Both the position numbers and the translations under genes were made by a program. Under the pieces are notes generated by a model that did not search any database, had not been told where the DNA came from, and was given only the letters and a program-made list of their open reading frames with translations. DNA of 64,000 nt from Heliocidaris erythrogramma (Eukaryota > Echinodermata > Echinoidea > Camarodonta > Echinometridae): contig CM046853.1 of the NCBI GenBank assembly GCA_025617745.1, positions 18,515,036 to 18,579,035 on the forward strand. Direction: 5' to 3'. This document shows, one piece after another, positions 1 to 64,000 of the stretch (positions are counted from its first letter, which is position 1; every line of letters starts with the position of its first letter).

Positions 1-1047
1 TTGCTCCCTTTTTCGTATAAAGCATATAAAACAATATTTTCTTTAATACTTTTTTTTAAAATTTTCTTTAATCATGTAAATAATTACTTTTTGTATAAAG
101 CACTGAAATCAAAACGCCTCCATGGGCTTCCAAAGTGCTGTGGATTATAAAAGCTTTAGCGTCGGCACCCACTATCAGCAGTTATAATTTCAAGGGAATA
201 AATCCTACCGGGTACGCGTTTTATCTCATCTTGGATACACCCTGTGGTAATATGGCTGCGATCCAAAGCAATGATGATGATGCTGATGAAGCCTTCTTGG
301 TGGCTAGGAGTCTGCTTTCCATCTACAACGTTTTCATTTCATCCCATATAGCTCTGAACAAACTTAAAGAAAACAAACATCACTACAAGACATCATGTTC
401 AAATGGGACGAGCATGACGAGTTGCAATGGGTGACAAAACTAGAAGACATCCATTTTTTTGGGGGGGTTGGGGCACCGGGGAGGGGGTGGGCACGGGAAA
501 TTAGTTCAGGGATACGTGCCTCCAGCTTCCCCATTGGGAAGACATCACTATTCTGGTTTCCAATAAGACCACTGTCAGTGAGCAAATAGCCTGCATGAGA
601 CATCCAGGCTACATGCAATTTCCTCTGTTTGTAAACATTATAGATTAATGATTTGGTTTACCTGACTGCTAAAAAGTAAGTATATATGCTCAAGCGAACT
701 ACATGCATATTTGAATAATTTCATTGTTTTTTTTTTGGTTTATATTCAGATCATAGGGGTATAGGAATAAAATAATGTTGTTAACCCAACTATAAATCTT
801 CAATTTTTGACTATGTCGAATCAAATCAGCAATTGAAAATATGACATGGAAACTTATTCGTAAGATGTTTCATATACTGTAGAAGACGGTAAACTTATCA
901 TCTCTAGAATAAAACAGGTGTAAGAACTTCAGCTCCTAAATGTTCGTAATTCGAATTCTATCATACTATCATGGTTTTGGTGCAGATTCCATACATATTT
1001 CATACAGGTGATTCCAAACAACATCTATAGTTATAAATTTATATATA
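1..1047. other. 5' flanking DNA, no gene seen
   Basis: No coding exon, RNA gene or recognisable transposon is supported here. The open frames are short, overlap one another and have no domain signature. A G-rich patch lies near 458-500. The stretch precedes the small inverted-repeat element at 1048 and the promoter region of the multidomain gene. Confidence 0.5.
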
Positions 1048-1327
1048 ACACACTAAGAAAAACACTGGCAACACCTTTTTGGGTGCAATATTGCACCCTA
1101 CATGAAAAGGGTGCAAAATACACCTTTTTGTTCTTGTTTGCACCCTTTCATGTAAAGGTGCAGACACGTTTGCATACAAAAGGGTTGAAATTTGTACCTT
1201 TTCTAAAGGGTACAACTCTGCACACTTTAAGGGTGCAAATTGTAGCTAACTGCACCCTTAAAGGTGCAAAAAGCTTCTTAGGGTGCAAAGTTGCACTCAA
1301 AAAGGTGCAACTTTTTTCTTAGTGTGT
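1048..1327. repeat. Small inverted-repeat transposon (MITE-like) built of GGTGCAA units
   Basis: The ends are inverted copies of ACACACTAAGAAAAA (left 1048-1062, right ending 1327). The 280-bp interior is made largely of short direct and inverted copies of GGGTGCAA/TTGCACCC. It lies in TA-rich DNA, so a TA target duplication is possible but cannot be called. The open frame through it is a by-product of the repeat and is not annotated as a gene. Confidence 0.7.
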
Positions 1328-1548
1328 ACATGTATATATATATATAAACTTAATCTTTGGCAATAATACCTCAAATAGGTAAAACAAGAAACACTAAAAA
1401 ACGCAGTGTAATATTTTGTAAGACCATCTTCAGACCAATCCCTTTAAATAATTTTCCATGCCACAGCATGCCAAGGTCCCAAACTTTTGGCATACCTATG
1501 TACCAGGGACGAGTTTAGATCAAATAGTTATCTCTATAGGCCGATACC

Positions 1549-1556
1549 TATATATA
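1549..1556 (+). promoter_or_regulatory. TATA-box-like element of the multidomain gene
   Basis: TATATATA lies 176 nt upstream of the first ATG (1732). A GC-rich, CpG-containing patch follows at about 1565-1615. Spacing to a start site near 1580 and a 5' UTR of about 150 nt is plausible. No cap data are available, so this is a positional inference. Confidence 0.4.
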
Positions 1557-1731
1557 CGACGGAGTTGCGATCGCCTGCGCGCGCGCACGTTGGCGCCACC
1601 AGGCAACACCGCCTCAAGCTGAGACAAGTATTTCACCTTGTTGGCCGGTGAGGCACTACTTCTCATACCCCACCATCATATTTCGTCCATCTCTCAGTTC
1701 GTGAGCTGGTGGATAGGATTGCACAAGGAAA

Positions 1732-1816
1732 ATGGGAGACGGTTTGATATTTCATCTGGTCTGCTTGGCCTGTCTCACCCTGACCATCGCTTATGATGTT
1801 CCTAATAACGATATTG
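1732..1816 (+). CDS. Exon 1: start codon and signal peptide
   Basis: The ATG has a good context (A at -3, G at +4). It encodes 28 residues with a hydrophobic core (LIFHLVCLACLTLTIA) typical of a secretory signal; cleavage is likely near residues 20-22. The donor is TTG|GTAAGT, phase 1. The next compatible exon is the Kazal exon 17.8 kb downstream: the carried G plus AT makes the Asp just before the first Kazal Cys. Confidence 0.75.
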
Positions 1817-3801
1817 GTAAGTCAATATCTCGCTTATTCATTCCATGACGAGATGAATCTCGTGTCCTTTCATCAAGCTTTTGTATAGATCATGTTAGAA
1901 AACGGGCGATATTGGTTGTATCAATGTCATCCATTCCTGTATGTTATAATTCTTTTACTTTATAATTACTTTCTAAATAAGCAATACGTACTAATGATAT
2001 TTATTTTCTTGATTATATTATGTTTGAAATATCAATATTGCCTGAAATTGTATCGTATCATGATTTAAGGAGGCGTACGAGATTGGGGCTTGGGATGTCG
2101 GCTGTAGCCTAGTCCCAACATTTCGACTCCCAATGTTCGGACATGTACATTTTATATTCTGGCAACAGGGCATTCAGGGAGTGCCGCAGTAATGAATCCC
2201 AATAAGAATATATATATAAGGAGAGAGAGAGAGAGATAGAGGGGGGGGGGGGGGGGGGTCACATGTCCTATAATTAATCTCTGTTAACCAAATAACAAAA
2301 GCAGCAAACATAATGAACAGCGATAACGACGACGACAACAACAAACCATTAATTAATAACAACGACAACGACAAAAATAATGAGTAATCAAAATTCACGT
2401 GCCATGGGGGTATAAAATGGCGGGGGGGGGGGGGGGGGGGTGATGTACTTGATATGTAGCTAAGGTATGGCACATCATTTTGCCGGAGGTGCCGATGAGT
2501 GCAAAGAAAGAGAGAAAAAAAAGAGAAGGGGAGGATATACATTATCATTTTACCCTGCCCCATGTTACGGTAGTTTGTTTCCATGAAACATGAAAAGCGT
2601 TAGCGTGTATAGAGAACTTAGCATGCTCGTCAACTCGTTAGATCGCACTACATTGCAGGAAAAATGAACGTTATATATTTAACTTGACACTATCAAAGGA
2701 AAAGGGAATATATACCTTGATGGAACAGATAATTTGTGATTTCATTCATAGTTCTGGACAATGATAATGATTTTTGCTATCACAGGATTAAGGAAAAAAG
2801 GACATTTAAAGGAGATTTTAGTTACCCAATACAGGAGTATAATCACATTTGTCTGAATTGAAATCGTAATATGATATCGATTTCATTGTTCTATTTCCCT
2901 ATAATGTCTTTTGAATTCGGATGTGGTATACACAATGTCCCTGGAAATAAAACAAATTTGGACTACTTAATGACTAACTTCGGACCACAATCTACTTCAC
3001 CCCAGGAAAGATCTTTCCGTTCACTGTTTCCGATCCTTCGACTGGATAAATAGTCGACACAATCTTACCCTAGAAGTATAAAGTTCAGGACATTCTAATA
3101 ATATCCAAAGTCCTGAGGGACGTTATATCATAATGTGATATGCGCTATACAAGAACGGCATTATTATTATTATTATTATTATTATAAACACAACAAAAAA
3201 AGTACCCCCCCCCCTTAATCAAAATAGCGTAACTTTTTAACAAAAAGGTTTTGAGCAAAATAACTTGGCAGGAGTGTTTCTACACTTATTGACTAACTTT
3301 TCTGTGAAAATGAGATTGATCCATTGAGTCATGCATGAGTGAGCAAACATTAAAGGCAAAGTTGTCACTTTTTAAAAGTCAAAAGGGTCATTTTGGGTAT
3401 TCCATGAAACGAGATTTTAGCGAATTCGGTTCCTGGTGCATATTTATGCGTTGTTGTTGTTTATTATCCATCGCTTGAACCCCTCACACCTACCCCGACA
3501 CTTTTCTCATTATTGTGGTTGGGTGAGCACAATTTAAAAAAAATCAACCCCCGAGAATTTGAGATTGCAAAATCCATTCAGCTTATTGAAAAAAAAAATA
3601 ACTCCAAATATTTTTATCAAATGTATCATCACATGTTGTGTGAACAATAAGAGATTGTCATCGTGTCATGGTTAGGACCTCAAAATGAAATGAGTTCACA
3701 TTTTCAAATCGGAAAAGGTCCCATATACTCATGATAGTCATTTCCATTTTTTTCAGAAAAGGGTTAAGCAAAATAATGATTATAGAATAGACTGAGAAGG
3801 A

Positions 3802-3839
<38 letters not shown>

Positions 3840-6800
3840 AGAGAGAGAAAGAAAAACAGAGGATAAGATAGGGGGAAAAAAAGATAGTTGATGAAAGTTG
3901 AGCAAAAGCAGATATTACGAGAAAGCGCGATGGCTCAGTGGTGGAGCAGTGGTCTCGTAACTGGGAGCACCTAGGTTCGAAATCAAGTGCCCTTTGGTAA
4001 GGCATTAATCCTCATACCAAGTCCCTCGGAGAGGATTTAAAGCCGTCGGTCCCCTGGTTGCTTGCTTACAAGCAAACATATGCTTTCTTAGCAGTCACGT
4101 AAAATTTACCATCAAACCATCAAATATTAAAAAAAAATAAGAAAGGTTTAAATTTTTGTAGTTGTAATCAATCAACCACAAATTGGCAACTCTGTCACGT
4201 ATATTGCAAGGTCCGAGCTCTCCAATTTGCCCTGTACTTAAAAAATAATAAAATAAAAAATCATAAATGCACCCTATAAAAAAAAACATTGCACATAAGT
4301 CTTTACACAAAACATGTATAAAACGAATGTATTTATTAACCAATAACTAAGAAAGTGAACATTTATGAAATATTCTGTAAAAAACAAATGGGAGAGGAAC
4401 GCTAACAAAACATGCATGGAAGAACTATGACGAATTGATGCGGTTATGAACGTCCAAAGCGATTTTCACCACAAATGCCATATATCATTGTTTGGTTCAT
4501 TTTCTGCCGAAATGCTAATAAAAAGAATAATAAAACAATGTTCAAGATTGTTGTGGTTCTCTTAAAACAAGCTCGCCTTAATTATTGTGAGTGAACATCA
4601 AAGAAGAGGGCATCGAATATCCATTTTTCCTTCAAAATTACAAAAATACAGGGAAGGATATAGAGTTAGAATGCTTTGATAGATAAAAACTATATACAAT
4701 ATGTGCTTGCCTATAGTACCTCCTTGATTGTACCTATTTGGGGGGATTTCTCTGTGCAAGAAGTTGATTTCTCAAAGTAAGATACAAAAATGTACTTTTC
4801 TTTTTCTTTTTCTTCTCTTTTTCGCCTTAATTTCTTTTTCTCCTCCTTTTATTCTTTTCTTTTTTCTTCCTTTTCCAAGTTGTTAATAGTACCAAAGTTA
4901 GCACATTTCTTTTAAGTTATGGACTGTAACTATTTTTATTTTTTAAACAGGCGTCTCTGAAATGCAAGCCATGGTTTCTTAATAGACCCCTCCTCTCATG
5001 ATTTCCCTGCAATGTTTACATTATACCAATTGTGTTATCAATGTAATCATAGCCAAGTCTATCGAATTCTGTTTTTGTTATAAAAGACGCATGCGAAAAT
5101 CCAATAAACTTTAAAACTTTAAGTTTGAATGTATAGCTCGGAATAAATCTATGAATTCTGTTTAGGTACAAATCATATTTAGTAAAGAGGGATGCATCGG
5201 TTGCATGTTAAGTATTTTTATGATAGTGATTTAACGGAAGGGGGGGGGGGGCAGGAGACAGATGGGTGCTTGGGCGCCTCTTGAAGAGAGCACAAATTTT
5301 TCCTTCCAAAATACAATCCTATAAGAATACGCATAATGGAATGAATTCAAGTTCTAAGATATCAATATTAGATTGAAATCAAGGTTCGATGACAATGTAA
5401 TTTTTAGAAAGAAAACTCCTTCTTTCACTTGACATTCTAGAAAGTTCTATGTCGGTCTATATATATGAGATGGCATGCTACGGTTATTACCCTTGATTGA
5501 GCTCTTGGAAATATTTCCTACGCATGTAGGATCAACTCGAATATGACCAGGGGGTGTTTCATAATGCTGTTCGTAAAGTTACGCGTGACTTTCCGAACGA
5601 CATGAATATGAAGCGCCAGATACGATGCCAAACAATTTTCCTGATGTTTTAACAAAGTGTGACTGTATTTCCAATAACCTCAATTAAATTATGGCAAAAA
5701 TATACGTTGCATTGAAAATGTTTGTTATAATAAGAATGTTAATCTACATCTGCACAGTTCAACTTTAGTTGATGTAGTTAAAAATGATTGAGCATCCTAT
5801 TTGGCTTGTCATATTTAAGTCATTCGTAAAAGTCATGTGTAACTTTACGAACAGCTTTATGAAACACCCCCAGGGATCATCCTTGTCTATGTCATAGGAC
5901 AGACCAGTAACGCCTTGGGAGTTTGTTCATCATTGCCAATGTCAAAGGTCGGAGAATCAACCTTTACCAGGCCAGCGCCGATCTTCCTTTCTTTTCTTTT
6001 TCTCTCTCTCTCTTTTCCTCGGAGCCATGTCTACCTTGACACCAGGGTAATATCTGCAGGTCTTTCATCGTTCTGGTGATTTCCCCATTGGGATTATTGT
6101 TATTAGGATGTTCATGTGTTATCCGAGAATCCACGATGACAGTTTGATGACTACTTTCGAGATCGTTTACACTCAATCTGGACTTTTATCAATATTCCAG
6201 CCCTCTCAATAATCTGATGACTTTTGATAAACAATTCAGAGAAAATAGATAACTTATTCATGCTGTCCAAAACTGCTTAAGTAGGTTATTGGTAAAAGTT
6301 AATGAGAGCACGGGCATATCAAGGCAGAGGTTACCGCCCCTATTCTTATAAGCTGATTCGGGCAAGAGACGACAGCTCTATCAAGCAAACGTACCCATAT
6401 ACTCCAAGGATTGAAAATAGGAAACGAAGAAAGCAAACTAGGTAGTGGTGGAGTGGTGGTGCGGTTTGAATACTTCAATAGAGATACGAAGGTATTGGGT
6501 TCTAACCCTGGTATGCCTCTGACATCACAAGGCTAGACATATTCTAGATTTGCCTCTCCACACCCTGGAAAGAACTGGTCGAAGTTCTTGGGTTCGAACT
6601 CTGACACGCCTCTGACATCATTATGGCTAGACATATTCTAGATTTGCCTCTCCTCACCCATGAGAGAACTGGTTCGAAGGTCTTGGGTTCTAACCCTGGC
6701 ACGCCTCTGACATCATTCATATAGCTAAACATATTCTAAATTTGCCATGCACACCGTGGAAAGAAATGGTATGAAGGTACTGGGTTCGAACTCTGGCACG

Positions 6801-9800
6801 CCTCTGACATCACATGGATAGACTTATTCTACATTTAAGACGATAAAAACTACTTTCGAAAAATAAAAAGCAATTTCAAAGGCCTCGTGTACTGCCCATA
6901 TATAGAAACCAGGTTCGGATTACGTAATACGCGATTGTAATGTTCGCACATTTCTAAACTTGATAGACTGGGCTATTGATATTGCCTTCAGTTGATTTTT
7001 TGTGTTATTTTCCTCCTCACCCAGGGGAGAAATGGTATGAAGGTATTGGGTTCGAACGCAGGCGCGCAACTTACATCAAGCATGTCAAGTGGCCAGATAT
7101 CTAGTGGATTAAATTGTTATGTACCGAATGCCACACATCTTAGTGATAGTTTAGAGTTGACGCACAAGGTAATCATAATATGCAAATCTATCGAAATGGA
7201 AAATTAGGAATTCCTATTTTTCAGTTCACCTGCCGTACTCATGCCTAGAAGTAGAAAGGGTTGGTGACGAATCTAAAGTCCCGAAATGACGTCATAATTA
7301 TGTTGTTATGTGTCCAATAACCATCCGGCTAATTAATTTATAGTAATGTTCACTAAATATGTAGTGAATAAGACAAAGGTCAAATTATCAGTCGATTAAA
7401 TTATCAGTCGATCGATTCATTAGGTGGCAGAAAAAAAAAGGATATTCAAACTTCAAAGGTGCACTTCAAATTTCTTATAATAATAGTATTTCACTACATT
7501 ACCTTTCAAAAATATATTTTGGTCCATAATGATATGGGGAGAGAGTTTATTTTAAAATCATTAATTTTCCAAATAGGCCAGATTAGCACAATGTAGGCAT
7601 ATTCATAGAACTCATATGGGCGCTTTATTTGTACTTAGAATATGATAGGTTCACGAGTTACTCTACAACTTGACTGTATCAATTATGACCCGGAATAAGC
7701 TTTAGTTTATAAACTACCAATTATGAGATCTTTATGAGTTCATTTTAGGTCTACCACAAATGGGTTAAATGGATCAGAAAACTATCAACTGCTATTCATA
7801 CTACATGTATAACATGAAAGAAGAAAGTAACATAGGTGCTTCCAAGAAAAACTGATGACTTTTAGTTTCGGAAATAAGTGGATTCATCTGTCACAATAAT
7901 AGGGGGTAATCAAAGAACAAAAAGCGAGGAGGCGAGTCTGCCAGCCACATGATCCATACCCAACATATCTAAGAATTGCACATGTCATCTGCCATGTTTC
8001 TTACTGAGAAAAGGTCAAGTGCGTTTCTTCTCGTCCGGAGGCAGGAGATTTTTAAGAAGCTTCTCGCAACTAGACAAAAATCAGTCTATCAGACCAGATG
8101 TGCGATGGACAATGAAAGATTGCTTTGATTTCGTTGATATTTAAGGTTCAGAATTGCTTTATATTCCTGTTTATTTAACAGGGAGGGCATCTTGTCCCAA
8201 AATATCAAGAAAGACATACAGTACAGAAATAAAGATGAAGGAAAAGCAGTTTACTTCCTTATCACCATTTAGAAACATGTATTTGACCTTGAAATCTTGA
8301 ACTGGTCTTGCTGGTGGAGGTTTCGTGGTGGAGCTTCACGCACTTGACTTTCAATCAAGAGGTTGAGGGTTCGAACTCCAACCGGACACTAACGCTCTTA
8401 GGCAAGGCATTAATTTACTTTTGCCACACTTCACCCAGGTGTATGGTCGGCTACGACCAGGGTAATAGCATTAGGAAGCCATGAGCGTCATGAAGGGACG
8501 GAAATGAGCTCTATCGTCATTATATTAGATCTACCAAAAGACAGCTTTCCGAACGGTTAAGAGCGTTAGTGAGAAATGGGCGGGGGAGGAGGGGGGGGGG
8601 GGGGGGTAATATTAACATTTAAATCGAAAGTATCGCTTATCCTGATCACCCCCCCCCCCCCTCTTCCCCAGTATCATGTCTGTGTGAATGGCCAAGCATC
8701 ATCGAATTGTGCAAAGAATCCTTCCTGTCATAGACTGAAGTGGAATAGATCATTGTTCATTTAGTCCAACCTGCACGGAACAAGCACGTAGACCATGTAG
8801 ACCTAGGGAGCGTTTCATCAAGTGTTTTGTCAGTGATTTTTACCGACAACCGTTATAAGCTACTGAAATCCTTGTATCTGATTGGCTGAGAGCAAATTTG
8901 CCGTTAAAATTCTTGATGAAACGCTCCCCTACAATGTCATTGAGCCACCTTTGACATGATCAAAATCCCACTTTACCAGCGATGCTAGCAGAGGAACTAT
9001 CCCACCTCCTACATCTTGACGGTATGTCTCAGGAGACGAACCATCCGTAATCCATGTCATAATGTCAATGTCGCAACACATGGACATACTTATCCACTAA
9101 CATTGAGGGGAGCTTGAAAATTCATCAGCGACTAACTTTTGTTTTCGATTTTCTTGTTGTTGCACTGTTTTACAGACCTCAAGCTGATTCTGAATTGCAA
9201 AAAGTGGAGGGAATCAATGACGAAGAGAAAGATATGATATAGGAAAGATTGCGAGGGAGGGTGGAGGAACGGTGATAAAAAATGAGAGAAATAAAGAAGT
9301 TGATGACACAAATTTGTTCCAAAGCCAGAGTGAGCACGTAAAGTTGAGAAATAATGGTTTCTTGTATAGCGCTCATGTCCGTCAAGCTGGGACGCTCTTG
9401 GCGCTTCTTCTTACTTTTCTCATATCAAAACCCATCCCAAAGAGATTTAAAGAGAACATTTCCGTTTTGAAATAGGATGAGCTGTTTATAGTGATTGTAT
9501 CATTTTAAACATGCTATTTATTATTTGTCTCTGTACATACCGGTAATTGGTTATGTATCCCATATATTTAGGTCAATATACACAACAACAGAGATACACT
9601 GGAGTCTATATGATTAAACAAAGGAAAATTTACTTTTTAGGGGGAATAATATTTGATTTGTGCCAATGAACTTTGTGAGCTCGTCATATATAGGCACTAA
9701 GTGGATTGCATCAGCACAAGACAAGCACCTTTGGCACCAACTTGGGGAGGCCTTCGCCCTGCGATGGGCTGATCATTGCTGATGATGATTATGATGAATA

Positions 9801-12800
9801 TTTGATTATTACACTGTAACGTAATACTGTACATGAACAAAACTTATGCCAAAACTTATGCATAATGACTTGAAATGTTCATAGCAAATAAATGCACAAC
9901 AGATTGGGATCTTCACTTAGCATATAACATATACAAATTAATAACAATACAGGAAGCTAACATGACTTTTATGACAAACAATTTAGCAACATAATAGCCT
10001 GTCAAAACAACTTAAATAATACTTTTAATTAGTAATGTGAGAAATCAATCTTCATTATAATGCATGGCCAGAATAGAGAGAATTAAAGGTAATCTTGTGC
10101 TCTGGAAATGGAACTGAATTTTGAAGAAAACTGTCTATGGTCATTCAGAATTCAAGACAAAATGTGGATGCTTACGAAAATCTGCTGAAAACATATTATG
10201 AAAATAAGTCATTTCATTTCATTTCATTTCATTTCATTTCATTTCATTTCATTTCATTTATATTCCAGTACTAGTAAAAGACATACAAAATATACAAAAT
10301 ACAAATCACAATTTACATTTGATAGAATAAAAGACGGAGAAACAAACATACAGGTGTTGATAAAAGTAATTCATAATCTAGTACATGGAGGGGGATAACA
10401 AAAGCAAATTTGCTTGTCTGGGTTATCCCTCTAATAATCATAATATCAAACTGTAAAGGGAGGGGGTGATTTAGAATATTAATGCTGGCACTAAGAAGAG
10501 AGTTGCATTTTAACAATAAATGTTTTTTTTAATTCCTTTTAAAACTTTGGAGTGATGCAGAATTTTTAATATCATTGCTTAACCCATTCCAGAGGACATG
10601 CCCTCTGTATCTTATACTTTTTTGCCCTAGGGCTGTTTTAAAATATATGCTATGAAATTTTTGTGGGTTCCTGGTATTTTAATTATGGACAAAATCATTT
10701 AACATGTACCAATCACTAACATTTTGTGGTAAGGATTTTTGAACATATTTATACATAAATTCCCCAAGTTGTAAATCACATAGCTGATAAATTGTCAAAA
10801 CATTATATCTTAGAAAAATATCTGCATGTGCTCTAAAATGTATCTTGGCTATTACTCTCAGGGCACGTTTCTGCAATAAAAAAACCCCTAACCCTAAGTC
10901 ATTACGTGCTCATTTACATTGTCACGATTGTTCAGGCTTGGCTCGGCTTGGCTCGCTTTTGTTATATTTATTCGATTGTTATTAAGCGTTATTAGGCCTG
11001 TGCATATTTTATGTCAATCTCTTCGACAAAGTCCATTTTTGTCATAGACATTTTTTTTTTAATTTTAAATTTTAGTTACACGTACATGTATATATTTACC
11101 TTCCCTCATTAATTTGTTTTATGTGTGCACCAGCCAATGTGGAGAGCCTTTCGACAGAATTTTAAAATTCTTTTAGGTGATCCCCAGCCATTGGCTGGTG
11201 TCTTTAGACTGTGATTCTGTTCTGTTATCTTTGTGATGTTCTCTATCTACATATATTTGTTATCATCTCGGATGGAATAAAATAAATTAATAAATAAATG
11301 TAATTTTGGTGGACTTTGTGAGAATTCCATGTTGTGTCATAAGCCTTGCAGAACTACGTAGACTGATGGAAGAAGGAATTGCAACGGTTAATCTTGAGCA
11401 GACAGACTGAGAAAATATCCACTCTATTTTGCTTCATCTATACCATGTACACGAATGTGCTATCCTGAGGAATAAAACACATTAGAAAAAGAATAACGTC
11501 TGATAGCTATGACAATAACGATACAATAAAACTTAAGTAAACTCTTCCTTAAAGCATCTACCGAATGTGTGTGTGTGCGTGTGTGTGTGCGTGTGTAATT
11601 GAGTTTTTGACAGACGTGTATCAATCAAATGTTATTATGTACGTCTGGGACCGACCTTTAACGTCACCATCCGAAGGACGTGACTGAGATTCGAACTTAG
11701 GTCCGATCATAGTTAGTTTGTAGGTGAATACACAGAGCTGCCCGTAGACGTTACCGCTATAGCTCCTGATCCCTAAGAATTGGATTAAAAAGATAAATAG
11801 TCGGGTTTTTTTCAGTAGTGGGGATTCAAGCATATCCCTCTTATATGTGACTATTAAAACAGAACAAGACTAAAAAGAGACCCCTAAAATTAAATTGGAA
11901 GCAAATTGGTACAACTAAACATACGTCGAACAACTGAACAACATGGCCGATCTGTGTAATGTGATTTACATACTCCTATCGTCGTGCGGTGTTTCTCTGG
12001 CTACCAATGCAGCACACCCATGCAATTTTGAGCGCTCCTCTACTCGGCATCCATTCTTAGAATGCCTCTACAATTACTGCATTAAGACCCGGAGGATAAA
12101 AATAATACCAAGATGATCATAAGGATAGACAGATAAAGAGGGAGATGAGGAAAGAGTTGATGTAAAGGGACGGAGAGGAATAAGACCTAAACAGTAAAAT
12201 GGACAGGAAAGATGAAAGGAGAAAATGAAAGAGAGAGGGTAGGAATGGAGCAGACAGAGTGAGGATAGAGCGAGGGAGATGGAGAGTTAACACTGGGTCA
12301 GGAGAGGAAGAGGGTAATAATAAAAAATGTTATTACGCGGGTATCATGTTCTCTTATTAAATTAAGAGTGGTTTCCAATAGTGGAAACATGGTCTGAGAA
12401 AGGAATGACATATTTTGCTTTGCCATACCGTAGACACGGTGACGTTTATTGGACTTCTATGAAATATGGGATTTGAATGTAATTACAGTAATTTTTTTTC
12501 ACTCCAATTCTTCTGTATTTATTATTAAGCTATTTTTGATATATTTTTGTTGCTGTACCGATTTTCTTCCTTAGTAATCGCAATTATACATATAAAGTAA
12601 ATAATTTGCAGAACATTCGCAGAACACGCTTTTTAAAATAAACCAAAGAATGAGGAGCGCTAAATACGATGCCGACGCTGATTTGATATACATTTGACAT
12701 TTAAGCTCTTTAAATGTATATTTAGATGTGAGCTGTGTATTAAATAATCCTCCATCCTCCTTTGACTTCTAGACAGTTCTAATGACGCAATTACGATCCA

Positions 12801-15800
12801 AAATTGCGTTCCTATTATCCAATCAAACGGAACGAGCGCACCCATTATTGTGTTGTCATAGTTCAAGGACAGAAATGACGGGGAAAACACTTTAACTTCT
12901 CCCTCTAATATTTTGAAAAGGAAAATGTTAAGGTGATTAGGGTAAACACGGCCTCACTGGGCTATTTTACCTTTACTGATTTGATGAAATAAATGAATCA
13001 ATCCATCAATTAATCCATCAATCGATAAATCAATCAGGCAATCAATCCGTCCATCAATTGATAAATCGGTCAACATCGGAAAACTCACAAAAACTGATTT
13101 GCACAAAAAAATGCCTCAGTCTAATTGAATTGGATCAAAAAATATCAGGCAGTAAATACATGTGCTGTGTTAACTATCAATAATTAAGTTTAACATTCAC
13201 CCCCCCCCCCACCATGGCGTATCCAGAAATTGATGAATTGGGGGTTGGTTAGAGTCCTTCCAAGACAGGAAAGTTTAAAATATAACTTGGAAGCTCCCGT
13301 GATGTTCACTTGTATGGAGTTTTTCTAATTTTCTTGGGCCTTCAAGGAGGACATTTAAAAAAAGGAAGTTTATTTGATAATGGGCTAAATGGGGGTAATG
13401 CTTTATCATATACGTACAATAAAAATATAAATATATATTACAGTGCATCTTTTCAACATGCTCCAGACAACAACAAAATCTTTTAATTTGGTCGATGAGG
13501 TGGAGGAAAACAAAGGAACCAAAATGAATGTTCACAAGAAGATTTCGTTCTCTCTTCTATGAAAAGCTGACAGAGCACAAACAATTGTTTCCTGGGCCCT
13601 CTTGCATAAAAAGTTGCGTTTAATCGCAACTCAAAAAGTTGGACGCCATTCAGAATCGCGGATACCAGGTATGCATTTTGCGCGAATTCAAGAGTGAATA
13701 TTTTTTTTGGCAGATCAATTTTTGCAAGTTTTCCAAAAGTAGCCAGTGCTCACTCAAACGTGACGTATTATCAATGCCCATAGTGCCATCCGATTAAAAA
13801 GTCCCTATTCCTTAATTTTATAAGAAAAAATTACTTGGTATTGATAGAGGCAGAAAAATCAGACCAACATATTACTATCTATGTAACTTGGTTCAAGTTA
13901 TGTGAAAACTCATATTCTTGGACAAATTTGAGAATTGAATTATGAATATAAACAAAAGAATTAGTGAGTTGTGTACCTATGACATCGCAAACCAGTGACA
14001 GAGTTGCCAATCTGTTTAGTGATATTCATTGTTTCTCTAGTTTTTCATGCCACTAAAAAATTCATAACTTTCTTATTAGTTGTCCGATTTTCCTCAAACT
14101 TTTTTGATCTGTAGGCCTGATTTTTTGGACTGGACTTCCCTTTTAAAGATTATTTTTCGCAAATGTCTCTGAACAATAGATCTTCTGCATTTTCTTTAAT
14201 ATTTTACTCCTTCTAATGCATTCCACTTTATAGACTTCATCTAATAAACAAGAGTTCTAAACTTCATTGATTAAAAAGTGGATAATGTATTCATATTTGA
14301 GGGTCGAGCATACAAAGTTCAAAATGTTCAATAGCAGTTTTACTTTGAAATCGATAACATTCGTAATCGTTGTGCCATTTCTACATGCCATCACGAAGAT
14401 GACCTAGCTTTCCCAGAACGGTGTCAAAATATTATGATTCCTTTTCCAACTTTAATGAGTTGTTTATGAAAATAAGACTGATCTGACTACTTCCTTGTAT
14501 TGAACTGTCAAGTGAAAGTCAATATCATCACAGCTGTTTTGGACAATAAACGTTGACCTTTTACCATTTCTAAGTGTTTACGAATATGAAAATCAGCATG
14601 ATTGGTTTAAAGGATTTTGAACTTATGGGGAGAAAAACTTTCAATTTGGGTCACGTATGATTGCAGTTTTATCCAATTTCAATGTAATAGAAGCAGTACA
14701 GGCCTAAATGCAATATGAACATAATCCTATATTATGCTGCAACATTCTGCTCTTATAATTGTTGCTCAGTTGTTTATCCCTTATTTCATTAAATGTTTTA
14801 AGAACAAGACATAAAATTGATTTTTTAATAACTAAGTGACCTTCTACCTCTGTCTTTTTAACCTAAAGAAGACTGGGTGCCAATTATGTCCCCGTTTGAA
14901 ACTTCGCCATTAATTCGCAACCCATATAGAAATTTCATCGCTTAATTTAATTGTGGCTTTATTTCAAGGACTTATGTATCTTTTGACACTAATTTTACCA
15001 CCCCCCAAAAAAAATTAATAAAAAATAGGCATGCTGCTGGGAAGTCACATGACCTCATGTCAGCCCGAAAACGGAGTTTGTAGATTTCGTGTATACAGAA
15101 CAAGTTTTGTCTTTGTAAATCAGTTATCATTTTCCAAGCCTCAATTGGCAAAACTCATGAAACAATTAAATACACTACTCAAATGAAATTGAATGATTTG
15201 CTTGAATGTAACCCGGTAATTGTTCATAAAGTTTATCAGAGACACTTTGTAAGAAAAAAAATAAAGAAGCTTTCATTGTACATTCTGTTAACAAACTACA
15301 TTTTCTAAAAAATATGGATTTTAAATAAAGTGATAAGGAACTTTTCTGGTCGAAGTGTGCCAAATTTGCGGCAATCGGTCTGTCCTTTACCGAGATCGTG
15401 AAGAGGGCCATCATAGCCCATGCAGTTACATGTATTAAAATCTTCGACGAGTCTTTTTTTTATTGGTTTGAATAGGGGACTGGGTTGAAAAACTCTCATA
15501 ATCAAAATACATCCGATTATAGGATTTGATGAACTTTGTACCATTTCTCAAAAATGACCTAAACCAACGCAAAGCAGGATTCTTTTGATTTCTCTCCAAC
15601 CTTGATGGTTTGTTTGTTAAGGTAGATTCTTTCCCCTGTGTCTTTCATTGAACTGCCCTGATTTCCAACAGTGTAATCAGTGTTCTCGGTCATCACATTA
15701 TCTGATTTGAAGGAAAATTGACCTTTCAGTAAATTCAAGAGTGTCTGAAGGGGTGGGGGTCGAGGTTTGAAGATCGCGAAAATGCACGATACAGTATCTG

Positions 15801-18800
15801 AGTAGCGCTTGTCATGTTTGTTTAAATTTGTGATCCAATAAGGGGTGGGGCGGCCGATCGTCCCTCACGTGGATACGTTTATGTATTCAAACTCTTTAAT
15901 CCTAAAGAGACTGGGCTATTTTGGAGGTATTGAGGAAAGATGGCCCCCTTAATATCTCGACCGGGACGTAAAGAACACAAATCCGTCGTTATTTTTATGT
16001 AAATCTTTTTTTTTAAATATGATAATTCATGCAAATTATATGCGTAATACACATGTTTTAGTAATAAAAGGTCCTGGAGATAAAATTTCTATCCAAGAAG
16101 CTGTTTATAAACATTAAAAACATTATTATGAAGGAAAAAAATTGAAAGTGATTTCAATTCTTATGCATTCTATTGTTTTATGAATTTCTTAAGTAAAATC
16201 CTTGTCTTTCAACTTTAACTTTTTTTTTTTTTTTTTTTTTTTTAGGTTTGCTGTTACATTTTGCACAGAAAACTCAGAAAGTCTCCGTTTTCGGGCTGAC
16301 ATGAGGTCATAAAAGGTCACGTGACTCGGTAACTCTACGACCGATTTTCGTACACATGGTGTAAAAAAATGCGCAAGACAAAAAAAAAGTCAGGTGGCGT
16401 GGCGTAAAATGCATTGGTTCGAATTTCGTGGCAAAAATTGTCTGGGGTGGGGGCATCATAACCTTTTACGGTTAAAGGAAGAAAGAGGAGGAGAACACAC
16501 CTCGCGCTGGACAGATATTACTTCGTTAGCGCCATGGTATAAAAGAAATGGTTCAGGGTAAGCGATGACCTGGATAGCATGTTGAATGTCATTGTTGATC
16601 ATCGGTGATTAGTCTTATACATGTTATACTTTCTTGACAAACCATTCTCGTTCTAGTTTTCCAAGGCAGCATGAAAATGATAGCGGATAGCCTTGCCCAA
16701 GCCGCTTGTCCTGGTGCGATCACAGCGTGATGAATGCAGTCCTAATTCTTCACGGAGTTTAGTATCATAATTATATTTTGTAAGCCATAAGTGGATGGTC
16801 AAACAAAGATCATTGCACTCCATGGACGAAGTGACATTATAAGTCATACTCTGAAGATAACTTCAAAAGTGGATGTAGGCGTTCACTGATATGATTGTGC
16901 AATAAATCGTATTAGTCTCTTCTGTTGAGAGCCAGAAGGGTGTTAACTCTGCGTAAAGTTATATGTGCCTCTCTGGCTCTCAGCAGACGATTTATAATGT
17001 TATAAGATTCCCAAGCAGCGATTCACTCGGCATGTGTGGATTGCACTGTGATGGGCATAAAGGGAAACGAAATGTCTTTAATTTTGAATAAATATTGAAT
17101 TACATGTCTATATATACATTATACATTTGGATTTCTCTAGCGAGCTTATTTGATATTCTTTTACATGTGGCCAAGACGAAAAAAGTTGATTTGAATAAAT
17201 TGCAAATTTCAAAGAAGACAAATGTATACTAAAGCAAAGAAACAAGAGAATGTAAAGAAGAAAAACAACAGTACATAACATAGGTTCCCCAGTTGGTGCC
17301 ATTAAAAAACGTTGATAAGCTGAAAATGGCAAAATAGGTTTATGTGACATGAATATATTTAAGCAAGCCTGAAGAAAAACCTAAGAAATGTTTACGAGAC
17401 AGACTGATGAAAACATAAATAAAAAATGTCAGAGGGTAAGTTAGAAATATACAGTTGGGAGATATATATATATATATATATATATAAAGAGAGAGAGAGA
17501 ACGGAGGAATTGACAATGAATACAGTGAGTGAGGGAACGACTAGAAAGATCTCAACATACTTTCCCATTAATCTATACCTGATTATATGATTACCTAGTA
17601 TGTAATAATAATAAATTGTTCAGTTATACGTGTGAGACTATAAGTGTGTACCAGCGAATAGGTGACGTAGTCGAACGGATATGATTGTGTATCACAACGT
17701 TTATCAATTATTTCTTACATATATTTTAATTCAGAACATAATATACAGCAGTGCTGTAGTCGAGTCCATCCCATCCGAGTCCGAGTCCGAGTCCGAGTCC
17801 GAGTCCAAGTCCAAGTCCGAGTCCTGGCATCATGGGAACATCTTAAATTGCAATTTTGTTTTACGTCACATTATTTATTATGATAAATTCCTTACTGTGA
17901 ACTCTCTATAACATGAATAGTTTCTGGTTCATTGAATACTTTCATTTATCAGAGAATTGATTTTTTTTAGTAACTTTCATAGTACGAATGCGGACAACCA
18001 TAAAGGCTTGCTCACAAATGAGTAATTTGTCGCCGTGACATGTCACTTGGTGCTAAAGAAGAGTAAGCTCAGTAAGATTTCCAGCCATTAGCACAAAAAT
18101 TCTGACAGAAGTTAAGAAAATTGAATTGGAAATGTTGGAGATAAATGTCTATGATTAGATTTTCGGTGATGGTTTGGTGTACTGATGGAATTTTTGAAGT
18201 TTTATTGATCAAAATACTAAACATGTGAACATGCACTTCTTTTGTGCCAAGGTACATGTCTCGCTGAAAAATGGCTCATGTGAACAAGCCTTATCAAGGC
18301 CAAGTATTTTGCTTGTATCCACAGTTAATATAGGGAGTTGACTGTATTGTTTCTGTGATACCTCAATGAACACAAATTAATATTTGTTCATTTCAAAGCC
18401 CTGTAATTTCATTTTTTTAAACAACATTCTATCAACATAATCAGTTATAAGTAAACAGAACACATAAATAATAGGTTGAATGCCATTAAAGCCAGATTAC
18501 AGAAAAAAAAGTTTCCAACTGAAATGGAAAATAAGAGGGAAAAAACAATCTATCACCAAGAACACCAATCATGCCAATAATTCAATTTTATCAAATAGCT
18601 GATGAAAGTAATAACAAAAGTGAATCATCAAACCCTAATAAAACCCTTGTACATATATCAGCGAGTTCAATAAATCCAGGAGGTACTAGGCAAGCTTGCC
18701 TAGTACCTCCTTGATTAAACTGGCTCAATGGCTTGTAATACAATTGCAACATCAACATTCATTCTGGAAACTGATGACATTACTAAGTGACTCAAGTAAA

Positions 18801-21800
18801 ACGAAAGTAATAAAACCGTTTGACACTGCCAAATATTATAAATTGCTGACTTTGACTTTTTGCCACATTTGACTTTTTTTTGCCACATTTGACTTTTTTT
18901 GCCACATTTGACTTTTTTTGCCACAGGAACATAGGTTGTAAGTAAAAAGATAGAAGATCAAAACTGTAGTTCATAATACTGGCTTGAAATACAAGTGGAA
19001 TAGTAATCTGTTTGAGACTGCCCATATTGTAAGATATACAGGCTGGGATATATGGGGAAACGTGTGTTATATATTAATCCATCTCCAAATGGTTAATATC
19101 AATTTCAATACTTTTTCTGTTCATACGTGTATAACGAGTATATACGAGCATAAAACAACTAATCTTAACGTTTATTTGGGCACAGTCATTCTCGTACGGT
19201 TACGGCGATCGATGTTAAGTTCATGTTCAAAATACCGCTCAAACGAGCAAGGTGCGCAAAACTAGCGGGATATTTTTGCGTGCCCTGGGGTAATTTCTTG
19301 AGCTAAATTAAAAGCGGAAAACGGAAAAAGTACCGGTCTCGTTGCCCGAGTCACGAGTCACCATTGGTAGAGTCCGAGTCCAAGACCGAGTCCTTGTGGC
19401 TCGAGTCCGAGTCCGAGTCCAAGTCCGAGAAATAGGGACCCGAGACCGGTCTCGAATCCGAGTCCGGACTCGAGTCCTATACAGCACTGATATATAGATT
19501 ATCGGAAAGAACTTGGTTCACATGATTATTATGTAATTACCGTGAGAATGATCCTTACTTAAGGAAATCAAATCAGTTCATTATAAGTTATTTCTTTAAT
19601 GGTAAATCTAATATTTTCAAATTATTCCGTTATATTTATATAGATTGCTCGAGCTTAGTCGTATGCGGCCGAAAAACATGGGCGGAGAAGAAAGGCGTCT
19701 GTGCTTCAGATGGTAATTACTATCACACCTTGTGCGGAATGAAAATCCATGAATGCGAAACAGGACAAGATATCTTCCCAGTTATATTTACAGATGACAA
19801 GAATGATTGCGTAAGAGGGAAGAGAGAAAGGAGAGGTAAGTCACGGAGTATCCTTTGATTATGGATGCGTAATGAAGTATATGTAATTTCAATTCTGAAA
19901 TGAAAGCAAATCGAAGGGTTATACAAATTCATAGCTCATTGTATTTTTGTTTATGCACATTTCTATTATTTTCCATATCATTGTCATTAAGTATTTCTAT
20001 AATGTGATCTCGGAAAGAGAGAAATGAATTGATGTGCAGATTGTGAACAGATAACGAAGAGTGGATGAAATCATGATGAGAGAGAGAGAGAGGGGGGGGG
20101 GGGGGGAGAGATGATAGGGCAGGTTTCTATGATGACGATGATGATGACAACGCTACTGCTGATGCATGCTGATGATAATGATAGCGATAATATATAAGAT
20201 GCTAATTATGATTATGGTGATGATATTGATGATGATAGGCCTAGTTATTCAAAAATGACAATGGTAATTGTAATAGTGATGGTAATAATGATGGTACCGG
20301 TGGTGGTGATGATGATGGAGGTGGTGGGGATGGTGATGCTTATGCTGGTAATGTTGATGATGATTAGGATGATGATGGTGATGATGATGACGACGACGAT
20401 GACGACGATGATAAAGAGAGTGATTGTGATTCTTCTGGTTGTGTTGATGATAGCGACAGCTTTAATAATGAGATGAAAGTCGTTTTGTTATTCCCATCCC
20501 CTGTTGCTTCGACCTTTGCATGATATTGCTCGCATTTAGCCCGAAGCCCATATTATCTATGAACATTATAATCTTATTTCTCATAATACAAGAATGCACA
20601 GTTACACTGTATATCTTATGGATAAATCATGTACTAACTCTATTAATCACCACATTCCCGATCATAAACTGCATTTCCGTAAACTGCTGATTTGTATTTT
20701 TGTTTTTACATATCAAGAAACATTTCCTGCCAATTGTTCATTCCTTTATAAAGTACTTGTCGTGTTATATTTCAGAGGTATAGAGATAACTAAGCCAACA
20801 TGCTTCATGTTCACATAAATTGTCGAACACAGTATGCAGAAAATGTTTAGGCTTTCAGGTTGAAAGAATAATTTCCTTCTGGAAGGATTTGAAGTCATCT
20901 AGGAACACAATTTTGCATGGGCGTCGCCAGCGGGGGTGCGGATGGTGCGAACGCACCCCCCTCCAGACCAACAAAAAAAAAAGAGACCAAAAAAATACGG
21001 GACTACCTTTTGACAAACCTTCATTTGTGTGCCCCCTCTTATACTCAATCCTGGTTCCGCCCCTGTAGACCCTAAGTGGAGTTGGTAAGTTTTGTCTTTT
21101 TTCCCAAAAGGCACCCCCCCTTGAAAAAAGCTGGTGACGGCACTGCATTGGGTAGTGGATGGCCCCTGCTTGAACTTCATAATAACATTAATATACAAAT
21201 ACAAATATGGAACAGGCTATGTAAAACAGAAAAAGAAAGAAAATCATTCTGCAAGTTCTCATGGAGATTCCTACTGATGAGTTAGGGGTTATATGCCATT
21301 CTAATTTGCATACTTCGTATTATCTTTCCTGACTTGCAGCCCTAAGTCATCATCTTGTTCGTCATCATTGTTTTGTTATATAAAACTATTGAGTTGAAGA
21401 AATGTGAATGACGATGGGTAAAGACAGTTCCAGCTATAAAAAAAGGGGGAAAAATGATGAGAAAGAAAGACAAGAGGTAAAAGGGAAATATGGAAGGGAG
21501 ACTGTGGAGGAAACGTGAAAGGAAGATGATAATGATCCCTTCCACACCCACCACTCAAAGGAAGGCCTTGTTCTTTCGCATGTCGTTCACCTAGTAAGTC
21601 AGGTGCCCCCCCCCCCCCCCCCCGTGATACCAGTACCCCATCAATGGCTGGACCCGAACCACACCACTGTTTATGATTATGCTGTAGAAGAGGTGAACAA
21701 ACAAGAACACTTGATTTGAAGACGTGGGAGGCTGCCCCTCACCAGGTATACTCCTTCTTAGCCATGACATTTGAACCTCTCGTATTATCATCACAGGTGT

Positions 21801-24800
21801 CGCTGGGAACGTGAGGAAGAGGTGATCAAAAAAACGGCCGATTTTTTTTGTCATATGGAAGGTTAAAGTTCCAATGCCATTTTTTTTAATTCATGAATAT
21901 TAGTGCAGTTAATATAATGGCTATTTCAAAATCAGCCCTCTTTAAAAAATATTTAATTCCTTATGCAGCTCAAATTAAACGAATTTTTTTTTTCATGATG
22001 GTTGCGAAACCCATCATAAATCTCGTCGTGAAGAAAATGATGATCAAGTCTGTACTTTTTCGAAATGCACTGTCGCCCTCTACTGGTCAACATGACATTT
22101 CTCGACCTAGGACTCGGGAGCAGAAACTGTCCGTTAATTTATTTTTTTTGCGATTACAAGCCAAAAGGAAAAAAAAAAGATATTCAACTAATTTTGCAAT
22201 ATGAGTTGAAACATCGGGGTGATTTATGATGGCAAATCTTAAAAATAATTTTTTTACTTTTAAAGAGATGGGAGGAGGCACAATCGTCCTTTTGAAACCC
22301 GAATTGCACATCACAAGCCCTCTTTTTTAATATTGTTGAGGGGGGGGGGTACAAAATCGTAACAATAGACCGTAGAATGACAGGGGGTAAATAGAGAGGG
22401 TAGGGCGAGAGTAAGGGGTATGATTAATGAGCTGGGTGGAAGAAGGAGGGAGGAAAGGCGGGAGGACATTAGGAACGATGGAAGTATCAGAGAGAGAGAG
22501 AGAGAGAGAGAGAGTAACTAGACGCCCCAAACAGGAAATGACATGAAAGTATAATAACATTTCCCCCTTGCTGATCAATCATGCAACGGGTCGTTGTTTC
22601 CCTTGACCCCCGTCTCTCGGGATTACACTCTCACATAACAACATCCCGGTGCCTTCGTCGACATACCCAACTCCCTCAAGATGGTGGTTCAGTTCCCAGT
22701 GGATAGCAATGCCAGCTCGACGGAACAACCCCAAAATCATGTTTGAACTATTAATTGGAAAGCTTTGTAAGTCAGCCGATGTCAAGACTTGGCTAGAATG
22801 TAGTGAAATGGTCGACTTGCAGTTTGAAACCCCAAGCTGACATAATAATTATGTCGCACACCTTTGCAAGGTTTTTCTTCATAGTTTTCATACGAAAATG
22901 GATGAACTGACATACAGCTGGTGCTGTGGGTATGTAATTTAGGCTCAATATCTGGGAGAGGAAGGTTGTTAGAGTTGTTAGAAGGAAATTGACTCTATTA
23001 CTTCGGAAATGTTTGTTTCTAAATATGTGGTTGAAATCTGTCGAATTCTGACGAAACTAATTGCAAATGTTATTTTGAGAATTAGTGACCAATGAGTCAC
23101 TAGGGAATAATCGCGTCCAATAATAAGCATATCTTAGCTCCCATCCGGCAATATTATAGTCCGCTACCAGTAAAACTCCAAATGAACCCATGTGTAGCAA
23201 ATGGACGGAAATGGTGGTAGAGTGAATGAAAATGATTATTGATACCCCCCCCCCCCACCTCTCCATGCCCCATAAGGAATAAACCTTGAGAAACAGGTAG
23301 ACCAGTTAACAACCACAAAGAGAACCAGCCCATTAGAGGTCAAATCATTAAAAACAATATCAAACTAAAAAAAATAATTTGCGTTATAAATTATGTAAAA
23401 TGAAATTCGATATATTTTCCTTTTGTGCAATTAATGATTAACAGATAGGACCGTTTAAAAAAATAGATATTAGAGAAAAGAAATCTGACATTCTTCAAAG
23501 TTACTGATATAGTCATCATGATTCACATAAAATAGCGAAGTGACCCACAGATAATGAAAATGTTTTATGGCAGGTACCTGTTTAGGCCTACATGTTAACA
23601 ATCATAGCAATAATGAGGGCTATGTGGGGAGTATATTCAGTATAACGGTAATGATAATGCAATATGTGAATTAAAATCGGTTGAACTCTTTCTCATCACT
23701 GGATTGAATCGAACGGCTACAAGAAAAAGAAAAAAAAAATGATGGTTTGGCAGCATGTGGCGAAGCGATGGCTTTTTAATGCTAACAAATCTAAGGCCAA
23801 GGGAAAGGGTCATGTACCATGGCTGAGATGAAAATTCAGTTCTATCCACCCACTCCCATATTCGTCTCTAATTCCTCCTAATCCCAGTCTCTCTTTCTTT
23901 CTCTCCCTTTCATTTTCTTTCCTCTCTCTCTGAGGCTCGCGCGCGCGCTCTCTCTTACTTTCCAGTGTCTTTATTATTTTATTCATTTCTCTCTCTTTCA
24001 GTCTCGCTCTCTCTGAATCTCTCCCTCTCTCCCTCCCTCTTTCCAGTCTCTTTAAGTCTATCTCTTTCCCCAGTCTGTCTCTCTCCCCTCTCTCTCCCTC
24101 TCTCCTTTCATTCTCTCTCTTTTTTCATTCTCAATCACTTTTCTACATATATGTACATCCATACCTATTAACAAAAAAAAAATCATCCTGCTTCATCTGT
24201 AAATGTCCCACCAACTGCTGTCTTTCCAGACACAGCTGCTGCTCGCGATTCAGCGATTTTAGATTGTAGAATTACTATATTCCCGCCCTCGTATGATAAT
24301 GGAAAGTTAAGGCTATAGTCTTAGTCAGCAAAAACCATCATAAAACGTATTTCTAGTGTGGAACATCCATTTCGTCACTTCTGAGAAAGCTTATTTCAAC
24401 GCGGCATTACATGATTGTAACGGTTCTTGTCGGACAGACTTTAGAGTTATTAATTAAATAAAATAAATTGTGATTGTGCCCAAAATGAGCTTAACCAATG
24501 AGAGATCGAGGGGAAGGAATATGTAGTTTTATACTGAAAGAGATGTAGCCAATTGGAACGTGCCATGTTGGAACAAGTTGTGTTGCCTCGTCATATGGGC
24601 TTTACAAGGCGATTGGGTGTCACTGCGGAGGAATTGCAGTAGCTAACTTTCGAAAATGTGATGTATATCGGGTAAGACATTCGTTGTTCTTTCTGAATAT
24701 GAACCATTTGCATTTACATACTGTGTAAGTTGCCCCCGTAAATATAATGTCCTAAATATGGTACATGTCTATTGTTGTGATTTATTTTCTCTCAAAAAGA

Positions 24801-27800
24801 AATAGTCAAAGTGACCAATAATCGATCATTTCATATTGAGCATACTAATAGTAATATCTTAATTTCATCTGGTTCTGTTATACATTTGTTATTCACTTGC
24901 TTTGGGGATAATAAATTTTCATCATTATTTTCAATTGTAACCTTCATTATTATTATCCCTTTTTTGTCGCAACATGCTGCAGCCATTCATTTTAGTTGAT
25001 GTGTTTTGCTCCAGAACTTCATTGTTTGAAGTGCAGCAGTTTTTTTACTCAACAGTAATTTGGTTCTCATTTTTCAAAAACTTATACAGTTTTTCTTGAT
25101 ATATACAGTTTTCTTGATATGTGTAATTCATATTGAATTATGAAAAGGCATTTACCTCAAAATAATGTCAATTTTACATCGCTGTTTTATAATTTTTTTT
25201 AAAGCAGATGTTTCTGCATTTATTAAGAAATCAAATACAAACATTGCATACAATAATGATACAAATCAGAATTGATACAAATAAAGTGTGACAACTGAAT
25301 TACAAAAAGAATATATATTTAGATAATATTGAAATTATGAAGGTAAGTCAATAAATCGGGATAAATGCAGGGGCCAGTTATCATAAGCATTGTTTTATAA
25401 TGCTTTACTTTGAAGTTAAAACTTGACCAAAACAGTCGGTTATACATATTCAATAGTTATTTACTTCAATTAAATACATGACTAGATACTTTAGTCAGAA
25501 ATGATCTGTGTAATGGTTTATGTAAAATATATTGATACTGAATATCTTTTTTCTTTTTTCATTTCCCCTCTCGTAACCATCATCTTCATCATCATCTCCA
25601 TCAAACTAACTTTTCTCTAAATCCTCGTTACCTTCTATCCTACGATTTCCCATCAAATACACTTTTTATTTCATCTTGAACATTTTTTGTCAATGAAACT
25701 CATAATTACTGACGCCATTCCACTATTGATATCATATCATATCAATATTATAATTATCACTCTTTGACATCATAATACCGTCCATATATCTTAAAAACAT
25801 TTCTTTACTATCTAATCTTAACTTCATGATAATCATTGATTTCATGTTTATTATATTTTTTTATTACAACCATTTATTTCATTCTTCCTACAATTGTCTT
25901 CATTTTACTGCCATAATTTTCACTACCTCGTTATCATCGTCATCTTCCTCCATACCCTCCTCTTCCTCCTCGTTATTTCTTCCATCAATGTCGCTGCGCT
26001 TGATCTACCACCATCATTTTGTTCATCGTCATTATCGTCATCATCGTCAACATCGACCTGTATATTGCATCGCATGATATCGCAAATGACAGGTGCTCAT
26101 AACCGATCTCGTCGGGCTCCCAAACATGTAATATTGGAGAAGTTCAGCTGGCAAATCTCGGTCAGAGAGCACATCGGCTACTACCATCCCAATATCTCCA
26201 TCAACGTCACATTCCAGACATCAAAGTTGGGTGATACCATTTCCGGACGAGGTAGTACATGACGCCATTTTTTTTTAATTCCACGTTGCATTTCATCAAA
26301 AGAATGTACAATTAGCATTATCTGAAAAATGAAAAAAGGAGGTCGCAAGCCCAGTTTACTAGTATGATCTTTTAACAGTCTTAAATTGTATTAAATCAAT
26401 AATTTAAATCGAGCTATTACAAACAGGCAATCCGTAAAACTTTTCGGCAGACCTATTTTTGACATATTTTTTTTTGTGTCAATAACACGGTCACCGTCAG
26501 TTTGAAATTGGCGGATACACACTGGGGTTCAGCATACAGGAGTCTCTTGCTTTGCCAGCTCCTACAGCATAGCATGCCCGTTCAAGTTTTGGTTCCTCTT
26601 TTTCCAAAATGGACCTGCCACTGAAGATCATTCTGTATATTTAAAAACAATATATTTTTAAACCAACACTTTCTACAAAGTAAAGCTTTGTTTCTTTTAA
26701 ATAACGTTTTTGCAACCGTAATTATGGGGAGGATGTTGAAATGTTGGCTGCCATGTTGCTTATGAAGTGAACATTCTACTTTTCTGTTAGGTTTGTGGAA
26801 GGCTGGTCTGTTCCGGAGTCGGTTTGAAGACGGGTTTGGTGATCGTTCTGGACCGTATGTACAGCAGTTATTTAGCGATGAGGAAGCTTCCATGAAAGTA
26901 CGCACTGGAAGACTGTATCACTTACGCAATCTCAAGACCGTGTATGACTTAAATGAGGTAAGACCTGTACATTTAGTTTGCACTCATCGTCTGTTGTAAC
27001 GAGGGTGGAGTTAATACAGAGACATGATTTAGATTGTGACCTGGGATTTTTTATTTATTTATTTATCATTTATTTATTTATTTATTTATTTTATTTTATT
27101 TTATTTTATTTATTTCTTTTTATTTATTTATTTATTATTATTATTATTATTCTTCTTCTTATTCTTATTATTGCTATTACTATTTTATTTTATTTTATTT
27201 CATTTTATTTTATTTTTATTTTTTTTGTATTATTATTTAAATTTTTTTGTTTTAATTAATTAATTAATTAATTAATTAATTAATTATTTTTTTATTTTTT
27301 TTTTTATTTTTTTTTTTTTGGGGGGGGGGGGGGAAAGAAGACTACAATGCACAGTGAAATATTATGTGCAAGCAGGGACCCAGGCCTTTTTTCTTTTGTC
27401 TCAATTGTGGTAAATACAGGATGCTTGGTGGTGTAGATCAGTGCACCATAACAAAATTGGGGGCTAGTTCGGTGGTCTAATTTAGATTGCGCGAAAGAAA
27501 TGAACTGTGCAAAATTTAGCGTAAGTAACAGTTATATAAGTGGCCTTCGTGATATATCATATGATATTAGCCACCATATTGATACTTGTTTTTGTTAATG
27601 AATTCAATCTTGAATGTAGCTGTTGCTAAAAATTTTACTTGGTATTCAGTTTCGAGGTGAATTTAATAATCTTTAATAATAAACTGACCTTTTTGTTTTG
27701 ATCCCATTTGGAATAATATGTATTTTTTTTCTAAAACATGATAGTACTATACAGTATTATTAAAGTATTTAATTTGTAAATATATGGGCGATCCCTTTCG

Positions 27801-28369
27801 ATAGTTTTTGCTTTTAAAATATGTCCAAGTGATATTATAATAGTTATTTTTAGCTATTTTTACCTATAATACGGGACTATAAAAGTTGTATATAAGTAGA
27901 AAATAAAGTACACAGCATAGTACAGAATACACACACGAGGAGCATGTTTTTAACTTTACAAGCGATTTCGATTTACTCTCTTCAGGTGAAGTGAGCCTTT
28001 GATAGTTTTACATGACTATATATAAGCATAATTAAGGAAATACAGTAATATTCAAATGAGGACGAGGTTTGTCACATTGTCCTATACTTGTTTTTACGAC
28101 GTAATTAGTCTTAGTCTTAATCTTAGATTAATATTACTGTATTTCCTTAATTATACTTGTATATAAAGTCATGTAAACTATCAAAGGATCACTTCGCCTA
28201 AAGAGAATAAATCGAAAGCGCTTGAGAAGTTAAAAACATGCCCCTCGTGTGTGTATTCTATACGATGTTGTGTACTTTATTTTCTACATATCTTTAACCT
28301 GCATTTCGTGGGAACTTTGTTCCTGTAAACACTTTGTAATGCATGTATATTATATATATATACATATAC

Positions 28370-28400
<31 letters not shown>

Positions 28401-31400
28401 AATTTACATCTATGTACATTTATAAATCACTATGAGAAGGTCGTTGCTTTTATTATCCTTATTTATTCGTAGTCAAGCTTTCGATCTCTCTCTCTATAGA
28501 TGAATCCGACTTCAGAGCACTGTAACTTATGGCGGCCATAACTGGGGGGGGGGGGGGGGGGGGCTTCCAAAGAAGAACAAAAGCACTTTCAATGGGTTAT
28601 GCAATGAGCCAGATGGGTTGCTATGCCAGTGCATAAATTGTCTTTTGTTAGACATACTTGAAGCCCCCCAGTTTGAAATTACCATAAAAAACAGCACCCA
28701 AACCGAATTGCTCTATATATACATGGATATGTAATAGACCACTAAGTGATTCAAATTTCATGCATACTTTTAAAACAAAGGTTCTTGACAACCTGAAAGC
28801 TTGCCAGAGGCTTGTCAGACATAGCAACAAGTAATGTATGCAAAATGGATTCCAAGTATTGTAGTTCATTCATTAATAACAGGTTAATGGAGACCTCGTT
28901 ACTAGGTCCCCAGGAAAGAAACATCCATAAATTTGAATCACTTAGTAAACAGGTCTATTGTGCAAAATCAATCGAATTGAATGAGAGAAATAATATGCGT
29001 AGCTAGCTATAGATTCATTGTTCCTCCTAATGCTTAGGTCAGACGGACATGTACGGATGTCTGCGGATGCATCCGTAAAAAAAAATAATTTCACCCGCAG
29101 AAATTGTTGAAAATCTGCGCAAAAAGCCAAAAAACCACGGTAGATACGCATGAGATACGGATGCAATACGCATGAAATACGCAAATCCTGCGGATGTTCT
29201 GCGGAAGACACCCTTTGGCGGATGTGCCACGCTAGTGTCACTTAAATTCTGCGCAAGATGCGGACTAGATACGGATGTTCTGCGGAAGATACGGAAGTCC
29301 TGCGCACGATACGCATACGCACACGGATGTCGGCTTTCTCCTCGTCCGCAACATCCGCATATATACCGCGGCTTGTGGAGCATCACTTCAGTTGCGATTC
29401 GATCTTTGGAGAGAACACTGCTACTACTACTACTACAGATTTTCAAAATTCACGCTGCGGATCTGCGTATGTCTGCGGATCCTGCGGATTAGGTTACGGA
29501 TGGATACGGACGTTTTACGCAAAAATACGCAAAGATACGGATCAATACGCATGATACGGAACAATACGCAAATTCTACCTAAATTCTGCGCAAAAGACCT
29601 TGCGCGGGAAATTTAAAATAATTTTGAGATTTTCAAAACTTTTTCGCGGAAGACCTCGATTCCTGCGCACTCCCCACGGATTTTTACGGATGCACTTACG
29701 GATGATACGCATGATACGGATTGCTGCGGATTTCTACGGATTTTTACGGATGCACATCCGCAGACATGCGTATCGTGCGTATCTGTCCGTCTGACCATAG
29801 CATTACTGACTTCCTTTACGCAAGATAGTTGTCGATGCTGTAGTATTAGAACAAAAATTCTCATATACAGCCCTGGAAAAAATTATTAGCTTCTGTAAAG
29901 GTACTATAATATGCATTCAAACTAATGAAAATGATTTGTCCTTGTATTTCATTGAATGAATAACAAATTCCAGCAATTGTACCTTGCTTTTATTATTTCT
30001 CTCATTCAATTCGATTGATTCCATGGCTGTATGTGTATATATATATATTTATACATTAACTATTTATTAATTACATTAACTATTTATTAAAATAATGATA
30101 TATTGAGATATTAATATTTGTTTATATTGATAGTTCTTCATTAACAAAATTCAGTTAGGCCTAACCATTCGCTATTGCACCATACACAGGTAGGGTGTAG
30201 TGACTTTCGGTACCTGTGCATAGAGTTCTCACAAGGAGATAACCCCCGTCCCCCATACACGCTCACCATTACATCGCTAACCGGCAGCGCTGTTTTATGT
30301 CAGGAGATTCCCTGTTATGGAAGAAGAGGGGATGGTAAGAGATTATTAACTTTTCAGTATTATGATTCAACTTCTAATCGAGAAACGATTACCTATTTAA
30401 TCTTAAGTTTGATAGAATCTTAGATCTCATTTTCTAATTATTGATTAATGATTCGTCAAATTAGTAGTCCAAAAAGAAGAACTAAAATGAGGACCCATAG
30501 TGAATGAGAGGCGAAAGGCACTATAAAGACGAGGGGAGTGACATTTCTTGATTGGATTGAGATTATACAGGTGTGAAAGGGAAGAAAGAGAAACCATCAA
30601 ATAGTCAAACCGTCGGACCATAATACCCCCATCGACATTAAAATCATGGGGTTTAACGTGTGGAAATTGTTGACAATACGTCTTTAGAGCAGTGGTAGAG
30701 ACTTGCTGATGTCAGCTTTCCCCCCAAGTTCATGCCAGTACAAGGCATGCTTTTTATGTACCGCGACCCTGTGGAATGAATGGGTTTGAGTGTTAGAAAG
30801 AGGTAGGAAGAGGCGGTATAGAAAAGTTAAAAAGCTATTGCTATTTGGGGGCTGTTCACTATATTATTTAGATGAAAGTTGATGAAATTTGATGAGTTTT
30901 CCTTGAACTGATGTTTGGGTTGAAGTTCGATATTTTGTAAACAATGACTATTAAAGAAATATATGGAGTGTGGTGTAGTTTGGGTACCCCCCCCCTTCCC
31001 CAAAAAAGTTTTGTCAGATTTATTTATTTACAATTGATAAAATAATGGCACTTCTAAGCTACAGAAATCCCCTGTAATATTAATATGAAACAAATTAGAT
31101 GTAAAATAGGATTTAGAGCCTATATCCTGGCCAGGATTCTTACCTGCGAATTGTATGTCTTAAACCGTCTCTTCGCTGTGTATGCACGAACCTTTGGAAG
31201 ATTAGCATGATTAGGGTGAGCTAGGCGTAGACAGCGTTAAGCGATATAGCCTGCATTTGGAGTTTCTTTCAGATATTTACATTTCTGTTTGTAGATGCAA
31301 TTGAATGCTTAACTGACTCTTAGAGTGAAATGTTTCCTATGATTATCTACCAAACTTTATTTTCTACAAATAAACTTTGATGACAGAACAATCAGTATGA

Positions 31401-34400
31401 ATTTGGAAGAGGGTATTTCCGAATGAAAGTATCCTCGCATAGCTTATCGAACCTATCTTCCTTCCCTTTCTAGAAGTGGATAGAGCATGTCACCGCCCTT
31501 GTCCTGACGATGGCGAACCTGTATGTGGGGATGACGGAATCTCCTATTCAAGTTCCTGCGAAATCGACAACATCGTGAGATGTATGTCACGATACCTGCG
31601 GATCGCCTACTTTGGCGAATGTCGAATAGGTAAGTCACAGACGGAATCAAATGTTCAATGGTCATTCAGGTCTGGTTTGAGAGGAGCCACATGTTATTGG
31701 GGTCATGCTGGCTATTGGGCATCATTATTAATCTTAGGCCTACATTGGAATAGGCGTATTTGTTATAATATTGACTTGGATTATTAATTATAAATTAATA
31801 ACTTCAATCCAACAGTCAATTATCATGACAGTTTGGGCTAGCAAAGTAACATTAGAATATTTCTGTTATTCTACTTTCTTTAAGGTGTCCTTTCTTTTAT
31901 TGCGTATATTTCATGTCACACTAAAATTTAAAGAATAATAAAACAAAACTTCAATTTGCAATTTGCAATTTGGAGAAAATACATTAAAGGATTAATGAAA
32001 ACGCAAAATTTTACTTATTATTTCGTGTGTAAATATATGCATCCTATAAAAATATGAACCACGTAATCTTTGTTCTCATTTGCGATTATGAATCAGATGG
32101 TAATGTGGTATAATCGTTATTCCATTGATCCAAGACTTATCAACGGGTGCTCTTTACATCACAAGTCACAACCTGAGTAGTCTTCAATAATATACCCATG
32201 ATCGTTTTATCCATAAATATAGGAGTGATCATGGAGAGTATGTTCTGGTCAGCGGGAGTTGTCAGCCATGAGCCTGGAGAACTGACTGAGCTGGAAATGG
32301 AAGCCTTCCTTTTCGCCAACGAATCTAGTGAGAGCGTGGCCGGGACAAATCTCTGGCGCATGGGGGTGTTTGGGAGCATGAATCAGAACGGAACAGGACC
32401 AAAATTTGGATATATTCCACAGGTTAGAACTCTTATTTCTCACATGTAACTGTGATTGCTTACGTCTGTTTATTGGACCAGTCAAATGAATTAGATCTGG
32501 CCACAAGCATTTTGCGTGTGTCGTCATTGTCTTTTACTTCTATAATCACTTGTTTTCATATCACAATTTTCTCATGGAGTCGGTAAAAGTCTGAATTCAC
32601 ATTTCACTTTAATTCATGGAAAAGTGCGGAGCATTAATACCTTAATGTATGTCTTTACTGATATCTTCAAACTTGCACAGTTTCATCGACTTGAAATTGG
32701 GCGAGAGGTTGAAAAGATCCTTTTCTCCCACTAAGCTCTTCTCCAAGATACTGGTTAGCATTTGCTTTATTTTTTGCAGATTCTAGAAGGAAAAAGTGCG
32801 AGTCAAACGCTGGTTTCTGGTCTTCCACTTCCGATCCGAGCCCGGTTCCGCTTCGATGTAGCTACTATTGGCTGTAACGAGTTCAACTTCATGTGCATGG
32901 AATTCACCCGTAATGATGACGCAGAGCCTTTCTTTCCTTTCCAAACCAACAGCGGCAAGGACGTCTTTACAAGTTGCCGGGCAGCTCCATGTGACCCAAC
33001 AGGTAAGTATTTCACAGGTCTTTGTCACTCAGATACCGCGTAACACAGGGTCTTAACTTTTAAACCTGTAGACTTGTTCCATGTAATGTAGGTGCTCTAA
33101 CATCTGGCCAATGTTTCTTTAGTAGATTCACTCATCATTAGTGATCTTGAACTTCCACGAGTCATAAATTTCGATTTTAACAAAATGTCTAATTCGTTAT
33201 TTTTATTTTGCTGTTTACATCCAAGCCAATACACACAGCTATTGTACATTGCATAGCATATATTAATACCCCAGTCACACCAATTTTTTTTTAGACCGAC
33301 ACCAGACCGACAATAGTCCGAACTACAAATTAGGTTACCCCTGATGGCTATGTTTCGATCCATGTGGAGTCGGTTTGAAGTCGGTTTGGCAGTGTAATCG
33401 AGGTATTATGCATTACGGTTTAATTCACAATCATCATTACAATGATGACCCCATTAGTATTATTATTTAACTTGTTTTCTGCCAGCTAGTTTGAGTCGAA
33501 TGGCAGTGGGACCAGTCACCTGGGGGCTGACAGTAGTGACGGCTCGTAGACACTCTCCAAGTGACATCCTACTTGATCTCATCGTCCGAATCAGTCCCGA
33601 CAGTGACGTCATACGCGGTCGAGATCTTTGGCGAGTTGGATTGTTCGGCAGCCCGTCGGCCAATGGTAGCTCCGATGAGAGGTTTAATTACGTACGGCAG
33701 CTCCTCGATCCTGCTGAGGCGTCTCTCCCAGTCGGACCAGAGACAAAACTCACCTTTCCAGCTCTCCCAGCTCAGTTTGACATCATGAAGCTCGGCTGCT
33801 CCAAGTTCAGGTATATATGTCTCGAGATAGCCAAGGGTGATGAACCACAACCAGATTTCGTCTTTCACAACGACGCTCAGAAACCTCTCGTCTTCTGCAA
33901 ATCCGTAGCATGTCCAGGTGAATTATGCGGTTAACACTATATATAATACATGTAAGTAGAAGAAATTTAAACTCCCATCACACCGGCGAGACCAACACCA
34001 AATCAAGGAAGTACTAGGCTTGCCTAGTACCTCCTTGACCAGATCGACAATAGATCCCACCAAAAATGACATTACTCTTCATGACCAAGAATAGGTCGGT
34101 TTGGAGTCAGTTTGTTTTGGAGGTCTGACTGAGGTAATTTATTGGGTAGAATTGATTTGTGATACCCTAACAATAGAATGCACCTGTGATATCCCAAACA
34201 TTGCCCTTAAATTGACAACCCTTTTAATGACGTTTCAGCAAAATGTGAGAATTTTTTTATTGTTGGCTTGTCGGAATTTTATAAACGACCTGTGACCCTT
34301 AAAACCTCTGTTGAGTCCCCTATCATTAGGCATCTTGACGTTCAAAAGTTGATAGTTTTCTTATCCTCTACCCAAAGTTCGGTTTCCTGCTTCAACTCCG

Positions 34401-37400
34401 GTCAACTTTTATGATTGAACAATACATGTATTGATTCCACGGTGTCGGTAACTTCTCCCTTGATACAAAGGTCCTCCAAAACCGGTGGTTCGCCTGGTCT
34501 CTCTAGACTGGGGTTTGAGTCTGGTCGAGCACCATATTGGCAGCCCAAGCAACGTCAGCATTAGCGTTTCGATTGCTACTTCAGAACGATCATCCCCGCT
34601 CAATGGTACCAACCTGTGGAAACTGGGACTGTTTGTTAGCCCAAATGCGAGTCCGGAGAGGGATGCAGTCAGAGGTCAGTATCGGGAGCAGATCTTACCT
34701 GAGGCAGCTGCGTCCATCCCTGTCAGACCTGGGGTAAGTCCACGATGAAAGGTTACGAGGAAAGACAGACGGAACATGGTCTTTTTATTGCTATATCGAA
34801 ATTAAATGAATAACCATACCCAGAACTTGCTTCATTCTAAACATCATTGGAAAATTATTGTAAGACCTTTATTACGTTATTTCGAATGACAATAGTTTAT
34901 TATCATCCAAAATAAATAATTGGTAGGACAGTGCGTCATTCGATGATGGACTGCAAAATCTCTCATTTCCCCAGATGCCACTGGACTACATGAACGTTCC
35001 CAGTTTCGTCGACTTAACTAGTATGGGATGCACAGATTCAGAGTTCAACTACGTCTGTATTTCGTTTGCCAAAGGAGATTCTCCAGACCCAGACTTCGAT
35101 TTACCGTTGCGGAATGACGAGGCTGTGTCCTGCAAGGGAATAGCATGCCAAGGTGAGTGAGTCGTTTGCCGCTGCCATGCTTTCCTCACGATTTAAAAAA
35201 ATCCAAATAAAGACAAATATAAAATGATGATAATGTTACCTCTAGTTTGAGAGGAAATAGCTACTTTTGATTAAAGCAATATATTAAGAGGAGGATTAGT
35301 TATATTGCTCAGATTAAGTACTAACTGCACCATCTATATAGTAAAGAAGGATGCTACCTTTATTTTGAAATATGATTTTCGTTTAAAACACCATTTTCAC
35401 TGTGTCATATATTTGTTCCATTGTTTTTTACCATGTACTTTTCTTCAGATTCTAGTGTTTATCATGTTAACAAGAAACGATTTCTTATAGTTTCGTGAAT
35501 CTACAATTGCTGCTAGTTTGGGGTAAGTGTACATAAAACACACATAAATCCCACTCCTGACACCTCACCTCTTGCTTGCTGTATTGTGTCTGTTACTTTG
35601 TTAAACCCAAATGCGTGTTGTGTATCTGTCGATATGCATACCCTTGAAGCCAACCTATGCTTATGTAGTTTGTAAAAATAAAACCTTTCCTTGTCAACCC
35701 TACCCTCTTGTTAGTGTTCAAATGTAGTTTGTTGTGTGTGTTGTGACGGGATGCATCGGAGTGCATTGGTGCTTAATGTGTTTGCGATGTCAGAGTTGGT
35801 ATGAAAAAAAGAGGAACAGGTGAAGTGAATGGTAGAAAATGGGAAGGTGTTATTGTGAGGTTGGAATTTCCACTCTCAACGAAACCATTTTCTTCTTTAC
35901 AGGACAGACCTTAAGCACATAGCCTATTTGATACTGAAGTAATTTCCATGTTTTATCTTCTTCAACAACCCTTTATTCCACCATTTGCTCCCCCATCCCA
36001 CCCTCCAAAATAATTGAAAACACAGCGGCGCAATCTCAAAAGACGGCCTTATTCCAGAATGCGGCGGTGAACTGGGAATCCGAATACAATCCTAACGCCA
36101 TGAGTAACCTTGATATCACGATGACACTGACACCAGACACAGGTTCTGATACCATCCAAGGAAGGAATCTATGGAGGATGGGTGTCTATGCATCAGATTC
36201 TCCACAAGGCACTGGAACGAAGTATGCTTACCAACAAAACATTCTTGATCAGACGGCTATGCAGACTCCTAGCAGGTAAGAAAAGTATCTGTTTTTCAGA
36301 TAAACGGAGGTCCCGTTGTTTCACTGTAATGATTCGTTTGCCATGAATTCATGGGCGTTGATAGACCATTTTTATCCGAACGCTTTACATAAAGGTTTTT
36401 GAAGTCCCAACATTTGGCATCCATTGTATAATATTCGGGTCTCACTGTAATGTATCATAAAATATGTCCAAAAATGTTTATAAATTGATACACAATGCAT
36501 TATGAGTGACTGTTAATTGCTGCACTGAAAACGCTTTTTATTTTTCTCGCCCGATTGCTCATGCTGGGGGGGGGGGGGGGGGGGGGGGAATCGATTTTCA
36601 GACAAGACAGGAAAGCCTCTGGCGAAATTTGGCCCGTACACCTATAACCAACATTTTGAAAACTATGCAAAATTATGTCATTATATTTTCAATAATTGAA
36701 AAAAAAATAACCGTGAATTTTATGAAGATATTAGCAATATTCGATTTTGACCTTCTCTTCAATTTTAGTCCTTCGCGAGTCATTTCATTTCGTTATCACC
36801 TACACTGCCAATAACTCAACTTAATTTTTACACTGTTATTTTTTCTTTCACTTTTTGGAACCTGTCACCCAGTGGCGGATTTCAGGGGGGGGGGTAATCC
36901 TGGCCCGTGCCCCCCCATTTTGAAATAAAAGTATACATTGTGCCCCCTTTTTTATTGTGTCCCCCCTTTAGAGCTTTTAGAGCTGATAATTTTGGAAAAT
37001 GGAAATGGAAAAACGCTATGAATCCGTTGTGTACTCATTGCATACGTGTTTCATACGCTCTATCCATCGAGCATCCGTCCACTGTGATTTCATCCGCGCA
37101 AAAAGTTTTGAGCTGCACAAAACTTTTAGAACGGATGAACTTTCCGCCGTGTACGATGTAAATCAAGTTCAAGTTCGCTTCAAGTTCAAGTTCAAGTTCG
37201 CTTTATTTTCATATTCACATTTCACATTTCATTTCAATATCGGTTTGTTACAACAATTAATAATGATAAAAAAAATAATATAGTGTTTATGTAATAAACA
37301 TAAGTACATAAAATATATCATATCAGTTTGGATTACTTGTCATAACTTGTAAAGAATGACTAACAAAGTTGGAAATGAGAATATGAAGGAGCCTAAAGTA

Positions 37401-40400
37401 AAAGCAAAGCTTGTTGGTTATAGGCCCAAGAGAGTAATAAAATATAAGTCTTACAAGGCTGTGGGAAAGAACAAGAAGTAGTTGAAGATAGGTTTAAGTA
37501 AATCCGCGACATATACGAGCAACAAAAGTTCTATGTCCGTTATCATCCGTTAAACGTCCGCTGTATCCTCTCTGCATCCTCTGGGCCTCCTCGCAACTCA
37601 CATCCGCTGCAGCTGAAAACGGAAAGAGGGAGGAAAGATAAGGTACATGGAACGTCTATAAACCGTTAGTAGCACGGAAATAGAAAAGATGTAAGCGTAT
37701 GCATCTCGAATATAAAGTATTCAAAACGGACAAAGCGTTTGTATCTGGGATGTATCTCGTATATTTAGCTGTCATACACTTCCATCCGCTTTCATCCGCT
37801 AGGCTTCCGATGAACATCCGTTTAACATCCCTGCTACATACTACCCACGTTCGTTGTTTTCCGTTCTGTTTTCGCAAATTTTGTCCATTTCTGGAGCGGA
37901 TGAAAACGGATGGAGCCACCCCCGAAATTTTGCTCGTCCGCTGTGTCCTTTTTGCATACGTTTTGTGTCCATCGGCCAGTGGGACCGGGCCTTACACTGG
38001 ACCCCATCAAATCTGATACCCCCCACTAAGCGACTTTTGTAGGGCTTGCGAAAAAAATAATCTCGCAAACCCCTACACCACCCCCCCCCCCCCACACACA
38101 CACACTGAGCGACTTTTCGAGGGCAGCCCTGCATTTGTGTGCCCCCTTTTACAAAATCCTGGATCCGACCCTGCGACAGTTCACCCACACATGGACCGCG
38201 CTGACGAAGTCATAATTATGCCAGCAAATGGCGCTTCGTGTAGCCTTCAGCAGGCATTAATACCGGCTGCAGAAGGGACGTAGTATTGCGTCAGCAACTG
38301 GTTTGACCTTTGACCCACCAAAAAGTTGATTTAAACCTGAACAGTGCACTTTTTGTGTTCAACGCAGGCGTATGGGACTACTGCCTTCACAGGCTTGATT
38401 AGCGCAACTGATAATGCAATCGAAATGACTCCTTAAGGACGTTCCACAGTTAAAGTCAAATCAATGTCAGTTTCACCAAATTTTGCACACAGTTAATTTG
38501 GTCCATGAGAAGCCCAAATACGCATAGAAACGTATAGGTTCATGTGCTTACTTTTTTTCTATGGGACACTAAAGTGTGCCATGATTGGGTGACAGGTAGA
38601 ATGACGTCAACGCAGGTTTTTGGCCATTAATAGGCCTCAGAATTCGCAATGTCATATACAAATCCCCATTATTCTGTCAAAATCCATGTCAGATCCGTAA
38701 ATTTTTCCAGATTTGTAGAGAATTGTATACTGCAGAAGGAGAAAGTTTAAAAAAAAAAGGGGGGGGGGTCCATCCACTCGTTTTTATGCTAGCAGCGCCC
38801 TCAGGTGGCGGAAAAAGTAAAAAAACTAGCAAAACTCGTAAGAACTGGCTGAGAACCTGTCTAGGAAGGGGATGGGTTCGAAATAACTCTACTGTACATT
38901 CAAAATCCATGTCAGATTCGTAAACTTTCCAAGATTTGCAGAGAATTACATACTGCAGAAGGAGAAAATTTAAAAACGGGGGGTCCATGCATTCGTTTTT
39001 GTGCTAGCAGTGCCCTCAGGTGGCGGAAAAAGTAAAAAACTAGCAAAACTAGTGAAAGCTGTGCATGGCAGGGTGGGAACCTTTCTAGGAAGGGGATGGG
39101 ATCGAAATAACTCTACTGTACATTCAAAATCCATGTCAGATTCGTAAATTTTTCAAGATTTGTAGAGAATTGTATACTGCAGAAGGAGAAAGTTTAAAAA
39201 AGGGGGTCCATGCATTCGTTTTTGTGCTAGCAGCGCCCTCAGGTGGCGGAAAAGGTAAAAAACTAGCAAAACTAGTGAAAACTGTGCATGGCTGGCTGGG
39301 AACCTGTGTAGGAAGGGGATGGGTTCGTAATAACTCTACTGTACATTTAAAATCCATGCCAGATTCGTAAATTTTTCAAGATGTGCAGAGAATTGTATAC
39401 TCTATTAGGAGAAAGTTTTTAAAAAAAAGGGGGGGGGGGGTCCATGCACTCGTTTTTTTGCTAGCAGCACCCTTAGGTGGTGGAAAAAGTCAAAAACTCG
39501 CAAAACTAGTGAAAACTGCATGGCTGGCTGGGAACCTGTGTAGGAAGGGGATGGGTTCGTAATAACTCTACTGTACATTCAAAATCCATGCCAGATTCGT
39601 AAATTTTTCAAGATTTGTAGAGAATTGTATACTTCAGAAGGAGAAAGTTAAAAAAAAAAAGGGGGGTCCATGCCCTCGATTTTGTGCTAGCAGCACCCTT
39701 AGGTAGTGGAAAAAGTCAAAAACTAGCAAAACTAGTGAAAACTGTGCATGGCTGGCTGGCATGGCTGGGAACATGATTGTGTAGGAAGGGGATGGGTTCG
39801 TAATAACTCTACTGTACATTTAAAATCCATGCCAGATTCGTAAATTTTTCAAGATTTGTAGACAATTGTATACTATGTTAGGAGAAAGTAAAAAAAAAAA
39901 AAAAAGGGGGGGGGCGTTCCATGCACTCGTTTTTTTGCTAGCAGCACCCTTAGGTGGTGGAAAAAGTCAAAAACTAGCAAAACTAGTGAAAACTGTGCAT
40001 GGCTGGCTGGGAACCTGCGTAGGAAGGGGATGGGTTCGTAATAACTCTACTGTACATTCAAAATCCATGCCAGATTCGTAAATTTTCCACATTTGTAGAG
40101 AATTACATACTCTACTAGGAGAAAGTTTTAAAAAGGGGGGTCCATGCACTTGTTTTTGTGCTAGCAGCGCCCTCATGTGGTGGAAAAAGTCAAAACTCGC
40201 AGAACTAGTGAAAGCTGGCAGGGTGGGAACCTGTCTAGGAAGGTGTTGGGATCGAAATAACCCTACTGTACATTCAAAATCCATGCCAGATTTGTAGAGA
40301 ATTGTATACTGCAAAAGGAGAAAGTTTAAAAAAAAAAGGGGGGGGGGTCCATGCACTCGTTTTTGTGCTAGCAGCGCACACAGGTGGCGGAAAAAGTAAA

Positions 40401-43400
40401 AAACTAGCAAAACTAGTGAAAGCTGTGCATGGCAGGGTGGGAACCTGTCTAGGAAGGGGATGGGATCGAAATAACTCTACTGTACATTCAAAATCCATGT
40501 CAGATTCGTAAATTTGTCAAGATTTGTAGAGAATTACATACTGCAGAAGGAGAAAGTTTAAAAAGGTGGGCCCATGCACTCGTTTTTTTTGGTAGCAGCA
40601 CCCTTGGGTGGCGGAAAAAGTCAAAAACACACAAAACTAGCGAAAACTGTGCATGGCTGGATGGGAAACAGTGTAGGAAGGGGATGGGTTCGAAAAAACT
40701 CTACTGTACATTCAAAATCCATGTCATTTCCACCAAAGTTTCTAGATTTGTAGAGAGAAGTATACTAAAGGAAGAGAGAGTTTGCAAAAGGGGTCCATGT
40801 ACTAGTTTTTGTGCTAGCAGCGCCCCCGTTTGTCGGAGAGTCTTAAACTTACAAATTCTCGTTGCCTGTTATCAGACATGTCACCATGTAACTGATATTT
40901 TTTAAATATACATTCACGAGCATAGGCACCGGAAGCGCGGGGGAGGGGGTGGGCAGAGGGGGCATTTTCCCCACCAATGATTAAAAAAGGGGACCCCCTC
41001 TCCCGGATCCCCTCGGAAGAAAAAATTACATCTTAATTGATTTCACATTACAACCATGACAAGGATGACTTGTATAATAAGCTGCCTTGTCAGTGATATA
41101 ATGCAAACCTTCAGTATTTAAAATTTTAACAAATCGCACTCTGTCACCACGGTCCCTACTATATTGATAGACGCAATGTTTCTTAACATTTAGAAACCCT
41201 GTCTATTGTGTATTTTCCCATCTACCCCCCCCCCCCCCAACAAGACAATAAAACTTGCAGTATTGCGATCACCTTTCTAGTGCTCCAAAAGGCGAGGTAT
41301 CACCATCACATGGTCGCTCCGCTCCCTTACATGCAGATAATAGGAGCAAGGTATCTCAAGTATTAATACTGTCTACCACCAGTGGCGACAAAAGCGAAGT
41401 GACAGATTTGTCCTACTATTAAATGAGGGGGCGGATATAGGGGTATAACTTTCTAGTGATGCGAAATGCAAGGTTTTAACACGCAATAATCTTAATTTTC
41501 CTGTTTGCAATAATCTGTTCTGTACCCTCAGAGGGGCCCCTCGCAAGACAAAAAATATTATTTTAAGTTAAACAATGTATGAACAAGATTTACTTTGCCA
41601 ACGTTTGCTCTAATATAAAATTCCTCTACATTCTCTTTTTTCGCTCAGTCACTATACTCCCTCTCACATTAATGGCAACATTGATTATTTGACTTTACAA
41701 TATCTCTTCTATATCACAAGGCCCCGAAGCGCATGGGTGTGGCAGGTGCTTTTCTGTGCCTAAAAAAATGTCGTTATTATTCTCCTCTTCAAAAAGATGT
41801 TATATGACATCAATCATTTTGCAGTTTACTAATGGAAACATTTTCTTGTGCTCTAAAATACGTAGTTTCAACATTGAATAATCCAAATCTAAATCGATAG
41901 TACGATCTCTCGCATTTCAATAGACGCAGTGTTTATTAACACGTATGTGTGGGGCAGGGGCTTTCCTCGTTTTGTTCCCACCCTATGGCAAGATTGTTAT
42001 CTAATTTATATAGTTATATATATATAACTATATTTGATGTTATGTAAGTCACAATTCTAAGTAAGCTGTGACCTGCCGGTGTGTGTAAAGTTTCTCTTGA
42101 ATGCAAATATCAATACATGTATTATGAAAGCAACTTTTTCGCTCGGTCGCTACGCCCCCCTCACCAAGTAGTCATACGAAGAAAAAATAGTCATATATAC
42201 TGATGAAATTCTGTTCCGTCTTAAGAAAAGAAAAAAATGTTTGATGATTCTCTAATATGCTTTAAAAAATTATCTTGGTGGCTGAGTTCCAATATTCTCC
42301 TAATGATTTTTAGCATGAATAGCCCCATAGGCGTACCAGGCGGGGCTGCAGCGCCCCCGCATTTTTATAATAAAATAATTTTGCAAGGTGCCTGAATATC
42401 CTCATATTTTGGTAGCGAGTTGCCTTTATCCTCATATTCAGGCAGCGAGGTGCCCGTATAGCAAAATGTTTTCAAAGTTTTGTACACAAAATGTAGAAAC
42501 AAAATAACCCCATTTCTGGTGTAAGGAGGGATATTGAAAAACAATGGATGATTACAGTGCTTCAAATATTGTAGGGCTGTAAGCAGGTAGCAAGCGTGTG
42601 AGGTGGGGCCCCTCAAAGTGTTTGCCCCCCCCCGAAAAAAAACCTGGCGCGCCTTGTCACGACTATTTCAAACATAAATGTCACGGTAACGACATAACCT
42701 GCAATTGTCTATATTCTACGTACGAAGAGTGAATTAACAGTTCATGTGACAGTCAAACGCACACTTTTGAACCAGTGTATAAAAAAGAAGGAAATTGTTA
42801 GTCGTTTTACGTGACATTTTACTCATAATGCTATTTGCTCATGTCTTTGACTGTAGGGTAATGATCATTAGACATAATGGCATAGACCCCCTGTTTTTAA
42901 TTAGTGCCGCCCATGGGCCACTTGTGGCCCGCGAGACGATTTCATGCGGCCCGCCAAAATATCTAATTTGAAAAAAAAAAACTCTTAGTAATATCCTAAC
43001 TATCGGTATGATTACTGGTGTCAACTTTTTTTCTCAGTCGCTTCGCTCGCTCGCAATTAGCATATCATAATTATCTGTTCCCTGTCCTACCAAGTAGTTA
43101 TCTTCCTCAGTCCTTAGATAGGCCATTCGGGTGTATGCGGAGGCGTATGAGACCTGGGATGGGGGTTGCAGCCCCCTCCCGAGAATATCAAAATTACCTG
43201 GCATTCGGGCACCCGCCTCCTCATTTACGGGCAGTGGAATGATCTCGTTGTACTTTTTATATCTTTTCTGAATTAGCACATTTTGATGACGAAATTACAT
43301 TTCACGGTTCTAATGTGTCAATTTTTTGGCTTGCTCGCTTTGCTCGCTAAACTGAATTGAAAAACCAGAAAATGAATACACAATGTTTTCGGGCAAGATA

Positions 43401-45637
43401 CGCCAGTCCCATACATTTTTGTATGTATGTGTAAAACTCAGTGGCCCGCTACGTAATTTCGAGAATATTTCTGGCCATGATTCTTCGGCATTATTATTAG
43501 GTTGTCTGTCGTAGTCGACCACCTCTTAATTTCGTCAGAATTTTCTTTCTTTATTCATTTATTCTTTATTTATTATTTTTCCACCACTTTCTTGTGACAG
43601 TGATTTCTCAAAATCATCTCATTCAATTTTCATCAAATTTCTGTCAGTCATCAGGCCTATCATGGTCAAGTGCCACGAAATTTTTCAAGGTCATCAGGTC
43701 ATCTTGACGTCATCCAGGCGCCATTTTGTGAAATCACATTATCAATCATATCTTCATAACAAGTCATCAAAAATGAACCATATTTGACACACATGAACTT
43801 CAGGTCAAGGGTCAACATAAAATGTCATCAAAATCCGCGCGCGCGTCAAAATTTAAAAATGCTCCAAATCACTTTTTAATCAAATTAGAGTACGGTTCAG
43901 GACATTTTAAGCATTTCAAAATTTTCCATCCGTGCGCGTCCGCGCGCGCGATATGCGTTCGCCAAGCGCGTACAGAACGTTAAAACGCCGTTTTCTCGCA
44001 TGGTTTGTCTTCCTGACACTATTCTTGACAATTTCCAACTATTTACAGTCATTCTCGACCTTCCATAATGCCACACGCGCACGTCAAACTTTCAAATTCG
44101 TAAGCGCGTCAATGGGCATTCTCATGTTAAAAGTGGTAAAAACATGCCTATCTAGAATTCGCCATAGCTCCTCAGAATGCGTGGATACCCCCAAATTTCT
44201 TTACATATTCTGAAAGCCTGTGAGTTGTAGATTGGAATTCATGCAGAATTTTTGCCGATCGTATGTTCTGACGTCATGTATTTGCATATGAACTCAAAAA
44301 TATGGTTTTGAAAAAAATGACGTCATCATTTTTGTATTCATTTGATATTTCAGTAATAAGTGGTCGATTTTCTTCCAAATTTTGATATGTTATAGCTGAG
44401 ACAATTCTGTACAAGATCAGTCACCACCATTTTTCATTTTGATGACGTCATCATAGTGCAATTTTCAATTAAATATGCCATGTCAGAATTTTCCCTATTT
44501 GCGTGTTATGTCTATGGAAGATGATCTTTTTTCTAATCATGAATCTACATGACATTGTTCTTTGAGCAGTATCTCAGTTATTCTTGGTCTATTTCCTTTC
44601 AGATTTTAGTATGTTATAGCTGAGACTATAAGCTTTTATAAATGTGGTCTCTAATTTTTGATCAGATTTCGGGATAATGCCTAATTTTTAACTACAAAAT
44701 GTGATTTGAGAATCCCGTTTTTCGTTTACGTGTTATCTCTATGGGAAATATTTTGGTATATTGGTTAAAGCACTTGACTCCCATTCCGGTGACCCAGGTT
44801 CGATCCCCCGGTGGGTCCATTAATTTTTTTTTTTTTTGCTTCTTCTTGCCTTTCATTTTACCATCTTCTTCGACTATTATAACATACACAATCACAAACC
44901 ATGTAATAAACTGCCTTATTTGGCGTGTTATGTCTATTGGAAAGTAGTGTGCAGTGGTTTATGTACAACCCTATGGAAAATCTGATTCCCTGACGTGTGT
45001 TAAAGCTATCCTGCAATATCATTAGTCCTATTTGATATCACAATTTCTCAAAATTGGCTTACTCAATTATCTTCAAATTTTCGTCAGTCATCGGTCCTAA
45101 TAAGGTCAAGTTCCCACATCTTTTTCAAGGTCATCGTGACGTCATCTAGGCGCCATTTTGTACAAATCAACTTATGGTCGTATCTTCATAACGAAATGTC
45201 ATTTCTCTTTTATATTTGGCATGGCGAAGGTCAATGTCATTCCAGTCATGTTCATCACCATTATCATCATCGTCAGCATCATCACTATTATATCATCATC
45301 ATCATCATAACCATCACCATCATTATCATCATCACCATCAATCGTCATCATTATCACCATCATCATGATTATCACCATCATCATTATTATCATCATGATC
45401 ATCATCACCATCATCATGATTATCATCATCATCATCATTATCATCATCACCGTCATGATCATCATAATCATCAACATCATCATTATATGATCATCACCAT
45501 TATCATTATCACCATAATCATCATCGCCATAGTCATCAACACCATTATCATCACCATCAATCATCATCATTATTACCGTCATCGTCATCACCATTATCAT
45601 CACCACCATTATCATCGCCATAATCATCACCATCATT

Positions 45638-45673
<36 letters not shown>

Positions 45674-45787
45674 CATCATTATATCATCACCATCATCATC
45701 ATTATATCATCATCATAATCATCACCACTATCATCATCATCACCATCACCATTATCATCATCGTCACAACCACCATTACCATCATCA

Positions 45788-45818
<31 letters not shown>

Positions 45819-47405
45819 TGTCATCACCATTATCATCATCATATCATACAGAACAATTTACCAGTTCAAGACAGACCACCTAATTCGTCTTCAGTGACGA
45901 ATCCAATGTCTAGTTTGAATTTCTTTCTCCAGCTCTCTTTTTGTGTTAATTTAGTGTACAAAAAAATGGGAGGTAGATGACCATGACTATGAATTCCAAA
46001 GGACACCTATCTTTATTATTTTTTTTCCCTATACGACTAACTTTGCCTATAGAAAATTCATAAGGGGGCATCGAATGTTATCTTTCAGCAAGCTAGTTAA
46101 TATTTGGTATATTTTTCGCAGGTACAGAATTATTGATTTCATCTATATTTACCGGGATCTTCTTACTGCGCACACTTGCGTACCCATTATTTAGCATTGT
46201 GTTAAATGTGCGTATACATTGTCTTAACTGCGCGCAATACTCTACCGGTGTTGTGATGACGTAACACAACCAGCCAGGATGCGCAGCTGAGGTGCGCACA
46301 AACATAACTGATGAACGTCCTAGCAACGGGCATAAATAAAATCCTGTTTTGTGGTTAGAAAAAGGGGCATAATAACAATTAAAATGAAAACTAAATAATT
46401 TTCTTTTATATCATCACTACAGGAGGGACAGGGATCTCGTTCTAAGGGGTCGGACCCCATTTGATTTGCGACAAGTCTGTGAGATTCGCAACAAGCATCC
46501 ATACCTATGTGTTGAAATGGCCAGGAATGCCGCATCGTCCACATCTTTTACTGTTCCAATCAGAGGAGGCATCATAAAAACTTGTAGCGCGTATTCTTGT
46601 AAAGGTAACAATGCTTGCACATATTGAAACACATCAGATAAGTACCTTATCATTGAATCGAATTTCATTTGATGTTGCTGCTTATCTTTTTGTGTTTACT
46701 CATTTGAAACATAACATGATTTTTCATGATAAATATATATATATATAATGTGAAAGAAATGCGAGAATAATGTTGCGTAGCTCAATCAAAGTTCCCCAGA
46801 GCTGTCCTCCCTTTTTGAAATTTTTGCAAAGGCTGAAAAAATGTCTCCGCCGGGAATCGAACCCGGGTCGTTGGCTTAGAACGCCAATGCCTTAACCACT
46901 AGACCACGGAGACGGGTTAGTGGTTTCGGCGACACCAGATTCAATTGACCGACAGATTGACAAATCCTCAACCTTATTAATTAATTCCCCATGTCGGGGG
47001 CAGATGAGTTTTTGAACAAGACAAGCCGCTAGTGCCTCAGCTGGATCCAAGCTTATACTTTGAATACATGTATACATTAGAATAAATTATTATTATTAAA
47101 TTATTATTAAATTAATTAATAAGGTTGAGGATTTGTCAATCTGTCGGTCAATTGAATTTGGTGTCGCCGAAACCACTAACCCGTCTCCGTGGTCTAGTGG
47201 TTAAGGCATTGGCGTTCTAAGCCAACGACCCGGGTTCGATTCCCGGCGGAGACATTTTTTCAGCCTTTGCAAAAATTTCAAAAAGGGAGGACAGCTCTGG
47301 GGAACATTGATTGAGCTACGCAACGTTATTCTTGCATTTCTTTCACATTGTATTTATTTCCACGAGATTTGCCAAAGCTGTTGTATATGTTATTTCCTTA
47401 CAATA

Positions 47406-47461
<56 letters not shown>

Positions 47462-48378
47462 ATTGTCCTGCGTCGGTTGATGAAAAATACACAAAAGTCA
47501 ATGATGAATAAGACAACCGTTAAGAGATGAAAGAATTCAAATTTTCGCCCATAGGGCTTCATCAGGAATGATGACTTTATTAAAAAATGCATCCAGCATC
47601 AGCAAAGCGCAATGCGCTAAAGGATAAGCGCAACAATGCGCATCAAAAGCAAAAGTGCAAAGGAGGGAGAAGAGAGAGCTAGAGAGAAAGAGAGAGAGAG
47701 AGAGAGTTAGAGAGAAGAAATAGAGAGAAAGAGAGGAAAAGAGACAGAAAAGGGAGAATAAGAGACAGAAAAGGGAGAATAAGAAACAGAAAAGGAAAAT
47801 AAAAAGAAGAGAAGAGTCAAAGAAAAAGGGTGAAGAAAAACAGAAAAGGAAAGAAAAGAAAAGAAGGAACAAGAAAGAAAGAAAGAAAGAAAGAAAGAAA
47901 ACGTAGAAAATCACACGGTAGGAAAAGAATAAAAAGATACATTCATCCCCCCAGGTTGGAGAGAGCCGAGATAGTGGATGAGGCGTTCCTCTCTCTCTCT
48001 TTCCTGGCCGCATCTGACTTGAAGTCACTGACGAGGATGCTTACTTGGAAATGTCCGATGTTGTGGTCAGGCTGGTTGAAGTGTCAGACCTGGACCTCAA
48101 AGTCACCATCAAAGGTACGGGCATCACCACATCGGTACATTACAAGCCTACAGATTCCCATGCTTACCTCAACTACAGATCTTCGCATCCGCCTGCATGT
48201 AAGAATTCCATACCCTTCTCGCAACTTTCTTGCATCCGTCGTCTGTGTTCGGAGGAAGATGACTTCATCCATCGAGCTGATGAGATGAGAGGGTTCTTCA
48301 AACAACGTGGGTACCCAGACCGGATCCTTGCCAATGCAACGCACAGAGTTATGTCAGCAACCAGTGCGCGCAATCTCC

Positions 48379-48414
<36 letters not shown>

Positions 48415-51400
48415 TTCTCTCTTTCTCTCTTCTCCCTCCTTTGCACTTTTGCTTTTGATGCGCATTGTTGCGCTTATCCTTTAGCGAATTGCGCTTTGCT
48501 GATGCTGGATGCATTTTTTAATAAAGTCATCATTCCTGATGAAGCCCTATGGGCGAAAATTTGAATTCTTTCATCTCTTAACGGTTGTCTGATTCATCAT
48601 TGACTTATATATATATATATATACACACATGTATATGGGCGAAAATTCGAATTTTGTCTACTCTTACGGAATTCATTATTTATTTCGAGTTTATCATATA
48701 TATATATATATATAATCCTGTATACACACACACACACACACATCAAATGATCTTCTGTTAAAAGTGTTTACGAGAAAACGAAAATTGATTTTAAAGGAAA
48801 ATCTAACCTTAATGATAAGAGCCTCTGAAAGAAAGAGGAAAATTCAGAGAAGCAGATTGCTGAAAAAACCCACGAAATATGACATGTAATAAGAAAGTTA
48901 TGAATTTTGAAAGTTGTAATCACAATACTGTGATATAGTGACGGACAACTCCCCATATGCTCCAACACACAAAATTACTAAAATATCATTTAAAAAAATG
49001 TATTACTCAGTAGGATCTTTTACTTTCATGAGGACCTATGACAATATGCTATCTAAAATATATTTTGAGTACTGCCCCGAGGGTTCGTAGAAAACAGCAA
49101 ATTAACAAACGGGAGAGTTGTCCGCCAGTATGCCACCAGTATGCCACCAGTATGCCAGTATGCCGCCAGTATGCCGCAATCGACTCTCCGAATTGCCAAT
49201 TTGAGATTCGCATAGATATAGTGATCTCATTTTTCAAACATAACTTATTGTAACTGGTAAGGCACTATATAAGAAAAAGTTATTACTATTATTATTATTT
49301 ATGTTATTTTGACCTTGTCCGATTTCTTTCAAACTTTCACTATCCTATTTTCCTTAGTTTTTGCTTTCACACAAATCACCAAGGTTTGATTGCACTTAAA
49401 CGAAAAAATACATAGATATATAAGTGTGCGTGTGTTGAAGTTTATATTTCAATGCTATTTCCCAAGAATGAGTAAAAAATAGTTTATTTGCATATTGTTT
49501 AATGCATGGTCCTAGCAGATTGACCACAGTGCGTAGTTTCTGGAGAATCATTATAGATTCTGTTTCGGAGGTGCAGGTGAGCAACCGATCTTTATAAAAC
49601 TTGGCACAAACATCTGAATTGCGTGAAGTTACCAAGGTTGGAGTTAAAATGTAATTTTGTAACTATTGCAGATTTTATTCAAATGTATGTTAAATACATT
49701 GTACATGCAGCTGTACAATGTATGTTAAATACATTGTACAGCTGTACTACGTTCAGAAAATCGAATAAAGATAAATCCTGTAGAATACATAACTCTGAAA
49801 TTAATTCTTTCCAATAAAAGTGAACATAAACATATAGACAAAATTATCATCCAAATCCATTTCCGTTTTTATGTATTAGACATTCAGGAATTTGTCCCTA
49901 TATTTTGACCTTGTCAAAATGTAATTTCTGAGCTCTCGTATTTGATTCATTCATGTGCGCATTCATGGGGAGATCATCCACTTATTCTAGATTTGAATAT
50001 CCCTCAATAAATAGTTGCCACATTTTTAGGTGCTTGTTGACAAGTTGTTTAGAGCTTCAAGGCATGTTCCAACTTGATTGCAATTTTGTTTGCTATTTGT
50101 AGTGTTTTCTTGTTTAATGCATCGTCAACCTGGTCAGGGGTTAGTTGAGATGATGTAATCGTAGCCTGAGTTTATCAATGTATGATGAATATTACTTGTA
50201 GCATGTTAATTGTTAACTGTAGCCATAGATAAATTGTATACGACCACCAAGTCTTATTGTGTTTTTATTCACGAACGAGTCACCCTAACAGTATACAGTT
50301 CAGTGATAGATTGTCATGTGCAGTGCATGTGTTCAGTGTGAATGTATGTGTGGTCATATTTCTTATTCATATGAACTCATTAGCAGTTCATCTCAGTAGC
50401 AGCATCTTGATAGTGAAGCTGGGTGGGGCGTAAAACTAAATTTAACGGAAATTACTTTGGGGGCAAAGCGTTGTGAGTGCCTAGTGCGGGTCATAAAAGA
50501 TGATTAACAAGAATCGCGTACTATAGGAGCAATCCAAGAGAAGAGATCAGTTGGGGAAGCCCACCGAAGTTCGGACATTGTTCAAGTGTGTTGGAGACCC
50601 TGCCTACGTGTATGTATTAAACATGGAATATAAAGGGTTTTGGTCCTCTTCTTTAGACTCCCCTGCAAAATACAATTACGGGTTTGTCTCTCATATACAT
50701 GCATTTCTTTCTTGCATCATGTATCTTAATTATACATGTAATATCTTTTGAGAATGCATGATTTGTATCTTAATTGATTTGCGTAGAGCAGATAAAATTA
50801 AAAAAGAGAGAAATTGAATGTTTCTTTAGGTTACATATAGTCGACCAATGTTTGTATAAAAGAAGTGATGAAGTTCACTGAAGGGCATAGCCGCAAGGTT
50901 TGAAATATAAATTCTTTCCATAATCCTTCTCAAACATGTCAAAGCGTATACATGACAAGGCATTGAAACTGCAAAAAGTAAGCAAATGAAATACCTGTGG
51001 ATATTAATAATAATGAACGTATTAGAACTCATATTGTTTCATACTGCATATTTTGTCAGCTTCACCAAAATACACAGATTCTAAGGAAACTACAGAAGCA
51101 TCTGCGACGCGTAGTCATTGCACATGCTGCACGTACTGAATGCATCGTTGCCCGCTTTCGAAAAGGCGCACGATAATACCGACACAGTAGAATGGACATG
51201 ATAGATGTAGCCTCTACTGCCTGAAGCATGGCATTTGGTGAGTCGCGCAAACTGAACATTTTCCCAGATTGATGCTTTCCTTTTCGACTTTGGTCTATAT
51301 GATTTGGGAAGGGTTCCCATGTGCATCCTTTTTTCCTCGTTCTAACACAGACACAAGCAGCAATATTCTGGGTCTGTCGTCGGCCCGCTTCTCTAGTATG

Positions 51401-54400
51401 CAGTGGCTGCTATCTCCGATTACGAATTTAGGAGGAGGAGTAGCGCAAAGAATCCGGGTTCAGCTCATCGTCATGCCTGAGCCAGCAACCGACTACATCC
51501 ATGGGTCAGGGCTATGGAGGGTAGGGTTGTATTCGAGCGGCCAAAGAGATGGTGGCGGAGTTCGAAACCAATATGTTCGTCAGATCCTTAATGAATATGA
51601 AGCTAGCAAAGAACTAACTGCGTCGGCACCTTTGAGATTTGATCTCAACACAAACTTTAACATGGAAGGAATTGGATGTGGGGACAAGCGTTACGTTTGT
51701 CTTGAATTTGCAAAAGGGGACAGACCGCGACCTAACTTTAATCTTCCAATGGCCAATAACCACTTTGTCGAGTGTCACCTGTTTCGGTGTAAAGGTGGGT
51801 GTACAGCTGGGTTAATTTTACATTACTTGGATTGTACATTATACTAATCATTCTAAAATTAGCTTTTTACGAGAAAAAAATCATGAAGTAGCCGATGTGA
51901 ATATTTAGATAACTTGTTTCAAACCTTTCAAGCTTTCAACTATTACACACTTATAAACTGAAATTAAACGGTATCTTACTTGCACATCACTTCTATGAAT
52001 TTGTAAAATTTCGTATATAACCCAGTATAATACACGCGGACAACACTCCCATAAAAAAATCACAAAGTTATTCCAAACGCCCTCAAACAAGTAAGAATGG
52101 CCATGGACAATTATTGTCAAAGGGGTATAGTCGTTTAGAGGTAGTTGTTCGTGGGTTATTGTCTTTGGGATAGTCATCCTAGAAAATAGCTATCTGGGGT
52201 CAGTGTCTAGGGGATAGCTTTCCTAATCAAATCATGTATTTTAAACTTACATCAATATTTTATCCTCCTTATAGATTCGACACCAAGGCCAACTCGCACT
52301 CCAAGACCAAGACCAAGACCACGCCCGAATCCTAATCCCGATCCTAATCCCAACCCACGTCCCGATCCAGGTCCTCGTCCTGTCAGCAGTCAGAACGATC
52401 ATCTCAAAACGGCTAGACTTACCAACTTCCGATGGACTGTGCAGCCAGTAACATTTCGAGACGGAGAATCGAGCGATGTCAATATACGAGCATGGATTAC
52501 TCCATCCGCAACAACAGATTTCATTCACGGCGACGGTCTTTGGAGATTGGGCATTTTTGGAAGTTCTTCACTAACTGGAGCTGGACGTAAAGTGGCCTAC
52601 CGTAGGCAGGTGCTGACGCGGCAGGATGCCAATGCACCCATGCATGCTGCAGCACCACTCCAGTTTGACTTCATGACACACTTTGAGTTATGGAGGGTTG
52701 GGTGTAGCGATATTGGGTTTCTTTGCGTTGAGTTTGCCAAAGGGGATGCTCCTCATCCAAATTTTAATATTCCTTTACCGGGAGGAGAAGCGGTTGTGTC
52801 CTGTCAACCAACCTCGTGTCACCGGGAAAATAATAATAGACCCAGCGGTTGGTACAATGCAAACTAGACTGTTATCTGTGGTTTTCTGTAGTAAATAAAA
52901 TACAACGTTAGGAATTCTGTCATATGAATTATAATTCGTTTGATTTTTAATCGAGCATTTTCTTTCTCGACATTGATTCGAGTTTAAAGCACACCGCACG
53001 ATAAAGCATTTGACATGAACATTGAACCACGTAAACTCTTAAAGGCATTGGCTAGCATTGTTACGAATTTAAAAATATCTCATTCTGTTACTTGAAATTT
53101 GTATAAAATGTGGGTTATAGTTTTAAAATATGGCTATGAGAGTCTCAAGTCATGATACCTTTGGGAAGTATTTTAAAACAGTGAAAATCTAAGTCAATGT
53201 TTGGAAAGAAAATCTATAGTTTTAACGGTCGGTTCCTGGAGTTTGAATTTATATTGAATAGCGATTTATGCAATTTTCGTAGCGTGCGAATAATACATGT
53301 TGAATGCGAGTAGATTGACAGTCTCGTAATGTTCTCCGAAAAAAATGCACACGCTCTCAACGCAGAGGGAGCCAGACAACTTATTTTTTGAACTCGAGAG
53401 TAACGGTCTCTTACTTCTCGAAGACGCGAAATTATAAAATCGCGGTTTGCGTTGTACTTACAGCTTTTCATTCCAAATAATGGTTGTTTTCAGGGTTTTT
53501 GAGTACTAATACATGTTCTCATACACATGTTTCATCTTGGTTTGAGAATTTTTTAAATCAGCTGCTCACAAAGGTAGCCAATGCCTTTAATGATCGGGGT
53601 TATGAATGGTCATTGACTAATAAAAGAGAAATATCAGACTACTGAAAGCCTTCTTGAGGGTTGGAAAGCCCAAGTGGGTCCGAATCGTAGTGACGTCAAA
53701 GTACCATGACTGTTCGGCTTGAAGCCGACTTTGTCTGTACTCCAACTAGAACACTTACAATACATCAAAATTGCCATTTTTAGTATTCTTATTTTTATTG
53801 AGATCCTCAATAAGCAAGAGTTTAGTTGCTGAAATTTCCATATCCAATGTAATAGCGATTCTTTAAAAATCGGATAGCTGCCAGATCGTATATTGTGCGA
53901 TGGGCTTTAAATGATACATGGGAGGACCTAGTTTGATCGGTCAATCTAAATGTTGGCCCTAAATGGTGTAAGTGATTTTTACAGATCAGTTCAATTGTTA
54001 TCACAATGAGTTTGCTTGGCGTGTATGTATTACTGCAAAGAGCTCCTCGCTTTTAGATGTCAAAAAGAGGTACTGACAAAACTATTTGCACGGTTAGTAC
54101 TAATCATTTGGACTCAGAAATTCTTAAAATCGCTATTGTTGGTTTGTGTTTAGATATGTGCTGTAATGTGGTTTCGGGGCTATGATACAGTAATTGCAGA
54201 TCTCTTATGGAAATATGCAATTTTACATAAATAAAATTAGAAAATGCCATCTAAATGCATTTGTGAAGATTTATGAACTCCTTGGACTTTTTTTTGACAT
54301 GCACTCCGTCGAACTTGTCAAGGCTTCTGAGACCCGGTAATTGTCGCTCATGAGAGCACCATAGCTGTAATGTTATAGGCATAGGTATTAATTAGGTCAG

Positions 54401-57400
54401 TCATGGTGCATTGGCGTCAATAACATTATCACGACCGCCTTAAAGTTAAGATGAAGGTTTCGACAATTAAGCGCGAGGAACACGATAAGAACTACTTTCG
54501 AAAAATAAACTCTAGGGCAATTTTAAAGGCCTATTGTACTGCCCATAGAAATCAGGTTCGGATTATGTAATACACCATTGTAATGTTCGCACATTTCTAA
54601 AGGTGATAGACAGGGCTATTGAAATTGTCTTGAGTTTATTTTTCGAAAATAGTTTCTATCGTGTTGAGGAGAATTTGAAGTTTGGCGTGCTACCCACATC
54701 GTCCTAGGCACTGCGATTATTTTGGACGTCCTAACAGTGGCGCTTAACAATGAGATAATAAATGCAGTTGTTACAAAGTCCAAATGCTACCAAGGCATTG
54801 GTGTTGCGTATTAGCCATTCGATATCGCCCTATAAAAGACTCCAATCCAAAACGCCAGCGTTACAGCGACTAGAAGAAAAGGCATTTGAATATATATCGA
54901 ACTCAGTCAAAAAATACATGCTCATTAGAAACGATTAACCCTTGATTATATTAAGCGACTCAGCCATTTTTCTAAATCAGAAATCCCTTGCAATTAGTAT
55001 TGTTGATTTGTCTGTAACATGTCTGTGTAGTTGCCGCCCGGTACACTCGCTTGGAAGGCGGCGTAAGTTTTCCGGAGAGTGGAACACTGCTGGACGCTAC
55101 AGTAACTATCCACCCTGCCCCTAATACCAACGAAATCACCGGCGATGGACTGTGGAAAGTGTCGGCTTTCGGCAGTAGAAATGGACAAGGCACAGGCTAC
55201 AGGTAAAATCATTGTCCCACCCTTCAAATATACCAATAAAATGTACATAAAAGTTAATTGTAAGTACACTGTATATCGGTCCCCTAGTGCTTGGTTTTCT
55301 TGGTGTTTTAAGCCCCGCCTCTTCGATGTTATTCATGAGCAACCACCATTGTAGATGTGTAGTTATCAATATAATTTTCGTTGATGTGTGAAACAGGCTG
55401 AATATTATAATTGCATGGTATCGTAATGACGGTAAATGGCGAGGTACGTTACTCGCACCCTTCCCATGGCCACCCCGTCCCAATGGCATTGATTTCCATT
55501 TTAGCAGTCATGTGAAATCAGTATAAAAAGTAACATATTTCTAATTTTTGAATAGCTTTCACGTGTAATACGATGCACTTATTATTAAAGATATTTTGGT
55601 TGGCGATATCGCTCCTTCTGTTTAAAAGAAACCGTTGTCTTAATAATAAACTTCTCTGAACCATTCTTTGTCCTCAATCTTGAAACATTCGCGACAGAAT
55701 TACGAAAAACTATATTCTCCACCAACTGGAGGCGCAACTTGTAACCATGGATTTCCAACATCTAGAAATGATATGAATAACTTTGCAATCCATTCAATAT
55801 TCTGTACTTGAAGAATGTATCTAATAGAAGTCGTCCCCAAAACGGATATATAGATAGACGGTCCACGAGACATGTCCTACAACCGTTTCCTGCAGGGTTC
55901 ACGAGACAGTGACATTGTTGGTCTCGTACGTGGGCTGTCTGTCAGTCAACTTGGATGTATGAGCGCTTTCATGTTCTTTCATATTTCACAAGCGTTTCAT
56001 TCTGTCTGGAGGATCAACCCTTACGGTGCCACCAAGTTTCTAAATAAATATCACAATTAACATTTCATCATAAAATTTCGTTTGGTTCATCTTAATATTG
56101 AAATTGAAATTGAAATTAGAATGGAATTGGTTTACTGTTAAAACTGTTCAATTTACTAAAATTTCAAAATCACAATGATATTTTAATTAAACAAAATTGA
56201 AATGCATTGGATATGAAATTGAAATAATAAATGACATTAAACAACATCATAAATTCATAATATTACTGGTCTTAATATGTTCAATGTTTAAAATCTAGAT
56301 AAACAATATTTTTCATGCAGTTAATAGAAAAATAGTTAGCCAACAGAATGAAATGACATGATAAAAAAGGTAATCCATGATATCAAACTTCACAATTCAT
56401 AAGCCCATTTTGAAGTTTAAGAAGGTTATTAGCACTGGCGTAGCCAGCAGGGGGCACAATGGGGCCATGGTCCCCCTATTCAGCTCCTAAAAAAGCGAAA
56501 GCGAAAGAGCAGGGGAAGTGGGAGAAAAAACCTAAAAAGGCGTCGAACCATTATCTTTCTCTCAAATTTGCTATAAAACGTCAGAGCTTTCGCCCTTCGT
56601 GTGGGAAGGGGGAAAATCCCCCTCCCTGCACACACCCCTGTTACATACAGTGCAGTATTGCGTCCAAATAATTCAGAAGCAGTCCGGGCGTCGAACTAAC
56701 TTTCCTCCTAAAATTGGTGCTACCAGCCGTTATCTTTCTCTCAAATTTGCTGTAAAACATCAGAGCTTTCTCCTCCCTCCCTGCACCCACCTTCTGGGGA
56801 GCACGCTTTACGTGCTCACAACCGCCCCCTAAAATGATAATCCTTCACGTTTGCCCCCCTCCCCCCTATTGGAAAATCCTGGCTACGAAACTGGTTATTA
56901 ATATCTTCCACAAAAGCGTCGAGTGATGAATAACCGCTGCAATGAATTGAAACTGTAGGCCGAAGGGCGAAGACTGGGCGAAGTTTTTTTTGGTTAATAT
57001 TTTTCTTGCAGTGATACATTTTTTGCTTTTCATCCTTCATTTTAGTTTCGATATTTAATTTCCTGGAATTGTGCCATTCTATTTCCAAAGAATAATTAAG
57101 GAAAAAAGAAATCTTAACGTTAGATTCTGTACCATCTTCAATGATCCAATTAGCATTGCCTTTGTCATAAGAACAGTTGGATATTGCTTGGGGGGGATAG
57201 AGCTCTGGAGTTATTTTTTTCTCCAATTTGACTCACAGAAACGGAGAAGTGCGGGTCGATCTTGACAGACGGTCACTTCGTGCATCTTTGCGACCTGGCA
57301 ACTCCATGAGCCTGACAGGCACGTTCGACTTCCCCAACGTCGCTTATCTGGGCTGCAGGGATGATTACAGTTACCTGTGTCTCGAGTTTGCCAAAGGAGA

Positions 57401-60400
57401 CCGTCCGTCCATGACATTTGACATGCAGCCGAGTATAATGTGCCACGAACAGCGTTGTACACGTACGGACAGGCCTACTTCTACCGGTGGTAATCTTACG
57501 TTAATTGTTTGAGTTTGAGTTTGAGTTTGAGTTTATTAACAACACATCACATGAATGACAGTATAATATAAAGAGTAATAATGTTACATGAATACATATA
57601 CATAAAAAAGTACTTATCTACATGAAATGAATATAAATGGATTTACAATAATATGTAGTCATGTTTGTAGATCAATGAATAATCAAGTACGTGATTACAC
57701 TTAATGTCATACAGTTGCACTATTTATACTAAGATATAGTTGCTAATTGGAACTAAAAGTTAGCACAAGTGCTAGTCGAGCCTAATTCCATTCTTTTGGC
57801 AAGATGCTTGCTTTGTTATTTTCTTTATATAAAAATTTTAATTTCATCTTGTATTCACAAATATTAAAAGACAATACAGTGTTTGTGTAGTTTACATTTC
57901 TTGCGGAGAGAAAATATCAAAACCAGTGAATTTTCTTTTCAAATTATATTTACAAAAATAACGTTTGATTAAACGAGAATCTATTTTTACACAAATAAGA
58001 TTCACTATCAGATGTATGAAGTATACAGCAGAGTGAAAATTGAAAACAATTGTATAGCAAATGTAGTATTACAGATTACTTTTGTAAGTACTCCCCCACA
58101 CCTCTATTCCATAAGAGATGTGAGGCTGTATAAAACTCTTGTATAATAACACAAGTATATTCTTTGGTACAAAATATCTTAACTTAAACAGAATGCCTAC
58201 TTTTTGCGTATGCACTTGTTTATTTTCTGATTTTGTGTAAAGGATACATTAGTTATTTTGGTCTGAAAGCATTAACCCTTAATGTACTGTGCGGAGGGGG
58301 GGGGGGGGGGGGGTGATGGGGCTGCATGTTCCCAATAGACAAATTTCTCTGCGTATTTCAAACCGCTGCGCCGCATTTCCGCCACCTGCTATTTTTCTTT
58401 TTTGACACCAAACTTAAGAACTTTATCGGTCACCTGTATAAATGGCTGGTCGCATTTTCCCGATAACGATAACAAGATTTTTCATTCAAGGTACACCTTA
58501 GAGCTAACAAGACACGAACATACTCACACGTATACTCGCCATATAATAGTTATCGTTATCGGCCTAATGTGACCTGGGGGTGTTTCATAAAGCTGTTCGT
58601 AAAGTTACGCATGACTTTACGAACGACTGGAACATATTATTCTTGGGAGCTATACTAATCAGATTCTCAATCATTTAGATCAAGAACTGATCACCAGTCG
58701 TGCGTAAAGTCGTGCGTAACTTACGAACAGCTTTATGAAACACCCCCAGCTCTTTACACTTGACTTTCCCTGTCTCTATTCAATCACCTTACTGGGCTAT
58801 GCTGTCTTCAGTTGTGTTATGATAGATCGTCAGCGTTTGTTGTGTTATGCTTGCATTTTTTTCGCAAAGCACGTCATATTGAAAAAAAATTATAAGTTTG
58901 TCTTGCATACACTGATTCGTTTTTATCTGTGATTTTATATAAATGTCATATGTAAATAATGTGTTGTATATACAGACATGTACATATACATGTATATACA
59001 GAAACACGCAGGGAGTGATTTTTATGCCAATGTAGGTTTATTTTTTTGTGCAAGACCAATAACATTTTATTGAATTATTTGCAATTTGCTATAAACATTA
59101 AAAGCTATAGATTCAAAAGCATTATTTTCTTGAATATATTTAGCGACTCAGCCATTTTCCTGAATCAAAATGCCCTTGCGATAAAGCAATAAACTGAATA
59201 CATATGCTTACATGAACCTGTCTATCTTCCGTCTTTGTAGGCAGTAATGATCCTGTCGCCAGCTACACGAACATGGGCGTCAGAGTAGAATATCCGAATG
59301 ATGGAACACGTTTGAGTGCTTCACTAAGCATCACTCCAGCCTCCGATACTGCCCGCATCGTTGGCGATGGACTGTGGAGAGTGTCAGCTTTTGGTAGTAG
59401 AAACGCACAAGGCACAGGCAACAGGTATAAAGGCTATAGATACCACATTTAAAATATCTATACCAATAAAATCTCTAAAAATAATCATAATCATGTTGGT
59501 CCTCTGCAGTTTATACTGTAAAGGCTTTGGTTTCTAGGTGTTATAGGTTCCACCTCTTTGATAATAGTACAACGGCAAACACCATTGTGGATGCGTAAAT
59601 TGTCGCGAAAGGGCCACCGCACACTACACGATCCATCTGCGATCCGATTTTCGAAGAAATCGCAATTTCATTGAATAGGGAAAGTTATATGAATAATTAT
59701 TATCTTTTAGTTTGAAGGTCTGATTAATGATATGAATGCTTGAAATCGAACATTAGGGATTACAAGCCTTCTATTCGGAGGAAAGTTCAAATCGGCTTCA
59801 AATCACCGACAGGCGCATTTGCCTTCAATATAATCCTTCAATCTAATATTATTGAGATTCTGTACCTTTAGTGATCTGGTTAACGTTGCTTTTGTTTCTT
59901 ATAATTCAATAAAAGGTATGAGAAAGTTTGGTAATTACACAGGAAAAAGTTAGAATAGTCCTTGGGTTCTTTTTCTCTGATTGGACTCACAGAAACGGAG
60001 AAGTCCCGGACATTCTCGACAGACAGTCACTGAGAGCAGTTATGGAATCTGGCCGCACCATGGAACTGACAGGGGAATTCGATTTTCCCAACATCGCTGA
60101 TCTGGGCTGCAGCAATGACTACCGGTATCTGTGTTTCGAGTTTGCCAAAGGAGACCGTCCGTCTATGAGATTCACCATGCAGTCGAATGTAATGTGCCCA
60201 CAACAAAACTGTAGGCCTGACCCTTCTACCGGTGGTGAGCTCAAATGACCTTCACGTTTATTATGTGAAGTCGAACATCCACTTCCCAGTTTCTAAAATT
60301 TTAAACATTTTTATATATATCGATAGTGTATTTTTATAATGGCGATAATAATAAGATAATAATAATATTATATACTCGATTTATGTAGCCCCTGATACTT

Positions 60401-62637
60401 CTATGATATTTCTATTAAAGCGCTTTGCAGACATAAGTTATTACCAGGGTCATCTTTAATGGCTTGCCTACACACAATATGTATGCACCTTCTCAACTCA
60501 CCTGGGGAACTTTCCAGCAAGGCGTCTTTTGCAGACGCTCACAATGCTGAATGCCGATCAAACCACAATGACATTCGTATCCTACCGGGTACCCATTAAA
60601 CACCTGGGTGGAGAGGAGCAATGTAGATTAAATGCTTTGCTCAAGGACTACGACACCTCTACTACGAAATATGCCGGAGATGATTAGTTTGCCAAAATAT
60701 TGGTAAATTCTGAGGGCGGGGGTGGGGGCTGCATCTTCCCCAACCCAATGCCTCTTAGGCCTGAAATAAAAAATTCAAAATTGGCATTGCCTCGTTTAAT
60801 AGGATATTAAATGCTAGAGAGTTAAGAGAGTGAATAATTTTTTTATTGTTCTGATTTTGCATAGTCTAGGATACGAATTTAAAATGATATGATACCACTG
60901 ATAAAATTGAAAGTTGTAGGACCTGCACACCCTTGAGGGATTTTATATCTAGAGTTTTGAATTGAAGACGGCGAAAATGAGTGGTAGAATAACGAGTGAT
61001 TAAATAGAAATATCGAGATTCATTTATTTGGCTTGATTTATTTTATTTTTCTTCATAATCTTTTTTCAAATTTTCTTTGCAAACTGATAAAACATAATAA
61101 CGGGTCCTATTACTGGCGAAAGGCCTACGGATTCGGTCTAATCACAAGTTGCTTTCACATTTATGGAGACTGCATTTAAACTTGCAATGCCTCTTTATAG
61201 AACTGATATTTGTTGGGCATATTTTGAATATAGTTTAGCGACATGGAACCTCTAGCACACAGAACGAAATATATTCTGTTGGTGATTGGTACCCTTTAAT
61301 AGGCGGAGGTAATACTGGAGGTAATACTGGAGGTAATCGACTAAGAGAAGCCAGGTACACAAATGTGGAACCCGACGTGACTATTCCCACTCGAGGTACA
61401 CGTGTGAGGGCCAATTTACGCGTAACCCCTGATTCTGATACTGACCTGATCGGTGGCGACGGACTGTGGAGGGTGGCAGCTTTTGGCAGTTCAAACTCAC
61501 ATGGCCAAGGACAAAGGTAATTGTTATATTTTATCGTTTCTATTGGGGATTCTTGTACAAGTGTATTTTGCTGCATCCCTTGACTTATTAAAAAAAAAAT
61601 CGAAATAAATTTAAAAATACAAATGCAAATATGATACCGTACAGTTTTGATTTGCGCCCAGAGCTTTTAATAATAGTAATAGTAATGATAATGATAATAA
61701 TAATAATAATAATAATTTTAATAATTTATTAAAAATAATGATATTCATAGTAAGTTTGATTAAAATAATAGAATTTATAATAATAATGATAATAATAATG
61801 ATAATAATAATAACAATAATAATAATATATAACATTTCTAAATATAGTGTTTAGTACAAAAGTAGATGTTGGTCAGGTTCCGTTGAATTTGGGTTAAACA
61901 TAACAAGTTAGTAACAATCCGAAAGTGCTTTGAAATGTCGCCAAGTTTCCAATCTTCCGAACTAACTAGATTTGTTTACCGGACGAAAGGGCAGTCTAAT
62001 ATCTTTAGATACTTACATGTATATATTTTTAAATATTTTTGACTGTGTGATCATAGTTGTATTATGTAAATATAATTTAAAAGAACCAAAATATTGTTGA
62101 AATTCTACCCCCCCCCCAAAAAAAAAAAAAAAAAAAGGAAAAAAAAAAAAAGGAGTGATATCCCGACATGAATACTGGAAGAAATAAAAAATGTCACTTG
62201 TAAAATATCGGTCTGAAAAGTGGCCAGAACGCTCACTGAACCGACATCGTTGGGCTAGTGGACTGTCGGGGTCGTGGACTTTCTTTCCCGTGGGCTGTAA
62301 CAAAAAAAAAATCGACACAGATATTGATAATAGCCCATAAGCGGGACAAAACAACAATTTTTTTTAAAAATTCTGCTCACCCATTGGATTCACAGAAGCG
62401 GCGAAGTCTCGGACATTCTGGATTATCTGGCACGTCGCAAAACTCTTCAACCTCCCAGACGAGGAGATGACAACATCATGGAATTGAGCGGCTCTTTCAG
62501 TTTTCCTAACGTCGCGGATCTGGGCTGCTCAAATGCCTACCGGTATTTGTGTTTCGAGTTCGACAAAGGAGAAAGCCCTTCTCCCGATTTTACAATGCGA
62601 TCATCTATCCGATGCACAAACCCACCGTGTGTCGGGG
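1732..62637 (+). CDS. Secreted Kazal / tandem novel-module protein, whole gene model (15 exons to a stop, 6 more probable)
   Basis: Predicted secreted multidomain protein; I do not recognise a named orthologue. Exons: 1732-1816, 19644-19835, 26093-26251, 26791-26957, 30190-30334, 31474-31629, 32223-32422, 32780-33002, 33486-33917, 34471-34733, 34975-35152, 36026-36275, 46423-46604, 51351-51794, 52275-52867; these give 1222 codons plus stop. Probable further exons: 55031-55202, 57239-57489, 59241-59424, 59993-60234, 61303-61516, 62396-62637, continuing off the window. Every domain-boundary intron is phase 1; introns inside modules are phase 0, 1 or 2, and each flanking pair matches. Order: signal peptide, Kazal, two furin-type sites, module 1, Kazal, modules 2-7, with 8-10 beyond. 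Each module has an LWR-x-G-x-F block and a GC-x6-C-x-EF-x-KGD block plus two late Cys, suggesting two disulfides. The Kazal domains suggest protease binding; the role of the new module is unknown. Exons are individually well supported; linkage of modules 8-10 to this gene is inferred. Confidence 0.8.
3924..4083 (+). repeat. tRNA-derived SINE
   Basis: The 5' part has a tRNA-like pol III promoter: A-box-like TGGCTCAGTGGTGGAG (from about 3929) and B-box-like GGTTCGAAATC (from about 3973). It is followed by a non-tRNA body beginning near GGCATTAATCC. The same A box, B box and GGCATTAAT body order recurs at 8300-8535, which supports a shared SINE family. Confidence 0.65.
5551..5870. repeat. Foldback MITE with GGTGTTTCATAA ends (copy 1)
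   Basis: The left end is GGGGTGTTTCATAATGCTGT followed by TCGTAAAGTTACGCG. The right end is the near-exact inverted complement, terminating in TGAAACACCCC. The inverted ends extend for about 45 bp around a 230-bp unrelated centre. A second, shorter member lies at 58576-58747. Confidence 0.75.
6480..6830. repeat. Tandem array, about 95-bp unit, four copies
   Basis: Each unit contains GAAGGTATTGGGTTCGAAC-like sequence, then CACGCCTCTGACATCA, a GGCTAGACATATTCTA block and CTCACCC. Copies begin near 6485, 6578, 6673 and 6770, and a detached partial fifth copy lies at about 7016-7062. GGGTTCGAAC resembles a pol III B box, so the unit may derive from the tail of a tRNA-related SINE; this is a guess. 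Confidence 0.7.
6838..6995. repeat. Dispersed repeat, copy of the 54.5-kb MITE
   Basis: Shares ACTACTTTCGAAAAATAAA, a CCAGGTTCGGATTA-like block and ATTGTAATGTTCGCACATTT with 54484-54660. Its left inverted end is intact. The right end is degraded where the 95-bp repeat resumes, so it is probably a truncated or overwritten copy. Confidence 0.65.
8300..8535 (+). repeat. tRNA-derived SINE, second member
   Basis: A tRNA-like head (GTGGTGGAGCTTCACGCACT, then GGGTTCGAACTCC as B box) is followed by AGGCAAGGCATTAATTTAC and a GTATGGTCGGCTACGACCAG hairpin. Organisation matches the SINE at 3924-4083, but the body is diverged. Confidence 0.65.
8806..8929. repeat. Short foldback MITE with GGGAGCGTTTCATCAAG ends
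   Basis: GGGAGCGTTTCATCAAG at the left is matched by CTTGATGAAACGCTCCC at the right around an interior of about 90 bp. No coding capacity. No second copy was seen in the window. Confidence 0.7.
10211..10880 (-). mobile_element. Degenerate, 5'-truncated CR1-like LINE (minus strand)
   Basis: Read on the minus strand from 10876, the translation begins QKRALRVIAKIHFRAHADI and continues through FMYKYVQKSLPQ. It then runs through an in-frame stop (TAA, at the position usually read as Tyr in the HNYNTRN motif) into NTRNPQ, IRYRGHVLWNGL and a SLQSFKRN block. This is the C-terminal end of a CR1/L2-type reverse transcriptase. The element ends in a (GAAAT)n tail, seen as (ATTTC)n at 10211-10258. Two or more stops and the missing 5' part make it dead. 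Confidence 0.8.
10905..11295 (+). repeat. Probable LINE 3' end with TAAA-type tail
   Basis: The stretch contains a short inverted pair, CCAGCCAATGTGG...CCAGCCATTGGCTGG, and ends in CGGATGGAATAAAATAAATTAATAAATAAAT, which resembles the 3' tail of a LINE. No reverse transcriptase is present, so the assignment is tentative. Confidence 0.4.
15043..16328. repeat. Pair of inverted repeats 1.2 kb apart
   Basis: GTCACATGACCTCATGTCAG followed by CCCGAAAACGGAG at about 15043-15076 is repeated in inverted orientation at about 16282-16328. The interior has no gene; it includes a T22-like run near 16220-16243. This may be the remnant of a foldback element or of two oppositely inserted copies. Confidence 0.5.
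16919..16989. repeat. Hairpin-forming inverted repeat
   Basis: CTGTTGAGAGCCAGAAG and its complement CTCTGGCTCTCAGCAG flank a 40-nt loop. It is too short to assign to a transposon family. Confidence 0.55.
17749..19489. mobile_element. hAT-like non-autonomous transposon, 1.74 kb
   Basis: The termini are CAGTGCTGTA and its complement TACAGCACTG, flanked by an imperfect 8-bp target duplication (ATATACAG at 17741-17748, ATATATAG at 19490-19497). Subterminal DNA at both ends is a run of GAGTCC hexamers, in inverted orientation relative to each other (17762-17826 and about 19368-19478). The interior has no transposase. It contains a palindrome (18674-18715) and a short tandem of a 19-bp TTTGCCACATTTGACTT unit (18851-18926). 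The right end lies 154 bp upstream of the Kazal 1 exon. Confidence 0.75.
19644..19835 (+). CDS. Exon 2: Kazal domain 1 and furin-type site
   Basis: A complete follistatin/agrin-type Kazal domain. Cys 1-6 occur in DCSSLVVC, KGVCASDGNYYHTLC, the C-x6-C step to HEC, and DKNDC. C3-C4 spacing is 10 and C4-C5 spacing is 6. The acceptor is TATATAG, weak in pyrimidines; the donor is GAG|GTAAGT, phase 1. An earlier GT after 19810 would leave phase 0 and was rejected. The exon ends RGKRERR, giving a furin-like R-E-R-R site directly after the domain. Kazal domains usually inhibit serine proteases or bind ligands; which applies is unknown. Confidence 0.85.
20120..20480. repeat. GAT/GGT-type imperfect trinucleotide microsatellite
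   Basis: Runs of GATGATGAT interrupted by GGT, GAC and TAT variants. The Met-rich open frame through it is a product of the repeat. Confidence 0.8.
20917..21150. repeat. Foldback element with GTCGCCAGCGGGGG-type ends
   Basis: TGCATGGGCGTCGCCAGC on the left is matched by GCTGGTGACGGCACTGCA on the right. The interior is a run of C-rich and A-rich blocks including TTTGTGTGCCCCC, which recurs in the foldback ending near 38177. There is no coding content. Confidence 0.65.
26093..26251 (+). CDS. Exon 3: second furin-type site and start of module 1
   Basis: Phase 1 to phase 1, 53 codons. It starts GAHNRSRRAPKH, supplying an R-S-R-R furin-type motif, then FSWQISVREH, NISINVTF (an N-glycosylation sequon) and GDTISGRG. 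It corresponds to the N-terminal third of the repeated module. The acceptor ATGACAG has a weak pyrimidine tract. The donor is GAG|GTAGTA; the carried G joins the next exon to read G-L-W-K. Confidence 0.8.
26791..26957 (+). CDS. Exon 4: middle of module 1
   Basis: Starts GLWKAGLF, the conserved Trp block, then SGPYVQQLFSDEEASMK and ends VYDLNE. The acceptor TTTCTGTTAG and donor GAG|GTAAGA are good. It enters in phase 1 and leaves in phase 0. This is the only copy with an intron directly in front of the LW block. Confidence 0.85.
27046..27333. repeat. TTTA/TTA/TTAA low-complexity tract ending in G14
   Basis: A run of TTTA, TTTTA and ATT repeats, then (TTAA)8-9 at about 27256-27284, poly-T and a G14 run (27320-27333). 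The hydrophobic open frames here are artefacts of composition. Confidence 0.85.
27893..28293. repeat. Long foldback, about 165-bp diverged arms
   Basis: The left arm (27893-28055) reads GTAGAAAATAAAGTACACA, ACACACGAGGAGCATGTTTT, GATAGTTTTACATGACT, then GGAAATACAGTAATATT. The right arm (about 28125-28293) is its complement in reverse order with scattered mismatches. The central spacer is about 70 bp. No coding capacity. Mismatches between the arms suggest age. Confidence 0.75.
29028..29805. repeat. GC-rich foldback transposon made of CGGAT/CGCAA motifs
   Basis: Inverted ends TAATGCTTAGGTCAGACGGA (29028-29047) and TCCGTCTGACCATAGCATTA (29786-29805). The interior is packed with TACGGATG, TGCGGAT, TACGCAT and GCGCAA motifs in both orientations. 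GC content is clearly above the surroundings, so several spurious open frames overlap in it. No transposase is recognisable. Confidence 0.7.
30190..30334 (+). CDS. Exon 5: end of module 1
   Basis: Enters phase 0 and leaves phase 1. Reads VGCSDFRYLCIEFSQGDNPRP and ends VLCQEIPCYGRRGDG, so it carries all four conserved Cys of the module. The acceptor CACACAG has a weak pyrimidine tract; the donor is ATG|GTAAGA. Confidence 0.85.
30335..31473. other. Intron 5, no features seen
   Basis: Ordinary AT-rich intron. C9 near 30988-30996 is the only simple sequence of note. Confidence 0.5.
31474..31629 (+). CDS. Exon 6: Kazal domain 2
   Basis: A complete 52-codon phase 1-1 exon. Reads ACHRPCPDDGEPVCGDDG, ISYSSSCEIDNIVRC and YFGEC. 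C1-C2 spacing is 3, C2-C3 is 7, C3-C4 is 10 and C4-C5 is 7, one longer than in Kazal 1 and than is usual for the agrin/follistatin class. The acceptor TTTCTAG is strong; the donor is TAG|GTAAGT. It sits between modules 1 and 2. Confidence 0.85.
32223..32422 (+). CDS. Exon 7: first half of module 2
   Basis: Enters phase 1, leaves phase 0. Reads FWSAGVVSHE, then VAGTNLWRMGVFGS, NQNGTGPKFGYIPQ. Unlike module 1, there is no intron before the LW block. The donor is CAG|GTTAGA. Confidence 0.85.
32780..33002 (+). CDS. Exon 8: second half of module 2
   Basis: Begins ILEGKSASQT and carries FRFDVATIGCNEFNFMCMEF, with TRNDDAEPFF in place of the usual AKGD-x-P-x-P-x-F, and ends SCRAAPCDPTG. The acceptor TTTTTTGCAG is strong; the donor is CAG|GTAAGT, phase 1. 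Confidence 0.88.
33272..33401. repeat. Small inverted-repeat element in intron 8, copy 1
   Basis: CAGTCACACCAA with AGACCGACACCAGACCGAC on the left, and AGTCGGTTTGAAGTCGGTTT with GGCAGTGTAATCG on the right, are imperfect inverted complements. A related element lies at about 33972-34133. Confidence 0.55.
33486..33917 (+). CDS. Exon 9: module 3, complete in one exon
   Basis: A 144-codon phase 1-1 exon holding an uninterrupted module. Reads VTWGLTVVTA, ISPDSDVIRGRDLWRVGLFG, RFNYVRQLLDPAEASLPVG, FDIMKLGCSKFRYICLEIAK, GDEPQPDF and FCKSVACPG. It is the best template for the module consensus. The acceptor TTTTCTGCCAG is strong; the donor is CAG|GTGAAT. Confidence 0.92.
33972..34133. repeat. Inverted-repeat element, copy 2, with a palindrome inserted
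   Basis: CATCACACCGGCGAGACCAAC on the left and TAGGTCGGTTTGGAGTC to TCTGACTGAGG on the right resemble the 33.3-kb element. The left half is interrupted by the 36-bp palindrome TCAAGGAAGTACTAGGC...CTAGTACCTCCTTGA (34003-34038). Confidence 0.5.
34471..34733 (+). CDS. Exon 10: first half of module 4
   Basis: Enters phase 1, leaves phase 0. Reads LDWGLSLVEHHIGS, VSISVSIATS, LNGTNLWKLGLFVS, GQYREQILPEAAASIPVRPG. The start is set by the only in-phase AG after the upstream stops (ACAAAG, 34469-34470), which follows a CTTCTCCCTTG tract. The donor is GGG|GTAAGT. Confidence 0.85.
34975..35152 (+). CDS. Exon 11: second half of module 4
   Basis: Begins MPLDYMNVPSFVDLTSMGC, then FNYVCISFAKGDSPDPDFDL and ends VSCKGIACQG. 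The acceptor TTTCCCCAG is strong; the donor is AAG|GTGAGT, phase 1. All four Cys are present. Confidence 0.9.
36026..36275 (+). CDS. Exon 12: first half of module 5
   Basis: Reads VNWESEYNPN, ITMTLTPDTGSDTIQGRNLW, RMGVYASDSP, KYAYQQNILDQTAMQTPSR. Enters phase 1 and leaves phase 2 (CAG|GTAAGA), unlike the phase 0 internal introns of modules 1, 2 and 4. Its partner exon is 10.1 kb away at 46423. Confidence 0.85.
36870..38177. repeat. Nested foldback carrying a LINE-tail insertion
   Basis: CAGTGGCGGATTTCAGGGG on the left and AATCCTGGATCCGACCCTG on the right are imperfect inverted ends with G/C-rich flanks. The interior is rich in CATCCG and CGGATG motifs. It is split by a 333-bp insertion (37165-37497) that starts with (AAGTTC)n and is bounded by a direct duplication GTAAATC (37158-37164 and 37498-37504), as expected for a minus-strand LINE 3' fragment. 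Confidence 0.6.
38680..40880. repeat. Satellite array, about ten 215-240-bp units
   Basis: Unit starts marked by AAAATCCATGYCAGATTCGT lie near 38680, 38904, 39127, 39350, 39581, 39822, 40060, 40275, 40491 and 40713. Each unit has a purine run (AAAAAAAGGGGGG, of variable length), GCTAGCAGCGCCCTCAGGTGG, CTAGCAAAACTAGTGAAA and GGAAGGGGATGGGTTCG. Units differ by point changes and homopolymer length, so the array is not recent. The open frames recurring once per unit are repeat artefacts. Confidence 0.9.
43595..45210. repeat. Long element with direct repeats 1.46 kb apart
   Basis: The block at about 43595-43780 (TTTCTCAAAATCATCTCATT, GTCATCAGGCCTAT, AGGCGCCATTTTGTG, TATCTTCATAAC) recurs in the same orientation at about 45040-45205. 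Inside, TGTTATAGCTGAGAC occurs twice (about 44388 and 44611). No coding region is recognisable; this could be a long tandem unit or a decayed LTR-like element. Confidence 0.55.
44755..44821 (+). repeat. tRNA-like sequence / SINE head
   Basis: TTGGTATATTGGTTAAAGCA (A-box-like) and GGTTCGATCCCC (B-box-like) are spaced as in a tRNA, followed by TTAATTTTTTTTTTTTTT, a pol III-type terminator run. The anticodon arm does not pair cleanly, so a pseudo-tRNA or SINE is more likely than a working gene. Confidence 0.5.
45240..45850. repeat. Long imperfect ATC/ACC microsatellite with an internal TA run
   Basis: About 600 bp of ATCATCACC-type repeats interrupted by (TA)15-like DNA at about 45640-45669. 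It generates long His/Ile-rich and Met/Asp-rich open frames on the two strands, neither of which is a gene. Confidence 0.9.
46423..46604 (+). CDS. Exon 13: second half of module 5
   Basis: Enters phase 2, leaves phase 1. The AG from exon 12 plus G completes an Arg codon. Reads RGRTPFDLRQVCEIRNKHPY, LCVEMARN and ends TCSAYSCKG. The first Cys is in V-C instead of G-C, and the KGD triplet is lost; otherwise the four-Cys pattern holds. The acceptor is ATCACTACAG; the donor is AAG|GTAACA. Confidence 0.82.
46843..46913 (-). tRNA. tRNA-Arg (anticodon UCU)
   Basis: A 71-nt cloverleaf: acceptor GTCTCCG/CGGAGAC, D arm GTCT...AGGC, anticodon stem TTGGC/GCCAA with loop GTTCTAA, and T arm CCGGG-TTCGATT-CCCGG. 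The anticodon is TCT. A-box and B-box sequences are intact, no intron is present, and an ATTTTTT pol III terminator follows at once on the minus strand. It is identical to the plus-strand copy. The D-arm sequence (GGTCTAGTGGTTAAGGC) is of the kind also seen in Glu/Asp tRNAs, so identity rests on the anticodon alone. Confidence 0.85.
47183..47253 (+). tRNA. tRNA-Arg (anticodon UCU), inverted copy
   Basis: The same 71-nt sequence as 46843-46913 in the opposite orientation, with intact cloverleaf and internal promoter boxes and an ATTTTTT terminator immediately downstream. The pair is divergent, and the inverted-repeat arms continue past both genes. Confidence 0.85.
47495..48606 (+). mobile_element. 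Penelope-like retroelement fragment flanked by inverted copies of its terminal repeat
   Basis: From 48018 the translation reads LEVTDEDAYLEMSDVVVRL and continues through TSVHYKPTDSHAYLNY, SSHPPACKNSIPFSQLSC and FFKQRGYPDRIL. This is the distal part of a Penelope-type reverse transcriptase. The catalytic core upstream is missing and the reading stops in a CT repeat (48370-48420). Inverted arms of about 185 bp (47495-47687 and 48424-48606) carry TGCGCATTGTTGCGCTTATC and a CTGATGA...GAAA motif. No endonuclease domain is present. The element is dead. Confidence 0.75.
48536..48558 (+). ncRNA. Hammerhead-ribozyme-like core in the Penelope terminal repeat
   Basis: CTGATGA, then A-GCCC-TAT-GGGC (a perfect 4-bp stem) and GAAA match the hammerhead core layout, apart from one extra A before the stem. 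The inverted copy is at 47543-47565 (minus), and a partial copy (GGGCGAAAATTCG) lies at about 48638-48650. Penelope-like elements are known to carry hammerhead motifs in terminal repeats. Stems I and III could not be confirmed by eye, so activity is unproven. Confidence 0.45.
51351..51794 (+). CDS. Exon 14: module 6, complete in one exon
   Basis: A 148-codon phase 1-1 exon. Reads MQWLLSPITN, IRVQLIVMPEPATDYIHGSG, LWRVGLYSSG, NQYVRQILNEYEASKEL, MEGIGCGDKRYVCLEFAKGD, RPRPNFNLP and ECHLFRCKG. The acceptor is CTAACACAG; the donor is AAG|GTGGGT. It shares the uninterrupted structure of module 3. Confidence 0.92.
52275..52867 (+). CDS. Exon 15: Pro/Arg-rich spacer, module 7 and stop
   Basis: Starts with a spacer of alternating Pro with Arg, then Asn/Asp (TPRPRPRPRP, NPNPDPNPNP). 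Module 7 follows: FRWTVQPVTF, IRAWITPSATTDFIHGDG, LWRLGIFGSS, AYRRQVLTRQDANAPM, LWRVGCSDIGFLCVEFAKGD, APHPNFNIP and SCQPTSCHRE. The frame closes RPSGWYNAN and TAG (52865-52867). A phase 1 donor-like GTTGGT after 52847 sits where other modules end (…PSG|GT), so the tail may be a retained-intron end used by a short isoform. Confidence 0.9.
52894..52899 (+). terminator. Polyadenylation signal AATAAA
   Basis: A canonical AATAAA begins 27 nt after the stop codon of exon 15. This supports a real transcript end here, with a very short 3' UTR. Confidence 0.6.
53038..53593. repeat. Foldback MITE with TTAAAGGCATTGGCTA ends
   Basis: TTAAAGGCATTGGCTA at the left and TAGCCAATGCCTTTAA at the right are inverted complements; the TTAA/TTA at each edge may be the target site. 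The 550-bp interior has no reading frame of note. Confidence 0.75.
54484..54660. repeat. MITE with ACTACTTTCGAAAAATAAAC ends
   Basis: AACTACTTTCGAAAAATAAAC and its inverse GTTTATTTTTCGAAAATAGT flank a 130-bp interior containing ATTGTAATGTTCGCACATTT. The left end and interior are shared with 6838-6995. Confidence 0.75.
55031..55202 (+). CDS. Exon: first half of module 8
   Basis: Enters phase 1 and leaves phase 2 (CAG|GTAAAA). Reads VAARYTRLEGGVSFPES, ATVTIHPAPNTNEITGDG, LWKVSAFGSRNGQGTGYR. The Gly after LWR/K-x has become Ser, which separates modules 8-10 from 1-7. The acceptor is CTGTGTAG. The upstream partner is either the cryptic donor in exon 15 or an unseen first exon. Confidence 0.82.
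56434..56896. repeat. Foldback with CTGGCGTAGCCAGCAGGGGG ends
   Basis: Left ACTGGCGTAGCCAGCAGGGG and right AATCCTGGCTACGAAACTGG are imperfect inverted ends. The interior has two direct copies of TTATCTTTCTCTCAAATTTG with AAAACRTCAGAGCTTTC (about 56551 and 56732). Non-coding. Confidence 0.65.
57239..57489 (+). CDS. Exon: second half of module 8
   Basis: Enters phase 2, leaves phase 1. Reads NGEVRVDLDRRSLRASLRPG, LTGTFDFPNVAYLGC, YLCLEFAKGDRPSMTF and MCHEQRCTRTDRPTSTGG. The acceptor is TTTGACTCACAG, also used by modules 9 and 10 in near-identical form. The donor is GTG|GTAATC. Confidence 0.88.
57507..58260 (-). mobile_element. Degenerate LINE reverse-transcriptase fragment (minus strand)
   Basis: A (TCAAAC)n tail on the minus strand (57507-57532) is followed upstream by decayed coding sequence. 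One stretch (about 58080-58145, minus) reads PHISYGIEVWGSTYKSN, a motif typical of the C-terminal reverse-transcriptase region of CR1/Jockey-type LINEs. Frameshifts and stops are frequent, and there is no 5' part. Confidence 0.6.
58296..58313 (+). repeat. G18 homopolymer
   Basis: One of several long G or C runs in the introns of this gene; others are listed in the findings. Confidence 0.95.
58576..58747. repeat. Foldback MITE with GGTGTTTCATAA ends (copy 2)
   Basis: GGGGGTGTTTCATAAAGCTG followed by TTCGTAAAGTTACGC is mirrored at the right by GCGTAACTTACGAACAGC and TTTATGAAACACCCCC. The arms make up about half of the 172-bp element. Same family as 5551-5870. Confidence 0.8.
59241..59424 (+). 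CDS. Exon: first half of module 9
   Basis: Enters phase 1, leaves phase 2. Reads VASYTNMGVRVEYPNDGTRL, SLSITPASD, IVGDGLWRVSAFGSRNAQG and TGNR. The acceptor GTCTTTGTAG is good; the donor is CAG|GTATAA. Very similar to the first half of module 8, including flanking intron sequence. Confidence 0.88.
59993..60234 (+). CDS. Exon: second half of module 9
   Basis: Enters phase 2, leaves phase 1. Reads NGEVPDILDRQSLRAVMESG, MELTGEFDFPNIADLGC, DYRYLCFEFAKGDRPSMRF and MCPQQNCRPDPSTGG. The acceptor is GACTCACAG; the donor is GTG|GTGAGC. Length (242 nt) is identical to the corresponding exon of module 10. Confidence 0.9.
60416..60670. repeat. Probable dispersed repeat
   Basis: The segment with GCGCTTTGCAGACATAA, CCGGGTACCCATTAAACACC, TGGGTGGAGAGGAGCAATG and TTGCTCAAGGAC resembles a repeat common in aquatic animal genomes. 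No structural ends were identified, so the call rests on resemblance only. Confidence 0.4.
61303..61516 (+). CDS. Exon: Gly/Asn-rich spacer and first half of module 10
   Basis: Enters phase 1, leaves phase 2. Starts with three near-identical GGAGGTAATACT units coding GGN-T repeats, then ARYTNVEPDVTIPTRGTR, LRVTPDSDTDLIGGDG, LWRVAAFGSSNSHGQGQR. The acceptor is CCTTTAATAG; the donor is AAG|GTAATT. The coding minisatellite is a likely site of length variation. Confidence 0.85.
61675..61830. repeat. AAT/GATA-type microsatellite
   Basis: Runs of (AAT)n with GATAATGATAAT interruptions in the intron of module 10. No gene. Confidence 0.9.
62396..62637 (+). CDS. Exon: second half of module 10
   Basis: Enters phase 2, leaves phase 1. 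Reads SGEVSDILDYLARRKTLQPP, MELSGSFSFPNVADLGC, AYRYLCFEFDKGESPSPDF and IRCTNPPCVGG. The acceptor is GGATTCACAG; the donor is GGG|GTAAGA. A phase 1 donor and no stop imply at least one more exon beyond the window. Confidence 0.88.
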
Positions 62638-62878
62638 GTAAGATAAGAGGAATTTTGGATTTTGTAATAGATATAATAGATGATTTGTAGATTAAAAGCA
62701 AGAATATCACGCATGAAATCAAACAAGATGATTTTTAAAATTAATTTTGATTCTTTATTTAAGTTCAGATTTTTTCATCATTCCGAGACCAAAGTGTCAA
62801 AAAGAGGGGACGAGATCAGCCGGAGGGACTGTAATGATATAGACACAATAACCCAGTATTTTAGTGATCACTTATATA

Positions 62879-63681
62879 CTGACCCACAATAAAAAGTACC
62901 CACGACTTTATAATGGTATATCATATTTATATTGACAGACACAGAATGACAATGAACCAGGGTGGAAAGATTGACTTTTTATTGAAACATTTCACTAATT
63001 TCGGAAGACAATGATGTCTCTTGTCAGCGCGCATTACAGCGCAGAACACAACAAGTTGAAAAATGAAAGTCACAGATCAATAGTGTGTGTAGCCACCATT
63101 TGTTTGCAGACAGGCATTGCATCTGCGACGCATACGCGCACCAGTCTTTGAATGAAATCTTGTGGAATCCTGTTCCATTCATCTTGCAAAGTCTGGATCA
63201 GTTTTGCACGAGTCCTGACCTTGCCAGCAATGCGCCTCCCAAGCTCATCCCACAGATGCTCAATGGGATTGAGGTCAGGGGACATCGCCGGCCACTCCAT
63301 GGTTTTAATGTTCTCACCCCTCAGAAATGCAGTGGTTAGCCGTGCAGCATGAGGTCGGGCATCATCATGCTGAAAGATGCGCAGTCCTCGGCTGTTCTGC
63401 AGGAATGGCACCAGGTGTGGTCTCAGGATATCGTCCACATAGCGCTGTGCAGTGATGTTGCCATCCACAAACACCAGGGGTGATCTGTGACTTTCATTTT
63501 TCAACTTGTTGTGTTCTGCGCTGTAATGCGCGCTGACAAGAGACAGCATTGTCTTCCGAAATTAGTGAAATGTTTCAATAAAAGGTCAATCTTTCCACCC
63601 TGGTTCATTGTCATTCTGTGTCTGTCAATATAAATATGATATACCATTATAAAGTCGTGGGTACTTTTTATTGTGGGTCAG
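62879..63681 (-). mobile_element. Internally deleted Tc1/mariner-type element with 201-bp inverted ends
   Basis: The terminal inverted repeats are 62879-63079 and 63481-63681, nearly identical, with TA at both edges (62877-62878, 63682-63683). The minus strand encodes the C-terminal part of a Tc1-family transposase (63549-63070): SPLVFVDGNITAQRYVDDIL, FQHDDARPHAARLT and MSPDLNPIEHLWDELGRR. The second and third catalytic residues are 34 residues apart (DD34E). The first catalytic Asp and the DNA-binding domain are missing; the normal full element is about twice this length. It cannot encode an active transposase. Confidence 0.9.
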
Positions 63682-64000
63682 TATATTTTATTCAACAAAT
63701 TACGCTTTGCATGCTTGGTATGACAAATTCACTAGACAAATACAGCATATTTATGTATGACCTTTTGGTTTAGTTAGTTCTACTCAGTTTTCGTTTAATT
63801 TTAGGGAAGGATGATAGACGTAGCCTTATTGTTTAAAACCCAGTTTCATGTAGTGAAAATAACATATTGAAGATTATTTAGGAAATGCCACCATCAGTAG
63901 GATGATAATTGTTTTTAAATGAAGAACATTAAATGAAGATGGAGAAAATTGATACAGTCACTGAAAGTGAAATTATTCCTTCAAAGCTAGGTCTGCGGTA
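63682..64000. other. Window end, nothing recognised
   Basis: AT-rich intronic DNA downstream of the Tc1-like element, with no exon or repeat seen. Confidence 0.5.

Follow-up and report, generated by a model that had tools for sequence, protein, structure and literature searches.

Homologous modules of a tandem array in Heliocidaris erythrogramma carry internal introns at different sites, very probably inserted after the modules had been copied

Background

It has long been asked where new introns arise and why, and cases with clear polarity are scarce. The question is raised here by a tandem array of homologous modules in the window, by which we mean the whole stretch of 64,000 nucleotides analysed here (C1:18515036-18579035, where C1 is contig CM046853.1 of the Heliocidaris erythrogramma genome; 1.06 Gb in 26 contigs). 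An earlier note made from the letters of this stretch had claimed that copies of the same module are interrupted at different positions and that this points to repeated intron gain, or to gain plus loss, after duplication, with the intronless copies as an ancestral or derived control. How did homologous copies come to be cut at different places, and were introns inserted into whole copies or lost from copies that had been cut before?

Results

Ten homologous modules in one array

Ten homologous modules of about 140 residues, m1 to m10, lie on the + strand between position 26093, the first base of m1 exon 1, and position 62637, where m10 exon 2 ends; a six-frame search with a profile of the ten found no eleventh module inside the window on either strand. 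Profile search and exon calls gave the following exons.

26093..26251, + strand, m1 exon 1
26791..26957, + strand, m1 exon 2
30190..30334, + strand, m1 exon 3
32223..32422, + strand, m2 exon 1
32780..33002, + strand, m2 exon 2
33486..33917, + strand, m3, single exon
34471..34733, + strand, m4 exon 1
34975..35152, + strand, m4 exon 2
36026..36275, + strand, m5 exon 1
46423..46604, + strand, m5 exon 2
51351..51794, + strand, m6, single exon
52275..52867, + strand, m7, single exon with the stop codon 52865-52867 at its end
55031..55202, + strand, m8 exon 1
57239..57489, + strand, m8 exon 2
59241..59424, + strand, m9 exon 1
59993..60234, + strand, m9 exon 2
61303..61516, + strand, m10 exon 1
62396..62637, + strand, m10 exon 2

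The homology among the uncut copies is far beyond chance (tblastn E about 1e-33 for m6 and m7 and about 1e-20 for m3 and m7). The second half of m5 is the weakest part, with E 0.005 by itself in tblastn, but the complete m5 scores 88.6 bits against a profile from which it was left out. Identity is 48-60% within the group of m8, m9 and m10 and 21-38% among the ten modules outside this group. The two halves of the module agree in the relationships that they show (r 0.61, p 0.003, for m1-m7); the copies are therefore not shuffled halves, which rules out half-module shuffling as their origin.

A confident structure model of the module (pLDDT 92.9, seven strands) is a beta-sandwich that would be Ig-like. 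Its fold neighbours Brr2, GH2, a TRAP subunit, integrin and ApaG were not accepted as kin, the sandwich fold being a common one. Neither Pfam nor NCBIfam holds a named family for the module. In a Pfam scan of the six module-bearing frames of the window, five were without a family at E up to 1 and the m7 frame gave two rows (Trypan_PARP and Band_7_1), both far below the cut-offs; no profile of the fibronectin type III or immunoglobulin superfamilies and no hemocyanin domain matched these frames. A search of the PDB gave no sequence relative at E up to 10, and a scan of bacterial, archaeal and viral contigs confirmed no relative. The module has conserved cysteines of its own.

Exon borders and gene ends

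All introns called at the boundaries of m1-m10 and of the Kazal exons are in phase 1, m7 being without one on its 3' side, and the module has the symmetrical 1-1 form of an exon-shuffling unit, with phase 1 introns on both sides. These linker introns are in place also beside the uncut m3, m6 and m7. Three further exons were recognised.

1732..1816, + strand, probable signal-peptide exon (MGDGLIFHLVCLACLTLTIAYDVPNNDI) with a phase 1 donor
19644..19835, + strand, Kazal domain exon 1, phase 1-1 (Pfam Kazal_2, E 5.6e-6; splice scan)
31474..31629, + strand, Kazal domain exon 2, phase 1-1 (Pfam Kazal_1, E 3.4e-8)

The first of these is the sole + strand candidate in 1-63500 at the thresholds used (the - strand control gave two overlapping candidates), and the gene likely begins with it. 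The Kazal exons, one ahead of m1 and the other between m1 and m2, pass their profile cut-offs (Kazal_2 with 26.8 bits against 22.8 at 19646-19834, Kazal_1 with 33.8 bits against 21 at 31443-31784). The in-frame stop of m7 at 52865-52867 is followed 27 bases later by AATAAA at 52894, and m8 onward thus belongs to another gene or is reached by skipping m7. A signal-peptide first exon for m8 onward was sought in 52868-55030 and was not found there. The array may therefore comprise two transcripts or genes, m1-m7 and m8 onward, or one gene in which m7 is an alternative last exon. The m7 exon starts with a proline-rich linker (PRPRPNPNPDP; 52275-52390), and glycine-rich linkers are present in m10 and in m11, which lies beyond the window.

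Internal introns

Seven of the modules (m1, m2, m4, m5, m8, m9 and m10) carry eight internal introns at six sites, in all three phases; m3, m6 and m7 are single exons. The best-scoring splice pairs are as follows.

26252..26790, + strand, intron m1a, phase 1, between GR and GLW, before LW
26958..30189, + strand, intron m1b, phase 0, between NE and VGC, before VGC
32423..32779, + strand, intron m2, phase 0, behind YIPQ, after FGYIPQ
34734..34974, + strand, intron m4, phase 0, behind VRPG, after PVRPG
36276..46422, + strand, intron m5, phase 2, between TPS and R, 10147 nt
55203..57238, + strand, intron m8, phase 2, after GTGYR
59425..59992, + strand, intron m9, phase 2, after GTGNR
61517..62395, + strand, intron m10, phase 2, after GQGQR

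Module by module, these calls agree with the earlier note, which had left m3, m6 and m7 without an internal intron and had placed the others, in the same phases, before the LW block and before V-G-C in m1, after FGYIPQ in m2, after PVRPG in m4, after QTPSR in m5 and after GTGYR in m8-m10, a motif that reads in this way in m8 and differs in m9 and m10 at the same place; the at least five distinct sites that it had counted are six. Each call was compared with other framed GT-AG pairs up to 90 nt from the donor and up to 120 nt from the acceptor, by means of a profile built without the tested module and a simple splice matrix with frequencies that were not derived from this species. In all eight introns the called pair scores best, with a margin of at least 10.6 bits.

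In the ten-module alignment the sites follow one another in the order m1a (phase 1), m8-m10 (phase 2), m2 (phase 0), m5 (phase 2), m4 (phase 0) and m1b (phase 0), and across 36 alignment settings no two of them coincide except those of m8, m9 and m10, which share an identical place and phase 2. The distance between the m4 and m5 sites is 7 nt in the alignments of ten modules and 13-25 nt in those of 52. Mapped on the predicted structure, the six sites follow model residues 43, 61, 68, 79, 82 and 97, mostly outside regular strands. At the m2 site, CAG is also read in five copies that have no intron there (m1, m3, m4, m6 and m7), an observation in line with insertion at a junction sequence already in place and also with exact removal. 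Introns m8 and m9 have a 74-nt stretch in common that is 74% identical, and no other window introns resemble each other. Since m8, m9 and m10 have all three kept one site at their level of identity and the introns of m8 and m9 still share sequence, an intron position is stable once it is present.

Several other features lie in or near these introns. Intron m5 contains a 9.5-copy array of a 223-nt unit (38677-40825), and intron m1b contains a 0.4-kb self-complementary hairpin (27892-28291) and an element whose ends are perfect inverted repeats of 30 nt (28966-30020). The intron after m5 holds a pair of predicted tRNA-Arg(TCT) genes, 46842-46913 (-) and 47183-47254 (+), which are oppositely oriented, and a transposase fragment (Pfam DDE_3, E 2.4e-10) is found at 63073-63561 (-).

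Copies elsewhere in the genome

A profile search of the flanks, 98 kb before the window and about 118 kb after it, found no module in the 98 kb before it and four in continuation of the array after it: m11 with one intron (phase 2), m12 with two (both phase 0), m13 with none and m14 with one (phase 1). Querying the genome with the whole of m7 gave at least 111 matches, duplicates included, at least 11 of them at the window locus and at least 100 elsewhere (at least 59 at C1:64.70-65.02 Mb, 33 at C5:42.5-42.9 Mb, 4 on C20, 2 on C11 and 1 each on C2 and C4). The 1-1 module thus occurs at several loci, on contigs C1 (two loci), C2, C4, C5, C11 and C20. Among the matches listed elsewhere, 97 of 100, a count that takes in near-identical duplicates, span the intron interval (query position 39 or lower to 121 or higher) in one stop-free frame; the three exceptions are a match starting at 68, another starting at 47 and one with an internal stop.

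From the C1:65 Mb region, 41 profile rows in 13 loci were obtained. We retained 34, which represent 19 distinct modules, and left out 7 with too little coverage, five being cut by the end of a locus and two representing one place with the frame broken in the first half; this place sits in a duplicate that is 99.7% identical to an unbroken copy. All 19 distinct modules, and 15 more sampled from C1, C2, C4, C5, C11 and C20, are uncut across the intron interval. The best acceptor is in phase 1 in 18 of the 19 (c1 being the exception), as is the best donor (here the exception, c6, is a near tie). At C1:64709964-64711886 adjacent matches fall in a common open frame of 318 or 314 aa; the linker intron itself seems to be absent there, the reverse of the pattern in the window. 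In the regions C1:64.79-64.91 Mb and 64.99-65.02 Mb matches of equal score occur in pairs, of opposite orientation in some cases and of like orientation in others. A comparison of two loci gave 99.7% identity, and the pairs would stem from duplication in the assembly or from a recent segmental duplication.

A query with a whole module is biased towards uncut copies, and it missed both of the split modules that a half-module query found on C4. With the second half of m6 as query, 43 matches were obtained, 8 at the window locus and 35 elsewhere, on C1 and C4 only; 33 of these 35 lie in frames of at least 145 aa, and the two in shorter frames, both at C4:6.18-6.20 Mb, were read as split modules, d1 (phase 1) and d2 (phase 0), with the uncut neighbours d3, d4 and o051. 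The second half of m9 gave 16 matches, 3 at the window locus and 13 at C1:65 Mb, the latter all in frames of at least 145 aa; a first-half query gave 4 matches and was too weak to help. The modules chosen from other loci come mostly from whole-module matches, and the half-module queries reached C1 and C4 only, so that C5, C20, C2 and C11 are represented by whole-module matches alone. Split copies outside the window locus are probably undercounted, and the count is biased to uncut ones. In the six introns beyond the window the called junction again scores best, with margins of 14.3, 22.3, 16.0, 32.7, 9.5 (d1) and 5.4 (d2) bits.

Gain and loss on the module tree

Of the 52 modules read altogether, 40 have no cut in the intron interval and 12 are split. 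The 14 introns of the split modules occupy 12 sites, ten of which belong to the fourteen modules m1-m14 of the window locus and at least two to the C4 locus. In 36 of 36 alignments of the 52 modules the 12 sites differ, and only those of m8, m9 and m10 coincide. The nearest pairs are m1b/m14 (median 2 nt, range 2-5), m2/d2 (3 nt, 3-6, same phase), m1a/m12a (7 nt) and m5/d1 (7 nt); a test of the m1-m14 sites, ten in number, showed no excess over random sites of pairs within 2, 7 and 13 nt.

The check proposed in the earlier note, an alignment and tree of the ten modules on which gains and losses are mapped, favours gains only weakly: six events are needed with gain alone and at least 16 with loss alone, the best likelihoods (lnL -13.58 for gain-only and -16.69 for loss-only) are about three units apart, and polarity depends on the root, a model with loss fitting better when the root is placed inside m8-m10. 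The polarity became strong through the addition of 42 further modules of the same genome. The 52-module tree requires 12 events with gain alone and 97 losses with loss alone (62-106 over 300 bootstrap trees), in support of the claim of repeated gain after duplication. Many deep nodes of the module trees, the ten-module tree included, have 20-60% support, and the pairing of m2 with m5, at 85 in the ten-module tree, is not found in the larger trees. The modules of the window locus do not form one clade, as m12 and m13 group with copies of other loci and m14 stands apart. The strongest single case is the sister pair m12 and m13 (bootstrap 97), the one with two introns that are absent from the other and from the 40 uncut modules.

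Split copies are commonest at the window locus, with two more at one C4 locus and a count elsewhere that is biased to uncut copies. Fisher tests gave p 0.001 (5/8 split against 2/35) and p 3.5e-6 (10/14 against 2/38), on counts that ignore shared descent and include near-identical duplicates and, in the second test, on a biased choice of modules. The two split copies on C4 led us to drop the idea that introns are confined to the window locus, and a P of 1.5e-4 for all gains falling on window-locus branches, computed before these copies were found, was set aside.

Discussion

Most copies read uncut and the split ones are each cut at a place of their own, and the introns were therefore very probably inserted after the copies had been made. 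We infer, with high though not complete confidence, that an uncut 1-1 exon was multiplied and that introns were then inserted independently into single copies. The module, about 140 residues on one exon flanked by phase 1 introns, could in this 1-1 form be multiplied in frame, by tandem duplication as well as by exon shuffling; the family would have spread to about a hundred copies in the genome, mostly uncut exons, and spliceosomal introns would afterwards have been inserted independently, one copy at a time. Of the two roles that the earlier note had offered for the intronless copies, the ancestral one is the most likely. The view of gain after duplication needs one refinement, in that the intron of m8-m10 was gained before these three copies split and not every gain thus follows the last duplication. 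No trace of a mechanism of insertion was found in the eight window introns. Mobile-element insertion and tandem duplication were considered as routes of gain and rejected for these eight introns, in which the longest match between the two ends is 4-5 nt; the elements within introns m1b and m5 do not lie at the intron ends.

But could the ancestral module have contained many introns, of which each copy lost a different set? The small likelihood gap among the ten window modules and the probable undercount of split copies at other loci would allow for it. However, 97 losses would be needed in place of 12 gains, the ancestor would have been in pieces a few bases long, given sites that lie 2-7 nt apart, and every removal would have had to be precise and to leave the linker introns in place. 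Intron removal through spliced cDNA tends to take neighbouring introns too, and the linker introns kept beside the uncut m3, m6 and m7 speak against this route. We therefore regard loss from a many-intron ancestor as very unlikely. It is hardly to be expected either that the true junctions converge and that the splice calls are wrong, which we hold to be very improbable. The donor of m1a is weak (3.3 bits), as are several acceptors, and the calls rest on sequence and on a splice matrix not fitted to this species; against this, the called junction outscores every other framed GT-AG pair compared in all 14 introns, by the margins given above, and the module halves are hundreds to thousands of bases apart, so that an intron is needed. 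Judged in this way, the called internal junctions are probably those really used.

A few ancestral introns might also have slid, so that near sites (m1b/m14, m2/d2, m1a/m12a and m5/d1) represent the same intron. These four pairs lie at medians of 2, 3, 7 and 7 nt and one is in the same phase, and a review of intron gain, in the passages drawn on here, cites one later study in which sliding is important in some lineages (PMC3488318). The nearness of the ten sites of m1-m14 is, however, no more than chance would give, three of the four pairs differ in phase, and a shared site would entail 12 losses for m2/d2, 7 for m1b/m14, 15 for m5/d1 and 13 for m1a/m12a; the same passages report a broad statistical analysis without evidence for sliding by more than one base pair (PMC3488318). 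Sliding is thus quite unlikely to account for the pattern, although some of the near pairs could be one site blurred by the alignment.

Did insertion strike mainly the window locus, with its ten insertions in fourteen modules? It is possible, but on balance doubtful, that it did and that a property of the locus, and not of the sequence, decides where introns are gained; within this tentative reading, germline transcription, open chromatin and relaxed size limits might be candidate properties. The clusters elsewhere, bar one on C4, are uncut as far as they were searched, the half-module query having reached C1 and C4. The concentration of gains at this locus, if true, is what could lift the finding. 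In one genome, dozens of homologous exons set out very probably from the same state and a dozen took introns at a dozen places, a data set in which site preference, locus effect and timing can be tested with no need to compare species.

The pattern is already in print for other repeat proteins, and what we describe is a good data set and not a new phenomenon. The cited review states that gains exceed losses in paralogous families and that ancient paralogues share no intron positions, and also that gain is hard to detect and that loss prevails at short distances in vertebrates (PMC3488318); the cases in the passages used here are whole genes, whereas ours are modules of a single array. In R3 receptor tyrosine phosphatases the FN3 repeats are mostly encoded by one exon with phase 1 flanks (1:1), some with an extra intron in phase 0, 1 or 2 (PMC5336234). 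They resemble the present modules in their 1:1 exons and in the extra introns of any phase in some of them, and differ from them as FN3 repeats of membrane receptors, the module described here being without a Pfam family and having its own conserved cysteines. Closest in outline are the molluscan hemocyanin genes, in which, according to the excerpts cited, tandem paralogous domains are separated by phase 1 'linker' introns and the 'internal' introns, which may be in any phase, vary from domain to domain and are read as independent gains, an accumulation that the authors call gene-specific (PMC7931591, PMC8599328). Both systems combine phase 1 linker introns with domain-specific internal introns and lead to the conclusion of independent gain. 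The molluscan domain as described there is, however, an unrelated oxygen carrier compared across species, whereas here about 50 copies of a module from a predicted secreted, Kazal-bearing Ig-like repeat protein are compared within one genome.
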